Source: Oscillospiraceae bacterium
GTDB lineage: Bacteria; Bacillota; Clostridia; Oscillospirales; Ruminococcaceae
Assembly (NCBI GenBank): GCA_017399765.1
Contig: JAFQBH010000029.1
Span: 1 to 58,586 of the forward strand
Length of the DNA stretch: 58,586 nt
Direction: 5' to 3'
Positions within the stretch are counted from its first letter, which is position 1. Each line of letters starts with the position of its first letter. The notes beneath the pieces are model-generated. The model was not told the origin of the DNA. It saw only the letters and a list, made by a program, of their open reading frames with translations, and did not search any database. Shown here piece after piece: positions 1 to 58,586 of this stretch. Position numbers and translations under genes: made by a program.

Positions 1-2975
1 GCTGCGTGGTAATCCGAATCGTAATAATAGTATCCGTAATATTCGGTGTTCGCCGGGTCGTCGCAATATTGGAAAAGGAAGTCGCCGGTTCCAAGATAGG
101 TTTTTCCCATAACGCCGGTTCCGGTTGAAGGGTCGAAGGAGTTTCCTGTTCCGAATATAAGATTTGCAACATCCGCGTTCCAAAGTCCCTGGTTTGCGTC
201 GCCTTCGGTATATCCGTTAACTCCGCTTGTTCCGTTGTTCGGGCTTGAAAGTTCCCCCGGGTTCCAATCGCGGAAAATAAGTTTGCTTGTTTCGTCAAGG
301 GTCCAGGTTTCCGAATGTCCGCTTGCGCTTACATTTACGTTTACGCTGGAATACGGAAGGTTATAGAACGGACTGTAATCAAAAACTTTTGTGGTAATAA
401 AATCGTTGGTGCTTACCGTGTTGGAAGCTTCGGCATTATATTGTCCTATATCATAGGAATATGGGATCCAGTCCGGATAGAAGACCGTACTTTTTTCAAC
501 CGTGACCTCTGCGCCGGTCGGATAATATTTTTCTGCGATGATATCGTACCAGCCACGGACTTTATAGCGGTAGCTGTCCGGAGTTTTCCATTCTTCCGGA
601 AGAATTATCTTTCCTCCCTTAACGACAGTATGTACGCTGTTTTCAGAACCGGAAAGATAATCAAGTCCGCCCCATGTTCCGTCCAGCCAGACGTAAACTT
701 CTTCACCCGTGCTGTTGGTTCCGAAATTATAAACCGCCGCCTCGGAAGGATTTTGTGTTTGCCTGAAAGTTTTATTATCCTCATCAAGCCTTGCATAATC
801 TGTTGTGTTGCTGCGGATCTTAACTCCGCCGTCACTTTCTTCGACAAAGCTTGTATATTTTCCGGAAGTTGTAACTCCGGTTCCGTTGTCTGAATAGGAA
901 TGCAGGTATCTTCCGGAAGAAACGTTTCTTATTGTAAATTCATTTCCGGAACCGCTGAAAGTCCAGAGAACTTCGTTTTTATCGCTGATGTTTGCCGTGA
1001 TGACTCCGTCGGCTGCTATATTTATCGGAACGGCTGCGCCGGAACCACTGATCGCGTAATATCCGTCAGCTCCTTGTGTATAGATAATATACTGTCCGGA
1101 AGATGTGAACATATCGGCGCTGTATTCAGCTGTTTTTCCGATTTCCGTTTCAATGAGAATTGCCATGGACCAGATATATTCAAGTTCCATCAGCTTTTCG
1201 CTGTTGGAAACAAATTTTCTGTGGTTTTCCGGAAGATCCGTATAGTATTTGTAAGCCATTCCTACCTGCTGATAAATTTCGGTAAGCCAGGTTTCTTCGC
1301 CTTCATAATCTTCCGCTTCTTCAAATTCCATGATTTTTGCGTCGATTTCGTCCGCCGTCGGAAGGGCATCTATCATGGAAACAACGGTTTCGATTCTTAA
1401 TCTTTCTTCCTCCGGAAGATCTTCAAATCCAAGCTTGCATTCTTCCGTATGAGTATGTTCTTCAGCTTCACAGATTAAGTTTCCGCCCTCGTCATAGCAT
1501 TCTTCGATATGTGCGTGCTCAGTCATTCCGCAGAAGTATTCCGGTTCTGTTTTTTCGTTAAGACATTCTTCGGTATGAGCATGTTCTTCGGCTTCACAGA
1601 TTAAGTTTCCGCCCTCGTCATAGCATTCTTCGGTGTGTGCGTGCTCAGTCATTCCGCAGAAGTATTCCGGTTCTGTTTTTTCGTTAAGACATTCTTCGGT
1701 ATGAGCATGTTCTTCAGCTTCGCAGATTAAGTTTCCGTCTTCGTCATAGCATTCTTCGGCATGTGCGTGCTCAGCCATTCCGCAGAAATATTCCGGCTTG
1801 GTTTCTTCCGTTTTTTCTTCAAGGCAGTTTTCGCTGTGTATGTGTTCTTCAAAGCCGCAGATAAGATTTCCGTTTTCATCAAAGCAATTATCGTGGATAT
1901 GTTCTTCCAATCCGCAGTGATATGGCGACGGAATCGCTATTTCCGCAAAGCCGAAAATCGTTTCGTCCGCCATTTCACAAGGAACAGCCTGTACGCTGTC
2001 GCCGTAATCTCCGATTACTGTTTTGTATTCCTCTTCGGCGATTTCGATTATGATTCCCGCTTTGTCAGGTTTTCCGTTTCTGTCTTCATCGAAGAAAATC
2101 AAATCTCCGGCAAGAGCTTCGTGCTCGCCGGCTTTTCTGAAAATGTCGGTTTCCGGTACAGAAAGAAGCTCGATCCATTTTTCAATGTTCGCATCAAACG
2201 GAATTTCCGCCTTTGAGTATTCAAGACAGAAACCTGCGAAAAGAATGTTCCAGTCCGCATAGGGTTCTTCGAACCATTCGCCGTAACGGGTGCGGCCTTT
2301 TATTGTTTCTCCGTCCTCAAGGACTATATAGTTTTTTGTGCTTTCGTGATAGCCAAGCTGGCTTTTTGCAATTGTTATAAGATTTTCGGAAACAACCTCG
2401 CCCAAATCTTCAAAAGCAAAACTTGCGCTCCATTGTTCTTTTGTTTCAATATCCGCGTTTTTATCGGAATAACATTCAAGGCTGTGGCTGTGTTCCAAAA
2501 GTTCGCAGGAAACGGTTTTTATTTCATAACATTCATCGCCGTGGCTGTGGCCTTCCGTTTCCGGAATTTCGCAGAGGAGGGAGGATTCATAGCATTCCTC
2601 AGAATGGATATGCTCTTCCGGTTTTTCGCAGATGAGTTCTTCGCCGGAATAGCATTCTTCAGTATGGAGGTGGCCTTCTTCCGTTTCGCAGACAAGTGTT
2701 TTTTCAAAACATTGTTCTGAATGGAAATGCGCTTCTTCTTCCGGAAGTTCACAAAGAAGAACCTTTTCTTCTGCCGCAAGGCAGCTTTCGGAATGGGTGT
2801 GTTCTTCTGTTCCGCAGAAGGTTTCCCTTTCCTGTGTGATTGCAGGAAGGATGAGCGCATAGGTTGTGCAAAAAACCACTGCAGCGGAAAGCACAGAAAG
2901 AATTTTAAGCCAGATTTTTTTGCGGCTGTTCTTTTTCGCATATTTTTTCATTCTTTGTTCAAGATTGCTTTCCAA
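1..2975 (-). CDS. Giant Cys/His-repeat surface protein, C-terminus beyond window
   Basis: The reading frame is open on the minus strand from a TTG at 2975 to the window edge, about 991 codons. AAGGAGG at 2985-2991 sits nine bases upstream, and the first ATG (2951) is too far from it. The N-terminus is basic, followed by a hydrophobic signal or anchor near residues 20-45. Next come Cys/His units of the pattern C-x-x-x-E-H-x-H-x-E-x-C-Y, then a CHAP-peptidase-like domain (about residues 185-340), then four more Cys/His units. After that there is a ricin/lectin-like beta stretch and a segment resembling the Flg_new/InlB-type repeats of giant clostridial adhesins (ends with VFYPDW). The CHAP active-site Cys is Asn243 and its His is Lys305, so it is probably a non-catalytic binding module. 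It lies last in an operon with a signal peptidase. Function is inferred as adhesion or wall binding. Confidence 0.85.
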   Translation of the reverse strand, partial: MESNLEQRMKKYAKKNSRKKIWLKILSVLSAAVVFCTTYALILPAITQERETFCGTEEHTHSESCLAAEEKVLLCELPEEEAHFHSEQCFEKTLVCETEEGHLHTEECYSGEELICEKPEEHIHSEECYESSLLCEIPETEGHSHGDECYEIKTVSCELLEHSHSLECYSDKNADIETKEQWSASFAFEDLGEVVSENLITIAKSQLGYHESTKNYIVLEDGETIKGRTRYGEWFEEPYADWNILFAGFCLEYSKAEIPFDANIEKWIELLSVPETDIFRKAGEHEALAGDLIFFDEDRNGKPDKAGIIIEIAEEEYKTVIGDYGDSVQAVPCEMADETIFGFAEIAIPSPYHCGLEEHIHDNCFDENGNLICGFEEHIHSENCLEEKTEETKPEYFCGMAEHAHAEECYDEDGNLICEAEEHAHTEECLNEKTEPEYFCGMTEHAHTEECYDEGGNLICEAEEHAHTEECLNEKTEPEYFCGMTEHAHIEECYDEGGNLICEAEEHTHTEECKLGFEDLPEEERLRIETVVSMIDALPTADEIDAKIMEFEEAEDYEGEETWLTEIYQQVGMAYKYYTDLPENHRKFVSNSEKLMELEYIWSMAILIETEIGKTAEYSADMFTSSGQYIIYTQGADGYYAISGSGAAVPINIAADGVITANISDKNEVLWTFSGSGNEFTIRNVSSGRYLHSYSDNGTGVTTSGKYTSFVEESDGGVKIRSNTTDYARLDEDNKTFRQTQNPSEAAVYNFGTNSTGEEVYVWLDGTWGGLDYLSGSENSVHTVVKGGKIILPEEWKTPDSYRYKVRGWYDIIAEKYYPTGAEVTVEKSTVFYPDWIPYSYDIGQYNAEASNTVSTNDFITTKVFDYSPFYNLPYSSVNVNVSASGHSETWTLDETSKLIFRDWNPGELSSPNNGTSGVNGYTEGDANQGLWNADVANLIFGTGNSFDPSTGTGVMGKTYLGTGDFLFQYCDDPANTEYYGYYYYDSDYHA
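1438..1922 (-). repeat. 126-bp in-frame tandem repeat (42 aa Cys/His unit)
   Basis: Copies begin at 1438, 1564 and 1690 (exact 126-bp period) and a diverged copy begins at 1825 after a 9-bp expansion. Each unit encodes two Cys/His motifs of the type HTEECYDE and LICEAEEHAH. The first three copies are nearly identical, which points to recent duplication or gene conversion. All copies are coding and there are no spacers, so this is not CRISPR. Confidence 0.9.
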
Positions 2976-3017
2976 AACGCGCACCCTCCTTCCTTTTTTT
3001 ATTTTAATTTTTTGCTG

Positions 3018-3602
3018 TTATTCAATAATTCCGAAATCCGAAACCGGCCAGACCCGGAAAACAATTTTTCCGACAATCTGTTCTTCCGGAATACAGCCCA
3101 CAACGGAAACACGGCTGTCAACCGAAGTTTCACGGTGGTCGCCCATCAAAAAATATTTTGAATCCGGAACCTGGTAAGGATATTCGATATCACATTCCCC
3201 GAAAGATTTTTCGCTTACATAGGGTTCGTAAAGTTCCGTTCCGTTTACAAAAACCGTTCCGTTTTCATCAACAAGAACATAATCCGATGGGCAGGCTATT
3301 ATTCTTTTTACAAGAAGTTTGTTGCCGATATAAAATGCAACAAGATCCCCCTGTTCAAATTTTTTTCCTTTTACCGAAATAACAATCTGTCCCTCATCAA
3401 TTGTAGGCGTCATGGAAGAACCGTAAATCTGAAGGACCGGCATCCATAAAGTTGCCACAAGAACGGCAAAAGCCGCAACTACAACAAGAGTATAAACTGT
3501 ACTTTTGAAAACATTTATATATCTTCGTTTGTACTTAACTCTACCGAGTTCGGCTTTTAATTCGTTTATTTCGGGTATTGTTTTTTTTACCTTTATTCTC
3601 AT
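3018..3602 (-). CDS. lepB: Signal peptidase I (S26A, Ser/Lys type)
   Basis: This 194-residue membrane protease removes signal peptides from exported proteins. A charged cytoplasmic N-terminus is followed by one membrane segment (about residues 36-58). The catalytic Ser63 lies in GSSMTPT and the general base Lys99 in LLVKRIIA. The family box GDHRETSVDSR is at 154-164. Its ATG overlaps the stop of the upstream coiled-coil gene by four bases (ATGA), indicating translational coupling. The giant repeat protein follows about 40 bases downstream. It may process that neighbour or be a general enzyme. The Lys base separates it from the Ser/His SipW-type enzymes at 30.5 and 36.4 kb. Confidence 0.93.
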   Translation of the reverse strand: MRIKVKKTIPEINELKAELGRVKYKRRYINVFKSTVYTLVVVAAFAVLVATLWMPVLQIYGSSMTPTIDEGQIVISVKGKKFEQGDLVAFYIGNKLLVKRIIACPSDYVLVDENGTVFVNGTELYEPYVSEKSFGECDIEYPYQVPDSKYFLMGDHRETSVDSRVSVVGCIPEEQIVGKIVFRVWPVSDFGIIE

Positions 3603-4108
3603 TTTTCGTCCTGATCCTTTTTGGGGTAAACCATTGACAGAAGTTCGCGAAGACCGGCATGTTCGTTATAAAATTTATCAAGCCGTTTGGAAACATCGTC
3701 CCAGTATGCTTTGGAATCTGCTTCCGCTTTTATTGTCATTGCATCGCATTTTGCTTTTGATTCCGCTTCCATTGCGGAACAACGGCGCTGGGTTTCTGCA
3801 ATCTGGCGTTCGCATTTTTCCCGGGTTTCCCTTTCTTTTATCTTGGCAAGAGCATCCTGTCTTTCGCTCAGTTTTTTTACGCTTTCAACATATTGAATAC
3901 TTGCAGCCTGGGCCGCTTCAAAAACACCGTTTATAGCAAGGGCAGCTTCGGCGATTGAACCCGCTTCCGAAAGGACTATTTCTCTTTCTTTAAGTTCTGC
4001 CTTTGCTTTTTCAAGTTCGGCTTTAAGCTTTTCCATTTCTTCGCTTTGGTCGATAAGCATCTGGAGCAAATCGGTTCTGGAAAGCTTTTTCATTTCTTTT
4101 TCCGTCAA
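3599..4108 (-). CDS. Coiled-coil protein of unknown function
   Basis: I do not assign this 169-residue product to a function. It starts best at a TTG (4108), eight bases after AAGGAG. Longer upstream starts lack a ribosome site and run into the promoter leader. About residues 10-60 form a Lys/Glu-rich heptad region. A second helical region rich in Glu, Arg and Ala follows around residues 75-140, with two CExxI/CDAM-like cysteines. There is no signal peptide or membrane segment, so it is probably cytoplasmic. It is the first gene of the operon with the signal peptidase and the giant surface protein. A scaffold or chaperone role in export of that protein is possible but is only inferred from position. 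Confidence 0.75.
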   Translation of the reverse strand: MTEKEMKKLSRTDLLQMLIDQSEEMEKLKAELEKAKAELKEREIVLSEAGSIAEAALAINGVFEAAQAASIQYVESVKKLSERQDALAKIKERETREKCERQIAETQRRCSAMEAESKAKCDAMTIKAEADSKAYWDDVSKRLDKFYNEHAGLRELLSMVYPKKDQDEK

Positions 4109-4195
4109 ACGGCTCAACTCCTTATAATAAAAAAACACCATTAACTGAAAATAGTACAAGAGCACTAAATAAAGATAATAGCATAACTATTAGTA

Positions 4196-4225
4196 AGTAT
4201 AATACCTATACATTGTGTTTGTCAA
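4196..4225 (-). promoter_or_regulatory. Sigma-A promoter of the minus-strand operon
   Basis: On the minus strand TTGACA (4220-4225) and TATACT (4196-4201) are separated by 18 bases. It points toward the coiled-coil, signal peptidase and giant surface protein genes. Confidence 0.8.
4198..4203 (+). promoter_or_regulatory. Candidate -10 box of the XRE gene
   Basis: A perfect TATAAT on the plus strand overlaps the minus-strand -10 box, so the two promoters are face to face and probably mutually exclusive. No good -35 box is seen, which suggests a weak or regulated promoter. Confidence 0.5.
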
Positions 4226-4265
4226 TCCCGCTTTTAGTTAAACTAATAGTGTGGACGGTGATAAG

Positions 4266-4604
4266 ATGCGTGAAAAGAAAGAAATAAACATAAAAATAGG
4301 TGAACATGTAAAAAAGGCAAGAGAAAGAGCCGGAATTACCCAGGAACAGCTTGCTGAAAAAATAGACGTTTCGCCCCAGTATATTTCGGATCTGGAACGC
4401 GGCGTGGTCGGAATTTCCGTTGAGAAATTAAAAAATCTCTGCGTTGTTCTTGGGGTAAGCAGCGACGAAATTCTTTTCGGAAACATTCAGGCCAAAAGTT
4501 CGGCAGCTTTTTTCGAAAAAATAAGTATCCTTTCCGAAAGCCAGATTCTTATTCTTTCGGACATCATTAATAAATACATAGAAGCAGTTTCTTTGGATAA
4601 ATAA
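4266..4604 (+). CDS. XRE-family HTH transcriptional regulator
   Basis: This 112-residue protein has a lambda-repressor-like helix-turn-helix at about residues 11-70, including GITQEQLAEKIDVSPQYISDLERG. A short C-terminal helix probably serves for dimerization. An in-frame GTG lies at 4251, but it has no ribosome site and falls within the putative operator, so the ATG at 4266 is preferred. The gene is divergent from the signal-peptidase/surface-protein operon, with overlapping -10 boxes between them. It probably represses itself and that operon. The binding site and signal are not known. Confidence 0.88.
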   Translation: MREKKEINIKIGEHVKKARERAGITQEQLAEKIDVSPQYISDLERGVVGISVEKLKNLCVVLGVSSDEILFGNIQAKSSAAFFEKISILSESQILILSDIINKYIEAVSLDK

Positions 4605-4695
4605 CAGGTAACATTTGCTGTTACTCCGCCGCAAGCAACGCCTATGGCCAGCTACGGCGCAGCTTGGCAGGGAATTCACTGTAACCCTTCGATCA
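4605..4695. other. Structured intergenic segment of unknown nature
   Basis: This stretch holds a short hairpin (GTAACA...TGTTAC just after 4606) and a GC-richer block with CCGCCGCAAGC. No open reading frame with a ribosome site is seen. It may be part of a dispersed intergenic repeat, but no second copy lies in this window. Confidence 0.3.
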
Positions 4696-4730
4696 AAAAT
4701 GAGCTTGGGTGCATGGCCTAAGCTCATTTT
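4696..4730 (+). terminator. Rho-independent terminator after the XRE gene
   Basis: An 11-bp stem, AAAATGAGCTT (4696-4706) with AAGCTCATTTT (4720-4730), ends in a T-rich arm. Confidence 0.7.
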
Positions 4731-4757
4731 GTCGTTTCCATATAAATGCGTAACAAA

Positions 4758-4793
4758 AAAACGGATAACCATTTTCTCATGGTTATCCGTTTT
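4758..4793. terminator. Bidirectional terminator
   Basis: A perfect 15-bp stem (4758-4772 with 4779-4793) is flanked by A and T runs. It can stop the XRE transcript on plus and the tRNA transcript on minus. Confidence 0.8.
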
Positions 4794-4820
4794 CATTTAC
4801 CCACTTTTTCGTGGTAATTG

Positions 4821-4907
4821 TGGTGCCGGTGATGGGGGTCGAACCCACACGATATCGCTATCAACGGATTTTGAGTCCGTCACGTCTGCCAATTCCATCA
4901 CACCGGC
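4821..4907 (-). tRNA. tRNA-Leu (anticodon CAA)
   Basis: The 87-nt minus-strand sequence folds as a long-variable-arm tRNA. The acceptor stem pairs GCCGGTG (4901-4907) with 4825-4831, the discriminator is A, and CCA is encoded at 4821-4823. The anticodon loop CTCAAAA gives CAA, which reads the TTG codon. The T arm carries GGTTCGA. Confidence 0.96.
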
Positions 4908-4953
4908 ATATTACCTTTCTATTATACACTAATTTATCCCAAATGCAAGAAAT

Positions 4954-5637
4954 TTATTCCGAAAAGAAAACCGGAACAGGTTTGTCGGCAATAATTTCGT
5001 TATCGCAAACTTTGCAGTCAACCGCGAAAATCTCAACGCCGTTTCCCGCTGCTTCGTAAAGAGCTTTTGCGAATTTCGGGTCGGTGGCGGAATTTGCCGC
5101 AAAGGAGCGGCAGCCTTTCATGGCAATTACAAAAAGAACGCAGGCGCGGAAGCCATTTTGCTTTGCTTCGATAAGTTCATAAAGATGCTTTGTTCCTCTT
5201 TCGGTGGGCGCATCCGGAAAACGCGCCTGACCGTCAACGTTAAGGGTAACGCCTTTTACTTCCAGGAATATTTTATCAGAATTATCCTCTATGTAAAAAT
5301 CGAAGCGGCTTTTTTCAAAAAAAGTCTCCGGTTTTATGATTTTTGCTTCCGGGAAAAGCGTTTTGATATATTCTCCCGCAACCTTGTTCGGCGCAATTGA
5401 ATCTATGTTTATAATTTCTCCGTCGGTTCTTCGAACACCGATGAGGTCGAATTTTGTTTTCCTCTCCGGATTTTTCGCCTTGCAAAGAAAAACTTCCGCA
5501 CCCGGGAGAAGAAGTTCCTTCATTCTTCCGGTGTTCATAACGTGGCAGATTTCTTCTTTTCCGTCAATTTCGATATGGGCGATAAACCGGTTCGGACGGC
5601 TTATGAATTTTCCGGAAACGACGTTTTCATATTTCAT
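4954..5637 (-). CDS. sfsA: SfsA family DNA/RNA nuclease
   Basis: The 227-residue product matches SfsA throughout. It has an N-terminal OB-like part with HVMNTGRMKELL, and a nuclease-like core with the family blocks FDFYI, FLEVKGVTL, ARFPDAPTERG and KHLYEL. SfsA proteins were first linked to sugar-fermentation gene stimulation in E. coli and were later described as nucleic-acid-binding nucleases. The ATG overlaps the stop of the upstream radical SAM gene by four bases, so the two are translationally coupled. Confidence 0.93.
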   Translation of the reverse strand: MKYENVVSGKFISRPNRFIAHIEIDGKEEICHVMNTGRMKELLLPGAEVFLCKAKNPERKTKFDLIGVRRTDGEIINIDSIAPNKVAGEYIKTLFPEAKIIKPETFFEKSRFDFYIEDNSDKIFLEVKGVTLNVDGQARFPDAPTERGTKHLYELIEAKQNGFRACVLFVIAMKGCRSFAANSATDPKFAKALYEAAGNGVEIFAVDCKVCDNEIIADKPVPVFFSE

Positions 5638-6530
5638 AAACCTTCCCCCTGTTCAACTCTGTCTTTTTCAAAAGCGGAATTTATGGCGCCCAGCACCCGC
5701 TTTTTATCTCCGGACCAAAGGGGCGCAACAAGAAATTTTTTGTTTCCGTCGCCGGTAAGGCGGTGAACCGTCATTGTTTTCGGAATCCTGCGAACACATT
5801 CCTCAAGAATTTCTATATATTCATCAAGTTCAAGAGTGCTGAATTTTCCGGCAAGATAATCTTTTTCAAGGTCGGTTCCGGAAAGAACGTGGAGAAGCTG
5901 GAGCTTGATTCCGTCTGCTCCGCTTTTTCCGATATATTCCGCCGTTTCAAAAATCATTTCCGGGGTTTCGCCCGGAAGCCCAATTATCATATGAACGATA
6001 ACGTAAATCCCGGCTTTTTTAAGGCGTTCCACCGCCGAATCGAAAACCGGAAGTTCATAACCTCTTCGGATATATTCCGCGGTTTTCTGGTGGATAGTCT
6101 GAAGACCCAGTTCCACCCAGACCGGCTTTATTTTATTGAGTTTTGCGAGCAGTTCAACCGTTTCCGCCGGAAGGCAGTCCGGTCTTGTTCCGATGGAAAG
6201 CGCAACAATATCCGGGTGGCTTATGGCTTCGGAAAAAAGTTTTTCAAGTTTTTCAATGGGTCCGTAGGTGTTGGTATAGCTCTGAAAATAGGCGATATAT
6301 TTTCCGGAAGGGTTTTTCTTCAAAACCCTTGCCTTCGCCTTTTCAATCTGTTCAAAAACGCTTCCGGAAGGTTTTTCGGCAAAATCTCCGGAACCGCCAA
6401 GGCAGAAAATACAGCCTTTTGTTCCAAGCTTTCCGTCCCGGTTCGGGCAGGAAAAACCGCCTTCCAGCGCAAGTTTATAAACCTTTCCGCCGAATTTTTC
6501 GCGCATTTCGTCATTGAGCGAGCGGTACAT
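5634..6530 (-). CDS. Radical SAM protein, TIGR01212/YtqA family
   Basis: The 298-residue protein carries an N-terminal iron-sulfur cluster motif with Cys28, Cys40 and Cys43, spaced as C-x11-C-x2-C. Downstream are the family blocks GTRPDCL, WVELGLQT and HMIIGLPGET. Members of this family (YtqA type) are tRNA-modification-like or uncharacterized radical SAM enzymes and I do not assign a substrate. The start follows AAAGGAGG at about ten bases. It is the first gene of a two-gene operon with sfsA. Confidence 0.92.
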   Translation of the reverse strand: MYRSLNDEMREKFGGKVYKLALEGGFSCPNRDGKLGTKGCIFCLGGSGDFAEKPSGSVFEQIEKAKARVLKKNPSGKYIAYFQSYTNTYGPIEKLEKLFSEAISHPDIVALSIGTRPDCLPAETVELLAKLNKIKPVWVELGLQTIHQKTAEYIRRGYELPVFDSAVERLKKAGIYVIVHMIIGLPGETPEMIFETAEYIGKSGADGIKLQLLHVLSGTDLEKDYLAGKFSTLELDEYIEILEECVRRIPKTMTVHRLTGDGNKKFLVAPLWSGDKKRVLGAINSAFEKDRVEQGEGL

Positions 6531-6555
6531 TCCGAAAAACCTCCTTTTGCAAGAA

Positions 6556-6578
6556 AATCTTAATAAAACATTAAGATT
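6556..6578. promoter_or_regulatory. Inverted repeat in the divergent leader
   Basis: AATCTTAAT and ATTAAGATT are separated by five bases. The repeat lies between the radical SAM gene and the divergent membrane-protein genes. There is no T-run, so an operator is more likely than a terminator. Confidence 0.45.
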
Positions 6579-6596
6579 ATCTTACCACAAAACCCG

Positions 6597-6625
6597 TTTA
6601 CTTTGCCATAGAAAAAGGATATAAT
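6597..6625 (+). promoter_or_regulatory. Promoter of the paired membrane-protein genes
   Basis: TTTACT (6597-6602), a 17-base spacer and a perfect TATAAT (6620-6625) lie about 50 bases before the ATG at 6676. Confidence 0.65.
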
Positions 6626-6675
6626 TTTTTTAATGAAAGCATTATTTGCGGCAAAACCGGAAAGGAGAAAAGGAT

Positions 6676-7074
6676 ATGAAAAAGATTTTTTATCTCCCGG
6701 CAATTCTTGCGGGAATCGCTTTTTGCTGGCTTTGGTTCAGCGGTATTTTCGGTTTTGAATGGTTCATTCTGATTCTTATGCTCTGTCTGAGCGGCTGGCT
6801 CCTTAACAAAGGCAAAATCTGGGGCGGAATTCCGGGAATCCTTGTAGGAATCCGTGTTATGCTTTGGGGAATCGAAGAACTCCCACATAGACTGAATATG
6901 GGCAACGCCGGACCGAGAATTGAACCCACCTGGGAAAATTCCCAATGGTATATCTGGAATACGGAAATCGCCTGGGGAATTTATATCGTTCTTTTCTTTG
7001 TTGTTTGCGGAGTTTATGTTCTGATAAAAAAGATAGCGGAAAAAAGGAGAGCCGGAAATGAAAAACAGATTTGA
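6676..7074 (+). CDS. Small polytopic membrane protein (paralog 1)
   Basis: The 132-residue protein has about four hydrophobic segments and a Lys/Arg-rich end. It starts at an ATG behind AAAGGAG. A central loop carries RLNMGNAGPRIEPTWEN. The next gene encodes a paralog with the same loop, RINMGNAGPRIEPT, and a similar WNxEIxW segment before the last helix. I do not recognise the family. The coding end overlaps the next start by 17 bases, so both are made from one transcript and may form a heteromeric membrane complex. Confidence 0.75.
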   Translation: MKKIFYLPAILAGIAFCWLWFSGIFGFEWFILILMLCLSGWLLNKGKIWGGIPGILVGIRVMLWGIEELPHRLNMGNAGPRIEPTWENSQWYIWNTEIAWGIYIVLFFVVCGVYVLIKKIAEKRRAGNEKQI

Positions 7075-7510
7075 AAAAATATTGTTCTATTCCGTTCCGG
7101 CAATTTTTGCTGCTTTGGTAATTTTTCTTATGATTTCAGGTATTCCGGAAATCTGGTTATTTCTTTTTCTGTACGTTCTTCCCTTTGCAATCGGAAGTTA
7201 TCTTCTTGACCAGGGAAAAGCATTTGGCTGCGTTTACGGGATTTATTGGGGAATTAGTTTTGCCATGAATGCGTTTTTTGATTATCCGAGAAGAATCAAT
7301 ATGGGCAACGCCGGGCCAAGAATTGAGCCCACCGCCGAAATGTATTGGCGATATTTCTGGAATTCAGAAATTATATGGTGGATCGTTTTCTCGATTTTCT
7401 TCCTTGCCCTCGGAATTTATGTTCTGATAAAAAATCGAATGAGGGGAATTAATGATTTCCGGAGGGTAAGGCTCCCTTGTGTAAAAGTAGCTCCCGACGA
7501 AGTCGGGTGA
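7058..7510 (+). CDS. Small polytopic membrane protein (paralog 2), C-terminus altered by a repeat
   Basis: The 150-residue protein is a paralog of its upstream neighbour (shared NMGNAGPRIEPT loop, same order of hydrophobic segments, shared YVLIK end of the last helix). A GGAG-containing site lies inside the upstream gene. The last roughly 20 residues, including LPCVKVAPDEVG, are encoded by a short repeat of the kind scattered through clostridial intergenic regions. That repeat also supplies the stop codon, so the original C-terminus has probably been replaced. Function is unknown. Confidence 0.72.
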   Translation: MKNRFEKILFYSVPAIFAALVIFLMISGIPEIWLFLFLYVLPFAIGSYLLDQGKAFGCVYGIYWGISFAMNAFFDYPRRINMGNAGPRIEPTAEMYWRYFWNSEIIWWIVFSIFFLALGIYVLIKNRMRGINDFRRVRLPCVKVAPDEVG

Positions 7511-7516
7511 GGTATT
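7460..7516. repeat. Dispersed intergenic repeat (REP-like)
   Basis: The segment GGCTCCCTTGTG...TAGCTCCCGACGAAGTCGGGTGAGG contains the hairpin CCCGACgaaGTCGGG. It resembles short palindromic repeats common in gut Clostridia. It overlaps the 3' end of the preceding gene. Confidence 0.5.
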
Positions 7517-7606
7517 GTAATCCCATTCCATTAAAAACGGGCGGATAATATCCGCCCCACAGGTATTTCAATAAAGAAAAAATTCAGCTTTCGCAAAAAC
7601 ATTTCC

Positions 7607-7632
7607 CAAAATTTTGCGTCTTTATATATGAA
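7607..7632 (+). repeat. 26-bp direct repeat, copy 1
   Basis: Identical to 7975-8000. It contains TTTTGCGTCTTTATATATG. The intervening 342 bases may be an insertion or the remains of a duplicated gene start. Confidence 0.75.
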
Positions 7633-7974
7633 GGAAAATTTTTGACGGACCAAAACAACCGCGCGGAAAATTTTATTAAAAATCCGCCGTCGGCTTGAAC
7701 GATGGCGGTTGAGATTAGGAAGCAACAATCTTCCGGTGGGGAGATTATTCCCCCTTTTTCAAAGGGGGAGTCGCTTGCGGGAGCAAGCGGGTAGGGGTTT
7801 GAAATTTTTCTTTCAGGTGCCTACTCTTGCGGTGCCCAAAATATTCTGCGGCATAACGCCTTGAATATTTTGACCGCGGCGCCAAACCTTGCTCGCTGTT
7901 TCGCCCACTGGGCGCGCTTCGCAAGCTTTGCTCGGTTTCTTTTGTTTTCACAAAAGAAATGGGGTTACATAAAA

Positions 7975-8000
7975 CAAAATTTTGCGTCTTTATATATGAA
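7975..8000 (+). repeat. 26-bp direct repeat, copy 2
   Basis: Identical to 7607-7632. It lies directly before AGGAGGG, the ribosome site of the MFS transporter gene. Confidence 0.75.
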
Positions 8001-8015
8001 AGGAGGGTCTTTCCG

Positions 8016-9089
8016 ATGAAAAATTTTCCTCTTGCCGCATATACCTTTTCCCATTTTGCGGTGGATTATGTCTGCCTTTTGACAGTCCTCGATCCTTTCG
8101 GGATAAGAACGGAAATCCTCGGCGGAACCCAGACCTATGCCCTTTTTGTAATTCTTTATAACTTTCTTGCTTTCGGACTGCAGATGATAATCGGCGCTTT
8201 TTGCGACGAACACAGAAAATTTCCCGCAAGCGCCGTTGGCTGTGTGCTTGTTCTTATAGGCGCTCTTTGCTGCGCGTTCATCCCGGGACCTTATCCGGAA
8301 TATGCCTTTAATCTCTGGGCTTCGGTGATTTTTGTCGGAATCGGAAACGCGTTTTTCCATGTTGGCGGCGGAATCGAAAGCCTTGTTCATTCCGGCGGAA
8401 AGCTTCGCAGAAGCGGTGTTTTTGTTTCCTCGGGCGCAATCGGCGTTGCCCTTGGAATTTATAACTGTTCAAGAACAACCGGCGGTATCGGTTTTATTGC
8501 CGCTCTGATGCTTTTTTGCGCAGCCATATGTCTTATAGCTCATTTAAAATATCCTGCAGAAAGCGAATCTGAGATAACCGGCGCTGCCAACGAAAAACTT
8601 GGAATCTGGATAGTCCTCGGTCTTGCGCTTCTTTCGGTAATAATCCGCTCCTTCGGCGGAACGGCAATTCCGATGGAATGGAAAACAACGATGAAGCTGG
8701 GTCTTGTTTCAGGTTTCGGCGCCTTCTTCGGAAAATTCATCGGCGGCTTTGCGGCGGATTTCTTCGGCGCAAGAAGAACCGGAATTCTGAGCCTTCTGGT
8801 TTCCCTTCCGCTTCTTGTTTTCGGAAGCGGAAATATGATAATTTCCGTGATCGGAATTATCCTTTTCAATATGACAATGCCCATAACTCTCGGAATCGTT
8901 GCCCAGCGCCTTCCGAAAAACCCGGGGCTTGCCTTTGGCCTGACTACTGCGGCGCTTCTTTTGGGTGCGGTTCCAAGCTTTTTTGCCGTAATAAGCGGAA
9001 AAATCTTTTTGCTTGTTCCCGCGGTTCTTGTTTCCGCGGTCTGCATTTATTTTTCCGCTGAAAATAAAAAATCAATTGCGGAGGTGTAA
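8016..9089 (+). CDS. MFS-type membrane transporter
   Basis: The 357-residue protein has about ten to eleven hydrophobic helices, shorter than the usual twelve. Features include a Gly-rich helix (GIGNAFFHVGGG), a central cytoplasmic loop near residue 190 and GKFIGGFAADFFGARR, an MFS motif-A-like loop in the second half. The ATG at 8016 follows AGGAGGG at nine bases. Upstream in-frame starts lie in repeat sequence. The substrate is not known. A chain of small membrane-protein genes follows with almost no gaps, so they probably share the transcript. Confidence 0.8.
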   Translation: MKNFPLAAYTFSHFAVDYVCLLTVLDPFGIRTEILGGTQTYALFVILYNFLAFGLQMIIGAFCDEHRKFPASAVGCVLVLIGALCCAFIPGPYPEYAFNLWASVIFVGIGNAFFHVGGGIESLVHSGGKLRRSGVFVSSGAIGVALGIYNCSRTTGGIGFIAALMLFCAAICLIAHLKYPAESESEITGAANEKLGIWIVLGLALLSVIIRSFGGTAIPMEWKTTMKLGLVSGFGAFFGKFIGGFAADFFGARRTGILSLLVSLPLLVFGSGNMIISVIGIILFNMTMPITLGIVAQRLPKNPGLAFGLTTAALLLGAVPSFFAVISGKIFLLVPAVLVSAVCIYFSAENKKSIAEV

Positions 9090-9092
9090 TTT

Positions 9093-9242
9093 ATGTATCT
9101 TCTTGACGTTGCCGTTGGTCCGATGTATGCTGTAATCGGCGGAACTTTTCTTCTTATTGCTTTGGTCGTTGCCGGAATTGTTTTCGGCGCGGTGAAGCTT
9201 ATTCAGTATGCGATCCGCAAAAACAAAAACAAGGGTGAATAA
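9093..9242 (+). CDS. 49-aa single-pass membrane peptide
   Basis: The ATG follows GGAGGTG and starts three bases after the MFS stop. One hydrophobic helix (about residues 12-35) is followed by a basic tail with KNKNKGE. The N-terminus is short and probably outside. Function is unknown. It is the first of four consecutive genes for one-helix proteins with Lys-rich C-termini. Confidence 0.65.
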   Translation: MYLLDVAVGPMYAVIGGTFLLIALVVAGIVFGAVKLIQYAIRKNKNKGE

Positions 9243-9244
9243 AA

Positions 9245-9409
9245 ATGGAACTTCTTTCAATTTTAATGGATATTGCGCCGATGCCGCCGGTTGAACCGAG
9301 CCTTTGGGCAAAATTTGTTGCGGCAATTTCCGCTTTTGTTGGCGGAATAGTCTGGAGCGCATACAAACTTATCCGAAAAGTTATGAAAAAGAAGGAGGAT
9401 AAAAAATGA
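9245..9409 (+). CDS. 54-aa single-pass membrane peptide
   Basis: It begins two bases after the previous stop. The N-terminus has MELLSILMDIAPMPP, then a helix containing VAAISAFVGGIVW, then a tail rich in Lys. Its last codons carry AAGGAGG, the ribosome site of the next gene, whose ATG overlaps its TGA. Function is unknown. Confidence 0.6.
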   Translation: MELLSILMDIAPMPPVEPSLWAKFVAAISAFVGGIVWSAYKLIRKVMKKKEDKK

Positions 9410-9552
9410 AAATACTTCTCGATTTAATTGCCCCAAGCCCTTTGGAAATTGCCTGGGGAATGTTTTCTATGGTCGTTCCGTTCCTTCTCGTTGCCGCGGT
9501 TGCAATCGTCGCGGTCATTCTTATAATCAAGGCGGTCAAAAAGAAAAAATGA
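9406..9552 (+). CDS. 48-aa single-pass membrane peptide
   Basis: The ATG overlaps the preceding stop and uses AAGGAGG inside the preceding gene. It has one long hydrophobic helix (about residues 20-43, VVPFLLVAAVAIVAVILII) and ends AVKKKK. The start of the following gene overlaps its stop. Function is unknown. Confidence 0.65.
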   Translation: MKILLDLIAPSPLEIAWGMFSMVVPFLLVAAVAIVAVILIIKAVKKKK

Positions 9553-9725
9553 AAGAAATTTATCTTCCAAAAGCGGAAAACAGCAGGGATTTTTTGATGG
9601 TCGGTTCCGAAAGCGGCTTTTGGACAATGGTTTTTGCCGCCGCGGCTCTTGCAATTATCGGCGTTTGCGCTATAATATTTATTATAAAAAATCCCGCAAA
9701 TAAGGAGAAAAAATTATGGGAATAG
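9549..9725 (+). CDS. 58-aa single-pass membrane peptide
   Basis: The ATG overlaps the previous TGA. A polar N-terminus of about 25 residues leads into a helix with MVFAAAALAIIGVCAII, then a short Lys-rich tail. The stop lies nine bases inside the next gene, and the sequence AAGGAG near its 3' end is the ribosome site for that gene. Function is unknown. Confidence 0.6.
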   Translation: MKEIYLPKAENSRDFLMVGSESGFWTMVFAAAALAIIGVCAIIFIIKNPANKEKKLWE

Positions 9726-9991
9726 AAACCATCGGAGTTTTTATACTGACATCTCTTATTTCCGTTTCCTTGATAACCTTTGTTTTCTTCGGACTCAGAG
9801 CATGGAACAGAAAAAAACACCCCACCAAAGAGGACGTTAAGGAAACAAACCGCCAGAGAAGAGAACGCGAAAAACTCAAACGCGAAACAAAACAAAAAGT
9901 AAATTCCTATATGAAGGGCGAAAAACCGAAGAAAACCGAAGACGTTCCCAACGGAAAACGCAGCGGAAAATATAAGAAGAAAAAGAAATGA
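9716..9991 (+). CDS. Small membrane protein with long basic tail
   Basis: The 91-residue protein has one helix at about residues 5-27, then a cytoplasmic tail very rich in Lys and Arg, ending KKKKK. The tail could bind RNA, DNA or membrane lipid. That is a guess from charge only. It overlaps its neighbours on both sides. No family is recognised. Confidence 0.65.
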   Translation: MGIETIGVFILTSLISVSLITFVFFGLRAWNRKKHPTKEDVKETNRQRREREKLKRETKQKVNSYMKGEKPKKTEDVPNGKRSGKYKKKKK

Positions 9992-10332
9992 GCGTTTTTT
10001 TGCTTTTGGTAAGGAATCTTTTCCTTACTGTGCTCATCGAAGGAATTTTGGTGCTCGTTTTTGTGAGAAAGAGCGAAACGCTTTATCACAGCGTGCTCGT
10101 CAATATGCTCACGAACCCGATTGTCAACTTTTCGCTTATTTTATGGGGCAGTTTCGTCCTTTTGCCGGAAGTCCCTTATTATTATGTCGCAACCGCTTTT
10201 CTGGAAGCTGCGGCGGTAATTACGGAATGGATTCTTTATTATAAAATGGGCGATTTTGGCTTAAAAAAGGCATTTTTTGCCTCTTTGTTACTGAATGCCG
10301 CAAGTTATTCATTCGGATTATTAATCGGATAA
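9988..10332 (+). CDS. Polytopic membrane protein of unknown function
   Basis: The 114-residue product has about four hydrophobic helices and starts at an ATG overlapping the preceding TGA. The second helix includes NMLTNPIVNF and an acidic segment TEWILYYKMGD precedes the last helix. It is the last gene of the MFS/small-protein operon. A terminator follows six bases after its stop. I do not recognise the family. Confidence 0.7.
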   Translation: MSVFLLLVRNLFLTVLIEGILVLVFVRKSETLYHSVLVNMLTNPIVNFSLILWGSFVLLPEVPYYYVATAFLEAAAVITEWILYYKMGDFGLKKAFFASLLLNAASYSFGLLIG

Positions 10333-10337
10333 AAAAC

Positions 10338-10374
10338 AAAATGAGCACCGCAAAAATGCAGTGCTCATTTTTTT
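10338..10374 (+). terminator. Rho-independent terminator
   Basis: The stem AAATGAGCAC/GTGCTCATTT (10338-10347 and 10361-10370) has an inner GCA/TGC pair and a T-run. It also faces the 3' end of the convergent RluA-type gene. Confidence 0.88.
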
Positions 10375-11035
10375 ACAGCAAAGAATCAATATCAAACAAA
10401 TTCCATGGATATTCTTCCGGCGGCATAGAAACTGCTTCAACGTTTTCGCCGGTTATGGGGTGCTTGAAGAAAAGCCGTCTGCTCCAAAGGGCGGTTTCAC
10501 AGTGGTTGTCCCGGCTTCCGTATTTCCCGTCGCCGAGAAGAGGCATTTTTCTGCTTGCGAACTGAACGCGGACCTGGTGAGTCCTTCCGGTATGGAGCTT
10601 TATGAGCACGAGAGAAATTTTTCCGTGTTCCGGGTGCTCTGCGGTGCTCAAAACTTTATATTCAAGGCTTGCTTCCTTAACTCCCTTGCGTTCCCGTTTT
10701 ACGACGAAGGTTTTGTTCTTTTGGGAATCCTTGAAAAGAAGGTCTTTGAAAACGCCTTCCGCCTCTTCCGGAACGCCTTTTATAACGGCAATATATTCCT
10801 TTTCAAATTCCCGCTTCTGAATTGCTTCGGAAAGTTTTCCGGTGGCTTTCTGCATTTTTGAAAGAACCATTGCGCCGCCGGTGTTACGGTCAAGCCGGTG
10901 AACAAGAAAACAGGGCTTGCAAACGTGGGCGGAGGCCATTGTTACAATATCTTCGCCTTTTCCGTCCGGTTCGGAAAGAACGTTTGCCGGTTTTTCAACG
11001 ATTATGATAAATTTATCTTCAAAAAGAACTTTCAT
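10373..11035 (-). CDS. RluA-family pseudouridine synthase
   Basis: The 220-residue enzyme isomerizes uridine to pseudouridine in rRNA or tRNA. The signature HRLDRNTGG is at 46-54, with the catalytic Asp49. Later blocks LHTGRTHQVRVQFA and PLLGDGKYG are typical of the RluA/RluD group. The ATG at 11035 has GGAG upstream. A longer in-frame start at 11077 lacks a site. The protein lacks an N-terminal S4 domain, so it is a short RluA-type member and the target uridine cannot be named. Confidence 0.92.
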   Translation of the reverse strand: MKVLFEDKFIIIVEKPANVLSEPDGKGEDIVTMASAHVCKPCFLVHRLDRNTGGAMVLSKMQKATGKLSEAIQKREFEKEYIAVIKGVPEEAEGVFKDLLFKDSQKNKTFVVKRERKGVKEASLEYKVLSTAEHPEHGKISLVLIKLHTGRTHQVRVQFASRKMPLLGDGKYGSRDNHCETALWSRRLFFKHPITGENVEAVSMPPEEYPWNLFDIDSLL

Positions 11036-11065
11036 AAAAATCAACTCCGAAAAATTTATGTAATC

Positions 11066-11094
11066 ATTATCACACAAAACTCTTTTTCGGTAAA
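11066..11094 (-). promoter_or_regulatory. Promoter of the pseudouridine synthase gene
   Basis: On the minus strand TTTACC (11089-11094), a 17-base spacer and GATAAT (11066-11071). Confidence 0.55.
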
Positions 11095-11112
11095 CCCTTT
11101 TTATAAAAACTA

Positions 11113-11141
11113 TTGAAAAGATTTCGGAAAACGGATAAAAT
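11113..11141 (+). promoter_or_regulatory. Promoter of the EutP-like gene
   Basis: TTGAAA (11113-11118), a 17-base spacer and TAAAAT (11136-11141) lie 35 bases before the TTG start. Confidence 0.65.
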
Positions 11142-11175
11142 AAAGCTGTAAATCCTGCTTTCGGAGGTGTTTTGT

Positions 11176-11715
11176 TTGTCCGAAAAAGATTCCGTAAATG
11201 CTGCCCTTGTTAACCCGGAAGACAGAGAGGAATATCACCGTTCCCTCGGTCTTACCAAAAAGATAGAATCCCGCAAGATAATCCTTGTGGGCCGTTCCCG
11301 TTGCGGAAAAACGACCCTTATCCGCCGGCTCCATAACCTTGATATGACATATCACAAAACCCAGTCAATCGAAGCCTGGTCCGATGCTATCGATACCCCC
11401 GGCGAATATACGGATACCCCGTTTTTCAGCCGCGGAGCCGCGATAACTCCCGCTTATGACGCGGATATAGTCTGTTTCTGCCATGACTGCGGAAACGATA
11501 TCTGCCGCCTTCCCCAGATGTTTTCAATGAGCTTTGCAAAACCGGTCATCGGAATAGTCACAAAAGCCGACAGCGAAGACGTTTCCACCGAGCAGGCGGA
11601 ACTTTTTCTCCATAACGCCGGCGCAAGACATATCGTTATAACAAGTTCCCTTACCGGAAGAGGAATCGAGGAACTTATCGACCTTATCAACACAATCGAC
11701 CTGAACGATTATTGA
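11176..11715 (+). CDS. EutP/PduV-like small GTPase
   Basis: The 179-residue protein has a P-loop GRSRCGKTT at about residues 39-47, a DTPGEY G3-like motif (D-x-P-G) and TKAD as the G4 nucleotide-specificity motif. This matches the EutP/PduV family, whose members accompany ethanolamine or propanediol microcompartment genes. Here there are no such genes nearby, so the role is open. A TTG at 11176 lies eight bases after GGAGG. The in-frame GTG at 11167 is part of the ribosome site. An extra N-terminal stretch of about 32 residues precedes the P-loop strand. Confidence 0.85.
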   Translation: MSEKDSVNAALVNPEDREEYHRSLGLTKKIESRKIILVGRSRCGKTTLIRRLHNLDMTYHKTQSIEAWSDAIDTPGEYTDTPFFSRGAAITPAYDADIVCFCHDCGNDICRLPQMFSMSFAKPVIGIVTKADSEDVSTEQAELFLHNAGARHIVITSSLTGRGIEELIDLINTIDLNDY

Positions 11716-11839
11716 TATTTAAGTCAACGAAGCCGGGTGTTCCAAAAGAAACGAAAAACGGCGCAAAACCGCATTATAACTATAATAAAGGTATAAATAT
11801 GTTAATATAAATTTAATAAAAATATAGATAAATTTATAC

Positions 11840-11868
11840 TTGACACTTGGGAACTTCAAGTATATAAT
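11840..11868 (+). promoter_or_regulatory. Consensus promoter of rpsU
   Basis: Perfect TTGACA (11840-11845), a 17-base spacer and perfect TATAAT (11863-11868). The leader contains a small hairpin AAGAACA/TGTTCTT. Confidence 0.92.
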
Positions 11869-11944
11869 AAGACTGTTACATTTATGTACAAAGAACAGAA
11901 ATTGTTCTTAGCTCCAGCCCAATGGCGAAGGAGGGAAACAGATT

Positions 11945-12118
11945 ATGGCAGAAATTCATGTAAAAGAAAATGAATCTCTTGACAGCGCTCTCAGACGTTT
12001 TAAACGTTCCTGCGCTCGCTCCGGCGTTCTTGCAGAAGTCAGAAAGCATGAGTGCTATGAGAAGCCTTCGGTAAGACGTAAAAAGAAATCCGAAGCAGCT
12101 CGTAAGAGAAAGTATTGA
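11945..12118 (+). CDS. rpsU: Ribosomal protein bS21
   Basis: The 57-residue basic protein reads as S21, with [12 protein letters not shown] near the N-terminus and a Lys/Arg-rich end. It is part of the small ribosomal subunit and helps start-site recognition. The ATG follows GAAGGAGGG. A consensus promoter lies 76 bases upstream and a terminator follows, so it is a strong single-gene unit. Confidence 0.95.
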
Positions 12119-12140
12119 TTTCTAACAGGAAAAGAGGATG

Positions 12141-12175
12141 GCGGACGGCTTTTTGCTGTCCGCTTTCTTGTTTTT
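12141..12175 (+). terminator. Rho-independent terminator of rpsU
   Basis: A nine-pair stem (12141-12149 with 12155-12163, one G-T pair) is followed by a T-rich run. Confidence 0.85.
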
Positions 12176-12205
12176 CCGAAAAAACCGGAAAGGGGGAAAG
12201 AAAAA

Positions 12206-12679
12206 ATGTCCGTTTTAAAAGCGGATTATCGGTTTGAAAAAATAACTGATATCACCGCAGAGGATTTGAAAAAAGCCGGAGCAAAACTTGTTTTGCTCGA
12301 TGCGGACAACACCCTTTCGCTCCATGGTTCCCAGGAACCTTTTTCCGGCGTTCCGGAATGGATTTTTGAAATCAAAAAAAGCGGCTTTGAACTTATAATA
12401 ATTTCCAACAACAGCCGCGAAAGAATAAAGCCTTTTGCGGAAAAACTGGGTTTGCCTTTTGTTTATAAAAGCGCAAAACCCCTTCCGAAGGGTTTTAAAA
12501 AAGCAGCGGAAAAATTCGGAATAAAACCGGAAGAAACGGCGGTGATCGGCGACCAGCTTTTTACCGACGTTCTCGGCGGAAAAATTTTCGGTTCAAAGGT
12601 TTTCCTTACGGAACCCCTTGGTCCGGAAACCGATTTTTTTATAAAAATAAAACGAAAATTTGAAAAATTCATAAGATAA
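12206..12679 (+). CDS. yqeG: YqeG-family HAD IIIA phosphatase
   Basis: The 157-residue HAD-superfamily protein carries the motif I sequence DADNT at 32-36 with the nucleophile Asp32, the motif II stretch IISNNSRE, and the motif IV-type sequence VIGDQLFTDVLGG. YqeG belongs to a conserved Firmicutes family. The homologous family includes plant and yeast phosphatidylglycerophosphate phosphatases, so a lipid or small-molecule phosphatase role is plausible. GGAAAGGGGG precedes the ATG. A peptidase gene follows after 19 bases. Confidence 0.88.
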   Translation: MSVLKADYRFEKITDITAEDLKKAGAKLVLLDADNTLSLHGSQEPFSGVPEWIFEIKKSGFELIIISNNSRERIKPFAEKLGLPFVYKSAKPLPKGFKKAAEKFGIKPEETAVIGDQLFTDVLGGKIFGSKVFLTEPLGPETDFFIKIKRKFEKFIR

Positions 12680-12698
12680 CGAAGTGGAGGAAATAATA

Positions 12699-13763
12699 AT
12701 GGACAGAATTAAAAGACTTTCTCAAATGCTTCCCGAAGATATTGATGCCGCTCTCATCACTTCGGTCGTCAACAGACAGTATTACACCGGTTTTGAATCC
12801 AGCGCCGGCGCTCTTCTTGTAACAAGAGAAAAAGCAGTTCTTCTTCTCGACAGCCGCTATATCGAAGCAGGCACCAAAAAAGTTACCGATGCAGAGCCCG
12901 TTCTCATGACCGATATGGCAAAACAGCTCAACGAGCTTTTTGAAGAACTTAAAGTAAAAACCGTCGGAATCGAATCCGGCTATATGACTGTTGAAAGCCT
13001 TTTCAGCCTCCGCAAGGTTCTTACCGCAACTCTCCTTGATGACCCCAGACTCAACGAGATCATTCTTCACCAGAGAAGAATCAAATCCGAAGACGAAATG
13101 AAGGAGATCCGCGCCGCTCAGGCAATTACCGATAAGGCTTTCCTCCATATGCTCGAAATCATCAAACCCGGCCTTTGTGAAAAAGACCTTCAGCTCGAGC
13201 TCGATTATTTCATGCTCAAAAACGGCGCAACCGGTCTTGCTTTCGAAACCATTCTTGCCGCAGGCGCAAACGGTTCCATGCCCCACGCAGTTCCCAGCAT
13301 GAACGTGATCAAAGAAGGCGATTTCGTAACCATGGACTTTGGTGCAGCCCACAACGGTTATTGCTCAGATATGACCAGAACCGTTGCTGTGGGCAAAATT
13401 TCCGAAGAACAGGAAAAAGTTTATAACCTCGTTCTCAACGCACAGCTTGCCGCAATCGATGCCGTTAAAGCGGGCGTTCCCTGCAACTCCATTGATGCCG
13501 TCGCAAGAGATATGATCTACGGTGCAGGTTATGAAGGCAGATTCGGCCACGGTCTCGGCCACAGCCTTGGTCTTGAAATTCATGAAAACCCCAGATTCTC
13601 CCCTCTTTGCTCCGATCTTACCGAAGCCGGAATCGTTATGTCCGTTGAACCCGGAATCTATCTCGACGGTCAGTTCGGCGTCCGCATTGAGGATATCGTT
13701 ATGGTAACCGAAGACGGCTGCGACGTTATCACCAAGAGCGAAAAGAAACTTATCACCCTTTGA
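12699..13763 (+). CDS. M24-family aminopeptidase (Xaa-Pro type)
   Basis: The 354-residue enzyme has the creatinase-like N-terminal domain (1-125) and a pita-bread metallopeptidase domain. The metal ligands are visible: Asp213 (MDFG), Asp224 (CSDMTRT), His288 (GHGLGHSLG), Glu317 (SVEPGIYL) and Glu331 (VRIEDIV). It probably removes N-terminal residues next to proline from peptides in the cytoplasm, which fits with the peptide import operon a few kb away. An in-frame GTG at 12684 lies in the ribosome site, so the ATG at 12699 after GTGGAGG is chosen. Confidence 0.92.
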   Translation: MDRIKRLSQMLPEDIDAALITSVVNRQYYTGFESSAGALLVTREKAVLLLDSRYIEAGTKKVTDAEPVLMTDMAKQLNELFEELKVKTVGIESGYMTVESLFSLRKVLTATLLDDPRLNEIILHQRRIKSEDEMKEIRAAQAITDKAFLHMLEIIKPGLCEKDLQLELDYFMLKNGATGLAFETILAAGANGSMPHAVPSMNVIKEGDFVTMDFGAAHNGYCSDMTRTVAVGKISEEQEKVYNLVLNAQLAAIDAVKAGVPCNSIDAVARDMIYGAGYEGRFGHGLGHSLGLEIHENPRFSPLCSDLTEAGIVMSVEPGIYLDGQFGVRIEDIVMVTEDGCDVITKSEKKLITL

Positions 13764-13770
13764 TTTTTTT

Positions 13771-13807
13771 AAAAAAGCCCCCCTTGTCAAAGGGGGGTGG
13801 CTTTTTT
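13771..13807 (+). terminator. Terminator after the peptidase gene
   Basis: AAAAAAGCC pairs with GGCTTTTTT around a CCCCTT/AAGGGG inner stem. The inner part resembles the CCCCCTTT repeats seen near 7750. Confidence 0.75.
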
Positions 13808-13925
13808 GATGAAAATCAAAAAAAGACGGGGGGATTCATCCCCAAAAAACCGTTGAAAGAAAAAGAATCCCTCCACCGTGCGTACCGCAACGGTCCCCCT
13901 CCCTTTAGGCAAGGGAGGCAATATA
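13808..13925. repeat. Dispersed repeat remnants before murT
   Basis: This GC-rich stretch with ACGGGGGGATTCATCCCC and CCTCCCTTTAGGCAAGGGAGG hairpins resembles clostridial intergenic repeats. No gene is supported in it. Confidence 0.45.
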
Positions 13926-13943
13926 ATAAAAGGAAGTTCATCC

Positions 13944-15266
13944 ATGAGATTATTCATTGCCATCTGCGTTTGCAGAGTGCTCTATTTCATCGGCCGCCTT
14001 ATCGGAAAAGGCACCGCAAAACCCGGCGACATTGCAAGAATTTTCTGTCCGAAAGTTTTGAACAGACTTAAATTTGACGGAAAAATAATCTGCATAACCG
14101 GAACCAACGGAAAAACCACCACTTCCAATATGGTCACCCATATTCTCCGCAAGAATGGTTTTTCCGTAATCAACAACAGCTTCGGCTCCAATATGCTCGG
14201 CGGAATCACAACTTCGCTTCTCACAAACTGCACCTTCGGCGGTAGGGTTAAAGCGGATTATTCCGTTCTGGAAATTGACGAACGCTGGCTCCGTTTCCTC
14301 GTTAAGGAAATCAAACCGGATTATCTTCTTATAACAAACCTTCTCCGCGACCAGATAGTCCGCAACTGCTGTCCGGAAATCGTTCTTGAAAAGATAAAAA
14401 TGGGAATCACCCCCGGAACGACCCTTATCCTCAACGCGAACGATCCCGTTTCCCAACAGGTGAGCTGGAACGTTGAAAACCCGGTGGTTTGGTTTGCCCT
14501 TGGCGAAAACGAGCGTTCCACCAAGGAATGTCACAGCGGAACCAACGACGCAAAAGTCTGCCCCAAATGTATGCATACTCTTTCCTATGATTATTATCAT
14601 TATAACCACGTCGGTTCCTTCCATTGTGAAAACTGCGGATTCGAAAGCCCGAAGGCGGATTTTATCGGAACCGATATGGATTTTTTCGAACCTTCCCTTG
14701 CTGTCAACGGAAAACGTGTTAAACTCGGTTTTGACGCGACCTATTTTATGTTCAACACCGTTGCCGCTTCCGCAATCTGCGTTACTGCCGCCGGAATGGA
14801 ACTTGAAAAAGTTCTTTCCTTTGCGGAAAGTTTTGATATCGGCGTAACAAAACGTTACGAAGAACTCACCGTTCTCGGAAGAAAATGCCAGCTTATCCTT
14901 ACAAAACAAAACCCCGCTTCCGTTGACCAGAGCGTGGATTTTGTTTCCGAAAAGGAAGGCCCGCGAACCCTTATAATGATTTCCAATAATATGTTCCACA
15001 CCGAGCATAAGGACGTCCTCTTTATGTATGATGTCGCTTATGAAAACCTCAAAGACGTTGAACATATCATAATTGTCGGAAAACGCCGCTATGATATGGC
15101 CGTCCGCCTTAAATTTGCCGATATCGATATGGAAAAAGTTCAGATCTGCGATAACGATGGCGACATCCGTTCCTGCCTTGAAAAAACCGAAGGAAACATC
15201 TACGTTATGACCTCTTCCGTTTTTTCCAACGAAGATAAATTCCTGGAGGAGCTGAGAAAATTATGA
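13944..15266 (+). CDS. murT: MurT-like Mur ligase (lipid II isoglutamine synthase subunit)
   Basis: The 440-residue protein has an ATP-binding loop GTNGKTTT (53-60), the Mur-ligase centre with VLEIDE near 110, the TNLLRDQ block, and a zinc-ribbon insertion with CPKC (206-209) and CENC (228-231) that marks MurT. In the family MurT activates the D-Glu of lipid II and works with the amidotransferase GatD. The usual RDQLDR motif reads RDQIVR here. The ATG at 13944 follows AAGGAAG. An upstream in-frame start lies in repeat sequence. The stop overlaps the GatD-like start by four bases. Confidence 0.92.
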   Translation: MRLFIAICVCRVLYFIGRLIGKGTAKPGDIARIFCPKVLNRLKFDGKIICITGTNGKTTTSNMVTHILRKNGFSVINNSFGSNMLGGITTSLLTNCTFGGRVKADYSVLEIDERWLRFLVKEIKPDYLLITNLLRDQIVRNCCPEIVLEKIKMGITPGTTLILNANDPVSQQVSWNVENPVVWFALGENERSTKECHSGTNDAKVCPKCMHTLSYDYYHYNHVGSFHCENCGFESPKADFIGTDMDFFEPSLAVNGKRVKLGFDATYFMFNTVAASAICVTAAGMELEKVLSFAESFDIGVTKRYEELTVLGRKCQLILTKQNPASVDQSVDFVSEKEGPRTLIMISNNMFHTEHKDVLFMYDVAYENLKDVEHIIIVGKRRYDMAVRLKFADIDMEKVQICDNDGDIRSCLEKTEGNIYVMTSSVFSNEDKFLEELRKL

Positions 15267-15979
15267 AAAAGATAAATATACTCAACCTCTACGGCGAGGC
15301 TCTTGACCTTAACGGCGACGGAAAAAACATCACAGCCTTTGAAAAGCGCCTTTCCGAAATGGGATATGAATTTGAAACAAAAACTCTCGGCGTGGGCGAT
15401 GAAATCGAACTTTCTGATTTCGATATCGTTTTTATGACCCACGGAAAACCCCATAACGTTTCCGCATTAAGCGAACATTTTATTAAATATAAGGATAATA
15501 TATTAAATTATATTGAATCCGGAAAAACTTTTGTCGCAACCGGAAGCTCCAATATGCTTTTCGGAAAAAGTTTTTCCATGCTTGACGGAAAAACCTATAA
15601 CGGAATCGGTCTTTTCGATTGCACTGCCGAAGAATTTGACGGACTTTATGTTTCCGATGCCGTGATCGTTCCGGAATTTGCGCCGGAAGAAAAAATGTTC
15701 GGAATTTACTACCGCTGCGAAAGCGTAAAATTCGATTCCCCTAACAAAAACCGTCTTTTTAAAGTCCTTAAAGCGGACGAAGGAAAAGGTTCCGTTGGCG
15801 AAGGCGAAGGCTGCCGTTATAAAAACCTTTTTGCAACCTGGTGCCTCGGTCCGGTTCTTGTTCGCAACCCGCTTATGATGAAAGAAGTTTTGCATTGTGT
15901 TTTGGGTGAAGATTACCGCGAAACGGACTTTTCCCTTGAGGAAAAAGCGGTAAAAATGACAATTGAAGAGCTTCTTTGA
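15263..15979 (+). CDS. gatD: GatD-like protein lacking the catalytic Cys and His
   Basis: The 238-residue product aligns along its whole length with GatD class I glutamine amidotransferases and is coupled to murT by an ATGA overlap. The nucleophile-elbow motif, usually ICGGYQ, reads VATGSSNM, with Thr93 in place of Cys. The catalytic His block, usually TYLHGP, reads TWCLGP with Leu195. The surrounding GxGLFD and RYKNL blocks are kept and the frame is intact. It therefore cannot hydrolyse glutamine in the known way. It may be a structural partner of MurT, which might use free ammonia or a different donor. The alignment is from memory of the family. Confidence 0.82.
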   Translation: MKKINILNLYGEALDLNGDGKNITAFEKRLSEMGYEFETKTLGVGDEIELSDFDIVFMTHGKPHNVSALSEHFIKYKDNILNYIESGKTFVATGSSNMLFGKSFSMLDGKTYNGIGLFDCTAEEFDGLYVSDAVIVPEFAPEEKMFGIYYRCESVKFDSPNKNRLFKVLKADEGKGSVGEGEGCRYKNLFATWCLGPVLVRNPLMMKEVLHCVLGEDYRETDFSLEEKAVKMTIEELL

Positions 15980-16017
15980 TACCTTTTTTGGGAGAAAAAG
16001 AATCCGAAAAATTCTTA

Positions 16018-16054
16018 ACACCGTCTTTTTTTACAAAAGACGGTGTATTTTTTC
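16018..16054 (+). terminator. Terminator after the murT-gatD pair
   Basis: A perfect 12-bp stem ACACCGTCTTTT/AAAAGACGGTGT (16018-16029 and 16035-16046) is followed by ATTTTTT. Confidence 0.9.
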
Positions 16055-16371
16055 AACATTTTCCACAATTTTTGCAGGAATAAGAATATTTTCCTGCAAA
16101 TTCACTTTTACACGGTAAAACGCTGTAACGATTTTGTAACATTCAATATTTATGCAAAAATATGCAAAAATATACAATATTTTTGCATACAAAAGTGTCC
16201 GATAAACGATTTGCAAAAATTACTAAAAATAAGCTGTATTTACAAAATTTATATCAAAAATGCCCGTAATATTTTATGCCGCTAAAGTAAAAATGCGTTG
16301 CATAAAAACAACTGTATTTCTGATGCAAACAATAACTTTTGAAAAAGTTTCAATTTTTTTGCATTTTTTAC
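16055..16371. other. AT-rich regulatory region before oppA
   Basis: No gene is supported. The stretch carries eight TGCAAA/TTTGCA hexamers (for example at 16071, 16095, 16153, 16163, 16182, 16212, 16324 and 16358). They end at the oppA promoter, and such clustering suggests regulator binding sites. Confidence 0.55.
16161..16189. promoter_or_regulatory. Perfect 13-bp inverted repeat, putative operator
   Basis: TATGCAAAAATAT (16161-16173) and its exact complement (16177-16189) are separated by ACA. A half-site copy lies just upstream at 16151. There is no T-run beyond it, so an operator is favoured. It is 180 bases before the oppA -35 box. Confidence 0.6.
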
Positions 16372-16400
16372 TTGACATTTGAATAAAATGGGTGTAATAT
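16372..16400 (+). promoter_or_regulatory. Promoter of the opp operon
   Basis: TTGACA (16372-16377), a 17-base spacer and TAATAT (16395-16400). A TTTGCA motif sits directly upstream of the -35 box. Confidence 0.85.
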
Positions 16401-16479
16401 ACTGGTTATCACAATGAAACTTTGGTTGCTAAGAATTTCATTGACGGTGAAATTAACAAACTGAATGAGGTGAAACGTA

Positions 16480-18144
16480 ATGAAACTTAACAAAATCCTT
16501 GCTCTGATCCTTGCACTTGTCATGGTCCTCAGCCTTGCAGCTTGCGGCGCAGAACCCAACGAACCCGCAAAGCCCGATGAACCCAACGCACCTGTTGAAG
16601 GCGGCGATGAACCCGCTGAAGCAAGAGTCCTTAACGTTCACGTAACCGCAGCAATCGACTCCATCGACCCGCATCTTACTTCCGCAGGCGATGACTTCGA
16701 AGTAATCGGTACCATGGTCGAAGGTCTTTTCCTTTGCGACGCTTCCGGTGCAGCAATCCCCGGTATGGCAGAAAGCTATGAAAAATCCGACACGACCTGG
16801 ACTTTCCATCTCCGTGATGCACAGTGGTCCAACGGTGCTCCCGTAACCGCAGACGACTTCGTATATGCATGGCAGAGAGCAATGGCTCTTCCGGCAGAAT
16901 ATGCATCTCTCTTTGAAACCGCAGGTATCAAAAATGCTTCCGCAATTTATGCCGGCGAAATGGATGCTTCCGAACTCGGCGTTTATGCTCAGGACGAAAA
17001 AACCCTTGTTGTTGAATTCGACGTTCCCTGCGCTTTCTTCGATACTCTTATGTTCTTCCCGGTATTCTACCCCATGAACAGAGAATTCGTTGAAGAATGC
17101 GGCGACCTCTACGGTTCCGCTCCGGAATATTATCTTTCCAACGGTGCTTTCACTCTTTCTGAATACACCCCCGCAGCAACCGAATTCAAAATGGTTAAAA
17201 ACGAAAATTACTACAATGCAGAAAACATTGCAGTTCCCGGCCTTACCTATAAAGTAATCCTCGACTCCCAGCAGGCATATCTTGCATATCAGAACGGCGA
17301 ACTCGACGTTTGCGTACTTTCTTCCGAACTCGCAGACCTCCTCAAAACCGATGCAGAATTCCTTGCAACCGAATCCGGTTACCTCTGGTATATGTCTCCT
17401 AACGTATCCAAAGGCGGCGCAATGGCAAACGTAAATATCCGCAAAGCAATCGGTATGGCTTTTGATAAAGAAGCGATCTGCAACAACATCCTCAGAAACG
17501 GTTCCATTCCTGCTGATTTCTGTGTTCCTGTTGGTCTTGCAACCGGCCCCGACGGCCTTGATTACCGTGAATCCTCCGGCATTACTTACAACGAATACAA
17601 CGTTGAAGAAGCAAAGAAACTCTGGGATGCAGGTCTTGCAGAACTCGGTACTGATTCTGTTGAACTCACCCTTATCTTCGATGATGAAGAATCCATCAAA
17701 CTCGTAGCTGAATTCATTCAGCAGCAGGTTCAGGAAAATCTTCCCGGCCTTACCATTACCCTTCAGCCTTATCCGAAGAAACAGCGTTCCGACCTTATGA
17801 AAGCTCACGATTATGACATCGGCCTTTGCAGATGGGGACCTGACTATGCAGACCCGCTTACCTATATGGATCTCTGGACCGACGGTTATACTCATAACTA
17901 CGGCGCATGGCATTCTGACGAATATATGGAAATTCTTAACAAGATCAAAACCGTTGAATATGCACTTGATGCAGAAGCACGTTGGGATCTTATCAAACAG
18001 GCAGAACAGATCATTGCTGATGAAGCAGTTATCCTTCCTGTATATCAGAACGCAAACGCATCTCTTGTAAAAGCAGATGTTAAAGGCATCGAATTCCACG
18101 CTGTTGGTCTTAACCGTGTATATAACAACGTAACTTTCGGCTGA
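16480..18144 (+). CDS. oppA: Oligopeptide ABC transporter, substrate-binding lipoprotein
   Basis: The 554-residue protein has a lipoprotein signal with lipobox LAAC (Cys22) and a short acidic Pro/Glu linker. An SBP_bac_5 fold follows: IDSIDPHLTS, TMVEGLF and a later RKAIGMAFDKEAI-like block. It captures peptides outside the membrane and delivers them to OppBC. It is the first gene of oppABCDF and has the strong promoter. The hairpin behind it can raise its level relative to the membrane and ATPase subunits. The exact peptide range cannot be told. Confidence 0.93.
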   Translation: MKLNKILALILALVMVLSLAACGAEPNEPAKPDEPNAPVEGGDEPAEARVLNVHVTAAIDSIDPHLTSAGDDFEVIGTMVEGLFLCDASGAAIPGMAESYEKSDTTWTFHLRDAQWSNGAPVTADDFVYAWQRAMALPAEYASLFETAGIKNASAIYAGEMDASELGVYAQDEKTLVVEFDVPCAFFDTLMFFPVFYPMNREFVEECGDLYGSAPEYYLSNGAFTLSEYTPAATEFKMVKNENYYNAENIAVPGLTYKVILDSQQAYLAYQNGELDVCVLSSELADLLKTDAEFLATESGYLWYMSPNVSKGGAMANVNIRKAIGMAFDKEAICNNILRNGSIPADFCVPVGLATGPDGLDYRESSGITYNEYNVEEAKKLWDAGLAELGTDSVELTLIFDDEESIKLVAEFIQQQVQENLPGLTITLQPYPKKQRSDLMKAHDYDIGLCRWGPDYADPLTYMDLWTDGYTHNYGAWHSDEYMEILNKIKTVEYALDAEARWDLIKQAEQIIADEAVILPVYQNANASLVKADVKGIEFHAVGLNRVYNNVTFG

Positions 18145-18182
18145 TATCAATTATAATTTAATTATTTGATAATTTAAGGCCT

Positions 18183-18213
18183 TACAGTGGCCCGTCTATC
18201 ACGGGCCACTGTA
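18183..18213 (+). other. Intercistronic hairpin between oppA and oppB
   Basis: A perfect 13-bp stem (18183-18195 with 18201-18213) around a CTATC loop. Only TGCTTTTATAT follows, so partial termination or protection of the oppA mRNA 3' end is likely. Confidence 0.75.
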
Positions 18214-18242
18214 TGCTTTTATATAAGGAGGGGTAATCCTCA

Positions 18243-19187
18243 GTGAAGAAATACATATTTAAGCGAGTTTTGTACTCGATTGTTGCAATTCTGGTACTTC
18301 TTCTTCTCCTGTTCCTTATGCTTGAACTTATGCCCGGTTCTCCGTTCAACGATGATAAACTTTCCCAGGAGCAGATAGATGTACTCTATCAGAAATATGG
18401 TCTTGACCAGCCGATAATTGTCCGTTATTTCAAATATCTCTTTAATATTATCCAGGGCGATTTCGGCGTTTCCTATAACATAGCATCAAACGTTCCCATT
18501 ACTGACCTTTTGCAAACAAGGGTGCCGACCTCTATCCGTCTTGGCGGACAGGCAGTTCTCCTCGGCGCAAGCATCGGTCTTGTTCTGGGTCTTATTGCGG
18601 CCCTTAAGCACAACACAATTTTTGATACCATCGCAACCATAATCTCGGTTCTGGGTGTTTCCCTTCCGTCCTATGTTTTTGCGCTGGCCCTTTCCTATAC
18701 TCTCGGTTACCGCGCAGGCTGGTTCCCGCTTCTTTATGATTCCGAAACTCCGTTTATTTCCTCCGTTCTTCCTACCGTTGCGCTTTCCATGTTCTCCATG
18801 GCGAACATCGCAAGGTTCACCAGAACGGAAATGCTCGAAGTTCTCCGCAGCGACTATATGCTCCTTGCGGAAAGTAAAGGTATCAGCGGTCCCAAACTTA
18901 TAATCCGCCATGCTCTCCGCAACGCGCTTATCCCGATCATCACCGTTCTCGGTCCGCTGATTGTTAACACCATGACCGGTTCTCTCGTTATCGAAAAGAT
19001 CTTCTCCATCCCCGGTATCGGTGAACTTATGGTACGTTCAATTCAGCAGAACGACTACAACGTAACCATCGCACTTTCTTTCATTTACAGCCTTATGTAT
19101 ATCACCATAATGCTGGTGGTCGATATCCTTTACGGTGTAATTGACCCGAGAATTCGTCTTTCGAAGGAGGATAATCATGAAAGCTGA
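18243..19187 (+). CDS. oppB: Oligopeptide ABC transporter permease
   Basis: The 314-residue inner-membrane subunit starts at GTG 18243 behind AAGGAGGGG. It has six hydrophobic segments, the N-terminal KRVLYSI amphipathic start and the conserved coupling loop LAESKGISGPKLIIRHALRN that contacts the ATPases. It ends DPRIRLS as is usual for this family. The end overlaps oppC by 11 bases. Confidence 0.93.
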   Translation: MKKYIFKRVLYSIVAILVLLLLLFLMLELMPGSPFNDDKLSQEQIDVLYQKYGLDQPIIVRYFKYLFNIIQGDFGVSYNIASNVPITDLLQTRVPTSIRLGGQAVLLGASIGLVLGLIAALKHNTIFDTIATIISVLGVSLPSYVFALALSYTLGYRAGWFPLLYDSETPFISSVLPTVALSMFSMANIARFTRTEMLEVLRSDYMLLAESKGISGPKLIIRHALRNALIPIITVLGPLIVNTMTGSLVIEKIFSIPGIGELMVRSIQQNDYNVTIALSFIYSLMYITIMLVVDILYGVIDPRIRLSKEDNHES

Positions 19188-20223
19188 AAATTTTGATTAC
19201 TCCAAACTTCCGGCAGACGCATTTGAGCTTACCCATAATGACATACACAAACACGTTGACCGCAACTTTGCCTCCCAGAACTACTGGAAGGATGCGCTTG
19301 TCCGTTTCCTTCGCAACAAGGGCGCAATTTTCGGTCTTGTCATGATCGCAATTATAATTTTCTTTGCGGCTTTCGGTCCTTCAATGACCCCTTATACCTA
19401 TGAAAGCCAGGTCATCTCCCAGCAGAACCTTGCCCCCAGAATTCCCGGTCTTGAAAATATGGGAATTTTCGACGGTACCGAAAAAATGATTCTCGGCGAG
19501 ATCGAACTTGAGGTAAACGGTTACGAAAGAGGCGGCTTTACCGATACTTATTATTGGTTCGGTTCCGATACCCTCGGCCGCGATATATTCACCCGTGTTT
19601 GGGAAGGCACCAGAATCAGCCTTTATATCGCAATCGTTGCGGTTGTTATCGACGTTCTCTTCGGACTTTCCTATGGCCTTATTTCCGGTTATTTCGGCGG
19701 AAGGCTCGATGCTGTTATGCAGCGCTGTGCTGAAATTCTTAACAGTATTCCGAACCTTGTTATCGTAACCCTTATGATCCTTGTTCTCAGCCCGGGTCTC
19801 GGCGCAATCATTGTTGCTCTTATGATCACCGGCTGGATCCCCATGAGCCGAATTGCCCGTGCTCAGATGCTCAAACTTAAAGAACAGGAATTCGTTCTTG
19901 CTTCCAAAACCCTTGGCGCATCTCCGCTTCGCATAATTTTCAAAGAAATTATGCCCAACATCATCGGTCAGATCATTACCCAGACCATGTTCTCCATTCC
20001 TCACGCAATTTTTACTGAAGCGTTCCTTGCTTTCGTAGGTCTTGGTATTCCCGCACCTATGGCATCTCTCGGTACTCTTATTTCCGACGCATACAAGAAC
20101 TTCACCACTCATCCTTATATGATCCTTTCCCCGCTGATTGTTCTTGCGTTGCTTATGCTCAGTTTCAACCTTCTTGCGGACGGTCTTCGCGATGCGCTTG
20201 ACCCGAAACAGAAAGATATGTAA
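19177..20223 (+). CDS. oppC: Oligopeptide ABC transporter permease
   Basis: The 348-residue second permease has a cytoplasmic N-terminal extension of about 45 residues, one helix, then a large periplasm-side loop with a GSDTLGRD block, and five more helices. The coupling loop is LASKTLGASPLRIIFKEIMP. The ATG at 19177 follows AAGGAGG. An earlier in-frame start lies within oppB and has no ribosome site. Confidence 0.93.
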   Translation: MKAENFDYSKLPADAFELTHNDIHKHVDRNFASQNYWKDALVRFLRNKGAIFGLVMIAIIIFFAAFGPSMTPYTYESQVISQQNLAPRIPGLENMGIFDGTEKMILGEIELEVNGYERGGFTDTYYWFGSDTLGRDIFTRVWEGTRISLYIAIVAVVIDVLFGLSYGLISGYFGGRLDAVMQRCAEILNSIPNLVIVTLMILVLSPGLGAIIVALMITGWIPMSRIARAQMLKLKEQEFVLASKTLGASPLRIIFKEIMPNIIGQIITQTMFSIPHAIFTEAFLAFVGLGIPAPMASLGTLISDAYKNFTTHPYMILSPLIVLALLMLSFNLLADGLRDALDPKQKDM

Positions 20224-20238
20224 AGGAGGGACAGATTT

Positions 20239-21315
20239 ATGCAGGAAAAAGGCGATTTTATCCTTAAAGTTGAAGGTCTGTCCGTTTCCTTCGCAACAAC
20301 CGCCGGAAAAGTGCATGCTCTCCGCAACGTTGACTTTGCGGTAAGACGCGGCGAAACTGTTGCAATAGTCGGAGAATCCGGTTCCGGTAAATCCGTAACC
20401 GTCAAAACCGCTATCGGTATCCTTGATACCAACGGAAAAGTTGAAGCGGGCAAAGCCCTTTTCACCTTCAAAAACGACAAAGGCGAGGAGGAAACCATTG
20501 ACCTCCTCAAACTTTCCAAAAAACAGATGCGCCAGACCATAAACGGAAAACGCATCGCAATGGTTTTCCAGGATCCTATGACCTCCCTTAACCCCACCAT
20601 GACCATCGGTGATCAGATTATGGAAGGTATGATCTGGCATTTCAAAACCCCGAAAAAGGAAGCCTGGAAACGCGCAGTAGAACTTCTTGATATGGTTGGC
20701 ATCACCGATCCGGAAAAACGTATGAAGAACTATCCTCATCAGCTTTCCGGCGGTATGAGACAGCGTGTTGTTATCGCAATAGCTCTCTCCTGCAACCCGG
20801 ACCTCCTGATCTGCGACGAGCCTACGACCGCTCTTGACGTTACCATTCAGGCAAAGATCCTTGAACTTATCAAAGAAGTTCAGCAGAAACTCGGAATTTC
20901 CGTAATTTACATCACCCACGACCTTGGCGTTGTTGCAAAGGTTGCGGATTTCGTCAACATCATGTATGCCGGAAAAATTGTTGAAAAAGGCAGAGTCGAC
21001 GAGGTCTATTATGACCCGAGACACCCCTATACCTGGGGACTTCTTTCCGCTCTTCCGGACCTTGAAACCCACGACGAAAGACTTTATACCATCCCCGGAA
21101 GCCCGCCCAACCTGCTTCACAGCATCAAAGGCGATGCTTTCGCTCCGCGTAACGAATTCGCACTCAAAATCGACGAAATTGCAGAGCCGCCCATGTTCTG
21201 GGTTTCCGACACCCACTGTGCCGCAACCTGGCTTCTTGACGATAACGCACCGAAAGTCGAAATGCCGAAGGAACTTCGCACAAGAATTGACCGTATGCTG
21301 AAGGAGGCGAAATAA
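20239..21315 (+). CDS. oppD: Oligopeptide ABC transporter ATPase
   Basis: The 358-residue ATP-binding subunit shows the P-loop GESGSGKS (45-52), Q-loop [11 protein letters not shown], signature LSGGMRQR (169-176) and Walker B LLICDEP (189-195). A C-terminal oligopeptide-transporter extension includes [12 protein letters not shown]. It drives peptide import together with OppF. AAAGGAGGG precedes the ATG. Confidence 0.93.
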
Positions 21316-22260
21316 ATGGAAGAAAGAGTTCCGCTTCTTAAAGTAGAAAACCTTAAACAGTATTTCCCCATCAGCAAAAAGTTCACCGTAAAAGCCGTCG
21401 ATGACGTTTCTTTTGAAATTTATCCCGGCGAAACCTACGGACTTGTAGGCGAATCCGGTTCCGGAAAAACCACCATCGGCCGTTCCATAATCCGTCTTTA
21501 TGACCCCACCGCAGGAAAGATCACCTTCGACGGAGTTGATATCACCGGGAAAATGAGCTCCGCAGATGAGAAAAAGCTCCGTACCGAAATGCAGATGATC
21601 TTCCAGGACCCTATGGCATGCCTCAACCCCAGACAGAAGGTTGCGGATATTATCGGTCAGGGACTTGATATTCACCATCTTTACACCGATAAAGCGGACC
21701 GCGACGCAAAAATCGCAAGAATTCTTGAAAAGGTCGGTCTTGCTCCGGAACATGCGGAACGTTATCCTCACCAGTTCTCCGGCGGTCAGCGTCAGCGTGT
21801 CGGTATCGCAAGGGCCCTTATAATGAACCCGAAGCTCATCATCGCCGATGAATGTATTTCCGCTCTGGACGTTTCCATTCAGGCCCAGGTTGTTAACCTT
21901 ATGAGAGATATCCAGCAGGAAACCGGCGCGGCATATCTTTTCATCGCTCATGACCTTTCTATGGTAAAATACATCTCCGACAGAATCGGCGTTCTTCATC
22001 TTGGTCATCTGGTAGAAACCGGTACCACCGAAGAAATTTTCGCAAATCCTGTTCATCCTTATACCAGAAGCCTTATTTCCGCCATTCCTCATCCGAACCC
22101 CGCAGTTGAAAGAGTCCGTACTTCCATGCATTACGATTATTTCACCAGCGGAATCGATTATATGGCAGGCGAGCTTCGCACCATTGAAGGTACACACAAA
22201 GTTCTTGCAACCGAAGAAGAATTTGAAAAGTGGACCAAAGCAGAAAAGAATTACCGTTAA
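21316..22260 (+). CDS. oppF: Oligopeptide ABC transporter ATPase
   Basis: The 314-residue second ATPase has P-loop GESGSGKT (45-52), signature FSGGQRQR (154-161) and Walker B IIADEC. The Pro normally after the Glu is Cys180 here, while the following SALD loop is conserved. The C-terminal HPYTRSLISAIP block is present. Its start directly follows the oppD stop and uses AAGGAGG within oppD. A terminator ends the operon. Confidence 0.93.
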   Translation: MEERVPLLKVENLKQYFPISKKFTVKAVDDVSFEIYPGETYGLVGESGSGKTTIGRSIIRLYDPTAGKITFDGVDITGKMSSADEKKLRTEMQMIFQDPMACLNPRQKVADIIGQGLDIHHLYTDKADRDAKIARILEKVGLAPEHAERYPHQFSGGQRQRVGIARALIMNPKLIIADECISALDVSIQAQVVNLMRDIQQETGAAYLFIAHDLSMVKYISDRIGVLHLGHLVETGTTEEIFANPVHPYTRSLISAIPHPNPAVERVRTSMHYDYFTSGIDYMAGELRTIEGTHKVLATEEEFEKWTKAEKNYR

Positions 22261-22276
22261 TTTCACCATAATAAAG

Positions 22277-22340
22277 CAAACAGCGCGGCATTTTGTGTTC
22301 CGAAAGGGCAAAAGGCTGCGCTGTTTGTTTATGTGTTTTT
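22277..22340 (+). terminator. Terminator of the opp operon
   Basis: CAAACAGCGC (22277-22286) pairs with GCGCTGTTTG (22318-22327) over an internally structured loop, followed by a T-rich run. Confidence 0.75.
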
Positions 22341-22653
22341 TTGTTTTGTTTCAATAAAAACTTAAAATTTAAAAAAGAATGTTGACATTTAATAGGTATA
22401 AAGGTATATTATAAAATGATAATGTGTAGTTAAAAATGGATAATTGCGCTTTAAAATGAACAGCAAAAGCGCTGAGATTTTTGTAATTTTGTTTAAAATA
22501 ACGAAAAACAACGAATTCGATCCGTTTTTTAAAGCCCCAAAAAAATATTTTCCTATATGGCTATATGGCGGCATCAAGACTTGAATTGATTTTAAAAAGC
22601 GTTTTTGGGGAGCGAAATGATCATTTTAAAGCGTAAATGGAATATTCGATTTA
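22341..22653. other. AT-rich gene-free interval
   Basis: No open frame with a ribosome site and no RNA fold I can name. It separates the opp operon from the surface-structure cluster. Confidence 0.5.
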
Positions 22654-22682
22654 TTGAATTGAAAAAATTTGTATGCTATAAT
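22654..22682 (+). promoter_or_regulatory. Promoter at the head of the surface cluster
   Basis: TTGAAT (22654-22659), a 17-base spacer and TATAAT (22677-22682) with an extended TGC before it. It lies 70 bases before the first gene. Confidence 0.65.
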
Positions 22683-22751
22683 TGTTATATATAATATAAA
22701 AAGTTTCGATTTTTTATTTAATGAAAGCGAAAGTATGGAGGAAAAAGATTG

Positions 22752-23621
22752 ATGAGCAAACCCCGTAACATACAGAAAAGAATTTTTGCATTGCTTGCGG
22801 CGGCAATAATGCTGACAGGTTTTTCGCCGGAAGTTTTTGCTGAAGAATCCGAAAAAAAACAGGGCGTAAATTTATCCGAAGTGAAAGAAGAAAATTCGGA
22901 CATCGGCGAAAAACTTGAAGTTCCGGTCGATTTTTCCGACCTTGAAATGCAGATTGCGCTTGCGAACGGTCTTAATAAACGTGAATACAGCAAAGTGAGC
23001 TGGGATGCTCTTGAAAACGCGATTGCCGACGGTTTAAAACTTATCAACGGAAACCCGGACCAGAAAACTGTTTCCGAAGCTGCAGAAGCAATAGAAAAAG
23101 CTGTTGAGGAACTTGTAAAAATAGATTATTCAAAGCTTGAAAAAGCTTTGGGAATTGTTTATAACATTGTGGATGAAAATTCGGTTCAGCATGATTTGTG
23201 GTCAAGAATCGACTCTGCTGCGGAAAACGCGAGAGCGGTTCTTGTAAGCGGAAACCAGGAAGCGGTGGATAAGGCAACCGACGAACTTAACGCTTTGGCG
23301 GAAGAATTCCTTCAAAGCGGAATGACGGTTGAACCCGAAGTGATTGTCAACACAGTTGAAGTTGAAGTTCCGCCTTCCGATGATTTTTGCAACATTGCAA
23401 TGCACAGAGTCTGGCCGATACTTTTTGTCCTAAGTTTTGTGCTGAACCTTGCGATGATAGGTTTTATTGCTTATATGATCGTAAGGAAGAAAAACACGGA
23501 AGACAACATTCCGCTTGTCAGCTATGATATCGACGATGACATGTATGATTATGATGATGTTGATGATGAAATCATAGATGACGAAGATTATTATGACGAA
23601 GATGAAGATGACAATGTCTGA
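22752..23621 (+). CDS. Exported FIVAR-like protein with membrane anchor and acidic tail
   Basis: The 289-residue protein has a signal peptide (1-30, ending EVFA). Two FIVAR-like helical units follow (about 78-123, with YSKVSWDALENAI, and 126-187). A membrane helix is at 221-244 followed by RKK. The tail (245-289) is almost wholly Asp, Glu and Tyr and should lie in the cytoplasm. GGAGG is seven bases from a TTG and ten from the ATG chosen here. FIVAR repeats occur in Gram-positive surface proteins. The acidic tail may bind a basic partner inside the cell. A hairpin follows. Confidence 0.75.
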   Translation: MSKPRNIQKRIFALLAAAIMLTGFSPEVFAEESEKKQGVNLSEVKEENSDIGEKLEVPVDFSDLEMQIALANGLNKREYSKVSWDALENAIADGLKLINGNPDQKTVSEAAEAIEKAVEELVKIDYSKLEKALGIVYNIVDENSVQHDLWSRIDSAAENARAVLVSGNQEAVDKATDELNALAEEFLQSGMTVEPEVIVNTVEVEVPPSDDFCNIAMHRVWPILFVLSFVLNLAMIGFIAYMIVRKKNTEDNIPLVSYDIDDDMYDYDDVDDEIIDDEDYYDEDEDDNV

Positions 23622-23627
23622 AAAAAG

Positions 23628-23660
23628 GCCCGGAACAAAAAGTTCCGGGCTTAAGGACTT
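23628..23660 (+). terminator. Hairpin, weak terminator
   Basis: GCCCGGAAC/GTTCCGGGC around AAAAA, followed by a broken T-run. Read-through to the next gene is likely. Confidence 0.6.
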
Positions 23661-23679
23661 TTAAGGTGGTTGTAAAATT

Positions 23680-25158
23680 ATGGCTGAAATGGAAAATACT
23701 TGGAGAAGAACGGAATATGAAACATGGGAAGAAGCTTTCCATGGTCTTGCTCCGGCCGTAAGGCAGCAATCCGTCCGCGTGGCGGCATATACCCAGGCAA
23801 TTTATGTTCAGGCCTGCGATAAAAACTTCGGAAAGGAAAGCAAAGAAGCTTCCGAAAGAATGAAGGGCAAATATGCGGACCTTGCTTATAAATGCGGAAT
23901 GTACCACCAGATAGGAAAGGCTCTTGTTCCGCATGAATATCAGGTTTGGAACGACAGCTTTACCGAAGAGGAACAGGCCGTTTACAAAAAATATACTTCC
24001 GACGGAAGAATTCTTGCCGCTTCTCTTCAGGAACAGAGCACCCGTTCCCGCGACAGAAAAAAAGGCGAATTTTCCGAACAGCCGACAAAAAATATTCCGT
24101 GGCTTATGATAAGAGAAAGCTGCGAACAGCACATGGAACGCTGGGACGGAAAGGGATATCCGGCGCGGAAAAGCACGGTTTCCATAAGCCCCATTGCCCA
24201 GATCGTAGGAATTGCAAAGGAGCTTGACAGGCTTGCTTCCGAAACAAAATCCGAAGATCCGTTTGCGGAAGCGATGCAGATTCTTATAGATCAGTCCGGA
24301 ACGGCATGGAACCCCGCACTTATTGAGGTTCTTAAAGAGACCCGTTCAAAATGCAGAGCGATTTATAACAAATATATTTATTACACCGCTGCTCTTCCGA
24401 AAACCATTCCGCTTGTTGAAAAAAGAAAAGACCGCCCGATGGGTCTTAAATATCGCCCGATGATAAGCGATACGGCCGGAACGGTTGTTGCTTACGAAGC
24501 CGTTCCGTGGTTCGGCGGCGTTCTCGGACGCCCGGGCGAAACGGAAACCGCTTCTGAAGTTGAAGAAATGCTCATAAGAAAAAAGCTTGTTGAGGACATT
24601 TCGAAATATTTCCTTTATGAAGCGGCAGATGCGGTTTTAAGAATTGAAAACTGTCAGCTTGACCTTAAATGGGTCGTTTTAAGAATGCTTCCGAGTTTCT
24701 ACCAACTTAACAGCCAGCTTCAGAATTTCAACCAGCTTTTCAAAGACCAGCCGATCAACAAAGAAAAACTTATCCTTACAATTCCGGCGGATTTGATGGC
24801 AAACGCCAACAAAAACACTACCGCTTTAATTGAACGCTATCTGCGCAACGGAATAAAACTTATGCCCGAAGGTTATGACCTCGCAAAACACGCAGAAAAA
24901 CTTCCTTTGGAAAAACTCAAGGAAATGGGCGTTGCCCACGTTCGTTTTGCTCCTGAAATTTATATGCAGCAGGAAACCGCCAACGCCATCAACGATTTCC
25001 GCAGCGCAGGTTTTACCGTAATCGGCGGCGAAGCCGACAGCCACGATACCGTAAGCTGGCTTGAAGCCTGCGGAGTTTCCTGCATGAGCGGAACCATTTC
25101 CGGCGTTATGGTAAGCGAAGACGAGCTTATAAGAGATTCTCTTGTAAGGGAGAGGTAA
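23680..25158 (+). CDS. Degenerate HD-GYP / EAL-like signalling protein
   Basis: The 492-residue protein has an HD-GYP-type N-terminal half. The usual HDIGK reads HQIGK (76-80) and HHERxDGxGYP reads HMERWDGKGYP (151-161), so metal ligands are lost. The second half (about 260-490) resembles an EAL domain, with VVAYEAVPWF, a central stretch before GYDLAKHAEKLP, and VIGGEADSHDT near the end, but without a clear E-A/V-L signature. It may sense a nucleotide such as c-di-GMP without cleaving it. It has no membrane segment and lies at the head of the surface-protein cluster. The stop is four bases before the next ATG. Confidence 0.7.
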   Translation: MAEMENTWRRTEYETWEEAFHGLAPAVRQQSVRVAAYTQAIYVQACDKNFGKESKEASERMKGKYADLAYKCGMYHQIGKALVPHEYQVWNDSFTEEEQAVYKKYTSDGRILAASLQEQSTRSRDRKKGEFSEQPTKNIPWLMIRESCEQHMERWDGKGYPARKSTVSISPIAQIVGIAKELDRLASETKSEDPFAEAMQILIDQSGTAWNPALIEVLKETRSKCRAIYNKYIYYTAALPKTIPLVEKRKDRPMGLKYRPMISDTAGTVVAYEAVPWFGGVLGRPGETETASEVEEMLIRKKLVEDISKYFLYEAADAVLRIENCQLDLKWVVLRMLPSFYQLNSQLQNFNQLFKDQPINKEKLILTIPADLMANANKNTTALIERYLRNGIKLMPEGYDLAKHAEKLPLEKLKEMGVAHVRFAPEIYMQQETANAINDFRSAGFTVIGGEADSHDTVSWLEACGVSCMSGTISGVMVSEDELIRDSLVRER

Positions 25159-25162
25159 TCTC

Positions 25163-26524
25163 ATGGATTTAAACAAATTCAAACCGAAGCAGGAAAAAGA
25201 GGGCAAGCGGCTTGAAACTTATATGATCGCGGCGGATGACCCCGTCGGCAGAAGCCAGCTTAGACCGATTTTCAAAAGAAAACGAAGCGGCGAAGTTCTT
25301 ACAAGGGAACAGGTTTCCGCAATCAAAAAAGGCCGCAAACTCCTTCGCAAAGAAATGAAGGAGCAGGGTCTTAAGCGCAGGATAGACTTTGAAGTAACGG
25401 CAACAAACATGGGCCTTTTCTTCGACAGAAACCGTCTTTTCTGGCCGTTTTTCCTTTGGCTTATCCGTGATAACACTGTTCTTAAGGTTCTTGCAACAAC
25501 CGCAGTGCTTACTACAGCGGTTACGGTAAGCGTTCCGGTTATACAATACCTTACGGAATACATAACCGAATATCTTGAAAAAATCATTCAGGAAATTGTT
25601 ACCGAAACGGTAACTGAATATGAGGAAAAGGAAGTTGACCGTTTTACCATAAGTCTTTCGGACGAGCTTTTCAATTCCGGTTTTACTTTAAGTGAAAACA
25701 TAACCTTTGAAAACGCTTCCACCCAGCTTGTTGCAACCCCTTCGGAAGGCGTTCCCTGCATTTCCATAAGAGATATTCCGACCGACGTTAATGACAACGA
25801 AGGAAAATACCCCGACCACTCTTTCCTTGCGTACACCTTTTACTGCCGTTACGAAAGCACGACCGAAACCCCGGTTGATTACAAATGGTCGCTTAACATA
25901 ACCCAGGAAAGCGAAGTTCCCATGGAAAACCCGGAAACCGGCGAAACTTTTTCACGCTATACTTCCGACGCGATTTGGGTAATGGTTTTCGAAGACAATA
26001 AAATGATGCTCTATGCCAAACCCGGTGCAGATGGTCAGATCGAAGCCATTCCGGAGCAGGGCATTACCGATATGGGTTACAACGAACCCCCGATGTATGA
26101 ATTCGCCAAAGACCCGCAGGGTCAATATGAAGTGGTTCAGCACGCTGAAACGACTCCAAGCCAATATTTCGACCTTTACAGAATCAAGCCGCAGAACTTT
26201 GCTTCTGAAACCGTTGTTGCGGAAGGGCTTATGATGGGTGTTACACCTTTTGACATGAACGCTTTTGACCCGACCGCGCCTTATGACCCGGAAAACCCCA
26301 ACGGAATACATAAATACACCGTTGTAATCTGGCTTGAAGGCGACGACCCGGAATGCACCAACGAACTTATCGGTTCCAAAATCGGCATGAACTTTACCAT
26401 AAAGCTTCTTGACGAAATGACCGAGGAGGAAGAAGGTTCCGGCGGCGAAACCCCCGAGCAGGGCGGCGAGCAGGGCGGCGAAACCCCCGAACAGGGCGGC
26501 GAAACCCCCGGCGAAGGAGCGTAA
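25163..26524 (+). CDS. Membrane-anchored surface protein with WLEG-type beta domain
   Basis: The 453-residue protein has a basic cytoplasmic N-terminus (1-106), one membrane helix (about 107-130), a short Glu/Thr helix, then a long extracellular beta-rich part. Near 390-398 it has WLEGDDPEC, a motif also found close to the C-termini of the proteins at 29.3 and 35.1 kb. The end is a low-complexity GGE/TPEQ tail. It has no SipW-type cleavage motif, so it probably stays in the membrane. This suggests an anchor or assembly platform for the secreted relatives. A dispersed repeat follows the gene. Confidence 0.7.
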   Translation: MDLNKFKPKQEKEGKRLETYMIAADDPVGRSQLRPIFKRKRSGEVLTREQVSAIKKGRKLLRKEMKEQGLKRRIDFEVTATNMGLFFDRNRLFWPFFLWLIRDNTVLKVLATTAVLTTAVTVSVPVIQYLTEYITEYLEKIIQEIVTETVTEYEEKEVDRFTISLSDELFNSGFTLSENITFENASTQLVATPSEGVPCISIRDIPTDVNDNEGKYPDHSFLAYTFYCRYESTTETPVDYKWSLNITQESEVPMENPETGETFSRYTSDAIWVMVFEDNKMMLYAKPGADGQIEAIPEQGITDMGYNEPPMYEFAKDPQGQYEVVQHAETTPSQYFDLYRIKPQNFASETVVAEGLMMGVTPFDMNAFDPTAPYDPENPNGIHKYTVVIWLEGDDPECTNELIGSKIGMNFTIKLLDEMTEEEEGSGGETPEQGGEQGGETPEQGGETPGEGA

Positions 26525-26536
26525 CGCCGAAAACCC

Positions 26537-26661
26537 TGTCATTGCGAGCCTTTGAAAAAGGCGTGGCAATCCGTAATGCAAAGAGAGAAACGGATTCTTC
26601 ACTTCGCTCAGAATGACAGAGGAGGACGGATTCTTCGTCACAAAGCTCCTCAAAATGACTT
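26537..26661. repeat. Dispersed MITE-like repeat
   Basis: TGTCATTGCGAG (26537-26548) is partly complementary to CTCAGAATGACA (26607-26618), and a related CTCCTCAAAATGAC follows. GTGGCAATCC and GGATTCTTC are typical of a repeat family found in many bacterial genomes. It has no coding role. An open frame through it extends the next gene artificially. Confidence 0.65.
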
Positions 26662-26776
26662 AAATTTGTTTATGCTTTCCACTTTTGCTTTAAGTCGACA
26701 AAAGCAAAGGAATGGATCACATAGAGTTCCGGCGGGAACAGAAAAAACGCGAAATATTTTGAAAGGAATGAGATGT

Positions 26777-29086
26777 ATGATCACAAAATCTCAAGCAAAG
26801 CGTAAGCAGGACATTAAGACCAAACTTATGGCTGCTATCGCAATGCTGCTCGTGTCCTCCATCATGATGGTATCTTCCACCTATGCATGGTTCACACTCT
26901 CAACCGCACCTGAGGTAACCGGCATCCAGACTGCAGTTGGTGCCAACGGTAACCTCGAAATGGCGCTTGTACCCACAAATGGTGATATTGAAAACGGTAT
27001 CAAATCCGAGGCTGGTGACAGTCTGAAATCGATTCCGGAAAAGAACATCACCTGGGGTAACCTTGTTGACCTTGGCTACTCTGTGGAAAATGCCAACTAT
27101 TACGGTCTGGATAGAATTACCCTTTATCCTTCCAGACTGAATGCTGCAACAGAAGATGCAAACAAAAACCCGCTCACTTTGGCAACTACACTTCTCCAGA
27201 CTCCTGCTTATGGAGCAGACGGACGTGTAAGCGAAATGAAAAACGATACTGTTACAAGTACTTTTGTTTCCGGTGCATTCCCGCAGAACAATGAGTTTGG
27301 TGTTCGTGCAGTTGGTGTTGCATCCGGAATGACTGACCGTCAGCTCGCATACCGCAATGCTATTTCTTCTGCATCCACATCTGTCAGCCAGGCAAAGAGC
27401 CTTGCATCTGACTCTCTTAAAAACAATGGTGATTCGCTTGCAAACATCGCTGTCAAAAAGGCAATGAATCCCGGAGCAACTTATAACCAGGAAGATGTTG
27501 CTTCTCTTCTTGCAATTGTAGATGACCTTCTTGGTACCAAAGATGAAAACGGAGCAACAATTAAAGTCGGTGTTCTTCAGCATATCGAAAATGCATATCG
27601 CAGTTACATTGTTGCCTATGCCGCATCCACTGCAGGTGTTACTGCAGGAATTGATGATAATGAATTCAAGGTTTTTCAGGGTGTTGTAAATAGTGCCGCA
27701 ACATTGAACGATGCTGTTAATGATTTGAAAAATACATACAGTGTTGATCTTCCTGATACTATTTCAGGCTATATCACTGCTCTCAACACAAGCAAACAAA
27801 ATGTTGAAGAAGCAAAATCTGCTCTGAAAGCTCTTACCGGAGATGCTATAGCATGGAGTGATTTGAACGCTGCTCTTACAAAACTTGCAAATATTGATGC
27901 AATGACTATCAATAATATTCCTGCAAGCGAAGCAAAAGATAAGATGAGCGAAATCGTAAACTCTGTTGCAGGCAGCGGTATTACTGTTGCAATGTCCAGC
28001 GGCGGCGGTGTTTATGCAGACGTTGCAGACCATTGCGGTAACTACACCGCATCTATTGTTATAGATAGACTTGCAGCAGGTGGACTTGAACTGACAAATG
28101 TTAATGCACGTATGGAAACCAAAGCCACTGCAGCAGGAGCTCCCTATCTTACTGCTGTAAATACTACTATAGCAGGTTATGGTGCACCGAGCGGAGAAGG
28201 CGGACAGGTTATGCCTATTTCTGATATGTACGGCTATATCATCGACCTTGCATTCAGAACCAACGCAGCGGGTTCAAACCTTCTTCTCCAGACCGAAGCT
28301 ACCGGACGTATTTATGAAAACGGAAGCGAAGAAACCATGGGTCATGGTTCTACTATGACTTTCCAGTCCACCACCAATGACTTTACCATTACACAGGTAA
28401 AAGAACTGATGAAAGCTATCCGTCTTGTATTCTTTACTCCAGATGGCACAAACAGCAATGTTCTTGCAACTGCAAAACTTGATATGACCAATGATGTTAA
28501 AGAAGTAGGCGGCAACACCGTAACTGCGAACCTTTATATTTACGAACTTATTGCAGACGGTGCACAGACTTATGTACCTGCGGATACCGGTGCAACTCAT
28601 GTTGCTGATGATAGCGCAGATGATGGTTTCCGTCTTCCTATTGAGGGTAAAAATGAAACTCCTACCCACGGCAAAGATGCTGAAGGAAATTATGTTTTAG
28701 CAACAGATGAAATTCCGGCTGTTTATGTACAGGATGCTACTGCGGATAATGGTTTCCGTAAGGCTCTTGAAGGCGAAACCGCAACCCACAAAGTATCCAA
28801 TGCTACCGGAAGCAGCGAGAGATTGCTTGAAGATGACGAAGCGGTTATTACTGCTCTTGGACAGAACATTCCTCAGCAGGTTTCTGTTCTTGTATATCTT
28901 GATGGTGAAAAAATCACCAATGCAGACGTTGCGGCAACCGCTTCTACTTCTGTAACCGGTTCTCTCAACCTTCAGTTCTCCTCTTCTGCAAACCTTGTTC
29001 CTATGAACTATACCGATCTTATGGCACAGAGTGGAAGCACCGATACTCCTGCACAGGGCGGCGAAGGTCAGGAAACCAATCCTTGA
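26777..29086 (+). CDS. Large secreted protein with SipW-type signal peptide
   Basis: The 769-residue protein has a basic start, one hydrophobic helix and the SipW-type junction SSTYAWFTLS (YAW at 36-38). The beta-rich N-terminal part (EVTGIQTAVGANGNLE, ITWGNLVDL, FGVRAVG) is shared with the 1517-residue protein at 41.3 kb. A mainly helical Ala/Asn/Ser-rich segment (about 190-420) is inserted before the conserved MYGYIIDLAFRTNAAGS region, and VLVYLDGEKI lies near the end. Two imperfect TADNGF-type repeats lie at about 610-680. The ATG at 26777 has AAAGGA nine bases before it. Likely a main structural subunit of a surface filament or coat (inferred). Confidence 0.75.
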   Translation: MITKSQAKRKQDIKTKLMAAIAMLLVSSIMMVSSTYAWFTLSTAPEVTGIQTAVGANGNLEMALVPTNGDIENGIKSEAGDSLKSIPEKNITWGNLVDLGYSVENANYYGLDRITLYPSRLNAATEDANKNPLTLATTLLQTPAYGADGRVSEMKNDTVTSTFVSGAFPQNNEFGVRAVGVASGMTDRQLAYRNAISSASTSVSQAKSLASDSLKNNGDSLANIAVKKAMNPGATYNQEDVASLLAIVDDLLGTKDENGATIKVGVLQHIENAYRSYIVAYAASTAGVTAGIDDNEFKVFQGVVNSAATLNDAVNDLKNTYSVDLPDTISGYITALNTSKQNVEEAKSALKALTGDAIAWSDLNAALTKLANIDAMTINNIPASEAKDKMSEIVNSVAGSGITVAMSSGGGVYADVADHCGNYTASIVIDRLAAGGLELTNVNARMETKATAAGAPYLTAVNTTIAGYGAPSGEGGQVMPISDMYGYIIDLAFRTNAAGSNLLLQTEATGRIYENGSEETMGHGSTMTFQSTTNDFTITQVKELMKAIRLVFFTPDGTNSNVLATAKLDMTNDVKEVGGNTVTANLYIYELIADGAQTYVPADTGATHVADDSADDGFRLPIEGKNETPTHGKDAEGNYVLATDEIPAVYVQDATADNGFRKALEGETATHKVSNATGSSERLLEDDEAVITALGQNIPQQVSVLVYLDGEKITNADVAATASTSVTGSLNLQFSSSANLVPMNYTDLMAQSGSTDTPAQGGEGQETNP

Positions 29087-29132
29087 TTTTAACCCGGATT
29101 CTGTCTTTTTCTAAGACGAACATAAAAAATAT

Positions 29133-29157
29133 TCCTGCCCCGGTTTCCGGGGCAGGA
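29133..29157. other. Intercistronic hairpin without T-run
   Basis: A perfect 11-bp GC stem TCCTGCCCCGG/CCGGGGCAGGA closes on TTT. On plus no T-run follows, so it is more likely an mRNA end-protecting or attenuating element after the 769-residue subunit gene than a full terminator. Confidence 0.6.
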
Positions 29158-29180
29158 GTCAAAGAAAAACGCCCGGTTGG

Positions 29181-29226
29181 GGGTTTTTCCGCCCTTTTTT
29201 GAATGGAAAAAACGGCGGAAAAGCCC
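29181..29226 (+). other. Second long hairpin in the same gap
   Basis: GGGTTTTTCCGCC (29181-29193) pairs with GGCGGAAAAGCCC (29214-29226), with TTTTTT/AAAAAA pairing inside the loop. An AT-rich stretch with possible promoter boxes follows before the next gene. Confidence 0.5.
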
Positions 29227-29298
29227 GCAACCATTACGCATTTTATTTTATATATAAAATTATAAAATAAAAAATTTATAAAGAAAGGAAGGCACCGA

Positions 29299-30405
29299 TT
29301 GAACAAACAGAAAATCAAAGACAAAAAAAGGGCACGGCGAACAATAATCTATCTTTATATGCTGTTCATTCTTTTTTCGCTGTTTGTCGGTGTTTCCTAT
29401 ACCTGGTTCACCCTTTCAAGAAGCCCAAGGGTAAGTAACATGAACGTTTACATTAACAGCAACCCGGGAATGGAACTTTCAAAAGACATGGAAGAATGGG
29501 GGCTTCAGATAGATTTCTGGGACATTGTAAATTACACCGACCCGCTTGATGAGGAAAAGGAAAAACCGATTTTGCGCCCGGTGACCTGGTCCGAAGAAAA
29601 CCAATGTTTTGTTGCCGCCGCTTATGGCGTTGACGGAAGGCTTAAACCTTTCCGTGACTGGCATTCCCTTACCGACGAAAGAAATGCCAACAAACAGAAC
29701 ATCGAAAACTATTACATAAAAGCCACTTTTTATGCCCGTTCCGGTCAGCCGGCGGATATTTCACTTTCGCCCGCGATGGAGGTAAACGAAGGCGTTGCCG
29801 GCGCGGGAACTTACGTCCGGGGCGTTCCGGTCTGGAACCCGGGCCATTATGTAATCGTAAAAGATGAAAACGGTTATGACAAAAAGGTTCTTGTCGGTTA
29901 CGGTCACGACAACGGCGGTCAGGGCGCGGAAAAGGCCATTCGTTTCGGTTTCAAAACAACGGTGCTTGTTCCGAACGAAGAAGGGGAATTTGTTCCTGAC
30001 CCGGAACGCGAACCGGAATTTGTGATTTTTGAACCCAACAGCGACACCCACGTTTACGCTGAAGACGGTTATATTTCCACCGCAAGCATGGACGGAACGG
30101 AAGACCTTATCGACCCGGAAAAAATTATTTTGCAAAGCACAAGTTTCTGGGACGAGGCGGCGCCAATTGAGCACGGGGTGGTCATCCACACCCTTGGCGA
30201 TTTCATTGACCGGGAAGGCGAACCCGCGGATCCGCCGAAAATTTTTTCCGTAAAAACAAACGAAATCATAAAAATTGAACTTTACGTCTGGCTTGAAGGG
30301 CAGGATATCGACTGTACCAACCAGAGCAGCGACGCGAAGATCGAAGCAAACATCCAGTTCTACGGCGAAAGCGAAGAACAAACGGGACTTGTAAAAATCG
30401 AGTAA
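29299..30405 (+). CDS. Secreted SipW-type protein with WLEG motif
   Basis: The 368-residue protein starts at TTG 29299 after AAAGGAAGG. After a basic stretch and one helix the cleavage region reads GVSYTWFTLS (YTW at 34-36). The rest is beta-rich and acidic. Near the C-terminus WLEGQDIDC (331-339) and TNQSSDAKIEANIQF match the 25.2- and 35.1-kb proteins. A signal peptidase gene follows directly. It is probably a minor subunit, cap or anchor of the surface structure. That assignment is inferred. Confidence 0.72.
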   Translation: MNKQKIKDKKRARRTIIYLYMLFILFSLFVGVSYTWFTLSRSPRVSNMNVYINSNPGMELSKDMEEWGLQIDFWDIVNYTDPLDEEKEKPILRPVTWSEENQCFVAAAYGVDGRLKPFRDWHSLTDERNANKQNIENYYIKATFYARSGQPADISLSPAMEVNEGVAGAGTYVRGVPVWNPGHYVIVKDENGYDKKVLVGYGHDNGGQGAEKAIRFGFKTTVLVPNEEGEFVPDPEREPEFVIFEPNSDTHVYAEDGYISTASMDGTEDLIDPEKIILQSTSFWDEAAPIEHGVVIHTLGDFIDREGEPADPPKIFSVKTNEIIKIELYVWLEGQDIDCTNQSSDAKIEANIQFYGESEEQTGLVKIE

Positions 30406-30473
30406 TATTAGCAATAGCAGGCACGCTATGCTTTTATATATAAATTGCAAAGAAAAGAAGGGAGAAATCCAAA

Positions 30474-31424
30474 ATGAAAAAAGAGCAAGAAGCCGCATTA
30501 CAGATTCCTCAGGAAACTGAGGAAGAAATTATAGTTGCGGAAGAAGAAAGCAAAGGCAAAAGAATTCTTAACACAGTCGTTAACGTAATTCTCGTTATTG
30601 CCATTGCCCTTGCAGCTGTATGTACTTATGCGTCCTATGTTTCAACTTCAGGCAACGGTGTCCCCAACATTCTCGGTGTAAGGATTTTCTCCATTCAGAC
30701 CGAATCAATGTACCCCACCCTGCTTCCCGGCGACCTTATTTTTGACACCGGAGTAAAAGAAGCCACAGAACTTCGCAAAGATGACATCATCACCTACTGG
30801 ACAGTCATCAACGGCGAACGTGTTCTTAATACGCATAGAATCCACGAAATTTATGACGGCGGCGGCTATCTTATCTTCTCCACCAAGGGTGATAACAACA
30901 CCTCTGCCGACCCTCTTACCGTACATGAATCGGAAATCGTCGGTAAATATTCCTTCCGCATTCCGGGTGTCGGAAAAGTTTTTGACTACCTTCAGACGAG
31001 CACCGGTTTCCTTATCGTAATCGTAATTCCGGTTTTCCTTTTCTTCCTTTTCCACCTTGTTCAGTTCTTCAGAGTGCTGTTTGAATATCAGAACGTTAAG
31101 AACCGCATTAAATTTGAGCAGGAACGCGGCCGCACCGAAGACCTTATCGATCAGGAACAGAAACGCCAGAGCGAAGCCCAGGCTGCCGCAAGACTTAAGA
31201 TGGAAGAAGAACTTCGCGAACGTCTGAGAGCGGAAATTATGGCTTCCATGGCGGCACAGCAGGCAGCGGCAGCACCCGCAGCAGAGGAAGTTCCTGCGAA
31301 AGAAGAACCTTCTGAAGAACCTGCCGCAGAAGAAGCACCGGCAGAAGAAACTGCTGAAGAAGCAGAAGAAAAAGTTGAAGAAGCTGCTGAAGAAGCAGCC
31401 GATAAAACGGAGGAAAATGCTTAA
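30474..31424 (+). CDS. sipW: SipW-type signal peptidase with long Ala/Glu tail
   Basis: The 316-residue protein is an S26B (archaeal/ER-like) signal peptidase. Catalytic Ser78 is in TESMYPT and His121 in NTHRIHEI, in place of the bacterial Lys. STKGDNNTSADP (136-147) carries the conserved acidic block. Membrane segments lie at about 31-55 and 177-200. The C-terminal 115 residues form a charged cytoplasmic tail, first a coiled-coil-like Glu/Arg helix, then Ala/Glu/Pro repeats, unusual for this enzyme. In Bacillus SipW processes TasA-type fibre proteins. Here seven candidate substrates lie around it. Confidence 0.9.
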   Translation: MKKEQEAALQIPQETEEEIIVAEEESKGKRILNTVVNVILVIAIALAAVCTYASYVSTSGNGVPNILGVRIFSIQTESMYPTLLPGDLIFDTGVKEATELRKDDIITYWTVINGERVLNTHRIHEIYDGGGYLIFSTKGDNNTSADPLTVHESEIVGKYSFRIPGVGKVFDYLQTSTGFLIVIVIPVFLFFLFHLVQFFRVLFEYQNVKNRIKFEQERGRTEDLIDQEQKRQSEAQAAARLKMEEELRERLRAEIMASMAAQQAAAAPAAEEVPAKEEPSEEPAAEEAPAEETAEEAEEKVEEAAEEAADKTEENA

Positions 31425-31461
31425 GGCTTGATTTGTCCTCCGGGAAAAACAGGTGAGAAGC

Positions 31462-33024
31462 ATGGATAATTTTTATAATTATTTTACAGATGATATCGGC
31501 CGGGTGTTCCAGGCGTTTGTTGAAGTTATAAGCGCGGTTTTCAATTTTCTGAATTATCTGTTCAACTTCCCGATGCGAATGAACATCATAAAAGAGCACA
31601 GCGCAACTTTCAGCACCACCGATTGGGTAATGCTGCTTGTTGCAAACATAATGATTGTTGTCATCTGCGCTTTGATCATATATTTTGTGGGAAAACTTAT
31701 TCGGAAAATTTTCTTCGGCGGAATTTCCCGCAAAGAATATGAAAAAATGGCTGTTCAGGTTCGATCCCTTCAAAGGGAACTTATGCGTTCCAATTATGAG
31801 AAAGACAAGATACTTTCCATGAAAATGGGCGATTATGAAGTTCCGCCCGAAGAGGAAGAGAAAAAAGAAGAGGAAAACGGCGAAGAAATTGTTCCCGTTT
31901 CGAACAGAAACACCATCGAATCTCCTTGTGTCGATCCTTCCGACAGCCGTTTCTTCCGTCTTACCTGCGTCGATAATTTTTACAAAACCGAATATGTTGA
32001 ACCGGAATATGATAACAATATAACCCTTGAACAGCTTTGTGAAAGGTTCAGGAATTTTGCCGCTTCCCAGCTTAAACTGTATTACGACATCGATATGATG
32101 CGCTTCTTTATCGCATCAATGGGAACCTCAAGAATAATCATTCTTCAGGGTATTTCCGGTACAGGTAAAACCTCTTTGCCCTATGCCTTCGGAAAATTTG
32201 TTCAGAAAGATACCACCGTTGTTTCGGTACAGCCTTCCTGGCGTGAAAGAACCGAACTTTACGGTTACTTCAACGAATTTACAAAGCGTTATGCCGAAAC
32301 GGAATTTTTGCAGGCGATTTATGAATGTAACTATTTCCGCGATCCCCATATAGTAATTCTGGACGAAATGAACATCGCCCGTGTTGAGTATTATTTTGCG
32401 GAAATGCTTTCAATTCTTGAAATGCCTCTTCAGGAAGAATGGAAGGTCGATATCGTAACCGCGGTTTGGGATAATGACCCTTGTCTTATCGACGGAGGAA
32501 AAGTTCAGATTACCAACAACGTCTGGATAGTCGGTACCATCAACAACGACGACTCCACTTTCGCCGTTGCGGATAAAGTTTACGACCGTGCTATTCCGAT
32601 AGACCTTGACAGCAGAGCGGATCCCTTTGAATGTGAACTTACGGACCCTGTTTACATTTCCACAGACCGCCTTAATGAACTTTTTGACGAAGCAAAGGAA
32701 AACTATCCGGTTTCTCAGGAAGTTATCGACAAGCTTGAGCAGGTAAACACCTATCTTATCAAAAACTTCCGTCTTGCTTTCGGTAACCGAATTATGAAAC
32801 AGATAAACGACTTTGTCCCCTGTTTCATTGCCTGCGGCGGAACGGAAATACAGGCAATCGACTTTATTGTTGCGAAAAAAGTTCTCCGTAAGTTTGAATC
32901 TCTCAGCCTTGGTTTTATGAAAGACGAACTTACAAAATTCAGCAGCTATCTTGATAAAGTTTTCGGTAAAAACACAATGGTTATCTGCAAAGATTACATA
33001 GAGCAACTTAAGAAGAACAACTGA
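31462..33024 (+). CDS. Membrane-tethered McrB-like AAA+ ATPase
   Basis: The 520-residue protein has an N-terminal region with a membrane helix at about 55-79. A basic/coiled linker and an acidic stretch (125-147) follow. The AAA+ domain (about 215-520) has Walker A GISGTGKTS near 230-238, SVQPSWRERTELYGYF, Walker B IVILDEMN (297-304) with the McrB-type extension ARVEYYFAEML, a sensor loop GTINNDDS and KVYDRA. McrB proteins are GTPases of restriction systems, but here there is a membrane anchor and no DNA-binding domain. GTG 31453 is part of the ribosome site, so ATG 31462 is chosen. It probably powers a step in export or assembly. Confidence 0.85.
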   Translation: MDNFYNYFTDDIGRVFQAFVEVISAVFNFLNYLFNFPMRMNIIKEHSATFSTTDWVMLLVANIMIVVICALIIYFVGKLIRKIFFGGISRKEYEKMAVQVRSLQRELMRSNYEKDKILSMKMGDYEVPPEEEEKKEEENGEEIVPVSNRNTIESPCVDPSDSRFFRLTCVDNFYKTEYVEPEYDNNITLEQLCERFRNFAASQLKLYYDIDMMRFFIASMGTSRIIILQGISGTGKTSLPYAFGKFVQKDTTVVSVQPSWRERTELYGYFNEFTKRYAETEFLQAIYECNYFRDPHIVILDEMNIARVEYYFAEMLSILEMPLQEEWKVDIVTAVWDNDPCLIDGGKVQITNNVWIVGTINNDDSTFAVADKVYDRAIPIDLDSRADPFECELTDPVYISTDRLNELFDEAKENYPVSQEVIDKLEQVNTYLIKNFRLAFGNRIMKQINDFVPCFIACGGTEIQAIDFIVAKKVLRKFESLSLGFMKDELTKFSSYLDKVFGKNTMVICKDYIEQLKKNN

Positions 33025-33047
33025 TTCTTCGTGAAAGGAGCCGCTTT

Positions 33048-35027
33048 ATGGCGACATCGAAAAAAAACACCGGAAAAACCGGAGCCAAAAAGGATTCATT
33101 TATTGATCCAATTTATCAAAAATACACTAAAAGTGTCATAAGAGCTCTTGGAAGTACGGAGTTTTACGAATTTTTCATGGACGCCGTTTCCAAAGCAGAC
33201 AATAAGTTCCAGTTTTTCAACAGAAAAATGGAAAAAACGGTTGACCTTAACTGGGTCGATATTATCGAAGAAAGCCTTCCGGCAATTCAGAGCATTATAT
33301 CGAGCCCGAGGAACATAATCAAAGAGGACGAACTTATCGTAAACGTTGCAAACGCAAAAAAAGCAGGTTCCGACGTTGTTCGTCACCTTGCCCAGCACGC
33401 AAGCCTTGTTGAAAAATATGATTACAACACCGGCGAAGTCCGTCCGAGCAAACTTATGCAGAAATACCGTGAAGATACGGTTGGCCTTTACGAAAACCGC
33501 CTTGTTTTCACTGCGCTTGAAGCTGCATATCAGTTTGTGAAAATTCGTCACGATGCGCTTTTCGGTGCCATGAACGATGAATTCGGTGCAAAGCTTAAAA
33601 TCGATTCCACAATGGAAACCGCAACGGAAATGGTGCATATGGATATGTTCATGCATATTAAGGAAACGGACAGCGCCATTGAAACCGATGAAAAAAACAG
33701 CGACGTTTTTGCAAGGATTTCCAAAATTTACAGAATTTTAAGCGTTCTTATGCAAAGCCAGTTCGCACAGCAGATGGCAAGGCTTTCAAGGGTAAAAGGT
33801 GCTCTTACCAAGACGAACATTCTTAAAAAGAACCCCAATTACCGCAGAGCGATGGAACTTCTGGAATTCTTGAGAAGTTATGACAACATAGGCTATACCA
33901 TAAGGATTGTTGAACAGAATCCGGAAATAAACGAAGATCTTGAAAGAGATATTTATCACAACGTTTTGTTCAACTATCTTATCCTTAAAGGATATCTTGA
34001 GGACGAAAGAGACCGCAGAATTCCGGCACCTTCCAGAACGAAAAAGCGTGCGCTTAAACCGAAATTCATCAAAGAAATCATCGAAGAACTTACGGACGAT
34101 TATGATCTTCCGGATATCGAGATCCGTAAGGTACTTATAGAAGAACTTACCAAAGAGCAGCTTATGCTTGAGGAAGAAGCGGAACGCCGCCGCCTTGTTG
34201 AAGAACAGGAACAGCGCAAGCGAGAGGAAGCGGAACGTCTTCGCCTTGAAGCCGAGGCTGAAAAAGAACGTCAGCGCAAAGCGGAAGAAGCCGAAAAGGA
34301 ACGCCTTCGCCGGGAAGAAGAAGCGGAAAAGCAGCGCCTTTTCATGGAACAGATGGAAAGAGAAGCGGAAGACCGCCGCAGATGCAAGCTTTTCAGCGAA
34401 GAACTTTCTTATTTCGCAGAGCATCTTGAAGAAAAGAAAGAAGCAAGAGAAGCGGCGGTTGCAAAACGCCTTGAAGAGATCAAAGCTTTTGAAGAAGCTG
34501 CAAGACTTGCTGAAGAAGAAAAACAGCGCAAAGCTGAAGAAGAAGCCCGTCTTCTTCGTGAAAAAGAGGCCGAAGAAGAAAGACTTCAGAATATTCAGGC
34601 TGAAAAAGAAGCGGAAGAACGCAGAAGATGCGAAATTTTCCAAAAAGAACTGGAAAACTTCCAAAGCAAGCTGGAAGAGCAGAAAAACGCAAGAAATTCT
34701 GCGGAAATCCGCCGCATAAAAGAAAAAGAGGCTTTCGAGGAAACCGCAAGACTTATGGAAGAAGCCGAACAGCGTAAAATCGAAGCCGAAAAACAGGAAC
34801 GCGAAGAGCGGGAACGCATTGTTCGCGAAAAAGAAATCAAAAAGGAACAGGAAGAAAAAGATTCCGTTCTCGCAAAACCCTATCAGGAAGAAATCGTCGT
34901 TTTCCTCAATGCACTTCCCGGACGAATTGCCCAGAGAGAGGCGGAAGAAAGAAGGATCCGCGCGGAAAAAGAGCAGCGTGAGCTTGAACGCCAGCGCCGC
35001 ATAGCCGCACGAAAAGCAAGAGGATAA
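33048..35027 (+). CDS. McrC/DUF2357-like partner with coiled-coil C-terminus, no nuclease
   Basis: The 659-residue soluble protein follows the AAA+ gene after 23 bases. The N-terminal half is helical. REDTVGLYENRLVFTAL (about 141-157) resembles the DTxENRF motif of McrC/DUF2357 proteins, the usual partners of McrB-like ATPases, but no PD-(D/E)xK nuclease is visible. From about residue 365 to the end it is almost pure Glu/Arg/Lys coiled coil with two related ~115-residue blocks (each with RRRCxxFxxEL). I infer that the pair kept its ATPase-regulator relation but swapped DNA cleavage for a scaffold function. The McrC relation is tentative. Confidence 0.65.
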   Translation: MATSKKNTGKTGAKKDSFIDPIYQKYTKSVIRALGSTEFYEFFMDAVSKADNKFQFFNRKMEKTVDLNWVDIIEESLPAIQSIISSPRNIIKEDELIVNVANAKKAGSDVVRHLAQHASLVEKYDYNTGEVRPSKLMQKYREDTVGLYENRLVFTALEAAYQFVKIRHDALFGAMNDEFGAKLKIDSTMETATEMVHMDMFMHIKETDSAIETDEKNSDVFARISKIYRILSVLMQSQFAQQMARLSRVKGALTKTNILKKNPNYRRAMELLEFLRSYDNIGYTIRIVEQNPEINEDLERDIYHNVLFNYLILKGYLEDERDRRIPAPSRTKKRALKPKFIKEIIEELTDDYDLPDIEIRKVLIEELTKEQLMLEEEAERRRLVEEQEQRKREEAERLRLEAEAEKERQRKAEEAEKERLRREEEAEKQRLFMEQMEREAEDRRRCKLFSEELSYFAEHLEEKKEAREAAVAKRLEEIKAFEEAARLAEEEKQRKAEEEARLLREKEAEEERLQNIQAEKEAEERRRCEIFQKELENFQSKLEEQKNARNSAEIRRIKEKEAFEETARLMEEAEQRKIEAEKQEREERERIVREKEIKKEQEEKDSVLAKPYQEEIVVFLNALPGRIAQREAEERRIRAEKEQRELERQRRIAARKARG

Positions 35028-35064
35028 AAAAGCATTTCAGAAAACAGAGTGAGAGGTAACCGCT

Positions 35065-36390
35065 ATGACCAAGATATATTTCAAGTTAATAGCAATGGCC
35101 CTTGCGCTGCTGCTTTCTGTTTCGGTGCTCATAATGTCTTCATACGCATGGATGGTTCTTTCCAGCAATCCCGCGGCAACCGGAATACAGGTTATTATCG
35201 GCGGCGGCAACACGATTCTTGTTGCTCCGAACGTTGAGGACGGCGAATATAACTATCCGGGATATTTTTCGGACAAACTCAATTTCGGAAGTTTTCCGAA
35301 TTATGATTATCTTAAAGAACTCGGCGGACTTACTCCGGTTTCAACAACGAATGGAATCGATTGGTTTATGCCGGCTTATTATTCCGGAAGTGACCCGGAG
35401 GTACAGTCCGGAAAAATCGTAAGCGGAATGATTAAAGACGTTTCCGAATTTAAAGCGGACAGCGAACTTGCACACGCAAATCTTCCGGCGGAGGAAAAAG
35501 ATAAAATAAAAGAAGGAAACTATATCTATCTTGATTTCTGGGTGGTTTCACCCGGCGGAGATTATACTCTTCGAGTTTCCACCGGAGATGAAGGTTCAAA
35601 CGGCGGAAGTTTTGTAACGGATCTTCCGGAAGCAGAAGAGATAACTGACGGATATACCCTTTCCGAACCGGACGTAAGCGCGGCATCCGCCGTACGCATA
35701 GGTTTCCTTGCGAATGATTCCCAGCTTACTGATGATTCGATGCTTGAATATCAGGAAAGCAGTTATGCGGATAAGCGTTACACCGCGTTAAAAGGGCTTT
35801 ATATGGAAGCAAATTCCGGAACGGCATATCTTGATTCGGATCATTTTACTGTTTATGAACCAAATGGGGATTTGCACCCGCAGCATCCGGACATTAACGG
35901 AAGTTATGTAAAGACAAAACCCCTTGGCTATGAAAACGGAATTATAACCGAAAACGAAAATATTTCAGATCGTCTTACGGTCCAGCTTTCCGGAGACTGG
36001 GCGGCTGCCAAAAATTCCGAGCAGACGATTATTGAACAGAAGTTCCAGACCGCCTTGCTTGCATGGGCCGATTGTAATGAACTTTCGGAAAAAGAAATCA
36101 CCGACCGTTTTTATAAAAATGATCTTCAGGGACAGATTTCTCCTTATTACAAAAAAGGTAATTTCGCAGGAGATTCGCGGAATCTTAATAACGGTGTTTC
36201 CGCCGAAAATATTAACGGAATATTTGATGCAGGCGCGACGGAAAACGTTTATATCGTAAAGCTGGAACGAAACAAACCCCAGCGAATAAGAATGTTTATT
36301 TGGTTGGAAGGACAGGATATGGACTGCATTGACGGAATAGATGCTTCACGCATCGCGGTGAACATCGAATTTGCCGGCGGCAGCGAGTAA
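35065..36390 (+). CDS. Secreted SipW-type protein with WLEG motif
   Basis: The 441-residue protein has a short signal with MSSYAWMVLS (YAW at 27-29), then a beta-rich acidic body. Near the C-terminus WLEGQDMDC (413-421) followed by DASRIAVNIEF gives the shared motif. The gene lies between the AAA+/coiled-coil pair and the second SipW-type peptidase, six bases before the latter. Likely an exported subunit. No other family is recognised. Confidence 0.72.
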   Translation: MTKIYFKLIAMALALLLSVSVLIMSSYAWMVLSSNPAATGIQVIIGGGNTILVAPNVEDGEYNYPGYFSDKLNFGSFPNYDYLKELGGLTPVSTTNGIDWFMPAYYSGSDPEVQSGKIVSGMIKDVSEFKADSELAHANLPAEEKDKIKEGNYIYLDFWVVSPGGDYTLRVSTGDEGSNGGSFVTDLPEAEEITDGYTLSEPDVSAASAVRIGFLANDSQLTDDSMLEYQESSYADKRYTALKGLYMEANSGTAYLDSDHFTVYEPNGDLHPQHPDINGSYVKTKPLGYENGIITENENISDRLTVQLSGDWAAAKNSEQTIIEQKFQTALLAWADCNELSEKEITDRFYKNDLQGQISPYYKKGNFAGDSRNLNNGVSAENINGIFDAGATENVYIVKLERNKPQRIRMFIWLEGQDMDCIDGIDASRIAVNIEFAGGSE

Positions 36391-36396
36391 TGTTTT

Positions 36397-37164
36397 ATGA
36401 ATAATATAATAAAAGAAACGGGGGACGCCCGTCTTCAAAGAAAGATAAGCGCCCTGGTAACGGTTCTTCTTGTTCTGGCGGTTACCCTTTGCCTTTATGC
36501 AACCATTCAGGTTTTGAGCAAAGGTTATGCAAACATCGGAGGATTTATGATGTTCCGAGTTGTAACCGGAAGTATGGAACCCACAATTCCGGTGGGGTCT
36601 TTGCTTTTGACAAAAGAAACCGAAATAGAAGAAATCAAAGTGGGCGATATTGTGTGTTTCCGCACACAGGTATCGGAAATTTGGGGAAAGATAGTTACCC
36701 ACCGTGTGGTGGATATTATAAAGCCGGAAACAGGGGGGCTTCTTTTGGAAACAAAAGGGGACGCAAACCTTGTTGCCGACGGATATTATGTGGACGAAAC
36801 GAATTTTTTGGGCAAGGTTATCTGGCATACGGGAGATGGCAATATGTTTGCAGGCATTTTATCATTTTTTACAAGCGAACTTGGTTTTTTAGGTTTTATT
36901 GCTCTTCCGAGCCTTTTGCTTGCCGGGTTAATACTTAAAAATACGGTGTCCAATATTCAGCAGGATTTAAAACTTGCGCTTGAATTGGAAAGACGCGAAA
37001 AAGCTCTTTCTGTTAAAGAAGAAGATCCTCTTTGCGGAATGACAAAAGAGGAATATGACGAAATGTACGAAAGAATCCGAAAGGAACTTATGGAGGAGAT
37101 GATGAAGTTTGAAGAAATTCAAATTGAGCAAAATTCCCTTTCCGAGCGACCTGAAGATAATTAA
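36397..37164 (+). CDS. sipW: SipW-type signal peptidase
   Basis: The 255-residue S26B enzyme has a membrane helix at about 18-38, catalytic Ser59 in VTGSMEPT, His102 in IVTHRVVD and the acidic block ETKGDANLVAD (118-128). A second helix follows (about 157-180) and a charged cytoplasmic tail ends it. There is only a weak ribosome site, six bases after the preceding stop, so translation is probably coupled. The tail overlaps the next gene by 56 bases. It is the second Ser/His peptidase in the cluster and may serve the proteins downstream. Confidence 0.9.
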   Translation: MNNIIKETGDARLQRKISALVTVLLVLAVTLCLYATIQVLSKGYANIGGFMMFRVVTGSMEPTIPVGSLLLTKETEIEEIKVGDIVCFRTQVSEIWGKIVTHRVVDIIKPETGGLLLETKGDANLVADGYYVDETNFLGKVIWHTGDGNMFAGILSFFTSELGFLGFIALPSLLLAGLILKNTVSNIQQDLKLALELERREKALSVKEEDPLCGMTKEEYDEMYERIRKELMEEMMKFEEIQIEQNSLSERPEDN

Positions 37165-39106
37165 AAACTTTTTTTCGAATGAAAATTCCGAAGAAATTGC
37201 AAAACTGAATAAGAATATTTTCATGCAGATAGGGCTCGCCTTTTTTACGATAGTCCTTACTGTGGTAATTTTGTTTGCAATGACTTCCGCATGGTACACA
37301 AACATTGCCCAGACCAGCGGACTTGTTTTTGAAGTTGAACCCTGGGGTTTTGACGGAGAGATAATCACCAGCGAGAAAGCCGTTGAAGCCGGTCCCGGAG
37401 ATAACGGAATTGTTCATCTTGAAGCGGAAAACAACAGCGACGGAATAATTGATATAAGCGTTAATGTTTCCAAAAGCGGAATGTCACCGGAAATGCAGAA
37501 AAGAATGTTTTTCTATGTGGAAACCTCCGCTACCCGCGAAGGCGAAACAATGGAACGGGTTTATGTGAACAATCATGAAGGTTATACTTATACGGTTTTT
37601 AACCAGAGCTCCCTCACTCTTACCGAAAAAGTAAGCAACGCGCCGAAACTTAAATGGCAATGGGTCTATGATGTTCTGGGATATTATGTACTCGGAACGG
37701 AAAATGGCGGCAGTATAACGGTAGAAGAGTATCTCCGTCCCATTGAATATGATTATGACAAGGCGACTTTTGAAAAAACAGTTGATGACGAAGGAAAACC
37801 CATATATAAACTTCTTACCGTTGACGGTGAAACCGAACCGGAAGATTTTCTTTATATGATTTCCGCCACCGACGGATATGAAGGAAATATTGACACAAAC
37901 GGATCAATAGGCGGATACTACCCGGTTGAAGTTGATGAAAACGGGTATGGAGTTTATGCATATCTTTGCAGTTATTCCGAAATCGAAACAGCTATAATGG
38001 ACGATACGAAAATGGGTATTCTGGCGCAGAAAAAAGCGAACGGCGAAAGTATAAGTGAAGAACTTACATACAGAGCACAGCTTAACGTTTCCGCGCAGAA
38101 AAACGAAGCTCCGGCAGTAAGCGTCGGCAATGCAGAAACCCTTCAGGAAATTATTGATTCCGGAGATTATAATTATGTTCAGCTCAGCAGCAGTATAAAT
38201 GTTGACAGTCTTGAAATTCCCGACGGCGCAAAAATAATGATCGACCTTGGCGGAAATACAATTTCCGGAACAGCCGCAAAAGTTGTTGACGCGAAACCGG
38301 GAAGCTCCGTTACAATGGTCAACGGTACTATTTCCGGTCCGGCGGAAGGAACTGCCGTTAACGCTGTGGGTGCGGAAGTCAACATGAGCAACATCAATAT
38401 TTCCGGAATGCATTACGGAGTTTATGTCGGCGACAGCAATGATAACAATGTTCTTGATTCCACCGTAAGAATTGTGGGATCGACCATCGAAACAGAATCC
38501 TGTGCAGTCTTTGTTTCCGGAAACGGACTTGCCTCCGAACAGAAAACGACTGTTGTGATAGAAAAAAGCACCCTTAAGAGCGAGGGAATCGTAATTTCCG
38601 GCAACGGAACCACCACCGGAAACGGAAGATGGGGTACAGATATAAACATCATAGACAGCGAAATCATAAATGAAAACGGAATAGGAGCGGGAATTTATCA
38701 GCCCCAGAAGGACAGCACTCTTACAATTTATGACAGTACTGTTTCCGGCTATACCGCAATAGCTCTTAAAGCCGGTTCTGCAAAAATTATCGATTCAACA
38801 ATCGCAGGTACCGGTGAGCATAATACGCCGGCGTTCGGAAACAGCGGTTTCAGCGATACGGGCGACGCGGTTTATATCGAAACCGGATACGGACACGATA
38901 TAAGCCTTGAAATTGACGAAAACAGCGTTCTTGAACATTTTGATGCAAGAAGCCTTTCGCTTCGCGTGTTTGAAAAAGATGCTCCGTTTGTAAAGATAAA
39001 TATCATAAGCGGCGAATTTAAAGAAGAACAACCGGAAGAATATATTGCAGAAGGTTCTGTGCAGAACGGAACGATAGTTTCGGTTTTGCAGTCTTCTGAA
39101 GAATAA
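37109..39106 (+). CDS. SipW-type exported beta-helix protein
   Basis: The 665-residue protein starts at TTG 37109 after GGAGGA, inside the peptidase gene. It has an unusually long cytoplasmic N-terminus (about 39 residues), one helix and the junction MTSAWYTN (SAW at 60-62). Residues 65-330 are beta-rich. From about 345 a series of short repeats with xxIxxGxxxxVxIxDSTI character (LGGNTISG, VNGTISGPAE, IVGSTIETES, IYDSTVSG) indicates a right-handed parallel beta-helix of the pectate-lyase type. No catalytic residues are recognised, so an adhesive or structural tip role is likely. Confidence 0.75.
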   Translation: MKKFKLSKIPFPSDLKIIKNFFSNENSEEIAKLNKNIFMQIGLAFFTIVLTVVILFAMTSAWYTNIAQTSGLVFEVEPWGFDGEIITSEKAVEAGPGDNGIVHLEAENNSDGIIDISVNVSKSGMSPEMQKRMFFYVETSATREGETMERVYVNNHEGYTYTVFNQSSLTLTEKVSNAPKLKWQWVYDVLGYYVLGTENGGSITVEEYLRPIEYDYDKATFEKTVDDEGKPIYKLLTVDGETEPEDFLYMISATDGYEGNIDTNGSIGGYYPVEVDENGYGVYAYLCSYSEIETAIMDDTKMGILAQKKANGESISEELTYRAQLNVSAQKNEAPAVSVGNAETLQEIIDSGDYNYVQLSSSINVDSLEIPDGAKIMIDLGGNTISGTAAKVVDAKPGSSVTMVNGTISGPAEGTAVNAVGAEVNMSNINISGMHYGVYVGDSNDNNVLDSTVRIVGSTIETESCAVFVSGNGLASEQKTTVVIEKSTLKSEGIVISGNGTTTGNGRWGTDINIIDSEIINENGIGAGIYQPQKDSTLTIYDSTVSGYTAIALKAGSAKIIDSTIAGTGEHNTPAFGNSGFSDTGDAVYIETGYGHDISLEIDENSVLEHFDARSLSLRVFEKDAPFVKINIISGEFKEEQPEEYIAEGSVQNGTIVSVLQSSEE

Positions 39107-39132
39107 CAGAATCAAAACAAAGGAGAAAGCCG

Positions 39133-39759
39133 ATGAACAGACAAAAGAATAGTTCGCTGTGGCATTTGCTGTGTCTGGCTTTGCTTCTTTGTATGGCCTT
39201 TGCGGTAATTGCCACCGGAACGGCCTATGCGCGTTACCGCACAGACGCCAAAGCGGAATTGCTTTTTGAAATAAGAAAACCTGCGGAACTTGTTATCGGA
39301 ACCGTTATAAACGTAGATGGAAACGAAGAGTTTAATCCGGAAGGAATTCAGGAATGGAAGATCGAAGGAAACACCGCAACCCTTGAAATTGCGGTTTCCA
39401 ACGGAACCAATTCGGTCCAGGCAAAAGATCAGAAAGTAAGATTGCGCCTTATCGGTGGTATAGGACTTACTGTGGGCGAAGAAACCGCTGAAATTACGCT
39501 TGAAACGGCGGAAAATGGTTCGGAAAAAAGTTTCAAAGCAAAAGCGGAAAAGATAACCGAAAACTCGGTTCTTCATTTTGAGCACGGCGACGGTTGGATA
39601 TTCACATTCTTTGAAGAAAATGGCAAGGAATTTTGCTGGATTTTTGAAGGAGGAAAACCGTCTTATGTAAAAATGAGCATAAAGGTTGACGTTTCGGAAA
39701 TCGATTTGGAAAACGGCCTTATTATTGAGCCGCAGTTTATTACGGAAATAATTGATTGA
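39133..39759 (+). CDS. Small secreted protein with ARY-type SipW signal
   Basis: The 208-residue protein has a signal of about 31 residues ending GTAYARY (YARY at 32-35), the second common SipW-type junction seen in camelysin/TasA relatives of gut Firmicutes. The rest is a single beta-rich domain with many Glu and Thr residues, including EWKIEGNTATLEIAVSNGT, which fits a TasA-like sandwich. AAAGGAG precedes the ATG. It could be a filament subunit. Size and position favour a minor or accessory one. Confidence 0.72.
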   Translation: MNRQKNSSLWHLLCLALLLCMAFAVIATGTAYARYRTDAKAELLFEIRKPAELVIGTVINVDGNEEFNPEGIQEWKIEGNTATLEIAVSNGTNSVQAKDQKVRLRLIGGIGLTVGEETAEITLETAENGSEKSFKAKAEKITENSVLHFEHGDGWIFTFFEENGKEFCWIFEGGKPSYVKMSIKVDVSEIDLENGLIIEPQFITEIID

Positions 39760-39786
39760 GATTAAAAGAAAGGAGAAAACAGCTTT

Positions 39787-41286
39787 ATGAAAGATAAAAA
39801 AATCAGAATTTGCTGTGTTCTTCTTTCGTTCATAATGCTTGCCGGAACTTTGAGCATCTCTGTCGGCGAAGTTTGCGCAAGATATGAAAACAGGGTTTCA
39901 TGCAGAACGATTTTGGAGTCGGAACGGGAAACGCAAAACGGCAAAAGCTTTTTTACGGAAACTTCCGAAGCAAAAATCATTGTTCTTGCCGGTGAACTTG
40001 TAACAGAACATGCAACAGAAAAAGAACTGGCTTTTGACCTTGAAGCTTTTGAAACGGCCAAAAGCGGCAAGATTTCCTGGAACACCGCTTATGAGCACGG
40101 GAAATTTGTAAATATAGAAATGAGCATCGGGAACGAAAGACTTGAGCACGAAGAAGAAATTTCGGTTCCGGAAAACTCCAAAAAAACTGTTACCATGACT
40201 GTTTCGGCAACAAGCGAAGCTTTGTCGCAGCCTCATGAAGCGATGGATATCGACATCAACATAAGCTGGGGCGAGCTCGGCGGAATTTTTCGCGTAAGCA
40301 TTCCGGCGGTTGCTGAAGTTTCTGAAGAAAACAAAAATTCTTCAGAAAGCGTGAACACACCGCCACCTTCTGAAAACGAAACTTCTGAGGAATCAAATTC
40401 CAGCGTTCAGCTTGAAGCAGCAGGCACGACGCAGGAAGCAGTTGACGTTCCGGAAGAAACGACTGATGAAACCGAAGAGACGGTTACGGAAAACAGCGTG
40501 TCCTGCATTGCGGCTTTTGACCCAAAACAGTATCTTCCGGTTAAGATAACTTTGGCAAGCGGCGTTACGGACGTTGTTTTCAGCCTTTCGGACGAAAACG
40601 GCGATGTTCCGCAAAATTTTCCCGCCGGCACAAAGTTCAGCATAGACAACGGAAAAAGTTTTTATATGCTCTATTCTGAAGATACCGTAAAACTGGAATC
40701 TTCGGAAATAGAGAATTCCCTGCTTTTCGATTTCAGCGATACGGAACTCCTGAATTCCGAAAACATTTCCATGATAATGCAGCCTTGGGCAGGTTCGGTT
40801 TCGCAGGAAGCTTTTAAGATAACCTCGCTTACAAACGCGGCGAAATCTTTTGAAACAAGAGAAGCGACAAGCGGGGAAACCCTTGAACTTTCCGGAAACG
40901 GCGAAACAGAAACGATTTCCGGAAACGGTTTCAAGACTTTCGTGCTCAACGGCGGAAACGCGGTTGAACTGGTTTTTCCGAAAGAATGGATGGACGCAAA
41001 ACTTACCGCATCTGTTCAGATTCTTGAAATTGCGGAAAACGGTTCTCTTGTTTTCAATAATACAGAAAACGTTTTTAAAGAATATATAAAGGACGAAACG
41101 GCGCAGACACACAAACTTGTGCTCAAAACAAACGGAAGTTTTTTCGACGCCGGAACGTACCGTGTTTATATTATCTGGGAATATGAAGGAATCCCCTTTT
41201 TCAAAAAGGGAGTAAACTTTTTCGTAAATTACTCAACCCCAACCAGCAGTACGCTGAAGAGTCAGGAGGTGCCTTATGGTAACTGA
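39787..41286 (+). CDS. Secreted protein with ARY-type SipW signal
   Basis: The 499-residue protein has a signal ending GEVCARYENRV (CARY at 30-33). A beta-rich domain resembling the preceding protein follows (about 40-180). Then comes a Ser/Glu/Thr-rich linker (about 185-245), and a second beta-rich region. The linker suggests an extended stalk. The 3' end overlaps the next gene by 11 bases and carries its AGGAGG site. No known family is assigned. Confidence 0.7.
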   Translation: MKDKKIRICCVLLSFIMLAGTLSISVGEVCARYENRVSCRTILESERETQNGKSFFTETSEAKIIVLAGELVTEHATEKELAFDLEAFETAKSGKISWNTAYEHGKFVNIEMSIGNERLEHEEEISVPENSKKTVTMTVSATSEALSQPHEAMDIDINISWGELGGIFRVSIPAVAEVSEENKNSSESVNTPPPSENETSEESNSSVQLEAAGTTQEAVDVPEETTDETEETVTENSVSCIAAFDPKQYLPVKITLASGVTDVVFSLSDENGDVPQNFPAGTKFSIDNGKSFYMLYSEDTVKLESSEIENSLLFDFSDTELLNSENISMIMQPWAGSVSQEAFKITSLTNAAKSFETREATSGETLELSGNGETETISGNGFKTFVLNGGNAVELVFPKEWMDAKLTASVQILEIAENGSLVFNNTENVFKEYIKDETAQTHKLVLKTNGSFFDAGTYRVYIIWEYEGIPFFKKGVNFFVNYSTPTSSTLKSQEVPYGN

Positions 41287-44200
41287 AACTCAAAAACGAA
41301 TAGAAGCATACCGGGAACTTCTTCCGGGACTTAGAGAAAAGGTGACGGCGGTGGCATTTTTGCTTGCGCTTTCTGTAATCATGCTCACTTCCGCTTCCTA
41401 TGCTTGGCTCACAATTTCCCGAGCCCCGGAAGTTACCGCCGTGAGCACGAACATTGCAGCAAATGGAAGCCTTGAAATTGCTTTGGCAACCGGCGACGGA
41501 AAAACCGCACCCGGAGAATCACAAGTTGGGGATTCAAGCGCTGCGGAAGGGCAAAACATAAAAGACGCAAATATCACTTGGGGTAACCTTATTAACCTTA
41601 ACGACCCCACCTATGGTTTGCAGAATCTTGTTTTAAGACCGGCACAGCTTAACACAACTTCGCTTCTTGAAAGCCCGCTTTACGGTGCGGAATATAAAGA
41701 AGACGGACGAGTTGAAAAACTCACAAGTGACTTTGGTTATGCAATGTGGGTTCCTCCTGAAGGCAACAAACCCGGATATTTTGGTATTGGCGATGAGTAT
41801 GGTGTCCGCGCAATTTCTTCAAAAAAAATTGAAGCTGTCGGTGCGGCGGTTACATATCTGGAGCTTTTGGGAGAAGCTAAATCAAAAAACCTTGCTGCGC
41901 AAACGGCATATACGAATATTGTTGCAGGTGGTAACAACAACCCATACATGAAGTCGCTGGCGAATATTATGGGTAAATATATGACAGACAACATGGACAA
42001 TGACGGAACGTATAACAATCCGGAAGTTAATGTAGCAGACATAAATAATCTTATAAGTTTGTACGAAGAATTTCTGGAAGTTATTGATATAGAGGTCGAA
42101 GCCATTGCGGATCTGGCAAATGTGCAATTGTTTTTATTACATGGTGAAGGCGGTTATACTCCATACACAAAGGAAACGATTTATGAAGCAAAAACATCCG
42201 CAAATCTTGCAAAAAATGATATAACGATTTCTAATCTTGAGGGACTTCTCAATGATAAAACGAAGATAGAAAATGGTTTGGTAACACTGAAAGGACTTTC
42301 TTCTTCAGGAGAAAAGATATATTGGGATACTCATAATATGAATAATGTCATCAACTCTCTTGTCAATGTTGGCGAATGTGAAATGCATGATGGTGTTAAA
42401 ATTAAAAATATCGGTGCAACCGCGGCAATGAACTATTTAGGTGATGGTAACAGCGCTATTATAACGAATGGTGTTCTTTATAATTTTGAACTTCGGACCG
42501 GTGCATATATTTCTGTTAAAGATTTGGTTATAACTGTATCTGCAAAGCGTAGTATTATAAACATGAAAGATAAAGAAGTCAAGACGAATGTTTATACTTC
42601 TGCAAGCAAAGCGGGATATAATTTATTCGACAACGACCTTGCCGTTACTGAAGGAATGAATGACGGTAGCTATAAAGGCGGCAAAGAAATCGTTGAGGAT
42701 ACCTATGGCCTGGCTGTTGACCTTTGGGTTCGTACAAACTCTGCGGGAAGCTATCTTACTCTTGAGGGTAACGTTCTTACAAGTTCCGAAGACGTTGAAG
42801 CAACAGGCAAAGACGCAAACGGAAATATAGTTGATATTTATACTGTTACGATTTCCGAAACAGATGAAGAAACGGGTGGAACGGTTTCCTATTCAATGGA
42901 TGTCTATAAATCACATGAGACTATAACCAATCCGGACGATGGGCAGCAAGTTGAAAAGGAATATTGGCATTCTGCAGAAACACATACGATTATTACTGAC
43001 GAAGAGCTTGGAGGGAAAACACCTACAAGAAAGATCGAAACGGTAGTTACCGTTATCGGTTATGAAGGTGAAAACCGTATCTGGGGTGAAAATGAATTGA
43101 TTTCAACCGATGCGACGACCCAGGGCGGCGGCAGCTGTTATGTTTACTATGCGGACAGCCCCGAGGATATGGAAAGATCCCTTAAGCTTTTGGAATCTTT
43201 CAAAGTTGTTTTTGTCGGGGGTAATGGACAAAAACTTGCAACGGCCGGAATGGATACAGAAAGATATTTCGCTGAAAGCGGTCGAGTAACGGTTCCGCTT
43301 GTGCTGGAGGCAAATGACAGTATAGACCTTGGTGAGGATTATACAGGAAATACTGTCTATGGTATTACCGCTCTTGAACAGAACGAACCTACAAGAATTA
43401 CCGCAATTGTTTATCTTGATGGTACAAAGCTCGGGAACAGCGAAGTTCTTTCCGCTTCGGATATTCAGGGACAGCTCAATATCCAGTTCGGAAGCAGCCA
43501 GTCTTTGGAACCTATTGAAAACGAAGACCTTGCAGGAAAAACTCTTACCGTAAGCGCAAGCGTAGATAAAATTACATTTGATTATGATACGGAAACAGGA
43601 CCGATGACTTCAACATTTACGGTAAATGTTGACGGATATGAGCCGGATGCGGTAAAAGCATATCTTATCAGAAGAGTAAGTGCCACCCAAGGCTCGCGTG
43701 AAGCAGAGTTGACTTTTGATGGAAGCGGAAACACGTGGACTTGTGAATATGAATTCACCACTCCTGGAGTTTATATTTTACGCACCGTAAACCTTGATGG
43801 TACGGACCACGATCTTGCTCCGGATAATTTGCCGACAGTAACAGTAAAAGGTTTTGCAATACGGAGCTTTAATTGCGACCAGGCAACGGGTAACTATGTT
43901 AACATTATGACCGCAGAAAACTCCGCAACGCTTGATTTGAACCTTCAGTTTTCAACGGAAGACCCAAGCAAGATGCCGACTGCTGTCCAGGCAAGATTCC
44001 TCAGTGAAAACGGCGCAGTCAACGCGGATTTCGTTTATAACCAGACTAACCAAACATGGAAAGCAAAAGCAACTTTCCACAGTTCCGGTGAATATACACT
44101 TCAATATATAGTTCTCGATGGTGAAATCAAAGAACTTGATTCGACCATGTGGCAGACAGCAAGCATCACCCTTGGTATGAAAGTTGCTGTTTATTCTTCA

Positions 44201-45829
44201 AGCCCGAAACAGTTCAAATATGTTCCGAGTGAAATGGCGGATAATGAGAAACTTCTTGATATGGAAGTTACGATCATGGATAACGCTGGAAATGAAATTA
44301 CCGGTCTTTCCGGAGCAAAACTTTTCTATACAATGAAAGGTTCCACCAACAAAATGGATACGGACCTTATCTGGAACGGAAGATATTATGCAGGTGAACT
44401 TGCAACAACGGGACCCGGTATCTGGCAGTTCAACAGGGTTGAAGTAAAAATTGGAGAAAAGACCAACAATCTTACTGTTGCAACGGAATCTCCGACATTT
44501 ACCATTCTTTCTCCGGAACCGCCGGAATATGTTAGACACAACACAGTTTCTTATCAGTATAAACCTAACAACGATGCAACGATGAACGTTTTAATCAGCA
44601 ACTCTTCTGCAGCAACCGTTCAGGCATACATTGTTAAAAATGGTGCGGCCGAAGGAACTTGGGTTAATGGTGTTATCGGTCAAGAAGATACTACTGGCGG
44701 AAAACCTGCGAACTATTGGAATTTTAAAGTTCCTACTGATGCAAACGGTTATCAGGACGGCCGTTGGAATCTTACAACGCTTCGCCTTTGGAACGTATTT
44801 GCTGCGGATGGAACAGCTTACACCGAAGAAACGCCGCTTGAAATTGATGTTTCCAATGAAAACAACAAGACAAAGGTTGTAAGTAGGGTTTTTGTAAGCT
44901 TTGCTGAAGATAAGAGTTACAATTTCGGTAGGGAAGGCGGAAAAACAGACGGAAAAGTAACCGGCGCGTTTATGGATAGCTACACAGTTTCCGGAATCAG
45001 CGTCAATATTCAGGACTTTGAGAATCAGAAGATTGATGGTATCAGCGATGTAAAACTTAGTTTCACTTATGAAAATAACTCCCAAAAATACGGCGGATAC
45101 ACAGGTGTAACAAATGCGAACGCAGACTTTAATATAACATTGACAAATAGCGATGACTATGGAATTAATTTTGTCCAGAGCGGAAGCCATACATTGCAGT
45201 ATGCCGGAAGCTGGACAACGACTTTCAGCTTCAAAGTCGGAAGTCAGACTATGACTTACAGCGGAGACAGTCTTCCCGCAAATGCACCTGTTTATACCGT
45301 AAGTTCCGTAACGCCGAGCGTAACTGTTTCGTCGATAAGTCCGTCAGGAACGATTAAAACAACAATATCGTACTCAGGTACGGAACCGAATGGTAATTAT
45401 ACATATGGCAATGAGGTAACAAACGGTGCAATTTCCGGTAAGCCATACGAATGGAATGCTTATGCTTCTGCAAAGGATCAAGGTACTGGTGATGCAGGTT
45501 TTGAATTGCCGACCATTACTTTTGCTGCGTCCGGATTAAATTCTGTTGACATACTTGAATTTACGATTCCGGCGGGTAGCAGCAATGTCCTAAATGTTTC
45601 TATAACAGGAAATGGTAATAATACAAAAACATTGGGAAGCCTAAGTGTATATAAGGAAAAGTCAGGTTGCGTGACATATACTGTTTATCAGTATAACGGA
45701 CATGGAACCATTAAGATTTCTGAAGTTGCGGTAAAACATAATAACGAAACCTATACGATATACTTGGAAAACCCGATTACCGTTTACAACCCATCTTCTA
45801 TACCCAATAGCCCTATATCTAATAGTTAA
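41276..45829 (+). CDS. 1517-residue SipW-type surface protein
   Basis: After a basic N-terminus and one helix the junction reads SASYAWLTIS (YAW at 42-44). The following part (EVTAVSTNIAANGSLE, ITWGNLINL, YGVRAIS, VDLWVRTNSAGS, AIVYLDGTKL) is the same domain as in the 769-residue protein at 26.8 kb, again split by a largely helical insertion (about 185-390). From about 770 to the end there are several beta-sandwich units of some 100-150 residues with few cysteines, of Ig-like appearance. There is no visible C-terminal anchor. It is likely a long fibre or adhesin attached through the shared N-terminal domain. Confidence 0.78.
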   Translation: MVTETQKRIEAYRELLPGLREKVTAVAFLLALSVIMLTSASYAWLTISRAPEVTAVSTNIAANGSLEIALATGDGKTAPGESQVGDSSAAEGQNIKDANITWGNLINLNDPTYGLQNLVLRPAQLNTTSLLESPLYGAEYKEDGRVEKLTSDFGYAMWVPPEGNKPGYFGIGDEYGVRAISSKKIEAVGAAVTYLELLGEAKSKNLAAQTAYTNIVAGGNNNPYMKSLANIMGKYMTDNMDNDGTYNNPEVNVADINNLISLYEEFLEVIDIEVEAIADLANVQLFLLHGEGGYTPYTKETIYEAKTSANLAKNDITISNLEGLLNDKTKIENGLVTLKGLSSSGEKIYWDTHNMNNVINSLVNVGECEMHDGVKIKNIGATAAMNYLGDGNSAIITNGVLYNFELRTGAYISVKDLVITVSAKRSIINMKDKEVKTNVYTSASKAGYNLFDNDLAVTEGMNDGSYKGGKEIVEDTYGLAVDLWVRTNSAGSYLTLEGNVLTSSEDVEATGKDANGNIVDIYTVTISETDEETGGTVSYSMDVYKSHETITNPDDGQQVEKEYWHSAETHTIITDEELGGKTPTRKIETVVTVIGYEGENRIWGENELISTDATTQGGGSCYVYYADSPEDMERSLKLLESFKVVFVGGNGQKLATAGMDTERYFAESGRVTVPLVLEANDSIDLGEDYTGNTVYGITALEQNEPTRITAIVYLDGTKLGNSEVLSASDIQGQLNIQFGSSQSLEPIENEDLAGKTLTVSASVDKITFDYDTETGPMTSTFTVNVDGYEPDAVKAYLIRRVSATQGSREAELTFDGSGNTWTCEYEFTTPGVYILRTVNLDGTDHDLAPDNLPTVTVKGFAIRSFNCDQATGNYVNIMTAENSATLDLNLQFSTEDPSKMPTAVQARFLSENGAVNADFVYNQTNQTWKAKATFHSSGEYTLQYIVLDGEIKELDSTMWQTASITLGMKVAVYSSSPKQFKYVPSEMADNEKLLDMEVTIMDNAGNEITGLSGAKLFYTMKGSTNKMDTDLIWNGRYYAGELATTGPGIWQFNRVEVKIGEKTNNLTVATESPTFTILSPEPPEYVRHNTVSYQYKPNNDATMNVLISNSSAATVQAYIVKNGAAEGTWVNGVIGQEDTTGGKPANYWNFKVPTDANGYQDGRWNLTTLRLWNVFAADGTAYTEETPLEIDVSNENNKTKVVSRVFVSFAEDKSYNFGREGGKTDGKVTGAFMDSYTVSGISVNIQDFENQKIDGISDVKLSFTYENNSQKYGGYTGVTNANADFNITLTNSDDYGINFVQSGSHTLQYAGSWTTTFSFKVGSQTMTYSGDSLPANAPVYTVSSVTPSVTVSSISPSGTIKTTISYSGTEPNGNYTYGNEVTNGAISGKPYEWNAYASAKDQGTGDAGFELPTITFAASGLNSVDILEFTIPAGSSNVLNVSITGNGNNTKTLGSLSVYKEKSGCVTYTVYQYNGHGTIKISEVAVKHNNETYTIYLENPITVYNPSSIPNSPISNS

Positions 45830-45832
45830 GAA

Positions 45833-45864
45833 CTTCGCTCCTCCCTTTTCCGGGAGGAGCGAAG
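45833..45864. other. Intercistronic hairpin after the 1517-residue protein gene
   Basis: A perfect 13-bp stem CTTCGCTCCTCCC/GGGAGGAGCGAAG is followed by AAAAAAT, not a T-run. Probably stabilizes the upstream mRNA or attenuates. Confidence 0.6.
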
Positions 45865-45901
45865 AAAAAATAATGACCAGATATTTTTACTGGAGGAGAA
45901 A

Positions 45902-46630
45902 ATGATAAACGAAGCGATAATTGCTATTGTTGAAGCCGGATTATCAAGTACATTTTACGATATTTTCTTTGCCCTCGGTTTTGTTTCGGTTCTTTGTGGT
46001 TTGGTCTGGTTCGGAAAGAAACTTGATTTTCCAATGAAGAACGTGGCTATTCTTGTTTGCATTGTATATCCGCTTGTTGTTTTGTGGATGTTCATCATGT
46101 TCTGGATGGAATCCGGATTTAAGGAATGGGGCGGGAACAACATTGTAAGGATTTTTGTATATGTGCCGCTTATAGCACTTCCGGTTGCAAAATTTCTGAA
46201 GATAGAAGGGGACAGGGCGCTAAGTCTTCTTTCCTTTGCGCCTCTTCTTGTTCATGGAGTAAGCCATTTCGGATGTGTTTTTGCGGGTTGTTGCCACGGA
46301 TATCAATGGATTTACGGCATATATAATTCGTTGTTCTGTGACTATAGATTCCCAATACAGCCGATAGAAGCTCTTACTGCCGTTGCGATAGTTTTTTATT
46401 TGTTTTACAGAGCAAAAAAGAGGAACTACGTTCCGGACGGCCTTGAATATCCGGTAATGCTTGTTCTTTTCGGTTCAACAAGATTTTTGTTTGAATTTTT
46501 AAGGGACAACGAAAAAATGTTCTGGGGTATATCGAACCTTGCGATACATGCACTGTTCATGTTTGTAGTAGGAATTATATGGATCATAGTTGCAAAGAAA
46601 AAATCGGAAACAAAATTAAAAATTTTTTGA
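45902..46630 (+). CDS. Lgt-like membrane protein with altered active site
   Basis: The 242-residue polytopic membrane protein resembles prolipoprotein diacylglyceryl transferase. It has about seven helices, the central GCVFAGCCHG block, PIQPIEAL and the C-terminal RFLFEFLRDNE. The Arg that opens the central motif in relatives (R-x-GC...GCC) appears as His (SHFGC). Lgt adds lipid to the lipobox Cys of exported proteins, but none of the SipW-type proteins nearby has a lipobox. It may lipidate another target or have a changed function. The ATG follows TGGAGGAG. Confidence 0.78.
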   Translation: MINEAIIAIVEAGLSSTFYDIFFALGFVSVLCGLVWFGKKLDFPMKNVAILVCIVYPLVVLWMFIMFWMESGFKEWGGNNIVRIFVYVPLIALPVAKFLKIEGDRALSLLSFAPLLVHGVSHFGCVFAGCCHGYQWIYGIYNSLFCDYRFPIQPIEALTAVAIVFYLFYRAKKRNYVPDGLEYPVMLVLFGSTRFLFEFLRDNEKMFWGISNLAIHALFMFVVGIIWIIVAKKKSETKLKIF

Positions 46631-46651
46631 TTGTGAAAGGGGTGTGCCGCT

Positions 46652-48565
46652 TTGTATGACGTAATAAATAAACATTTTGCCCGGCTTCTGGCGGTGCTCC
46701 TTGCCTTTGTGCTTGCTTTTTCCGGCGCGGTTTCCGCTTTTGCTGACGAAACAAGCGAAGCGGAAATTTCTTCCGAAACAGAAAGCGCCGCTGCGGACGA
46801 GAGCACTGTTTCGGAAGAAACCGCTTCTGAGGTTGTTCCCGAAACAAGAACCGCAAGCGGTTCCTGCGGACCAAACCTTTCCTGGAGTTTTTCTGCCGGG
46901 ACGCTTACAATTTCCGGTTCAGGAGCAATGGATGATTTTCCGGAAAGCACTTTTGCTCCCTGGTATGGGTTCAGAGATGAAATTGTAAGGCTTAACCTTC
47001 CGAGCGGGCTTACTTCCGTCGGCGACCTTGCGTTTTATGAATGTAAAAATCTTACCGCGGTAACTATCCCTTCTTCTGTAACGAACATCGGAAGATATTC
47101 TTTCACCTATTGTTCCGGAATGAAGATATTAAGCCTTGGAAACGGGGTTAAAACCATTGAAGAAGCCGCTTTTTCCGATTGTTATGCCCTTACATCTTTA
47201 AGTTTGCCGAACGGTCTTCAGACCATAGGTCAGGAAGCTTTTTACCGCTGTGAATCCATAACGACGGTAACGATTCCGGCAAGCGTAACAAAAATCGGAA
47301 TGCTTGCTTTCGGTTACTGCAAAAATCTTGTAAGCGCGACGGTTAATGCAAACGTTTCCGAAATTCCGGAATTTATGTTCTATAAATGTCAGAAACTTTC
47401 TTCCATAAAAATTCCGGACAGCGTTGAAAACATCGGCGACAACTCTTTCCGCGGCTGCGACAACCTTGGTTCGGTTTATTATAACGGCGAAAATATGTCT
47501 GTCGGAAAAATCCACGATGCCCTTGACGACGAGGTTGCCGGTTTTGAAGGCACCGGTTCTGTAAGCGAAGGCGAAATTTCCGGCTCGGTAAGTTCCGGAA
47601 CCACTTATGAAAAAGAGGACGGTTCTTTCACCCAGGAAAATACGACCGTTACAGAAACCGAAAAAACAACCGTTTCAACAACGATAACGACGGATTATAC
47701 CGTTGTAATGCCGGAAGAAATTACGGGAGAAACCCTTCCGGAAGTTTCGGAAGGAAATTCGAGCGTTGATATAAGCATTTCCGTAAAAGATGATCAGGGC
47801 TGGACGGAAGTTATTGAAGAAACCGAAAAAGTTCTTGACAAGCATGGTCACAACAATGACGGAAGTGAAAAACACGTCAACATTTCACTTTATCTTGATG
47901 AAAGCGGAACAATAGACAGCGGTTTTATTGAAGCCATCGCAGGAAAAGATGTTACCGTAACCGTTATGGCTTCCGACGGTTCTGTTTGGAAGATCGACGG
48001 AAAAAACGTTGATACTGCGGAACTTTCCGGTGAATATAACCTTGCTTATGTTATAGAAGCTGTCCCCCCCGAAGTTTGCGCAGATTTTGGAGTGAGCACC
48101 GCATTCGTGCTCAAATTCCTCGCTCCTGCTCAAATCAATGCGGAGGTGCTCATTTACATAGGAACGCCTTTCGGCAGACAGAACGCAACTCTTTTCCAGA
48201 AAAACAAAGAACTTGACCGTCTGCAAAGCGTTGTTGTGGACAACGAAGGCTATGCTCATTTTTACCTTGGTTCCGTAAGTGAAAAAACAGAATATTATAT
48301 CGCAATGAACCTTCCGGATGCGGCCGGGGAAGCTCTTATTCCGGAAAACATGCTTGCGGAATACGGCAACCCGGAATATATCGAACCGATTAAATATGAG
48401 ATAACGGGAAGAACCTCTTCCTGGGGAATGAATCTTGGCCAGGTAATGGGAATTCTCGGCGGGGTTATGGCAGGAGTTGTAATTCTGGTTGGCGGAATTA
48501 TGTTTATCTGGAACAGGCAGCGCCTTAAAAACGGTTATGTACCGAAATTTGACGACGAAGAATAA
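46652..48565 (+). CDS. LRR (BspA-type) surface protein with membrane anchor
   Basis: The 637-residue protein starts at TTG 46652 after GAAAGGGG. A classical signal peptide (ending VSAFA near 31) is followed by a Glu/Ser-rich stretch. BspA-type leucine-rich repeats (about 85-290) follow, with units of the form LxxVTIPSSVTxIGxxAFxxC. A Thr-rich beta region comes next. A C-terminal membrane helix (about 598-622) with a short charged tail anchors it. It has no SipW-type motif, so it is exported by the ordinary route. Likely an adhesin or binding protein at the end of the cluster. Confidence 0.82.
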   Translation: MYDVINKHFARLLAVLLAFVLAFSGAVSAFADETSEAEISSETESAAADESTVSEETASEVVPETRTASGSCGPNLSWSFSAGTLTISGSGAMDDFPESTFAPWYGFRDEIVRLNLPSGLTSVGDLAFYECKNLTAVTIPSSVTNIGRYSFTYCSGMKILSLGNGVKTIEEAAFSDCYALTSLSLPNGLQTIGQEAFYRCESITTVTIPASVTKIGMLAFGYCKNLVSATVNANVSEIPEFMFYKCQKLSSIKIPDSVENIGDNSFRGCDNLGSVYYNGENMSVGKIHDALDDEVAGFEGTGSVSEGEISGSVSSGTTYEKEDGSFTQENTTVTETEKTTVSTTITTDYTVVMPEEITGETLPEVSEGNSSVDISISVKDDQGWTEVIEETEKVLDKHGHNNDGSEKHVNISLYLDESGTIDSGFIEAIAGKDVTVTVMASDGSVWKIDGKNVDTAELSGEYNLAYVIEAVPPEVCADFGVSTAFVLKFLAPAQINAEVLIYIGTPFGRQNATLFQKNKELDRLQSVVVDNEGYAHFYLGSVSEKTEYYIAMNLPDAAGEALIPENMLAEYGNPEYIEPIKYEITGRTSSWGMNLGQVMGILGGVMAGVVILVGGIMFIWNRQRLKNGYVPKFDDEE

Positions 48566-48571
48566 AACGAT

Positions 48572-48606
48572 AAAACACCCGAAAATTTTTCGGGTGTTTT
48601 CTTTAT
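48572..48606 (+). terminator. Terminator at the end of the surface cluster
   Basis: A perfect stem AAAACACCCGAAAA/TTTTTCGGGTGTTTT is followed by CTTT. Confidence 0.9.
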
Positions 48607-48760
48607 AATATTAAAGAAAGGCATAAAAAACTGTTGCATATCAAATAAAAGTGTGATAAACTAACAATGTATAATTATGGCTTGTATTGCGCCCTTTTTT
48701 AGGAAATGCAAAACGGCCGGAGGTATATGTGTTTTCACACACTAAATCACAGGAGGAGAT

Positions 48761-51700
48761 ATGATGAAAACTAAAACACCGATTTTGTCGCGTTGTTTGG
48801 CAATGCTCCTTGCATTGGTACTTTCCTTTGCCAATGTTCCGGGCCTTGTTCTTACTGCATTCGCGGCAGAAGAAATTTCTGTTTCTGTAAGTTCTGTTAT
48901 TGCAGATAACTATGAACTTAACGACGCAGAAGAAACAATTCTGAAATCCGGTTACCTTGCGGGAGACGAAACAATCGAATACGTACTTCCCGAAAAAACC
49001 GTTTCGGTTGACGTTGACGAAAAAGTAATTACAGCTTTGGATTCCAACGGCTGGAAAGCAACCACCGCTCTTATCAAAGTTGGCCAAGAGGTTAAAGAAG
49101 AAGTAACCATCACTGGCGGCGAAGGCAAATATGAATATGGTGAAAAAGCTTTCTCCGTAGAAGTTATTTATGTTTATAAAGCAGAAGTTGCTGCGGAAAA
49201 ACAGGAAGAACTTCTTAATGCTGTAAAAGATATCCAGAAAGGCATTGAGCTTCTTGAAATTATAAAAGGACAGGAAGACAACCTTGGTGTTCTTACACTC
49301 GCTTTGGAAGAAGAACTTGTAAAATATGCAGATAATGGTATTCCCAACAGTGCGGGCCTTGATTTGAATTTTGGAGAAAAAGTCAAAGCGGCTATTTACG
49401 CGCTTGATGACCAGCTTTCTGAAAAAGGAAAACTCAACCTTGTTCAGGTAATTGATGATTACAGCAAGGCAGCATCCAAAACCGCATATCTTGCAGGCAA
49501 TGGTGAGAAGGTTTATGCAGAAGTAGTGGATTTTGTAAAAAATATTCATGAAATTAATATTGCTTTCGGAACAATGGCAGGAAACCTTTCTCTCTTTATT
49601 CAGAGCGGATGGGTAGAGCAGAGTACCGCAGATGCACTTGTAATGCTCCAGGGAAAATGCGTAGCACTTGAAAATGGTCTTGCCGAAACCGGGGTATATT
49701 ATCCGATAATTGAAGACACGGATCCCGTTCAGTATAAAGATTTTGTTGACGGAAAAGATAACTGGCCTGTTGGCGAAAATGCTGTAATCACCGGCGGCGA
49801 TGCAGCTCTTGATGAAGCAGTTCAGAAAGTTATTTCTGTAACCGAAGTTGAAATCAAAACTCCCCTTACCGTAGCAACCACAACATTTACCGAAAACATG
49901 AGCATGAAAAATGTTACCGTAAACGTTGTTCTTGAAACAGTAAACGGAGATAACGAAGTTGCTCCTCTTGAAGGCGCAACAGCAGAAATTGTTGTTACAT
50001 TTGCAGATAATACCGAAAAAGCAGAAATGCTCGGCGTAATCGAAGGCAAAATCGAAGAAGTTCTTGCAGGATGGGACGCTTATGAAGCTGACCATTACGA
50101 AGCTTCCGAACTTGTTCTTCCCGATGTTCTTATCGAAGATTACGAAACAGACGTAACTTATTCTCCTAAATACTATAACGTAACCGGTGATATTGAAGAA
50201 ACTCTTCCTTACGGTTACAAATTCGTTCTTCCCGTCCATGGAACAGAAGGTCAGGCTTATGACTATACTGTTGACGGTGAAGATTATGCCCAGGGTGAAA
50301 CCATCATCATTGTTAAAGATGTTGAGATTTACAGAACCTCCGGTAAATCTTATACCACCAAAAATCTCTATTCCATTATTGCGGATAACTATGGCGATGA
50401 AATTGCAGACGCAATTCTCGTTTCCGGAGCACTTAAAGGTGATGCAGTAATCAAATACCGCAAACCCGATCCGGCAGATGCCTCCAAACTTGTCGGTCTT
50501 AAAGACGGCGTTGTTACTGCTGAGCCCGAATACAAATCCGATTATAACGGTTACAGCTGGGCACCTTATTCCTATGGTGCAGAAGGAACCGGAAACTTCT
50601 TTGCAGAAGGCGAAAACACCGCTGCATGGACTGAAGATAAAGTAAAAGTTGTTTACAGACTTGACCTTGAAGATTATTCCGCAGCAGAAGTCCAGGAAAT
50701 CCTTGATCTTGCTGAAGCTCTCAGAAGCAAAGCTGCAGATCATAAACATGGTATGGATAGCCTCGCCGGAATTGATGCGCTCGCAGATATTAACGGTACA
50801 ATGCTCAAGAGCGTAAGAAGTATCGTTAAAGACAGAGAAGACTTCAGCGAAGAAGCAAAGACCGCAATCGTTGGAGCTATTTCTAATATCGTTGATAACA
50901 ACGTAGCGGAAAATGGAAGCCTTGTCATTCTTAATATGGTAAACGACTACAACACAAACGGTTTTGCATATTATTATAAGAATTATAACAATATTTATAA
51001 CCAGGTCGATTCCCTTAAGGTTTCTCTTGAAAATCTTGTTGCTTACAGAAATGAACTTCTTGTTCTTATGAATGAGCTTGGCTACGGTTCATATATCGAA
51101 ATTTTCGATAAAGTCATAAATGATCTTGGATCTTACATTGCTTATCTTGAAGAGCCTAATTACGATAAAATCGATACCTCCGATGCAGCTGCTCTTGAAA
51201 AATTTGTAGAAGCAGTTACTGCAGAAAATGCAAGCACGTCCGTAGCAACAGGTTCTCCTTATCTCCTTTCCGAAGGACTTCTTGCAACCGATGAAACCCA
51301 GACTTTCGTCCTTGTAAAAATCGAAGTTCCCGGAAAAGAAACAATCACCATCGAAGGTAACGTTGTTGACCGCGGAACCACCATCGATGCAGATTACGTT
51401 GCTGACCTTGAAAGCAAATTTAACGCTGCGCTTGCAGGAATCGAAAACATTGAGTATTATAAAGCTACCGTTGATGGTAAAGAAATTTCCAAACTTGAAG
51501 ATGATGTTCTCAATTCCCAGGTAACAATCACCTATACTTACACTGCTAAAGAATATGTTGTAAGAATTGCAGGCGAAGAAGACAGAACTGTTACTGTTGA
51601 CAGCCTTACAATTGAACTTCCGGAAGCTCCCGCAGGTTATCGTTATGAATACACCATCGACGGAGAAATCGTTACCAAAGCAACTTATTCTTTCATACCT

Positions 51701-54700
51701 GAACAACTTGGAAGACTCTTTGCCGACAAAGGCGACGGTGTTCTTGCTTATACAATTACCCGTGAAACTTTCAATGTTGCTGACGAAGAATTTGAAAGCA
51801 AATTCGGCGATTGGGAAGTTGTAAAAGACGCTCAGGGAAATATTACCGGTCTTAAAGCAGAAGTTGATGCAAACAAAGAAGGTCTTATGAGCTTTGCAAC
51901 AACTATTATTGAATCCGGTTATTCCTATATTGCACTTAACGAAAAAGCTCTTCTTCGTGAAAGCGCAGAGGGCGACCCCGAAATCGTACTCCAGACTCTT
52001 ATTGATGCACTTATGGCAGATGTAGATAACGGAGATTACGAAGGATTCTCCAGCGAAAGACTTATCCAGCTTGGAAAAAACGGCGAAGGTCTCTTTGTTA
52101 GAACCATCATGGACCTCGGCAGCAGCGCAGGAAACCTTGTACAGGAAGATATTGTTTTTGAACTTTATCTCACCAGTCTTCCCGCAAAACTTGCAACTGT
52201 TGCAAAAGGCCTTGAAGAAATCAGACCTTATATGACTTTTGAAGCTGCAAAAATCAGCAATCCTCGCATGAGAGCAGCTGATAAATACGGTCTTGATATT
52301 ACTCTTAACCTTCCTGAAAAAGTTTACGAGGTATATCTTGCCGCACTTCTCGCAACCGATACCGTTAATAAGAATAATATCGATGAAATCAATTCCTGGA
52401 TCGCATATAAATTCCTTTGGGATTACATCGAAATTATCACTGAAAACGATGACATCACCGTAGATACTTTCAACAACACCCTTGCAAAACTTGGTATTGA
52501 CAAAGATCTTTCCGGTGCAGATGAATATTACAAACTCATCAAAAAAGCAGTCAGCGCTGCAGAAGTAACCGAGATGAGCGGAGAATTCGGTATGAATTTC
52601 TCTGCAGCAGGCAAAGATGATGTCGATGCTCTCGTAGCACTTCTTGGTGTGGATATTTCTTCTTATGAATCCATGCTTGGAATGATTTACGAATATAAGA
52701 CCAACTCTGATATTTCTGCTGATGTTCGCGCACACCTTGCAAACACCACCAAGAGATTTGAAGCAGCCCTTGTTGACGTAACAGCTTCCGAAATTAAGAA
52801 TAAATTTGACTTTACCGATGATCTTGAAGCAAAGAAACTTGCCGGCGAAGCAGCAATCATCCTTCTCGATGATATCGGTGAAGCAGGTCCCGAAGGTAAG
52901 AAAGTAAATCTCGAATTTGATTCTGCAACCATTATCGACCTTAACGGCCATACCATTTATGGCAATATCACTGGTAATGGCAAAGTTCTTATCTTTGACT
53001 CCAGCCTTGATACCTATAAATGCGGCGGCGTAACCGGAACCGTTTCCGGTAACGTAACCGTTGTCGGCGGCGATTTCGCTGCAGATGTAAACGTTCCGGA
53101 TGGATTTGTTCAGGAAGAAAACGGTGTTGTTCACAACGAACTTTACACCAACGAAGAAGATAAAGACGGCAACGTAACTTTCATCGTTGATGCAGACGTT
53201 ATCAACGCAAACATCGACAGCTATACTAAAGCAGCAGCAGCAATCGCAGCAGATATGGCAGTTGACCTTGTTCTCAACTACTTCACCTGCGCATCTCTTG
53301 ATTTAATCAATGATAAAGATACTGCTGATGTTGCTGACGATGTAACTTACAGCATCTACAACATTTCTGTTGAAGACATCATTGCTCTTTATGAAGCAAC
53401 CAACCGCAAAGAAGCTCTTATCAACGAGGCTCTTGATTTTGTAAGCCTTCCCGATATCAACGGTTTCATCAACTATGTAATCGATGAACTTATGGACTTC
53501 AAAGCAGTTGAAGATGCAATCCGTAAAGACAAAGAAATTCTTACTCTTGATGCAAAAGTAAGTCCCTGGTACGTAAGAGTTGCCCGCAACGCAAACGAAG
53601 ATTACATCGAACTCGGAATTGTTCCCAACCCCGATGTAGTAGAAGAATTCTCCATCGGTCTTAAGATGGACGGAACCCCCGACCAGAAGAAATTTGCAGC
53701 AGACATTGTAGGCGTTCTTTCCGATATCGTTGTAGCTGACAGAACTGATGCTGATATCACTATCAACACCCCCAGCTATAAAGACAAGACCCTTTCCGTT
53801 TCCGGTTCCGCAGAAGCAACCGTTGTAATCGATGTTACTGAAGATCAGAACAACGAAAACGATGATTACATCGACTTTGCAAACGAAGATTACCTCAACG
53901 TTCTTGCAGTTGTAATCGCAAACGGTGTTCCTGCTAAGAGAGATGCTCTTGTAGCAGCTGTTGCACCTGTTGGCGAAATGGATTACGATGCAATGAAAAA
54001 AGCAATCGATGAAGTAACTGCAAAAGAACTCTTCGATGCACTTAAAGCACTTTCCCGCAATGTAAGCTTTGCTCAGATGTGTGCAAACCTTGGTATTACC
54101 AAAAATCTTGGCGATGCAGCAGACCTTGAAAAGATTTTCCACCTTGTCGCATGCGCAGCAGGCAAAGGCCTTGAAGAGCTTGACATCACCGGTCCTAACA
54201 GCAAACTTGGTAACCTCTATGAAGGCGGTTATTATCAGCTTTCTGGCACCCGCAGCGCAAACAAATCTGTTTCCGCAAAAGGATTCACTATTAATGTTGG
54301 CGCTGAAGATGTTAAAGTTGACATTAAAGTAAAACTTTATCCCGAAGTTGAAGAGTGCAAACATCCCCAAACTGAAACTATAAAAGGTTATCCTGCAACC
54401 TGCACTGCAACCGGTCTTACCGATGGTGTAAAATGCTCTGTTTGCGGCGAAATCCTTGTTGAACAGGAAGAAATTCCTATGATTGACCATAGCAGAGAAA
54501 CTGTTCCCGGAAAAGCTCCTACCTGCACCGAAACCGGTCTTACTGACGGCGTAAAATGCTCTGTCTGCGGCGAAATCCTTGTTAAACAGGAAGAAATTCC
54601 TGCACTTGGACATCTTTGGGGTGAACCCGAACATGTCATTGCTCCTGTTGGAGATGGTTGGACCGCTTCTGCAGAACGTGTATGCCAGCGTGATAACACT

Positions 54701-55195
54701 CATGTAGATAGAGCTACAACTGATAATGTAGTAGTTGACATCATAGAGCCTGCAACCTGCTCTAATGAAGGTGTGGCAGAACTTAAACCTATTTTCGATC
54801 TTGAGGATGATTGGGCAAATGGTTATACCGAACGTATAACTTTGGATGTTGATCCTAATGCTCACAGCTACAGAGGCGAAATAACCAAAGAAGCAACCTG
54901 TGGTGAAGACGGTATTATGACTTGGACTTGTATTTATAACAATCAACATTCTTATACCGAAAGAATTCCTGCAACCGGAGATCATGAATATGTATGGGTT
55001 AATGGAAGATGGGTATGTAAACATTGCGGCGAAAAAGGATACTTCGGCGGCAACGGCAGACCCAGCACCGATAAACCTGAAAAAGAAGATGAGCAGAACC
55101 CCTCCACCGGTGCTTCTCTTCCCATGACTTCCGCACTTTCTGCAATCGCAGTAATTGCCGGCGCAGCATTTGTTGCAGCCAACAAAAAACATTGA
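48761..55195 (+). CDS. 2144-residue wall-anchored surface protein
   Basis: The protein has a signal peptide (1-36, ending AFAA) and two related N-terminal modules (SVIADNYELNDAEETILKSG at about 45 and SIIADNYGDEIADAILVSG at about 540). Long helical and beta regions follow, with a short beta-helix-like part at about 1385-1450 (IDLNGHTIYGNITGNG). Near the end come Cys-rich units with LTDGVKCSVCGEIL (two tandem 41-aa copies) and further CxxC pairs. The C-terminus has NPSTGAS (2113-2119), a hydrophobic stretch and NKKH, a variant sortase signal. No sortase gene is in the window. Codon use is strongly biased to A-rich codons, as in highly expressed genes. Likely an abundant coat or adhesive protein. 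Confidence 0.85.
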   Translation: MMKTKTPILSRCLAMLLALVLSFANVPGLVLTAFAAEEISVSVSSVIADNYELNDAEETILKSGYLAGDETIEYVLPEKTVSVDVDEKVITALDSNGWKATTALIKVGQEVKEEVTITGGEGKYEYGEKAFSVEVIYVYKAEVAAEKQEELLNAVKDIQKGIELLEIIKGQEDNLGVLTLALEEELVKYADNGIPNSAGLDLNFGEKVKAAIYALDDQLSEKGKLNLVQVIDDYSKAASKTAYLAGNGEKVYAEVVDFVKNIHEINIAFGTMAGNLSLFIQSGWVEQSTADALVMLQGKCVALENGLAETGVYYPIIEDTDPVQYKDFVDGKDNWPVGENAVITGGDAALDEAVQKVISVTEVEIKTPLTVATTTFTENMSMKNVTVNVVLETVNGDNEVAPLEGATAEIVVTFADNTEKAEMLGVIEGKIEEVLAGWDAYEADHYEASELVLPDVLIEDYETDVTYSPKYYNVTGDIEETLPYGYKFVLPVHGTEGQAYDYTVDGEDYAQGETIIIVKDVEIYRTSGKSYTTKNLYSIIADNYGDEIADAILVSGALKGDAVIKYRKPDPADASKLVGLKDGVVTAEPEYKSDYNGYSWAPYSYGAEGTGNFFAEGENTAAWTEDKVKVVYRLDLEDYSAAEVQEILDLAEALRSKAADHKHGMDSLAGIDALADINGTMLKSVRSIVKDREDFSEEAKTAIVGAISNIVDNNVAENGSLVILNMVNDYNTNGFAYYYKNYNNIYNQVDSLKVSLENLVAYRNELLVLMNELGYGSYIEIFDKVINDLGSYIAYLEEPNYDKIDTSDAAALEKFVEAVTAENASTSVATGSPYLLSEGLLATDETQTFVLVKIEVPGKETITIEGNVVDRGTTIDADYVADLESKFNAALAGIENIEYYKATVDGKEISKLEDDVLNSQVTITYTYTAKEYVVRIAGEEDRTVTVDSLTIELPEAPAGYRYEYTIDGEIVTKATYSFIPEQLGRLFADKGDGVLAYTITRETFNVADEEFESKFGDWEVVKDAQGNITGLKAEVDANKEGLMSFATTIIESGYSYIALNEKALLRESAEGDPEIVLQTLIDALMADVDNGDYEGFSSERLIQLGKNGEGLFVRTIMDLGSSAGNLVQEDIVFELYLTSLPAKLATVAKGLEEIRPYMTFEAAKISNPRMRAADKYGLDITLNLPEKVYEVYLAALLATDTVNKNNIDEINSWIAYKFLWDYIEIITENDDITVDTFNNTLAKLGIDKDLSGADEYYKLIKKAVSAAEVTEMSGEFGMNFSAAGKDDVDALVALLGVDISSYESMLGMIYEYKTNSDISADVRAHLANTTKRFEAALVDVTASEIKNKFDFTDDLEAKKLAGEAAIILLDDIGEAGPEGKKVNLEFDSATIIDLNGHTIYGNITGNGKVLIFDSSLDTYKCGGVTGTVSGNVTVVGGDFAADVNVPDGFVQEENGVVHNELYTNEEDKDGNVTFIVDADVINANIDSYTKAAAAIAADMAVDLVLNYFTCASLDLINDKDTADVADDVTYSIYNISVEDIIALYEATNRKEALINEALDFVSLPDINGFINYVIDELMDFKAVEDAIRKDKEILTLDAKVSPWYVRVARNANEDYIELGIVPNPDVVEEFSIGLKMDGTPDQKKFAADIVGVLSDIVVADRTDADITINTPSYKDKTLSVSGSAEATVVIDVTEDQNNENDDYIDFANEDYLNVLAVVIANGVPAKRDALVAAVAPVGEMDYDAMKKAIDEVTAKELFDALKALSRNVSFAQMCANLGITKNLGDAADLEKIFHLVACAAGKGLEELDITGPNSKLGNLYEGGYYQLSGTRSANKSVSAKGFTINVGAEDVKVDIKVKLYPEVEECKHPQTETIKGYPATCTATGLTDGVKCSVCGEILVEQEEIPMIDHSRETVPGKAPTCTETGLTDGVKCSVCGEILVKQEEIPALGHLWGEPEHVIAPVGDGWTASAERVCQRDNTHVDRATTDNVVVDIIEPATCSNEGVAELKPIFDLEDDWANGYTERITLDVDPNAHSYRGEITKEATCGEDGIMTWTCIYNNQHSYTERIPATGDHEYVWVNGRWVCKHCGEKGYFGGNGRPSTDKPEKEDEQNPSTGASLPMTSALSAIAVIAGAAFVAANKKH
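54398..54643 (+). repeat. 123-bp in-frame tandem repeat (41 aa CxxC unit)
   Basis: Two near-identical copies begin at 54398 and 54521. Each encodes a unit with TCxxTGLTDGVKCSVCGEIL and EEIP, a zinc-ribbon-like module. Confidence 0.85.
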
Positions 55196-55221
55196 TAATC
55201 AGCTTTAAAAACTGATTTATA

Positions 55222-55253
55222 AAAAAGAGCACGGCAAAAGCCGTGCTCTTTTT
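55222..55253 (+). terminator. Terminator of the giant surface protein gene
   Basis: A perfect 14-bp stem AAAAAGAGCACGGC/GCCGTGCTCTTTTT with an AAAA loop, then CTTTT. Confidence 0.92.
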
Positions 55254-55268
55254 CTTTTGCAAATGGTG

Positions 55269-55297
55269 TTGACGGAAAAGGAAAAATGGCTTAAAAT
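55269..55297 (+). promoter_or_regulatory. Promoter of the small secreted protein gene
   Basis: TTGACG (55269-55274), a 17-base spacer and TAAAAT (55292-55297), 32 bases before the ATG. Confidence 0.7.
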
Positions 55298-55328
55298 TAA
55301 AGCAATAACAAAATTAAGAGGACGGATT

Positions 55329-55784
55329 ATGAAAAAGATATTTTCTGTTTTGCTTTTATCAATATTATTGCTTCAGATTTTTGCTTTGCCGGCAATGGCT
55401 TCGCAATCGGTCGAACACGACGGAATAGAAATTGAAATTGTGACCGACAAGGAAAATTACGAACTTGATGAAGATATAAAAGCAGTTATTACCGTTAGGA
55501 ACACAAATGAACAGGCGGTTATAATCGCCGACCTTGAACAGCTTGTTCCGGAAGGTTATAAAATAAAAGAATCGGCGGATATTCAGCTGAAAGACATTGA
55601 ACTTGCCCCGGACGAAACCATAACGCTTAACGTTACTTTGGTAAGCGAAGCAGGCGTTTTATCCGGTGAAGCCGCAGAAAACTTTTTCGACACAATAATT
55701 TTCGGCGAAACCTGGGGGATTCCAAATATTCTTATCGTTCTTGTTTTGATTATCGGTGTTTTTGTTTTTTTCCATTTTACATAA
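55329..55784 (+). CDS. Small exported membrane-anchored protein, CARDB-like domain
   Basis: The 151-residue protein has a signal peptide (1-25, ending AMAS). A single beta domain follows with KENYELDEDIKAVITVRNT and DETITLNVTL, the pattern of CARDB/NEW3-type sandwiches. A C-terminal membrane helix is at about 132-150. The longer upstream frame is inside the promoter, so the ATG at 55329 after GAGGA is chosen. Single-gene unit with its own promoter and terminator. Function is unknown. Confidence 0.75.
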   Translation: MKKIFSVLLLSILLLQIFALPAMASQSVEHDGIEIEIVTDKENYELDEDIKAVITVRNTNEQAVIIADLEQLVPEGYKIKESADIQLKDIELAPDETITLNVTLVSEAGVLSGEAAENFFDTIIFGETWGIPNILIVLVLIIGVFVFFHFT

Positions 55785-55791
55785 GATGAAA

Positions 55792-55821
55792 AAAGTGCGG
55801 TTTTCCGCACTTTATTTTTTT
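55792..55821 (+). terminator. Rho-independent terminator
   Basis: AAAGTGCGG/CCGCACTTT around TTTT, followed by ATTTTTTT. Confidence 0.92.
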
Positions 55822-55831
55822 GGAAAAAATA

Positions 55832-55861
55832 TTGACAAAACGTTCTTTCTGGTGTTAATAT
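55832..55861 (+). promoter_or_regulatory. Promoter of the SPFH operon
   Basis: TTGACA (55832-55837), an 18-base spacer and TAATAT (55856-55861). Confidence 0.75.
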
Positions 55862-55866
55862 AAAGA

Positions 55867-55885
55867 TGATATCAAAACGATATCA
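55867..55885. promoter_or_regulatory. Putative operator at the SPFH start site
   Basis: TGATATC-N5-GATATCA is a perfect inverted repeat lying where transcription should start. The regulator is not known. No matching site was noticed elsewhere in the window. Confidence 0.55.
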
Positions 55886-55922
55886 GTTTAGGCGATAACA
55901 TCTAAGAAAGGATGATAATTTT

Positions 55923-56942
55923 ATGAATGCAAACGTAAAAAACGATTACAACAAGGAAATCCATCCGAGAAACGGAATGGCAATGCTTCTTCTGCTTCTT
56001 CTTGGCGAAATTCTTTCCATTGCCGGTCTTGTTGGCGGGTGCATTATGCTCGAAGGCGGAATTTTGTTCCCGATTTCTTTGATTTTGGTGATTTTTTTCG
56101 CTATAATGGCTGTAATAGTAATTCCGATCCTTCTTTGCGGACTTAAAACAATTCGTCCCAACGAAGCATACGTTCTTACCCTTTTCGGCGAATATTACGG
56201 CACCCTTTACGGACCGGGATTTTTCCATGTCAACCCCTTTGCTTCCGCAATCAATCCCGCTTCCGAAAACGCTCTTGAAAAAGCCGCCGCAGCAAACGCT
56301 GAAGCCGCTCTTTCCGGAAAAGCGACCACCGGAAACGTACAGCTCAGCACAAACAAAAGAGTTTCTCTCAAGGAAATTACCCTTACCAACGATAAACAGA
56401 AAATCAACGACCAGCTCGGTAACCCGGTAATTATCGGAACCGTTGTAATCTGGCACGTTACCGACCCGGCAAAAGCCGTTTTCAACGTTGATAACTACGT
56501 CGAATTCCTTTCCACCCAGTGTGATGCCGCCCTCCGCAACATTGTAAGAGAGTATCCTTACGATGAATCCGAGGAAGGCGACGAAAAATCTCTCCGCGGT
56601 TCCAGCCTTGAAGTTGCCCAGCGTCTTAAAGACGAGATTCAGTGCAGAGTTGAAATCGCCGGAATCGAGGTTACCGAAGCAAGAATCACACACCTTGCCT
56701 ATGCGCCCGAAATTGCCGCCGCAATGCTTCAGCGCCAGCAGGCTTCCGCTATCATTGCCGCGAGAAAACTCATTGTTGACGGGGCTGTTGGCATGGTTGA
56801 AATGGCTCTTGACCGCCTTGAGGGGGATAAAGTCGTTGAGATGGACGATGAACGCAAGGCACAGATGGTTTCCAACCTTCTTGTTGTACTTTGCGGAAAC
56901 AATGATGCCCAACCCATTGTAAACACCGGTTCAATTTACTGA
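55923..56942 (+). CDS. SPFH/Band 7 domain membrane protein
   Basis: The 339-residue protein has two membrane helices at the N-terminus (about 18-75). An SPFH domain starts at about residue 77 with [24 protein letters not shown] and continues through [17 protein letters not shown] to [37 protein letters not shown] proteins form large rings or organize membrane microdomains and often protect membrane proteases. AAAGGATG lies before the ATG. A small Arc-like gene follows after 30 bases. Confidence 0.9.
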
Positions 56943-56972
56943 TAAACGATTTTTGAAAGGAGGCGAAAGCCT

Positions 56973-57149
56973 TTGGCTGATAAGGATAAAAAACAGCTTT
57001 TGCTCAGGCTTTCGCCGACTTTATGGGAAGAAATTTCCCGCTGGGCGGAAGATGATTTCCGTTCCATAAATGGACAGATCGAATATCTTCTTACCGAGGC
57101 GGTGAAGAAACGCCGCAAAGTTAAAATTGAAGAAGAAACAGAAAAATAG
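56973..57149 (+). CDS. Arc-like small protein (58 aa)
   Basis: The product begins at TTG 56973, nine bases after AAAGGAGG. The sequence KKQLLLRLSPTLWEEISRWAEDD followed by INGQIEYLLTEAVKKRR has the strand-helix-helix pattern of Arc/MetJ ribbon-helix-helix proteins, with a charged tail. It is the partner gene of the SPFH protein. It may regulate its own operon through the inverted repeat at 55867-55885, or simply bind the SPFH protein. Both are inferred. Confidence 0.72.
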   Translation: MADKDKKQLLLRLSPTLWEEISRWAEDDFRSINGQIEYLLTEAVKKRRKVKIEEETEK

Positions 57150-57187
57150 AAAGGGAAAGCGGCGGCTGCCGCTTTCCCTTTTTTTGT
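57150..57187. terminator. Terminator between convergent genes
   Basis: AAGGGAAAGCGGC/GCCGCTTTCCCTT (57151-57163 and 57168-57180) with a GGCT loop and a T-run on plus. It also lies at the 3' end of hsp20. Confidence 0.9.
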
Positions 57188-57198
57188 TTTTTTCGGTA

Positions 57199-57654
57199 TT
57201 ATTCGATTTCAAGAGTTCTGCTTTCGGGAAGAACCTGTTCCTTCTTCGGAAGAACAAGCTTGAGAACACCGTTTTCATATTTTGCTTTGATTTCCTCCGC
57301 CTTAATTCCGGAGATATCAAATTCTCTGTTATAGGATCCGAAAGAACGCTCCATGCGTACAACCTTATTTTCCTTGTCTTTTTCTTCAAAGCGGGAATGT
57401 CTTTCTGCGTGGACGCGGAGAACGTCCCCGTTTATGTCAAGGCGAATATCCTTTTTTTCAAAACCGGGAAGGTCGGCCTCAAGAAGATAATGGTCGCCTT
57501 CGTCCGCAACATCGGTTTTAAATTCGGCAAGGGCAGGAGTTTCAAAAAATCCTGCAAAGGGGTTAGCAAAGAATTTCTTTTCAAATTCTTCCATTTCGCG
57601 GAAGGGGTTATAGCTTTCTACATGATGATTATTTCTGCGTGCAAGTTCAAACAT
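57199..57654 (-). CDS. hsp20: Small heat-shock protein Hsp20
   Basis: The 151-residue chaperone has an N-terminal arm with NPFREMEEFEKKF and an alpha-crystallin domain (about 45-135) including LEADLPGFEKKDI, the SFGSYNREFDI-type loop and the ENGVLKLVLPK block. It binds unfolding proteins without ATP. The ATG is preceded by GGAGGC. A perfect CIRCE element lies about 200 bases upstream, indicating HrcA repression that is lifted on heat shock. Confidence 0.95.
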   Translation of the reverse strand: MFELARRNNHHVESYNPFREMEEFEKKFFANPFAGFFETPALAEFKTDVADEGDHYLLEADLPGFEKKDIRLDINGDVLRVHAERHSRFEEKDKENKVVRMERSFGSYNREFDISGIKAEEIKAKYENGVLKLVLPKKEQVLPESRTLEIE

Positions 57655-57819
57655 AATAATGCCTCCAAAATTTTAAATAGGATTTTTGTTTTTTTAGACG
57701 GAAATGAGCTTTGATTTTTCGATGTGTTCCATCGGAGACCATCTCTTTTCTCTTTTTATTTGTATTCTATGTCATTTCCTTCTGACAATTATGTTATACC
57801 CCCGAAAATCGTATATTTT

Positions 57820-57825
57820 ATTATA
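57820..57825 (-). promoter_or_regulatory. Candidate -10 box of hsp20
   Basis: TATAAT on the minus strand. CIRCE lies at the place of the -35 region, and no good -35 hexamer is seen. Confidence 0.5.
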
Positions 57826-57848
57826 CTTCTTTGAACAAAATGTTAATT

Positions 57849-57875
57849 TTAGCACTCTTTTATTTAGAGTGCTAA
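57849..57875. promoter_or_regulatory. CIRCE element (HrcA operator)
   Basis: TTAGCACTC-N9-GAGTGCTAA is a perfect match to the CIRCE consensus. Confidence 0.97.
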
Positions 57876-58025
57876 CAATTTGTATTTCGGCTGATTCAAG
57901 CCCTTTTTTCAATTGTTTTAAAAACAAAATTTAAAAATTGAAAGTTAGAAAAACAAAGAAAACAAGAGAAAAACAAAGAAAAACGGAGCAATCAATTTAT
58001 AAATTAAATTTTTTCAAAAAAGCTG

Positions 58026-58054
58026 TTGACAAAGCCGTTTTATTTAATTATAAT
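58026..58054 (+). promoter_or_regulatory. Consensus promoter of rplM-rpsI
   Basis: Perfect TTGACA (58026-58031), a 17-base spacer and perfect TATAAT (58049-58054). Confidence 0.92.
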
Positions 58055-58115
58055 AATGACTGTCGCTTTTGAACGAAAGTAATATTATAAGGAAATTTAA
58101 ACGGAGGTAAACGCT

Positions 58116-58544
58116 ATGTCCACTACTATGCCTAACGCTTCTACTATTGAGCGTAAATGGTATGTTCTTGACGCTGAAGGAAAAGCACTCGGCCGTGTTG
58201 CTGCACAGGCTGCTGTTCTTCTTCGCGGCAAACATAAAGTTGATTTTGCTGCCCATGCTGACTGCGGCGATTACGTTGTAATCATCAACGCTGATAAAGC
58301 AGTTCTCACCGGTAACAAACTCATCCAGAAAAAATATTATCACCACACCGGTTATGTAGGTCACCTCAAAGAAGTTAACTACAAAACCCTTATGGCTAAA
58401 AACCCCGCTTTCGCTATGAAACTTGCTGTTAAAGGCATGCTTCCCCACAACAGCGTTGGCGCAAAAAGCCTTACCCGTTGCCACATCTATGCTGGCGCAA
58501 ACCACAAACACCAGGCTCAGGCTCCCGAAGCTTGGGTAAAATGA
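58116..58544 (+). CDS. rplM: Ribosomal protein uL13
   Basis: The 142-residue protein is the large-subunit protein L13, with ERKWYVLDAEGKALGRVAAQAAVLLRGK-type start (IERKWYVLDA at 10-19), GDYVVIINADK, KKYYHHTGY and GMLPHN. It binds 23S rRNA early in assembly. CGGAGG precedes the ATG. As usual rpsI follows, here after 21 bases. Confidence 0.97.
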   Translation: MSTTMPNASTIERKWYVLDAEGKALGRVAAQAAVLLRGKHKVDFAAHADCGDYVVIINADKAVLTGNKLIQKKYYHHTGYVGHLKEVNYKTLMAKNPAFAMKLAVKGMLPHNSVGAKSLTRCHIYAGANHKHQAQAPEAWVK

Positions 58545-58565
58545 TTCGGAAGGAGGACGTAAACC

Positions 58566-58586
58566 ATGTATGATTCTAACCCTTAC
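58566..58586 (+). CDS. rpsI: Ribosomal protein uS9, first seven codons
   Basis: An ATG after AAGGAGG opens MYDSNPY at the window edge. The start matches S9 of many Clostridia and its position after rplM supports this. The rest lies outside the window. Confidence 0.85.

Follow-up and report, generated by a model that had tools for sequence, protein, structure and literature searches.

A probable CoCoPALM-type operon linking SipW-processed surface proteins to a membrane-held McrBC-type NTPase in a Clostridia genome

The window, the whole 58,586-nucleotide stretch of Oscillospiraceae DNA that was analysed, holds an operon-like gene set on one strand of a Clostridia genome (Table 1). Seven of its products carry SipW-type junctions. 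Beside them it encodes an uncleaved, membrane-anchored relative of these substrates, two Ser/His signal peptidases of the SipW family, an AAA+ protein and its helical partner. An ORF check found all genes named by a first-pass annotation of this DNA on the plus strand, close to where that annotation had placed them. Its picture of a nearly gap-free cluster holds for the closely spaced and overlapping genes, but two intergenic gaps exceed 200 nt, one of 252 nt before the likely ATG of S1 and one of 212 nt between S1 and S2. The latter could, judging by its sequence, be an attenuator or an RNA-processing site; a riboswitch search with Rfam at gathering thresholds returned a tRNA and nothing else.

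Table 1. Features of the gene cluster and its flanks (positions in the window)
Feature	Position	Strand	Properties
FIVAR-domain protein	22749..23621	+	TM near C-terminus; PF07554 2e-7, above cut-off
HD_5 plus EAL-like protein	23680..25158	+	HD_5 52.2 bits (above cut-off); EAL 29.1 bits (short of the 31.3 cut-off)
Anchor, membrane-held substrate relative	25163..26524	+	Cytoplasmic N-tail; no cleavage junction
Substrate S1	26777..29086	+	Junction YAWF; listed ORF start TTG 26552, ATG 26777 likelier
Gap S1-S2	29087..29298	+	212 nt; strong inverted repeats/hairpins (repeats at 29133-29232)
Substrate S2	29299..30405	+	Junction YTWF
SipW-family Ser/His signal peptidase 1	30474..31424	+	Charged C-terminal tail of ~113 aa; TIGR02228 91.3 bits
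McrB-type AAA+ NTPase	31462..33024	+	TM-anchored; signature NNDD
McrC homologue	33048..35027	+	DUF2357 domain, then long E/R/K-rich helical tail; PF09823 31.7 bits, cut-off 23.3
Substrate S3	35065..36390	+	Junction YAWM
SipW-family signal peptidase 2	36397..37164	+	TIGR02228 89.7 bits
Substrate S4	37109..39106	+	Junction SAWY; C-terminal part repetitive, beta-helix-like by eye
Substrate S5	39133..39759	+	Junction YARY
Substrate S6	39787..41286	+	Junction CARY
Substrate S7	41276..45829	+	Junction YAWL; 1517 aa; N-terminal part homologous to S1
Lgt-like membrane protein	45902..46630	+	PF01790 33 bits, cut-off 24.9; TIGR00544 35.2 bits, below cut-off
BspA-type LRR protein	46652..48565	+	C-terminal TM; PF13306 1e-56
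Terminator-like hairpin 3' of LRR gene	48572..48600	+	Pattern match alone

All seven proposed junctions could be read directly in the translated genes. In the substrate family the junction motif occurs more often than expected by chance: [ASTG]W marks where the N-terminal TM segment ends in 205 of 211 TM-bearing family members from 81 loci versus 37 of 225 other TM proteins, a count that covers the W type and leaves ARY junctions outside its scope. Proteins related to S4, S5 and S6 were found in 40, 14 and 10 of the 81 loci, respectively. The anchor, which is profile kin of S2 and S3, was confirmed as a membrane-anchored substrate relative lacking a cleavage junction; a W junction is present in one of 59 TM-bearing anchor relatives, and the motif W.EG.D in 63 of 65 anchor relatives.

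Similarity to ordinary SipW substrates is confined to a short segment. In a profile-profile comparison with 12 of the latter, a 33-residue signal/junction stretch alone aligned (probability 86%, E 4.8e-6), and none of the seven window N-termini matched TIGR04088 or TIGR04090 at E<=10; among three control substrates, two matched TIGR04090, both below cut-off, and one matched TIGR04088 above cut-off. Searched against PDB sequences, the substrate profile found a single match (E 0.25). The AlphaFold2 model of S2 (mean pLDDT 92.1) consists of a helix at residues 3-39 followed by a beta-rich domain. Donor-strand assembly is without fold support, because the S2 model found no PDB match at E<=0.001, the best being 7ueg (E 0.061, probability 0.06). 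Pili appear among the weak rows of this search (7ueg, 6erj and 7pnb, probability <=0.16), which we do not count as evidence.

Both annotated signal peptidases were verified by scores above the TIGR02228 cut-off of 51.85 bits, and Ser and His are invariant in all 117 aligned relatives; with the SipW model NF046067 the two peptidases reach 100.9 and 71.3 bits, short of the required 190. Tails of at least 60 aa occur in 47 of 66 McrB-adjacent peptidases versus one of 24 in McrBC-less regions, but also in 21 of 54 peptidases placed elsewhere in McrB loci. Of the physical hints found, such long tails are the most specific.

The AAA+ protein and its partner are both present as annotated, but the ATPase is no longer unexplained, since the pair is of the McrBC type and the link of a McrBC-type class to signal peptidases is on record in passages of PMC11090510. 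The McrB profile matched three McrB sequences and nothing else in the PDB at E<=0.01, and no Pfam match to a DNA-binding domain was found in McrB. The NxD motif takes the form NNDD in 79 of 80 McrB ORFs, and GT[AI]NNDDS is present in 41 of 41 SipW-linked tree rows. A TM segment precedes the NTPase domain in 20 of 23 McrB ORFs called in 26 regions, the other three being two contig-edge fragments (L182 and L185) and a distant protein (L186). The SipW-linked McrBs that were sampled group in a single clade, set apart by one branch (98/99) in a tree of 24 loci drawn at random from 80, the window, and order and distant rows with readable Walker A, in which several outgroup rows have long branches and 'restriction-like' is our own label.

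The partner, annotated as a coiled-coil protein, is helical and is a McrC homologue; its coiled coil is putative, and a heptad test gave no signal above shuffles in any of five charged window stretches. DUF2357 scored above cut-off in all six McrC homologues tested; in the window protein it was found by a six-frame genome search and by a scan of residues 1-331, and the empty full-length Pfam scan is probably a composition effect. The McrC tail has a median length of 361 aa and a median E/R/K/Q content of 49% (73 rows). The PD-(D/E)xK nuclease of type IV restriction McrC was undetected in the window homologue by hhalign and by modelling: hhalign did not align it with the nuclease portion of nine other McrCs, in all nine of which, as aligned and checked, DAK is invariant, and the model of residues 1-345 (pLDDT 79.4, pTM 0.59) has one strand after residue 209. 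Since no DNA-cutting domain was found, the McrBC-type pair probably serves the envelope. The McrC profile had no match among PDB sequences at E<=1, and the McrC identity is without fold support, because the model gave no PDB match at E<=0.001, with solved McrCs absent among the 50 matches listed.

Recurrence beside YAW-type substrates in many Clostridia, as anticipated by the first-pass annotation, was borne out in 78-79 of the 80 retained loci, and in these loci the AAA+ and partner genes are not mostly found without SipW-type substrates. Within this set, the 80 nearest among at least 558 relatives, McrB is accompanied by a peptidase in 78, by McrC in 78 and by the substrate family in 79. Carriers include the cultured Anaerosporobacter faecicola (L050) and Ruminococcus flavefaciens (L088). 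As this set is biased to close relatives, an order sample was added, and there the association is looser: of 25 regions, 19 have a peptidase and 15 the substrate family, and the TM-McrB genes of four regions form a sister group with neither SipW nor substrates. One locus (L073) encodes McrB, McrC and substrates with no peptidase in 21.7 kb. Nearly all component genes (559 of 561) share McrB's strand and are closely spaced or overlap (medians of -1 nt from C to peptidase and 37 nt from B to C).

Across 148 genomes of the family, strong McrB and strong substrate matches coincide in eight, and substrates occur alone in one more. The substrate family at E<1e-10 was present in 8/8 strong-McrB genomes versus 1/140 others (Fisher 1.9e-12) and a TIGR02228 peptidase above cut-off in 8/8 versus 38/140 (Fisher 5.5e-5), values that ignore relatedness and use thresholds set after the lists were seen. 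Matches at E<=0.001 numbered 13 for McrB (including the eight), 112 for TIGR02228 and 18 for the substrate family, the weaker of which were excluded from the strong counts. The genome with substrates and peptidase and no strong TM-McrB (G005) is counted as the sole exception, because its contig ends 467 bases past the peptidase match and no McrB start is visible in the translated remainder. Twenty SipW regions, hand-picked from 46 genomes above the TIGR02228 cut-off (18 of them in genomes lacking a strong McrB, the other two being second loci of G000 and G105), each contained a peptidase, and none had mcrB, mcrC or a substrate match at E<=1e-5. These counts were taken from six frames, since ORF picking missed genes, including peptidases in three of the 20 regions. 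In 20 distant regions, 19 from the top of a list (G268 skipped) plus G539, weak mcrC-profile matches were seen in nine regions in ORF mode and in two in six frames; the G539 region had no McrB in six frames.

The locus appears to fit CoCoPALM, a McrBC-type class linked to signal peptidases that was named in eLife 2024 (PMC11090510), where it is given a few sentences and deferred to a later publication. By that published description, the shared features are a McrB with an NxD motif and a TM segment plus charged helix before the NTPase domain, a McrC homologue carrying an extended helical tail, and adjoining genes of the signal peptidase family. The same passages report FtsB homology for the segment N-terminal to the NTPase domain, whereas six McrB N-termini compared here with Pfam gave no FtsB match and one FtsL match (E 0.043, below cut-off). 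Coiled coils on McrB and McrC are a further trait of the class; charged helical tails were seen here, with the heptad result given above. To the CoCoPALM passages our analysis adds the substrate family, the uncleaved anchor, the charged peptidase tails and the separation from ordinary SipW loci. With Bacillus tapA-sipW-tasA and Clostridium perfringens sipW-bsaA, as far as the published abstracts describe them, the window locus shares a SipW-family peptidase, a TM signal with a related junction and a beta-rich predicted subunit, but it differs in its McrBC pair, uncleaved anchor, second peptidase and larger substrates. TasA and BsaA fibres are described there without a McrBC pair, and the TasA, TapA and BsaA abstracts name no NTPase. 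Type IV restriction McrBC shares the McrB AAA+ domain and DUF2357, yet the window pair has a TM-anchored McrB, a McrC without detected nuclease and a SipW context.

We therefore regard the locus as probably a CoCoPALM-type operon, in which a SipW-processed surface fibre would be controlled from the cytoplasmic face by a membrane-held McrBC-type NTPase without detected nuclease. The function of the cluster would thus be the NTP-driven control of the processing or assembly of this surface structure. The subunits may be exported as TM-anchored precursors by Sec, the general route for such proteins; the annotation's idea of self-contained export was not upheld, as no Sec or Tat component was found among the cluster proteins scanned. 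The Ser/His peptidases would then cleave immediately N-terminal to the conserved Trp, and the freed N-terminal strand could pair with the following subunit in the manner of TasA donor-strand fibres, while the uncleaved relative would remain membrane-held as the fibre base. A McrB ring with McrC may sit near the charged peptidase tail and the cytoplasmic anchor tail, and its NTP hydrolysis could be coupled to when cleavage, release or polymerisation takes place.

Several alternatives have to be weighed against this. A bolder version, possible but doubtful in our judgement, sees a restriction-type McrBC engine as recruited to the envelope to power a Gram-positive surface fibre, timing SipW cleavage from the inner face and feeding donor strands onto the anchor. 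The locus would then encode a distinct machine dedicated to building fibres, to be set alongside the routes by sortase, type IV pili, chaperone-usher and curli. Conversely, the pair might merely regulate or clear precursors, by quality control or by removing signal remnants or peptidase, and be dispensable for fibre building. The long peptidase tails, the locus without nearby peptidase and the description of TasA and BsaA fibres without such a pair agree with this, but the substrate family tracks McrB rather than SipW in general, pointing to a requirement particular to these substrates, and we consider this reading unlikely.

An envelope-sited anti-phage system, whose McrBC pair would sense infection via the surface structure, with the fibre as receptor, decoy or trigger, seems quite improbable to us. 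It draws on the McrBC kinship, on the best PADLOC match of McrB, the candidate defence model PDC-M26A (1e-41), and on a patchy distribution in the genus, with DUF2357 in 6 of 15 genomes including its own, several of them incomplete; against it stand the undetected nuclease and the McrC homologue, which had no match in the PADLOC scan of McrB and McrC. Seven secreted substrates and two peptidases would also be odd for a defence unit. That the McrBC pair is an independent module which merely adjoins an ordinary SipW fibre locus is highly improbable: the sister group without SipW and the inverted-repeat gap between S1 and S2 speak for it, but peptidase and McrC each accompany McrB in almost all close loci, the McrBs fall in one clade, the C and peptidase genes overlap, and the 20 SipW regions without McrB gave no strong substrate match.

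If the fibre is driven or gated by a McrBC-type NTPase, a DNA-cutting family would have taken on a task in the envelope, and an undescribed, actively controlled surface structure would be present in many gut and rumen Clostridia. With substrates, anchor, peptidases and NTPase pair now listed, the CoCoPALM name becomes testable.

The Lgt-like enzyme, counted among the machinery by the annotation, exists as a gene, but its place in the machine is not supported: relatives of the Lgt-like and LRR genes occur in 3 and 5 of 81 loci, window included, and we therefore regard both as accessory. The unit may start upstream with the FIVAR gene, which has 11 phmmer matches in the 81 loci including the window and is preceded by a promoter-like match at 22382 (pattern match alone). 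The HD_5/EAL-like protein, whose active sites look degenerate against the usual motifs, is a possible c-di-GMP-linked regulator that could control the cluster; its gene stops 4 nt upstream of the anchor gene and has 20 phmmer matches in the 81 loci, window included.

We found that the AAA+ protein of the cluster is, on sequence grounds, McrB-type, and that genes for its McrC-like partner, SipW-family peptidases and a substrate family recur beside nearly all of the best 80 of its at least 558 relatives. The AAA+ profile matched three PDB sequences at E<=0.01, all of them McrB, and comparison with PADLOC returned PDC-M26A (1e-41). The NxD motif of McrB reads NNDD in 79 of 80 ORFs, and a TM segment lies N-terminal to the NTPase domain. 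In the McrB tree, 41 SipW-linked rows share one side of a branch with support of 98/99, and the whole TM-anchored group is supported at 100/99; several outgroup rows of this tree are long branches.

The helical partner is, from its profile matches, McrC-like: DUF2357 scored 31.7 bits against a cut-off of 23.3, and also exceeded its cut-off in five relatives scanned alongside. Profile-profile comparison with nine other McrCs aligned the DUF2357 core only (window protein residues 74-179), and the region carrying their invariant DAK was not aligned. For residues 1-345, the AlphaFold2 model (pLDDT 79.4, pTM 0.59) shows a single strand past residue 209, too few for a PD-(D/E)xK sheet. A fold search of the PDB with this model gave no relative at E<=0.001, and the McrC identity is thus without independent support from fold. 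The rest of the partner is an E/R/K/Q-rich tail with a median length of 361 aa (73 rows).

Scanning of named genomes yielded at least 558 McrB relatives, and the best 80 of these were retained. In a six-frame search of these best 80 of at least 558 loci, McrC and a SipW-family peptidase each turned up in 78, and 79 had the substrate family. Five loci are incomplete: in L052, L060 and L074 the sequence end adjoins McrB, L090 is a 5.4-kb contig, and in L073 the peptidase is missing well within the stretch. McrB and McrC of L073 (8229-15646) lie between GWF- and AWY-type proteins, with no peptidase in 21.7 kb. The component genes are on McrB's strand in 559 of 561 cases, with median gaps of -1 nt (McrC-peptidase), 25 nt (McrC-substrate), 37 nt (both McrB-McrC and substrate-peptidase) and 51 nt (peptidase-McrB).

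All three component counts come from one set of 148 genomes in the family to which the window belongs. Strong McrB occurred in 8/148 (13/148 at E<=0.001), and the TIGR02228 peptidase exceeded its cut-off in 46/148, including all eight strong-McrB genomes (112/148 at E<=0.001). The substrate family at E<1e-10 was found in 9/148, namely these eight and G005; at E<=0.001 it reached 18/148, most of the weaker matches being confined to the model's signal end. Fisher tests gave 5.5e-5 for McrB with the peptidase and 1.9e-12 for McrB with the substrate family, values that are optimistic given the relatedness of the genomes and a choice of thresholds made with the lists in view. Twenty SipW regions, from 18 genomes without strong McrB and from the second loci of G000 (the window's genome) and G105, contained the peptidase in 20/20, mcrB and mcrC in none, and substrate matches in two at E<=0.001 and none at E<=1e-5. 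The window's own genome thus holds both kinds of SipW locus. Its second locus (G000:C33:36500-56499) encodes two peptidases as well as proteins whose junctions read FAKY, YARY and MAKY.

In an evenly drawn sample of 245 genomes of the order, 25 had McrB matches at E<=0.001, 24 of them strong. Among 25 regions fetched around McrB matches of 24 genomes, 19 had the peptidase, 22 had McrC and 15 had the substrate family, a less clean linkage than in the best 80 loci. Four regions from family f20 genomes (L180, L181, L183, L184) encode a short TM-anchored McrB of 421-446 aa, with an mcrC-profile match in three and neither a SipW nor a substrate match in any; this is possibly another membrane use of McrBC. 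Large TM proteins lie near the short McrB in L180, L181 and L184. L185 lies at the edge of a contig, and the McrB of L186 is a distant one; L169, L174, L175 and L182 gave no substrate-HMM match, though peptidase and McrC are present, and L174 and L175 encode 1.8-2.0-kaa proteins bearing a VYAWL junction. Phylum-wide, 56/398 genomes matched McrB at E<=0.001, only the window's own strongly, with the second-best match at E 6.7e-35. Among 20 distant-match regions McrB was seen in 19 (six frames), and a SipW-profile or substrate match at E<=0.001 in none.

Profile comparison placed the substrates S1, S2, S3 and S7 and the uncleaved anchor in one superfamily, which S4, S5 and S6 did not join. An [ASTG]W junction ends the TM segment in 205/211 TM-bearing substrate-family members, 37/225 other TM proteins and 1/59 anchor relatives, six further anchors, including the window's, having no TM by the simple rule used. 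The W.EG.D motif occurs in 63/65 anchors, 114/219 substrates and 1/439 other proteins. In the confident S2 model (pLDDT 92.1, pTM 0.86) a beta-rich domain follows a helix of residues 3-39 that carries Trp 36 close to its end. At 90% or more, this Trp is nearly invariant across 61 aligned members. A PDB fold search with the model found nothing reaching E 0.001. The alignment of twelve ordinary SipW substrates with the family (probability 86%, E 4.8e-6) is confined to 33 residues of signal and junction. The junction is thus of SipW type, whereas the mature proteins look like another family. This fits the failure of the window substrates to match TIGR04088/TIGR04090.

Ser and His are invariant in 117/117 aligned peptidases. 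A charged tail of at least 60 aa is present in 47/66 McrB-adjoining peptidases, some called ORFs being fragments or mis-started, in 21/54 other peptidases of McrB loci and in 1/24 in McrBC-less regions. The tails of the McrB-adjoining enzymes are the most specific hint that these peptidases may touch the cytoplasmic NTPase. Heptad signal in the window's tails was not above shuffles, and 'coiled coil' is therefore better read as 'charged helix'.

The eLife 2024 CoCoNuT paper (PMC11090510) uses the name CoCoPALM, in a few sentences that leave fuller treatment to a later publication, for signal-peptidase-linked NxD McrB systems whose TM/coiled-coil segment is FtsB-like. Judged by title, the open-access literature searched offered no fuller account beyond that paper and its preprint; one functional-metagenomics methods paper mentions SipW together with McrB, and the other paper listed for McrBC with pilus assembly concerns Myxococcus pili. 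The window locus is best filed as a putative CoCoPALM. Against Pfam, six McrB N-termini gave no FtsB match and a single FtsL match below its cut-off (E 0.043). The substrate family, uncleaved anchor, peptidase tails and separation from ordinary SipW loci were not found in print in the open-access literature searched.

Subunits would be exported by Sec, in line with general knowledge, and the junction and peptidases suggest cleavage just before Trp 36. The uncleaved relative could form the membrane base, and McrBC may gate the process via the cytoplasmic tails, driven by NTP. The freed N-terminus might donate a strand, by analogy with TasA (PMC9674648, PMC10151520).

Features of the window locus, in map order
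Feature	Position	Strand	Remark
FIVAR protein	from 22749	+	second gene upstream of anchor
HD_5/EAL-like protein	23680-25158	+	ends 4 nt upstream of anchor gene
Anchored protein without cleavage junction	25163-26524	+	start of cluster
Interspersed repeat	26530-26620		between anchor and S1
S1, S2		+	after anchor gene
Inverted repeats	29087-29298		between S1 and S2
SipW-family peptidase	30474-31424	+	after S2
AAA+ protein	31462-33024	+	after first peptidase
Helical partner	33048-35027	+	after AAA+ protein
S3		+	after helical partner
Second peptidase	36397-37164	+	after S3
S4 to S7		+	after second peptidase
Lgt-like gene		+	after S7
BspA-type LRR gene		+	after Lgt-like gene
Terminator-like hairpin	48572-48600		after BspA-type LRR gene; pattern match
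2144-aa ORF	48761-55195		3' of cluster

Within the window, which is contig C29 of a 1.83-Mb draft genome, the likely genes from 25163 to 48565 are all on the plus strand. The HD_5/EAL-like and FIVAR proteins have 20 and 11 phmmer matches, respectively, in 81 loci, window included, and the unit may thus begin upstream of the anchor, at the FIVAR gene. The place of the HD_5/EAL-like gene and its relatives elsewhere suggest c-di-GMP-linked control. The 2144-aa ORF has a signal-like start, a hydrophobic C-terminus and a weak, below-cut-off Tox-REase-2 match. The strong inverted repeats (26-nt, 12-nt and 11-nt arms) are a possible attenuator or RNA-processing site. The interspersed repeat is 80% identical over about 90 bp to G000:C33:46980-47070, a copy inside the genome's second SipW locus, and two shorter partial copies lie elsewhere.
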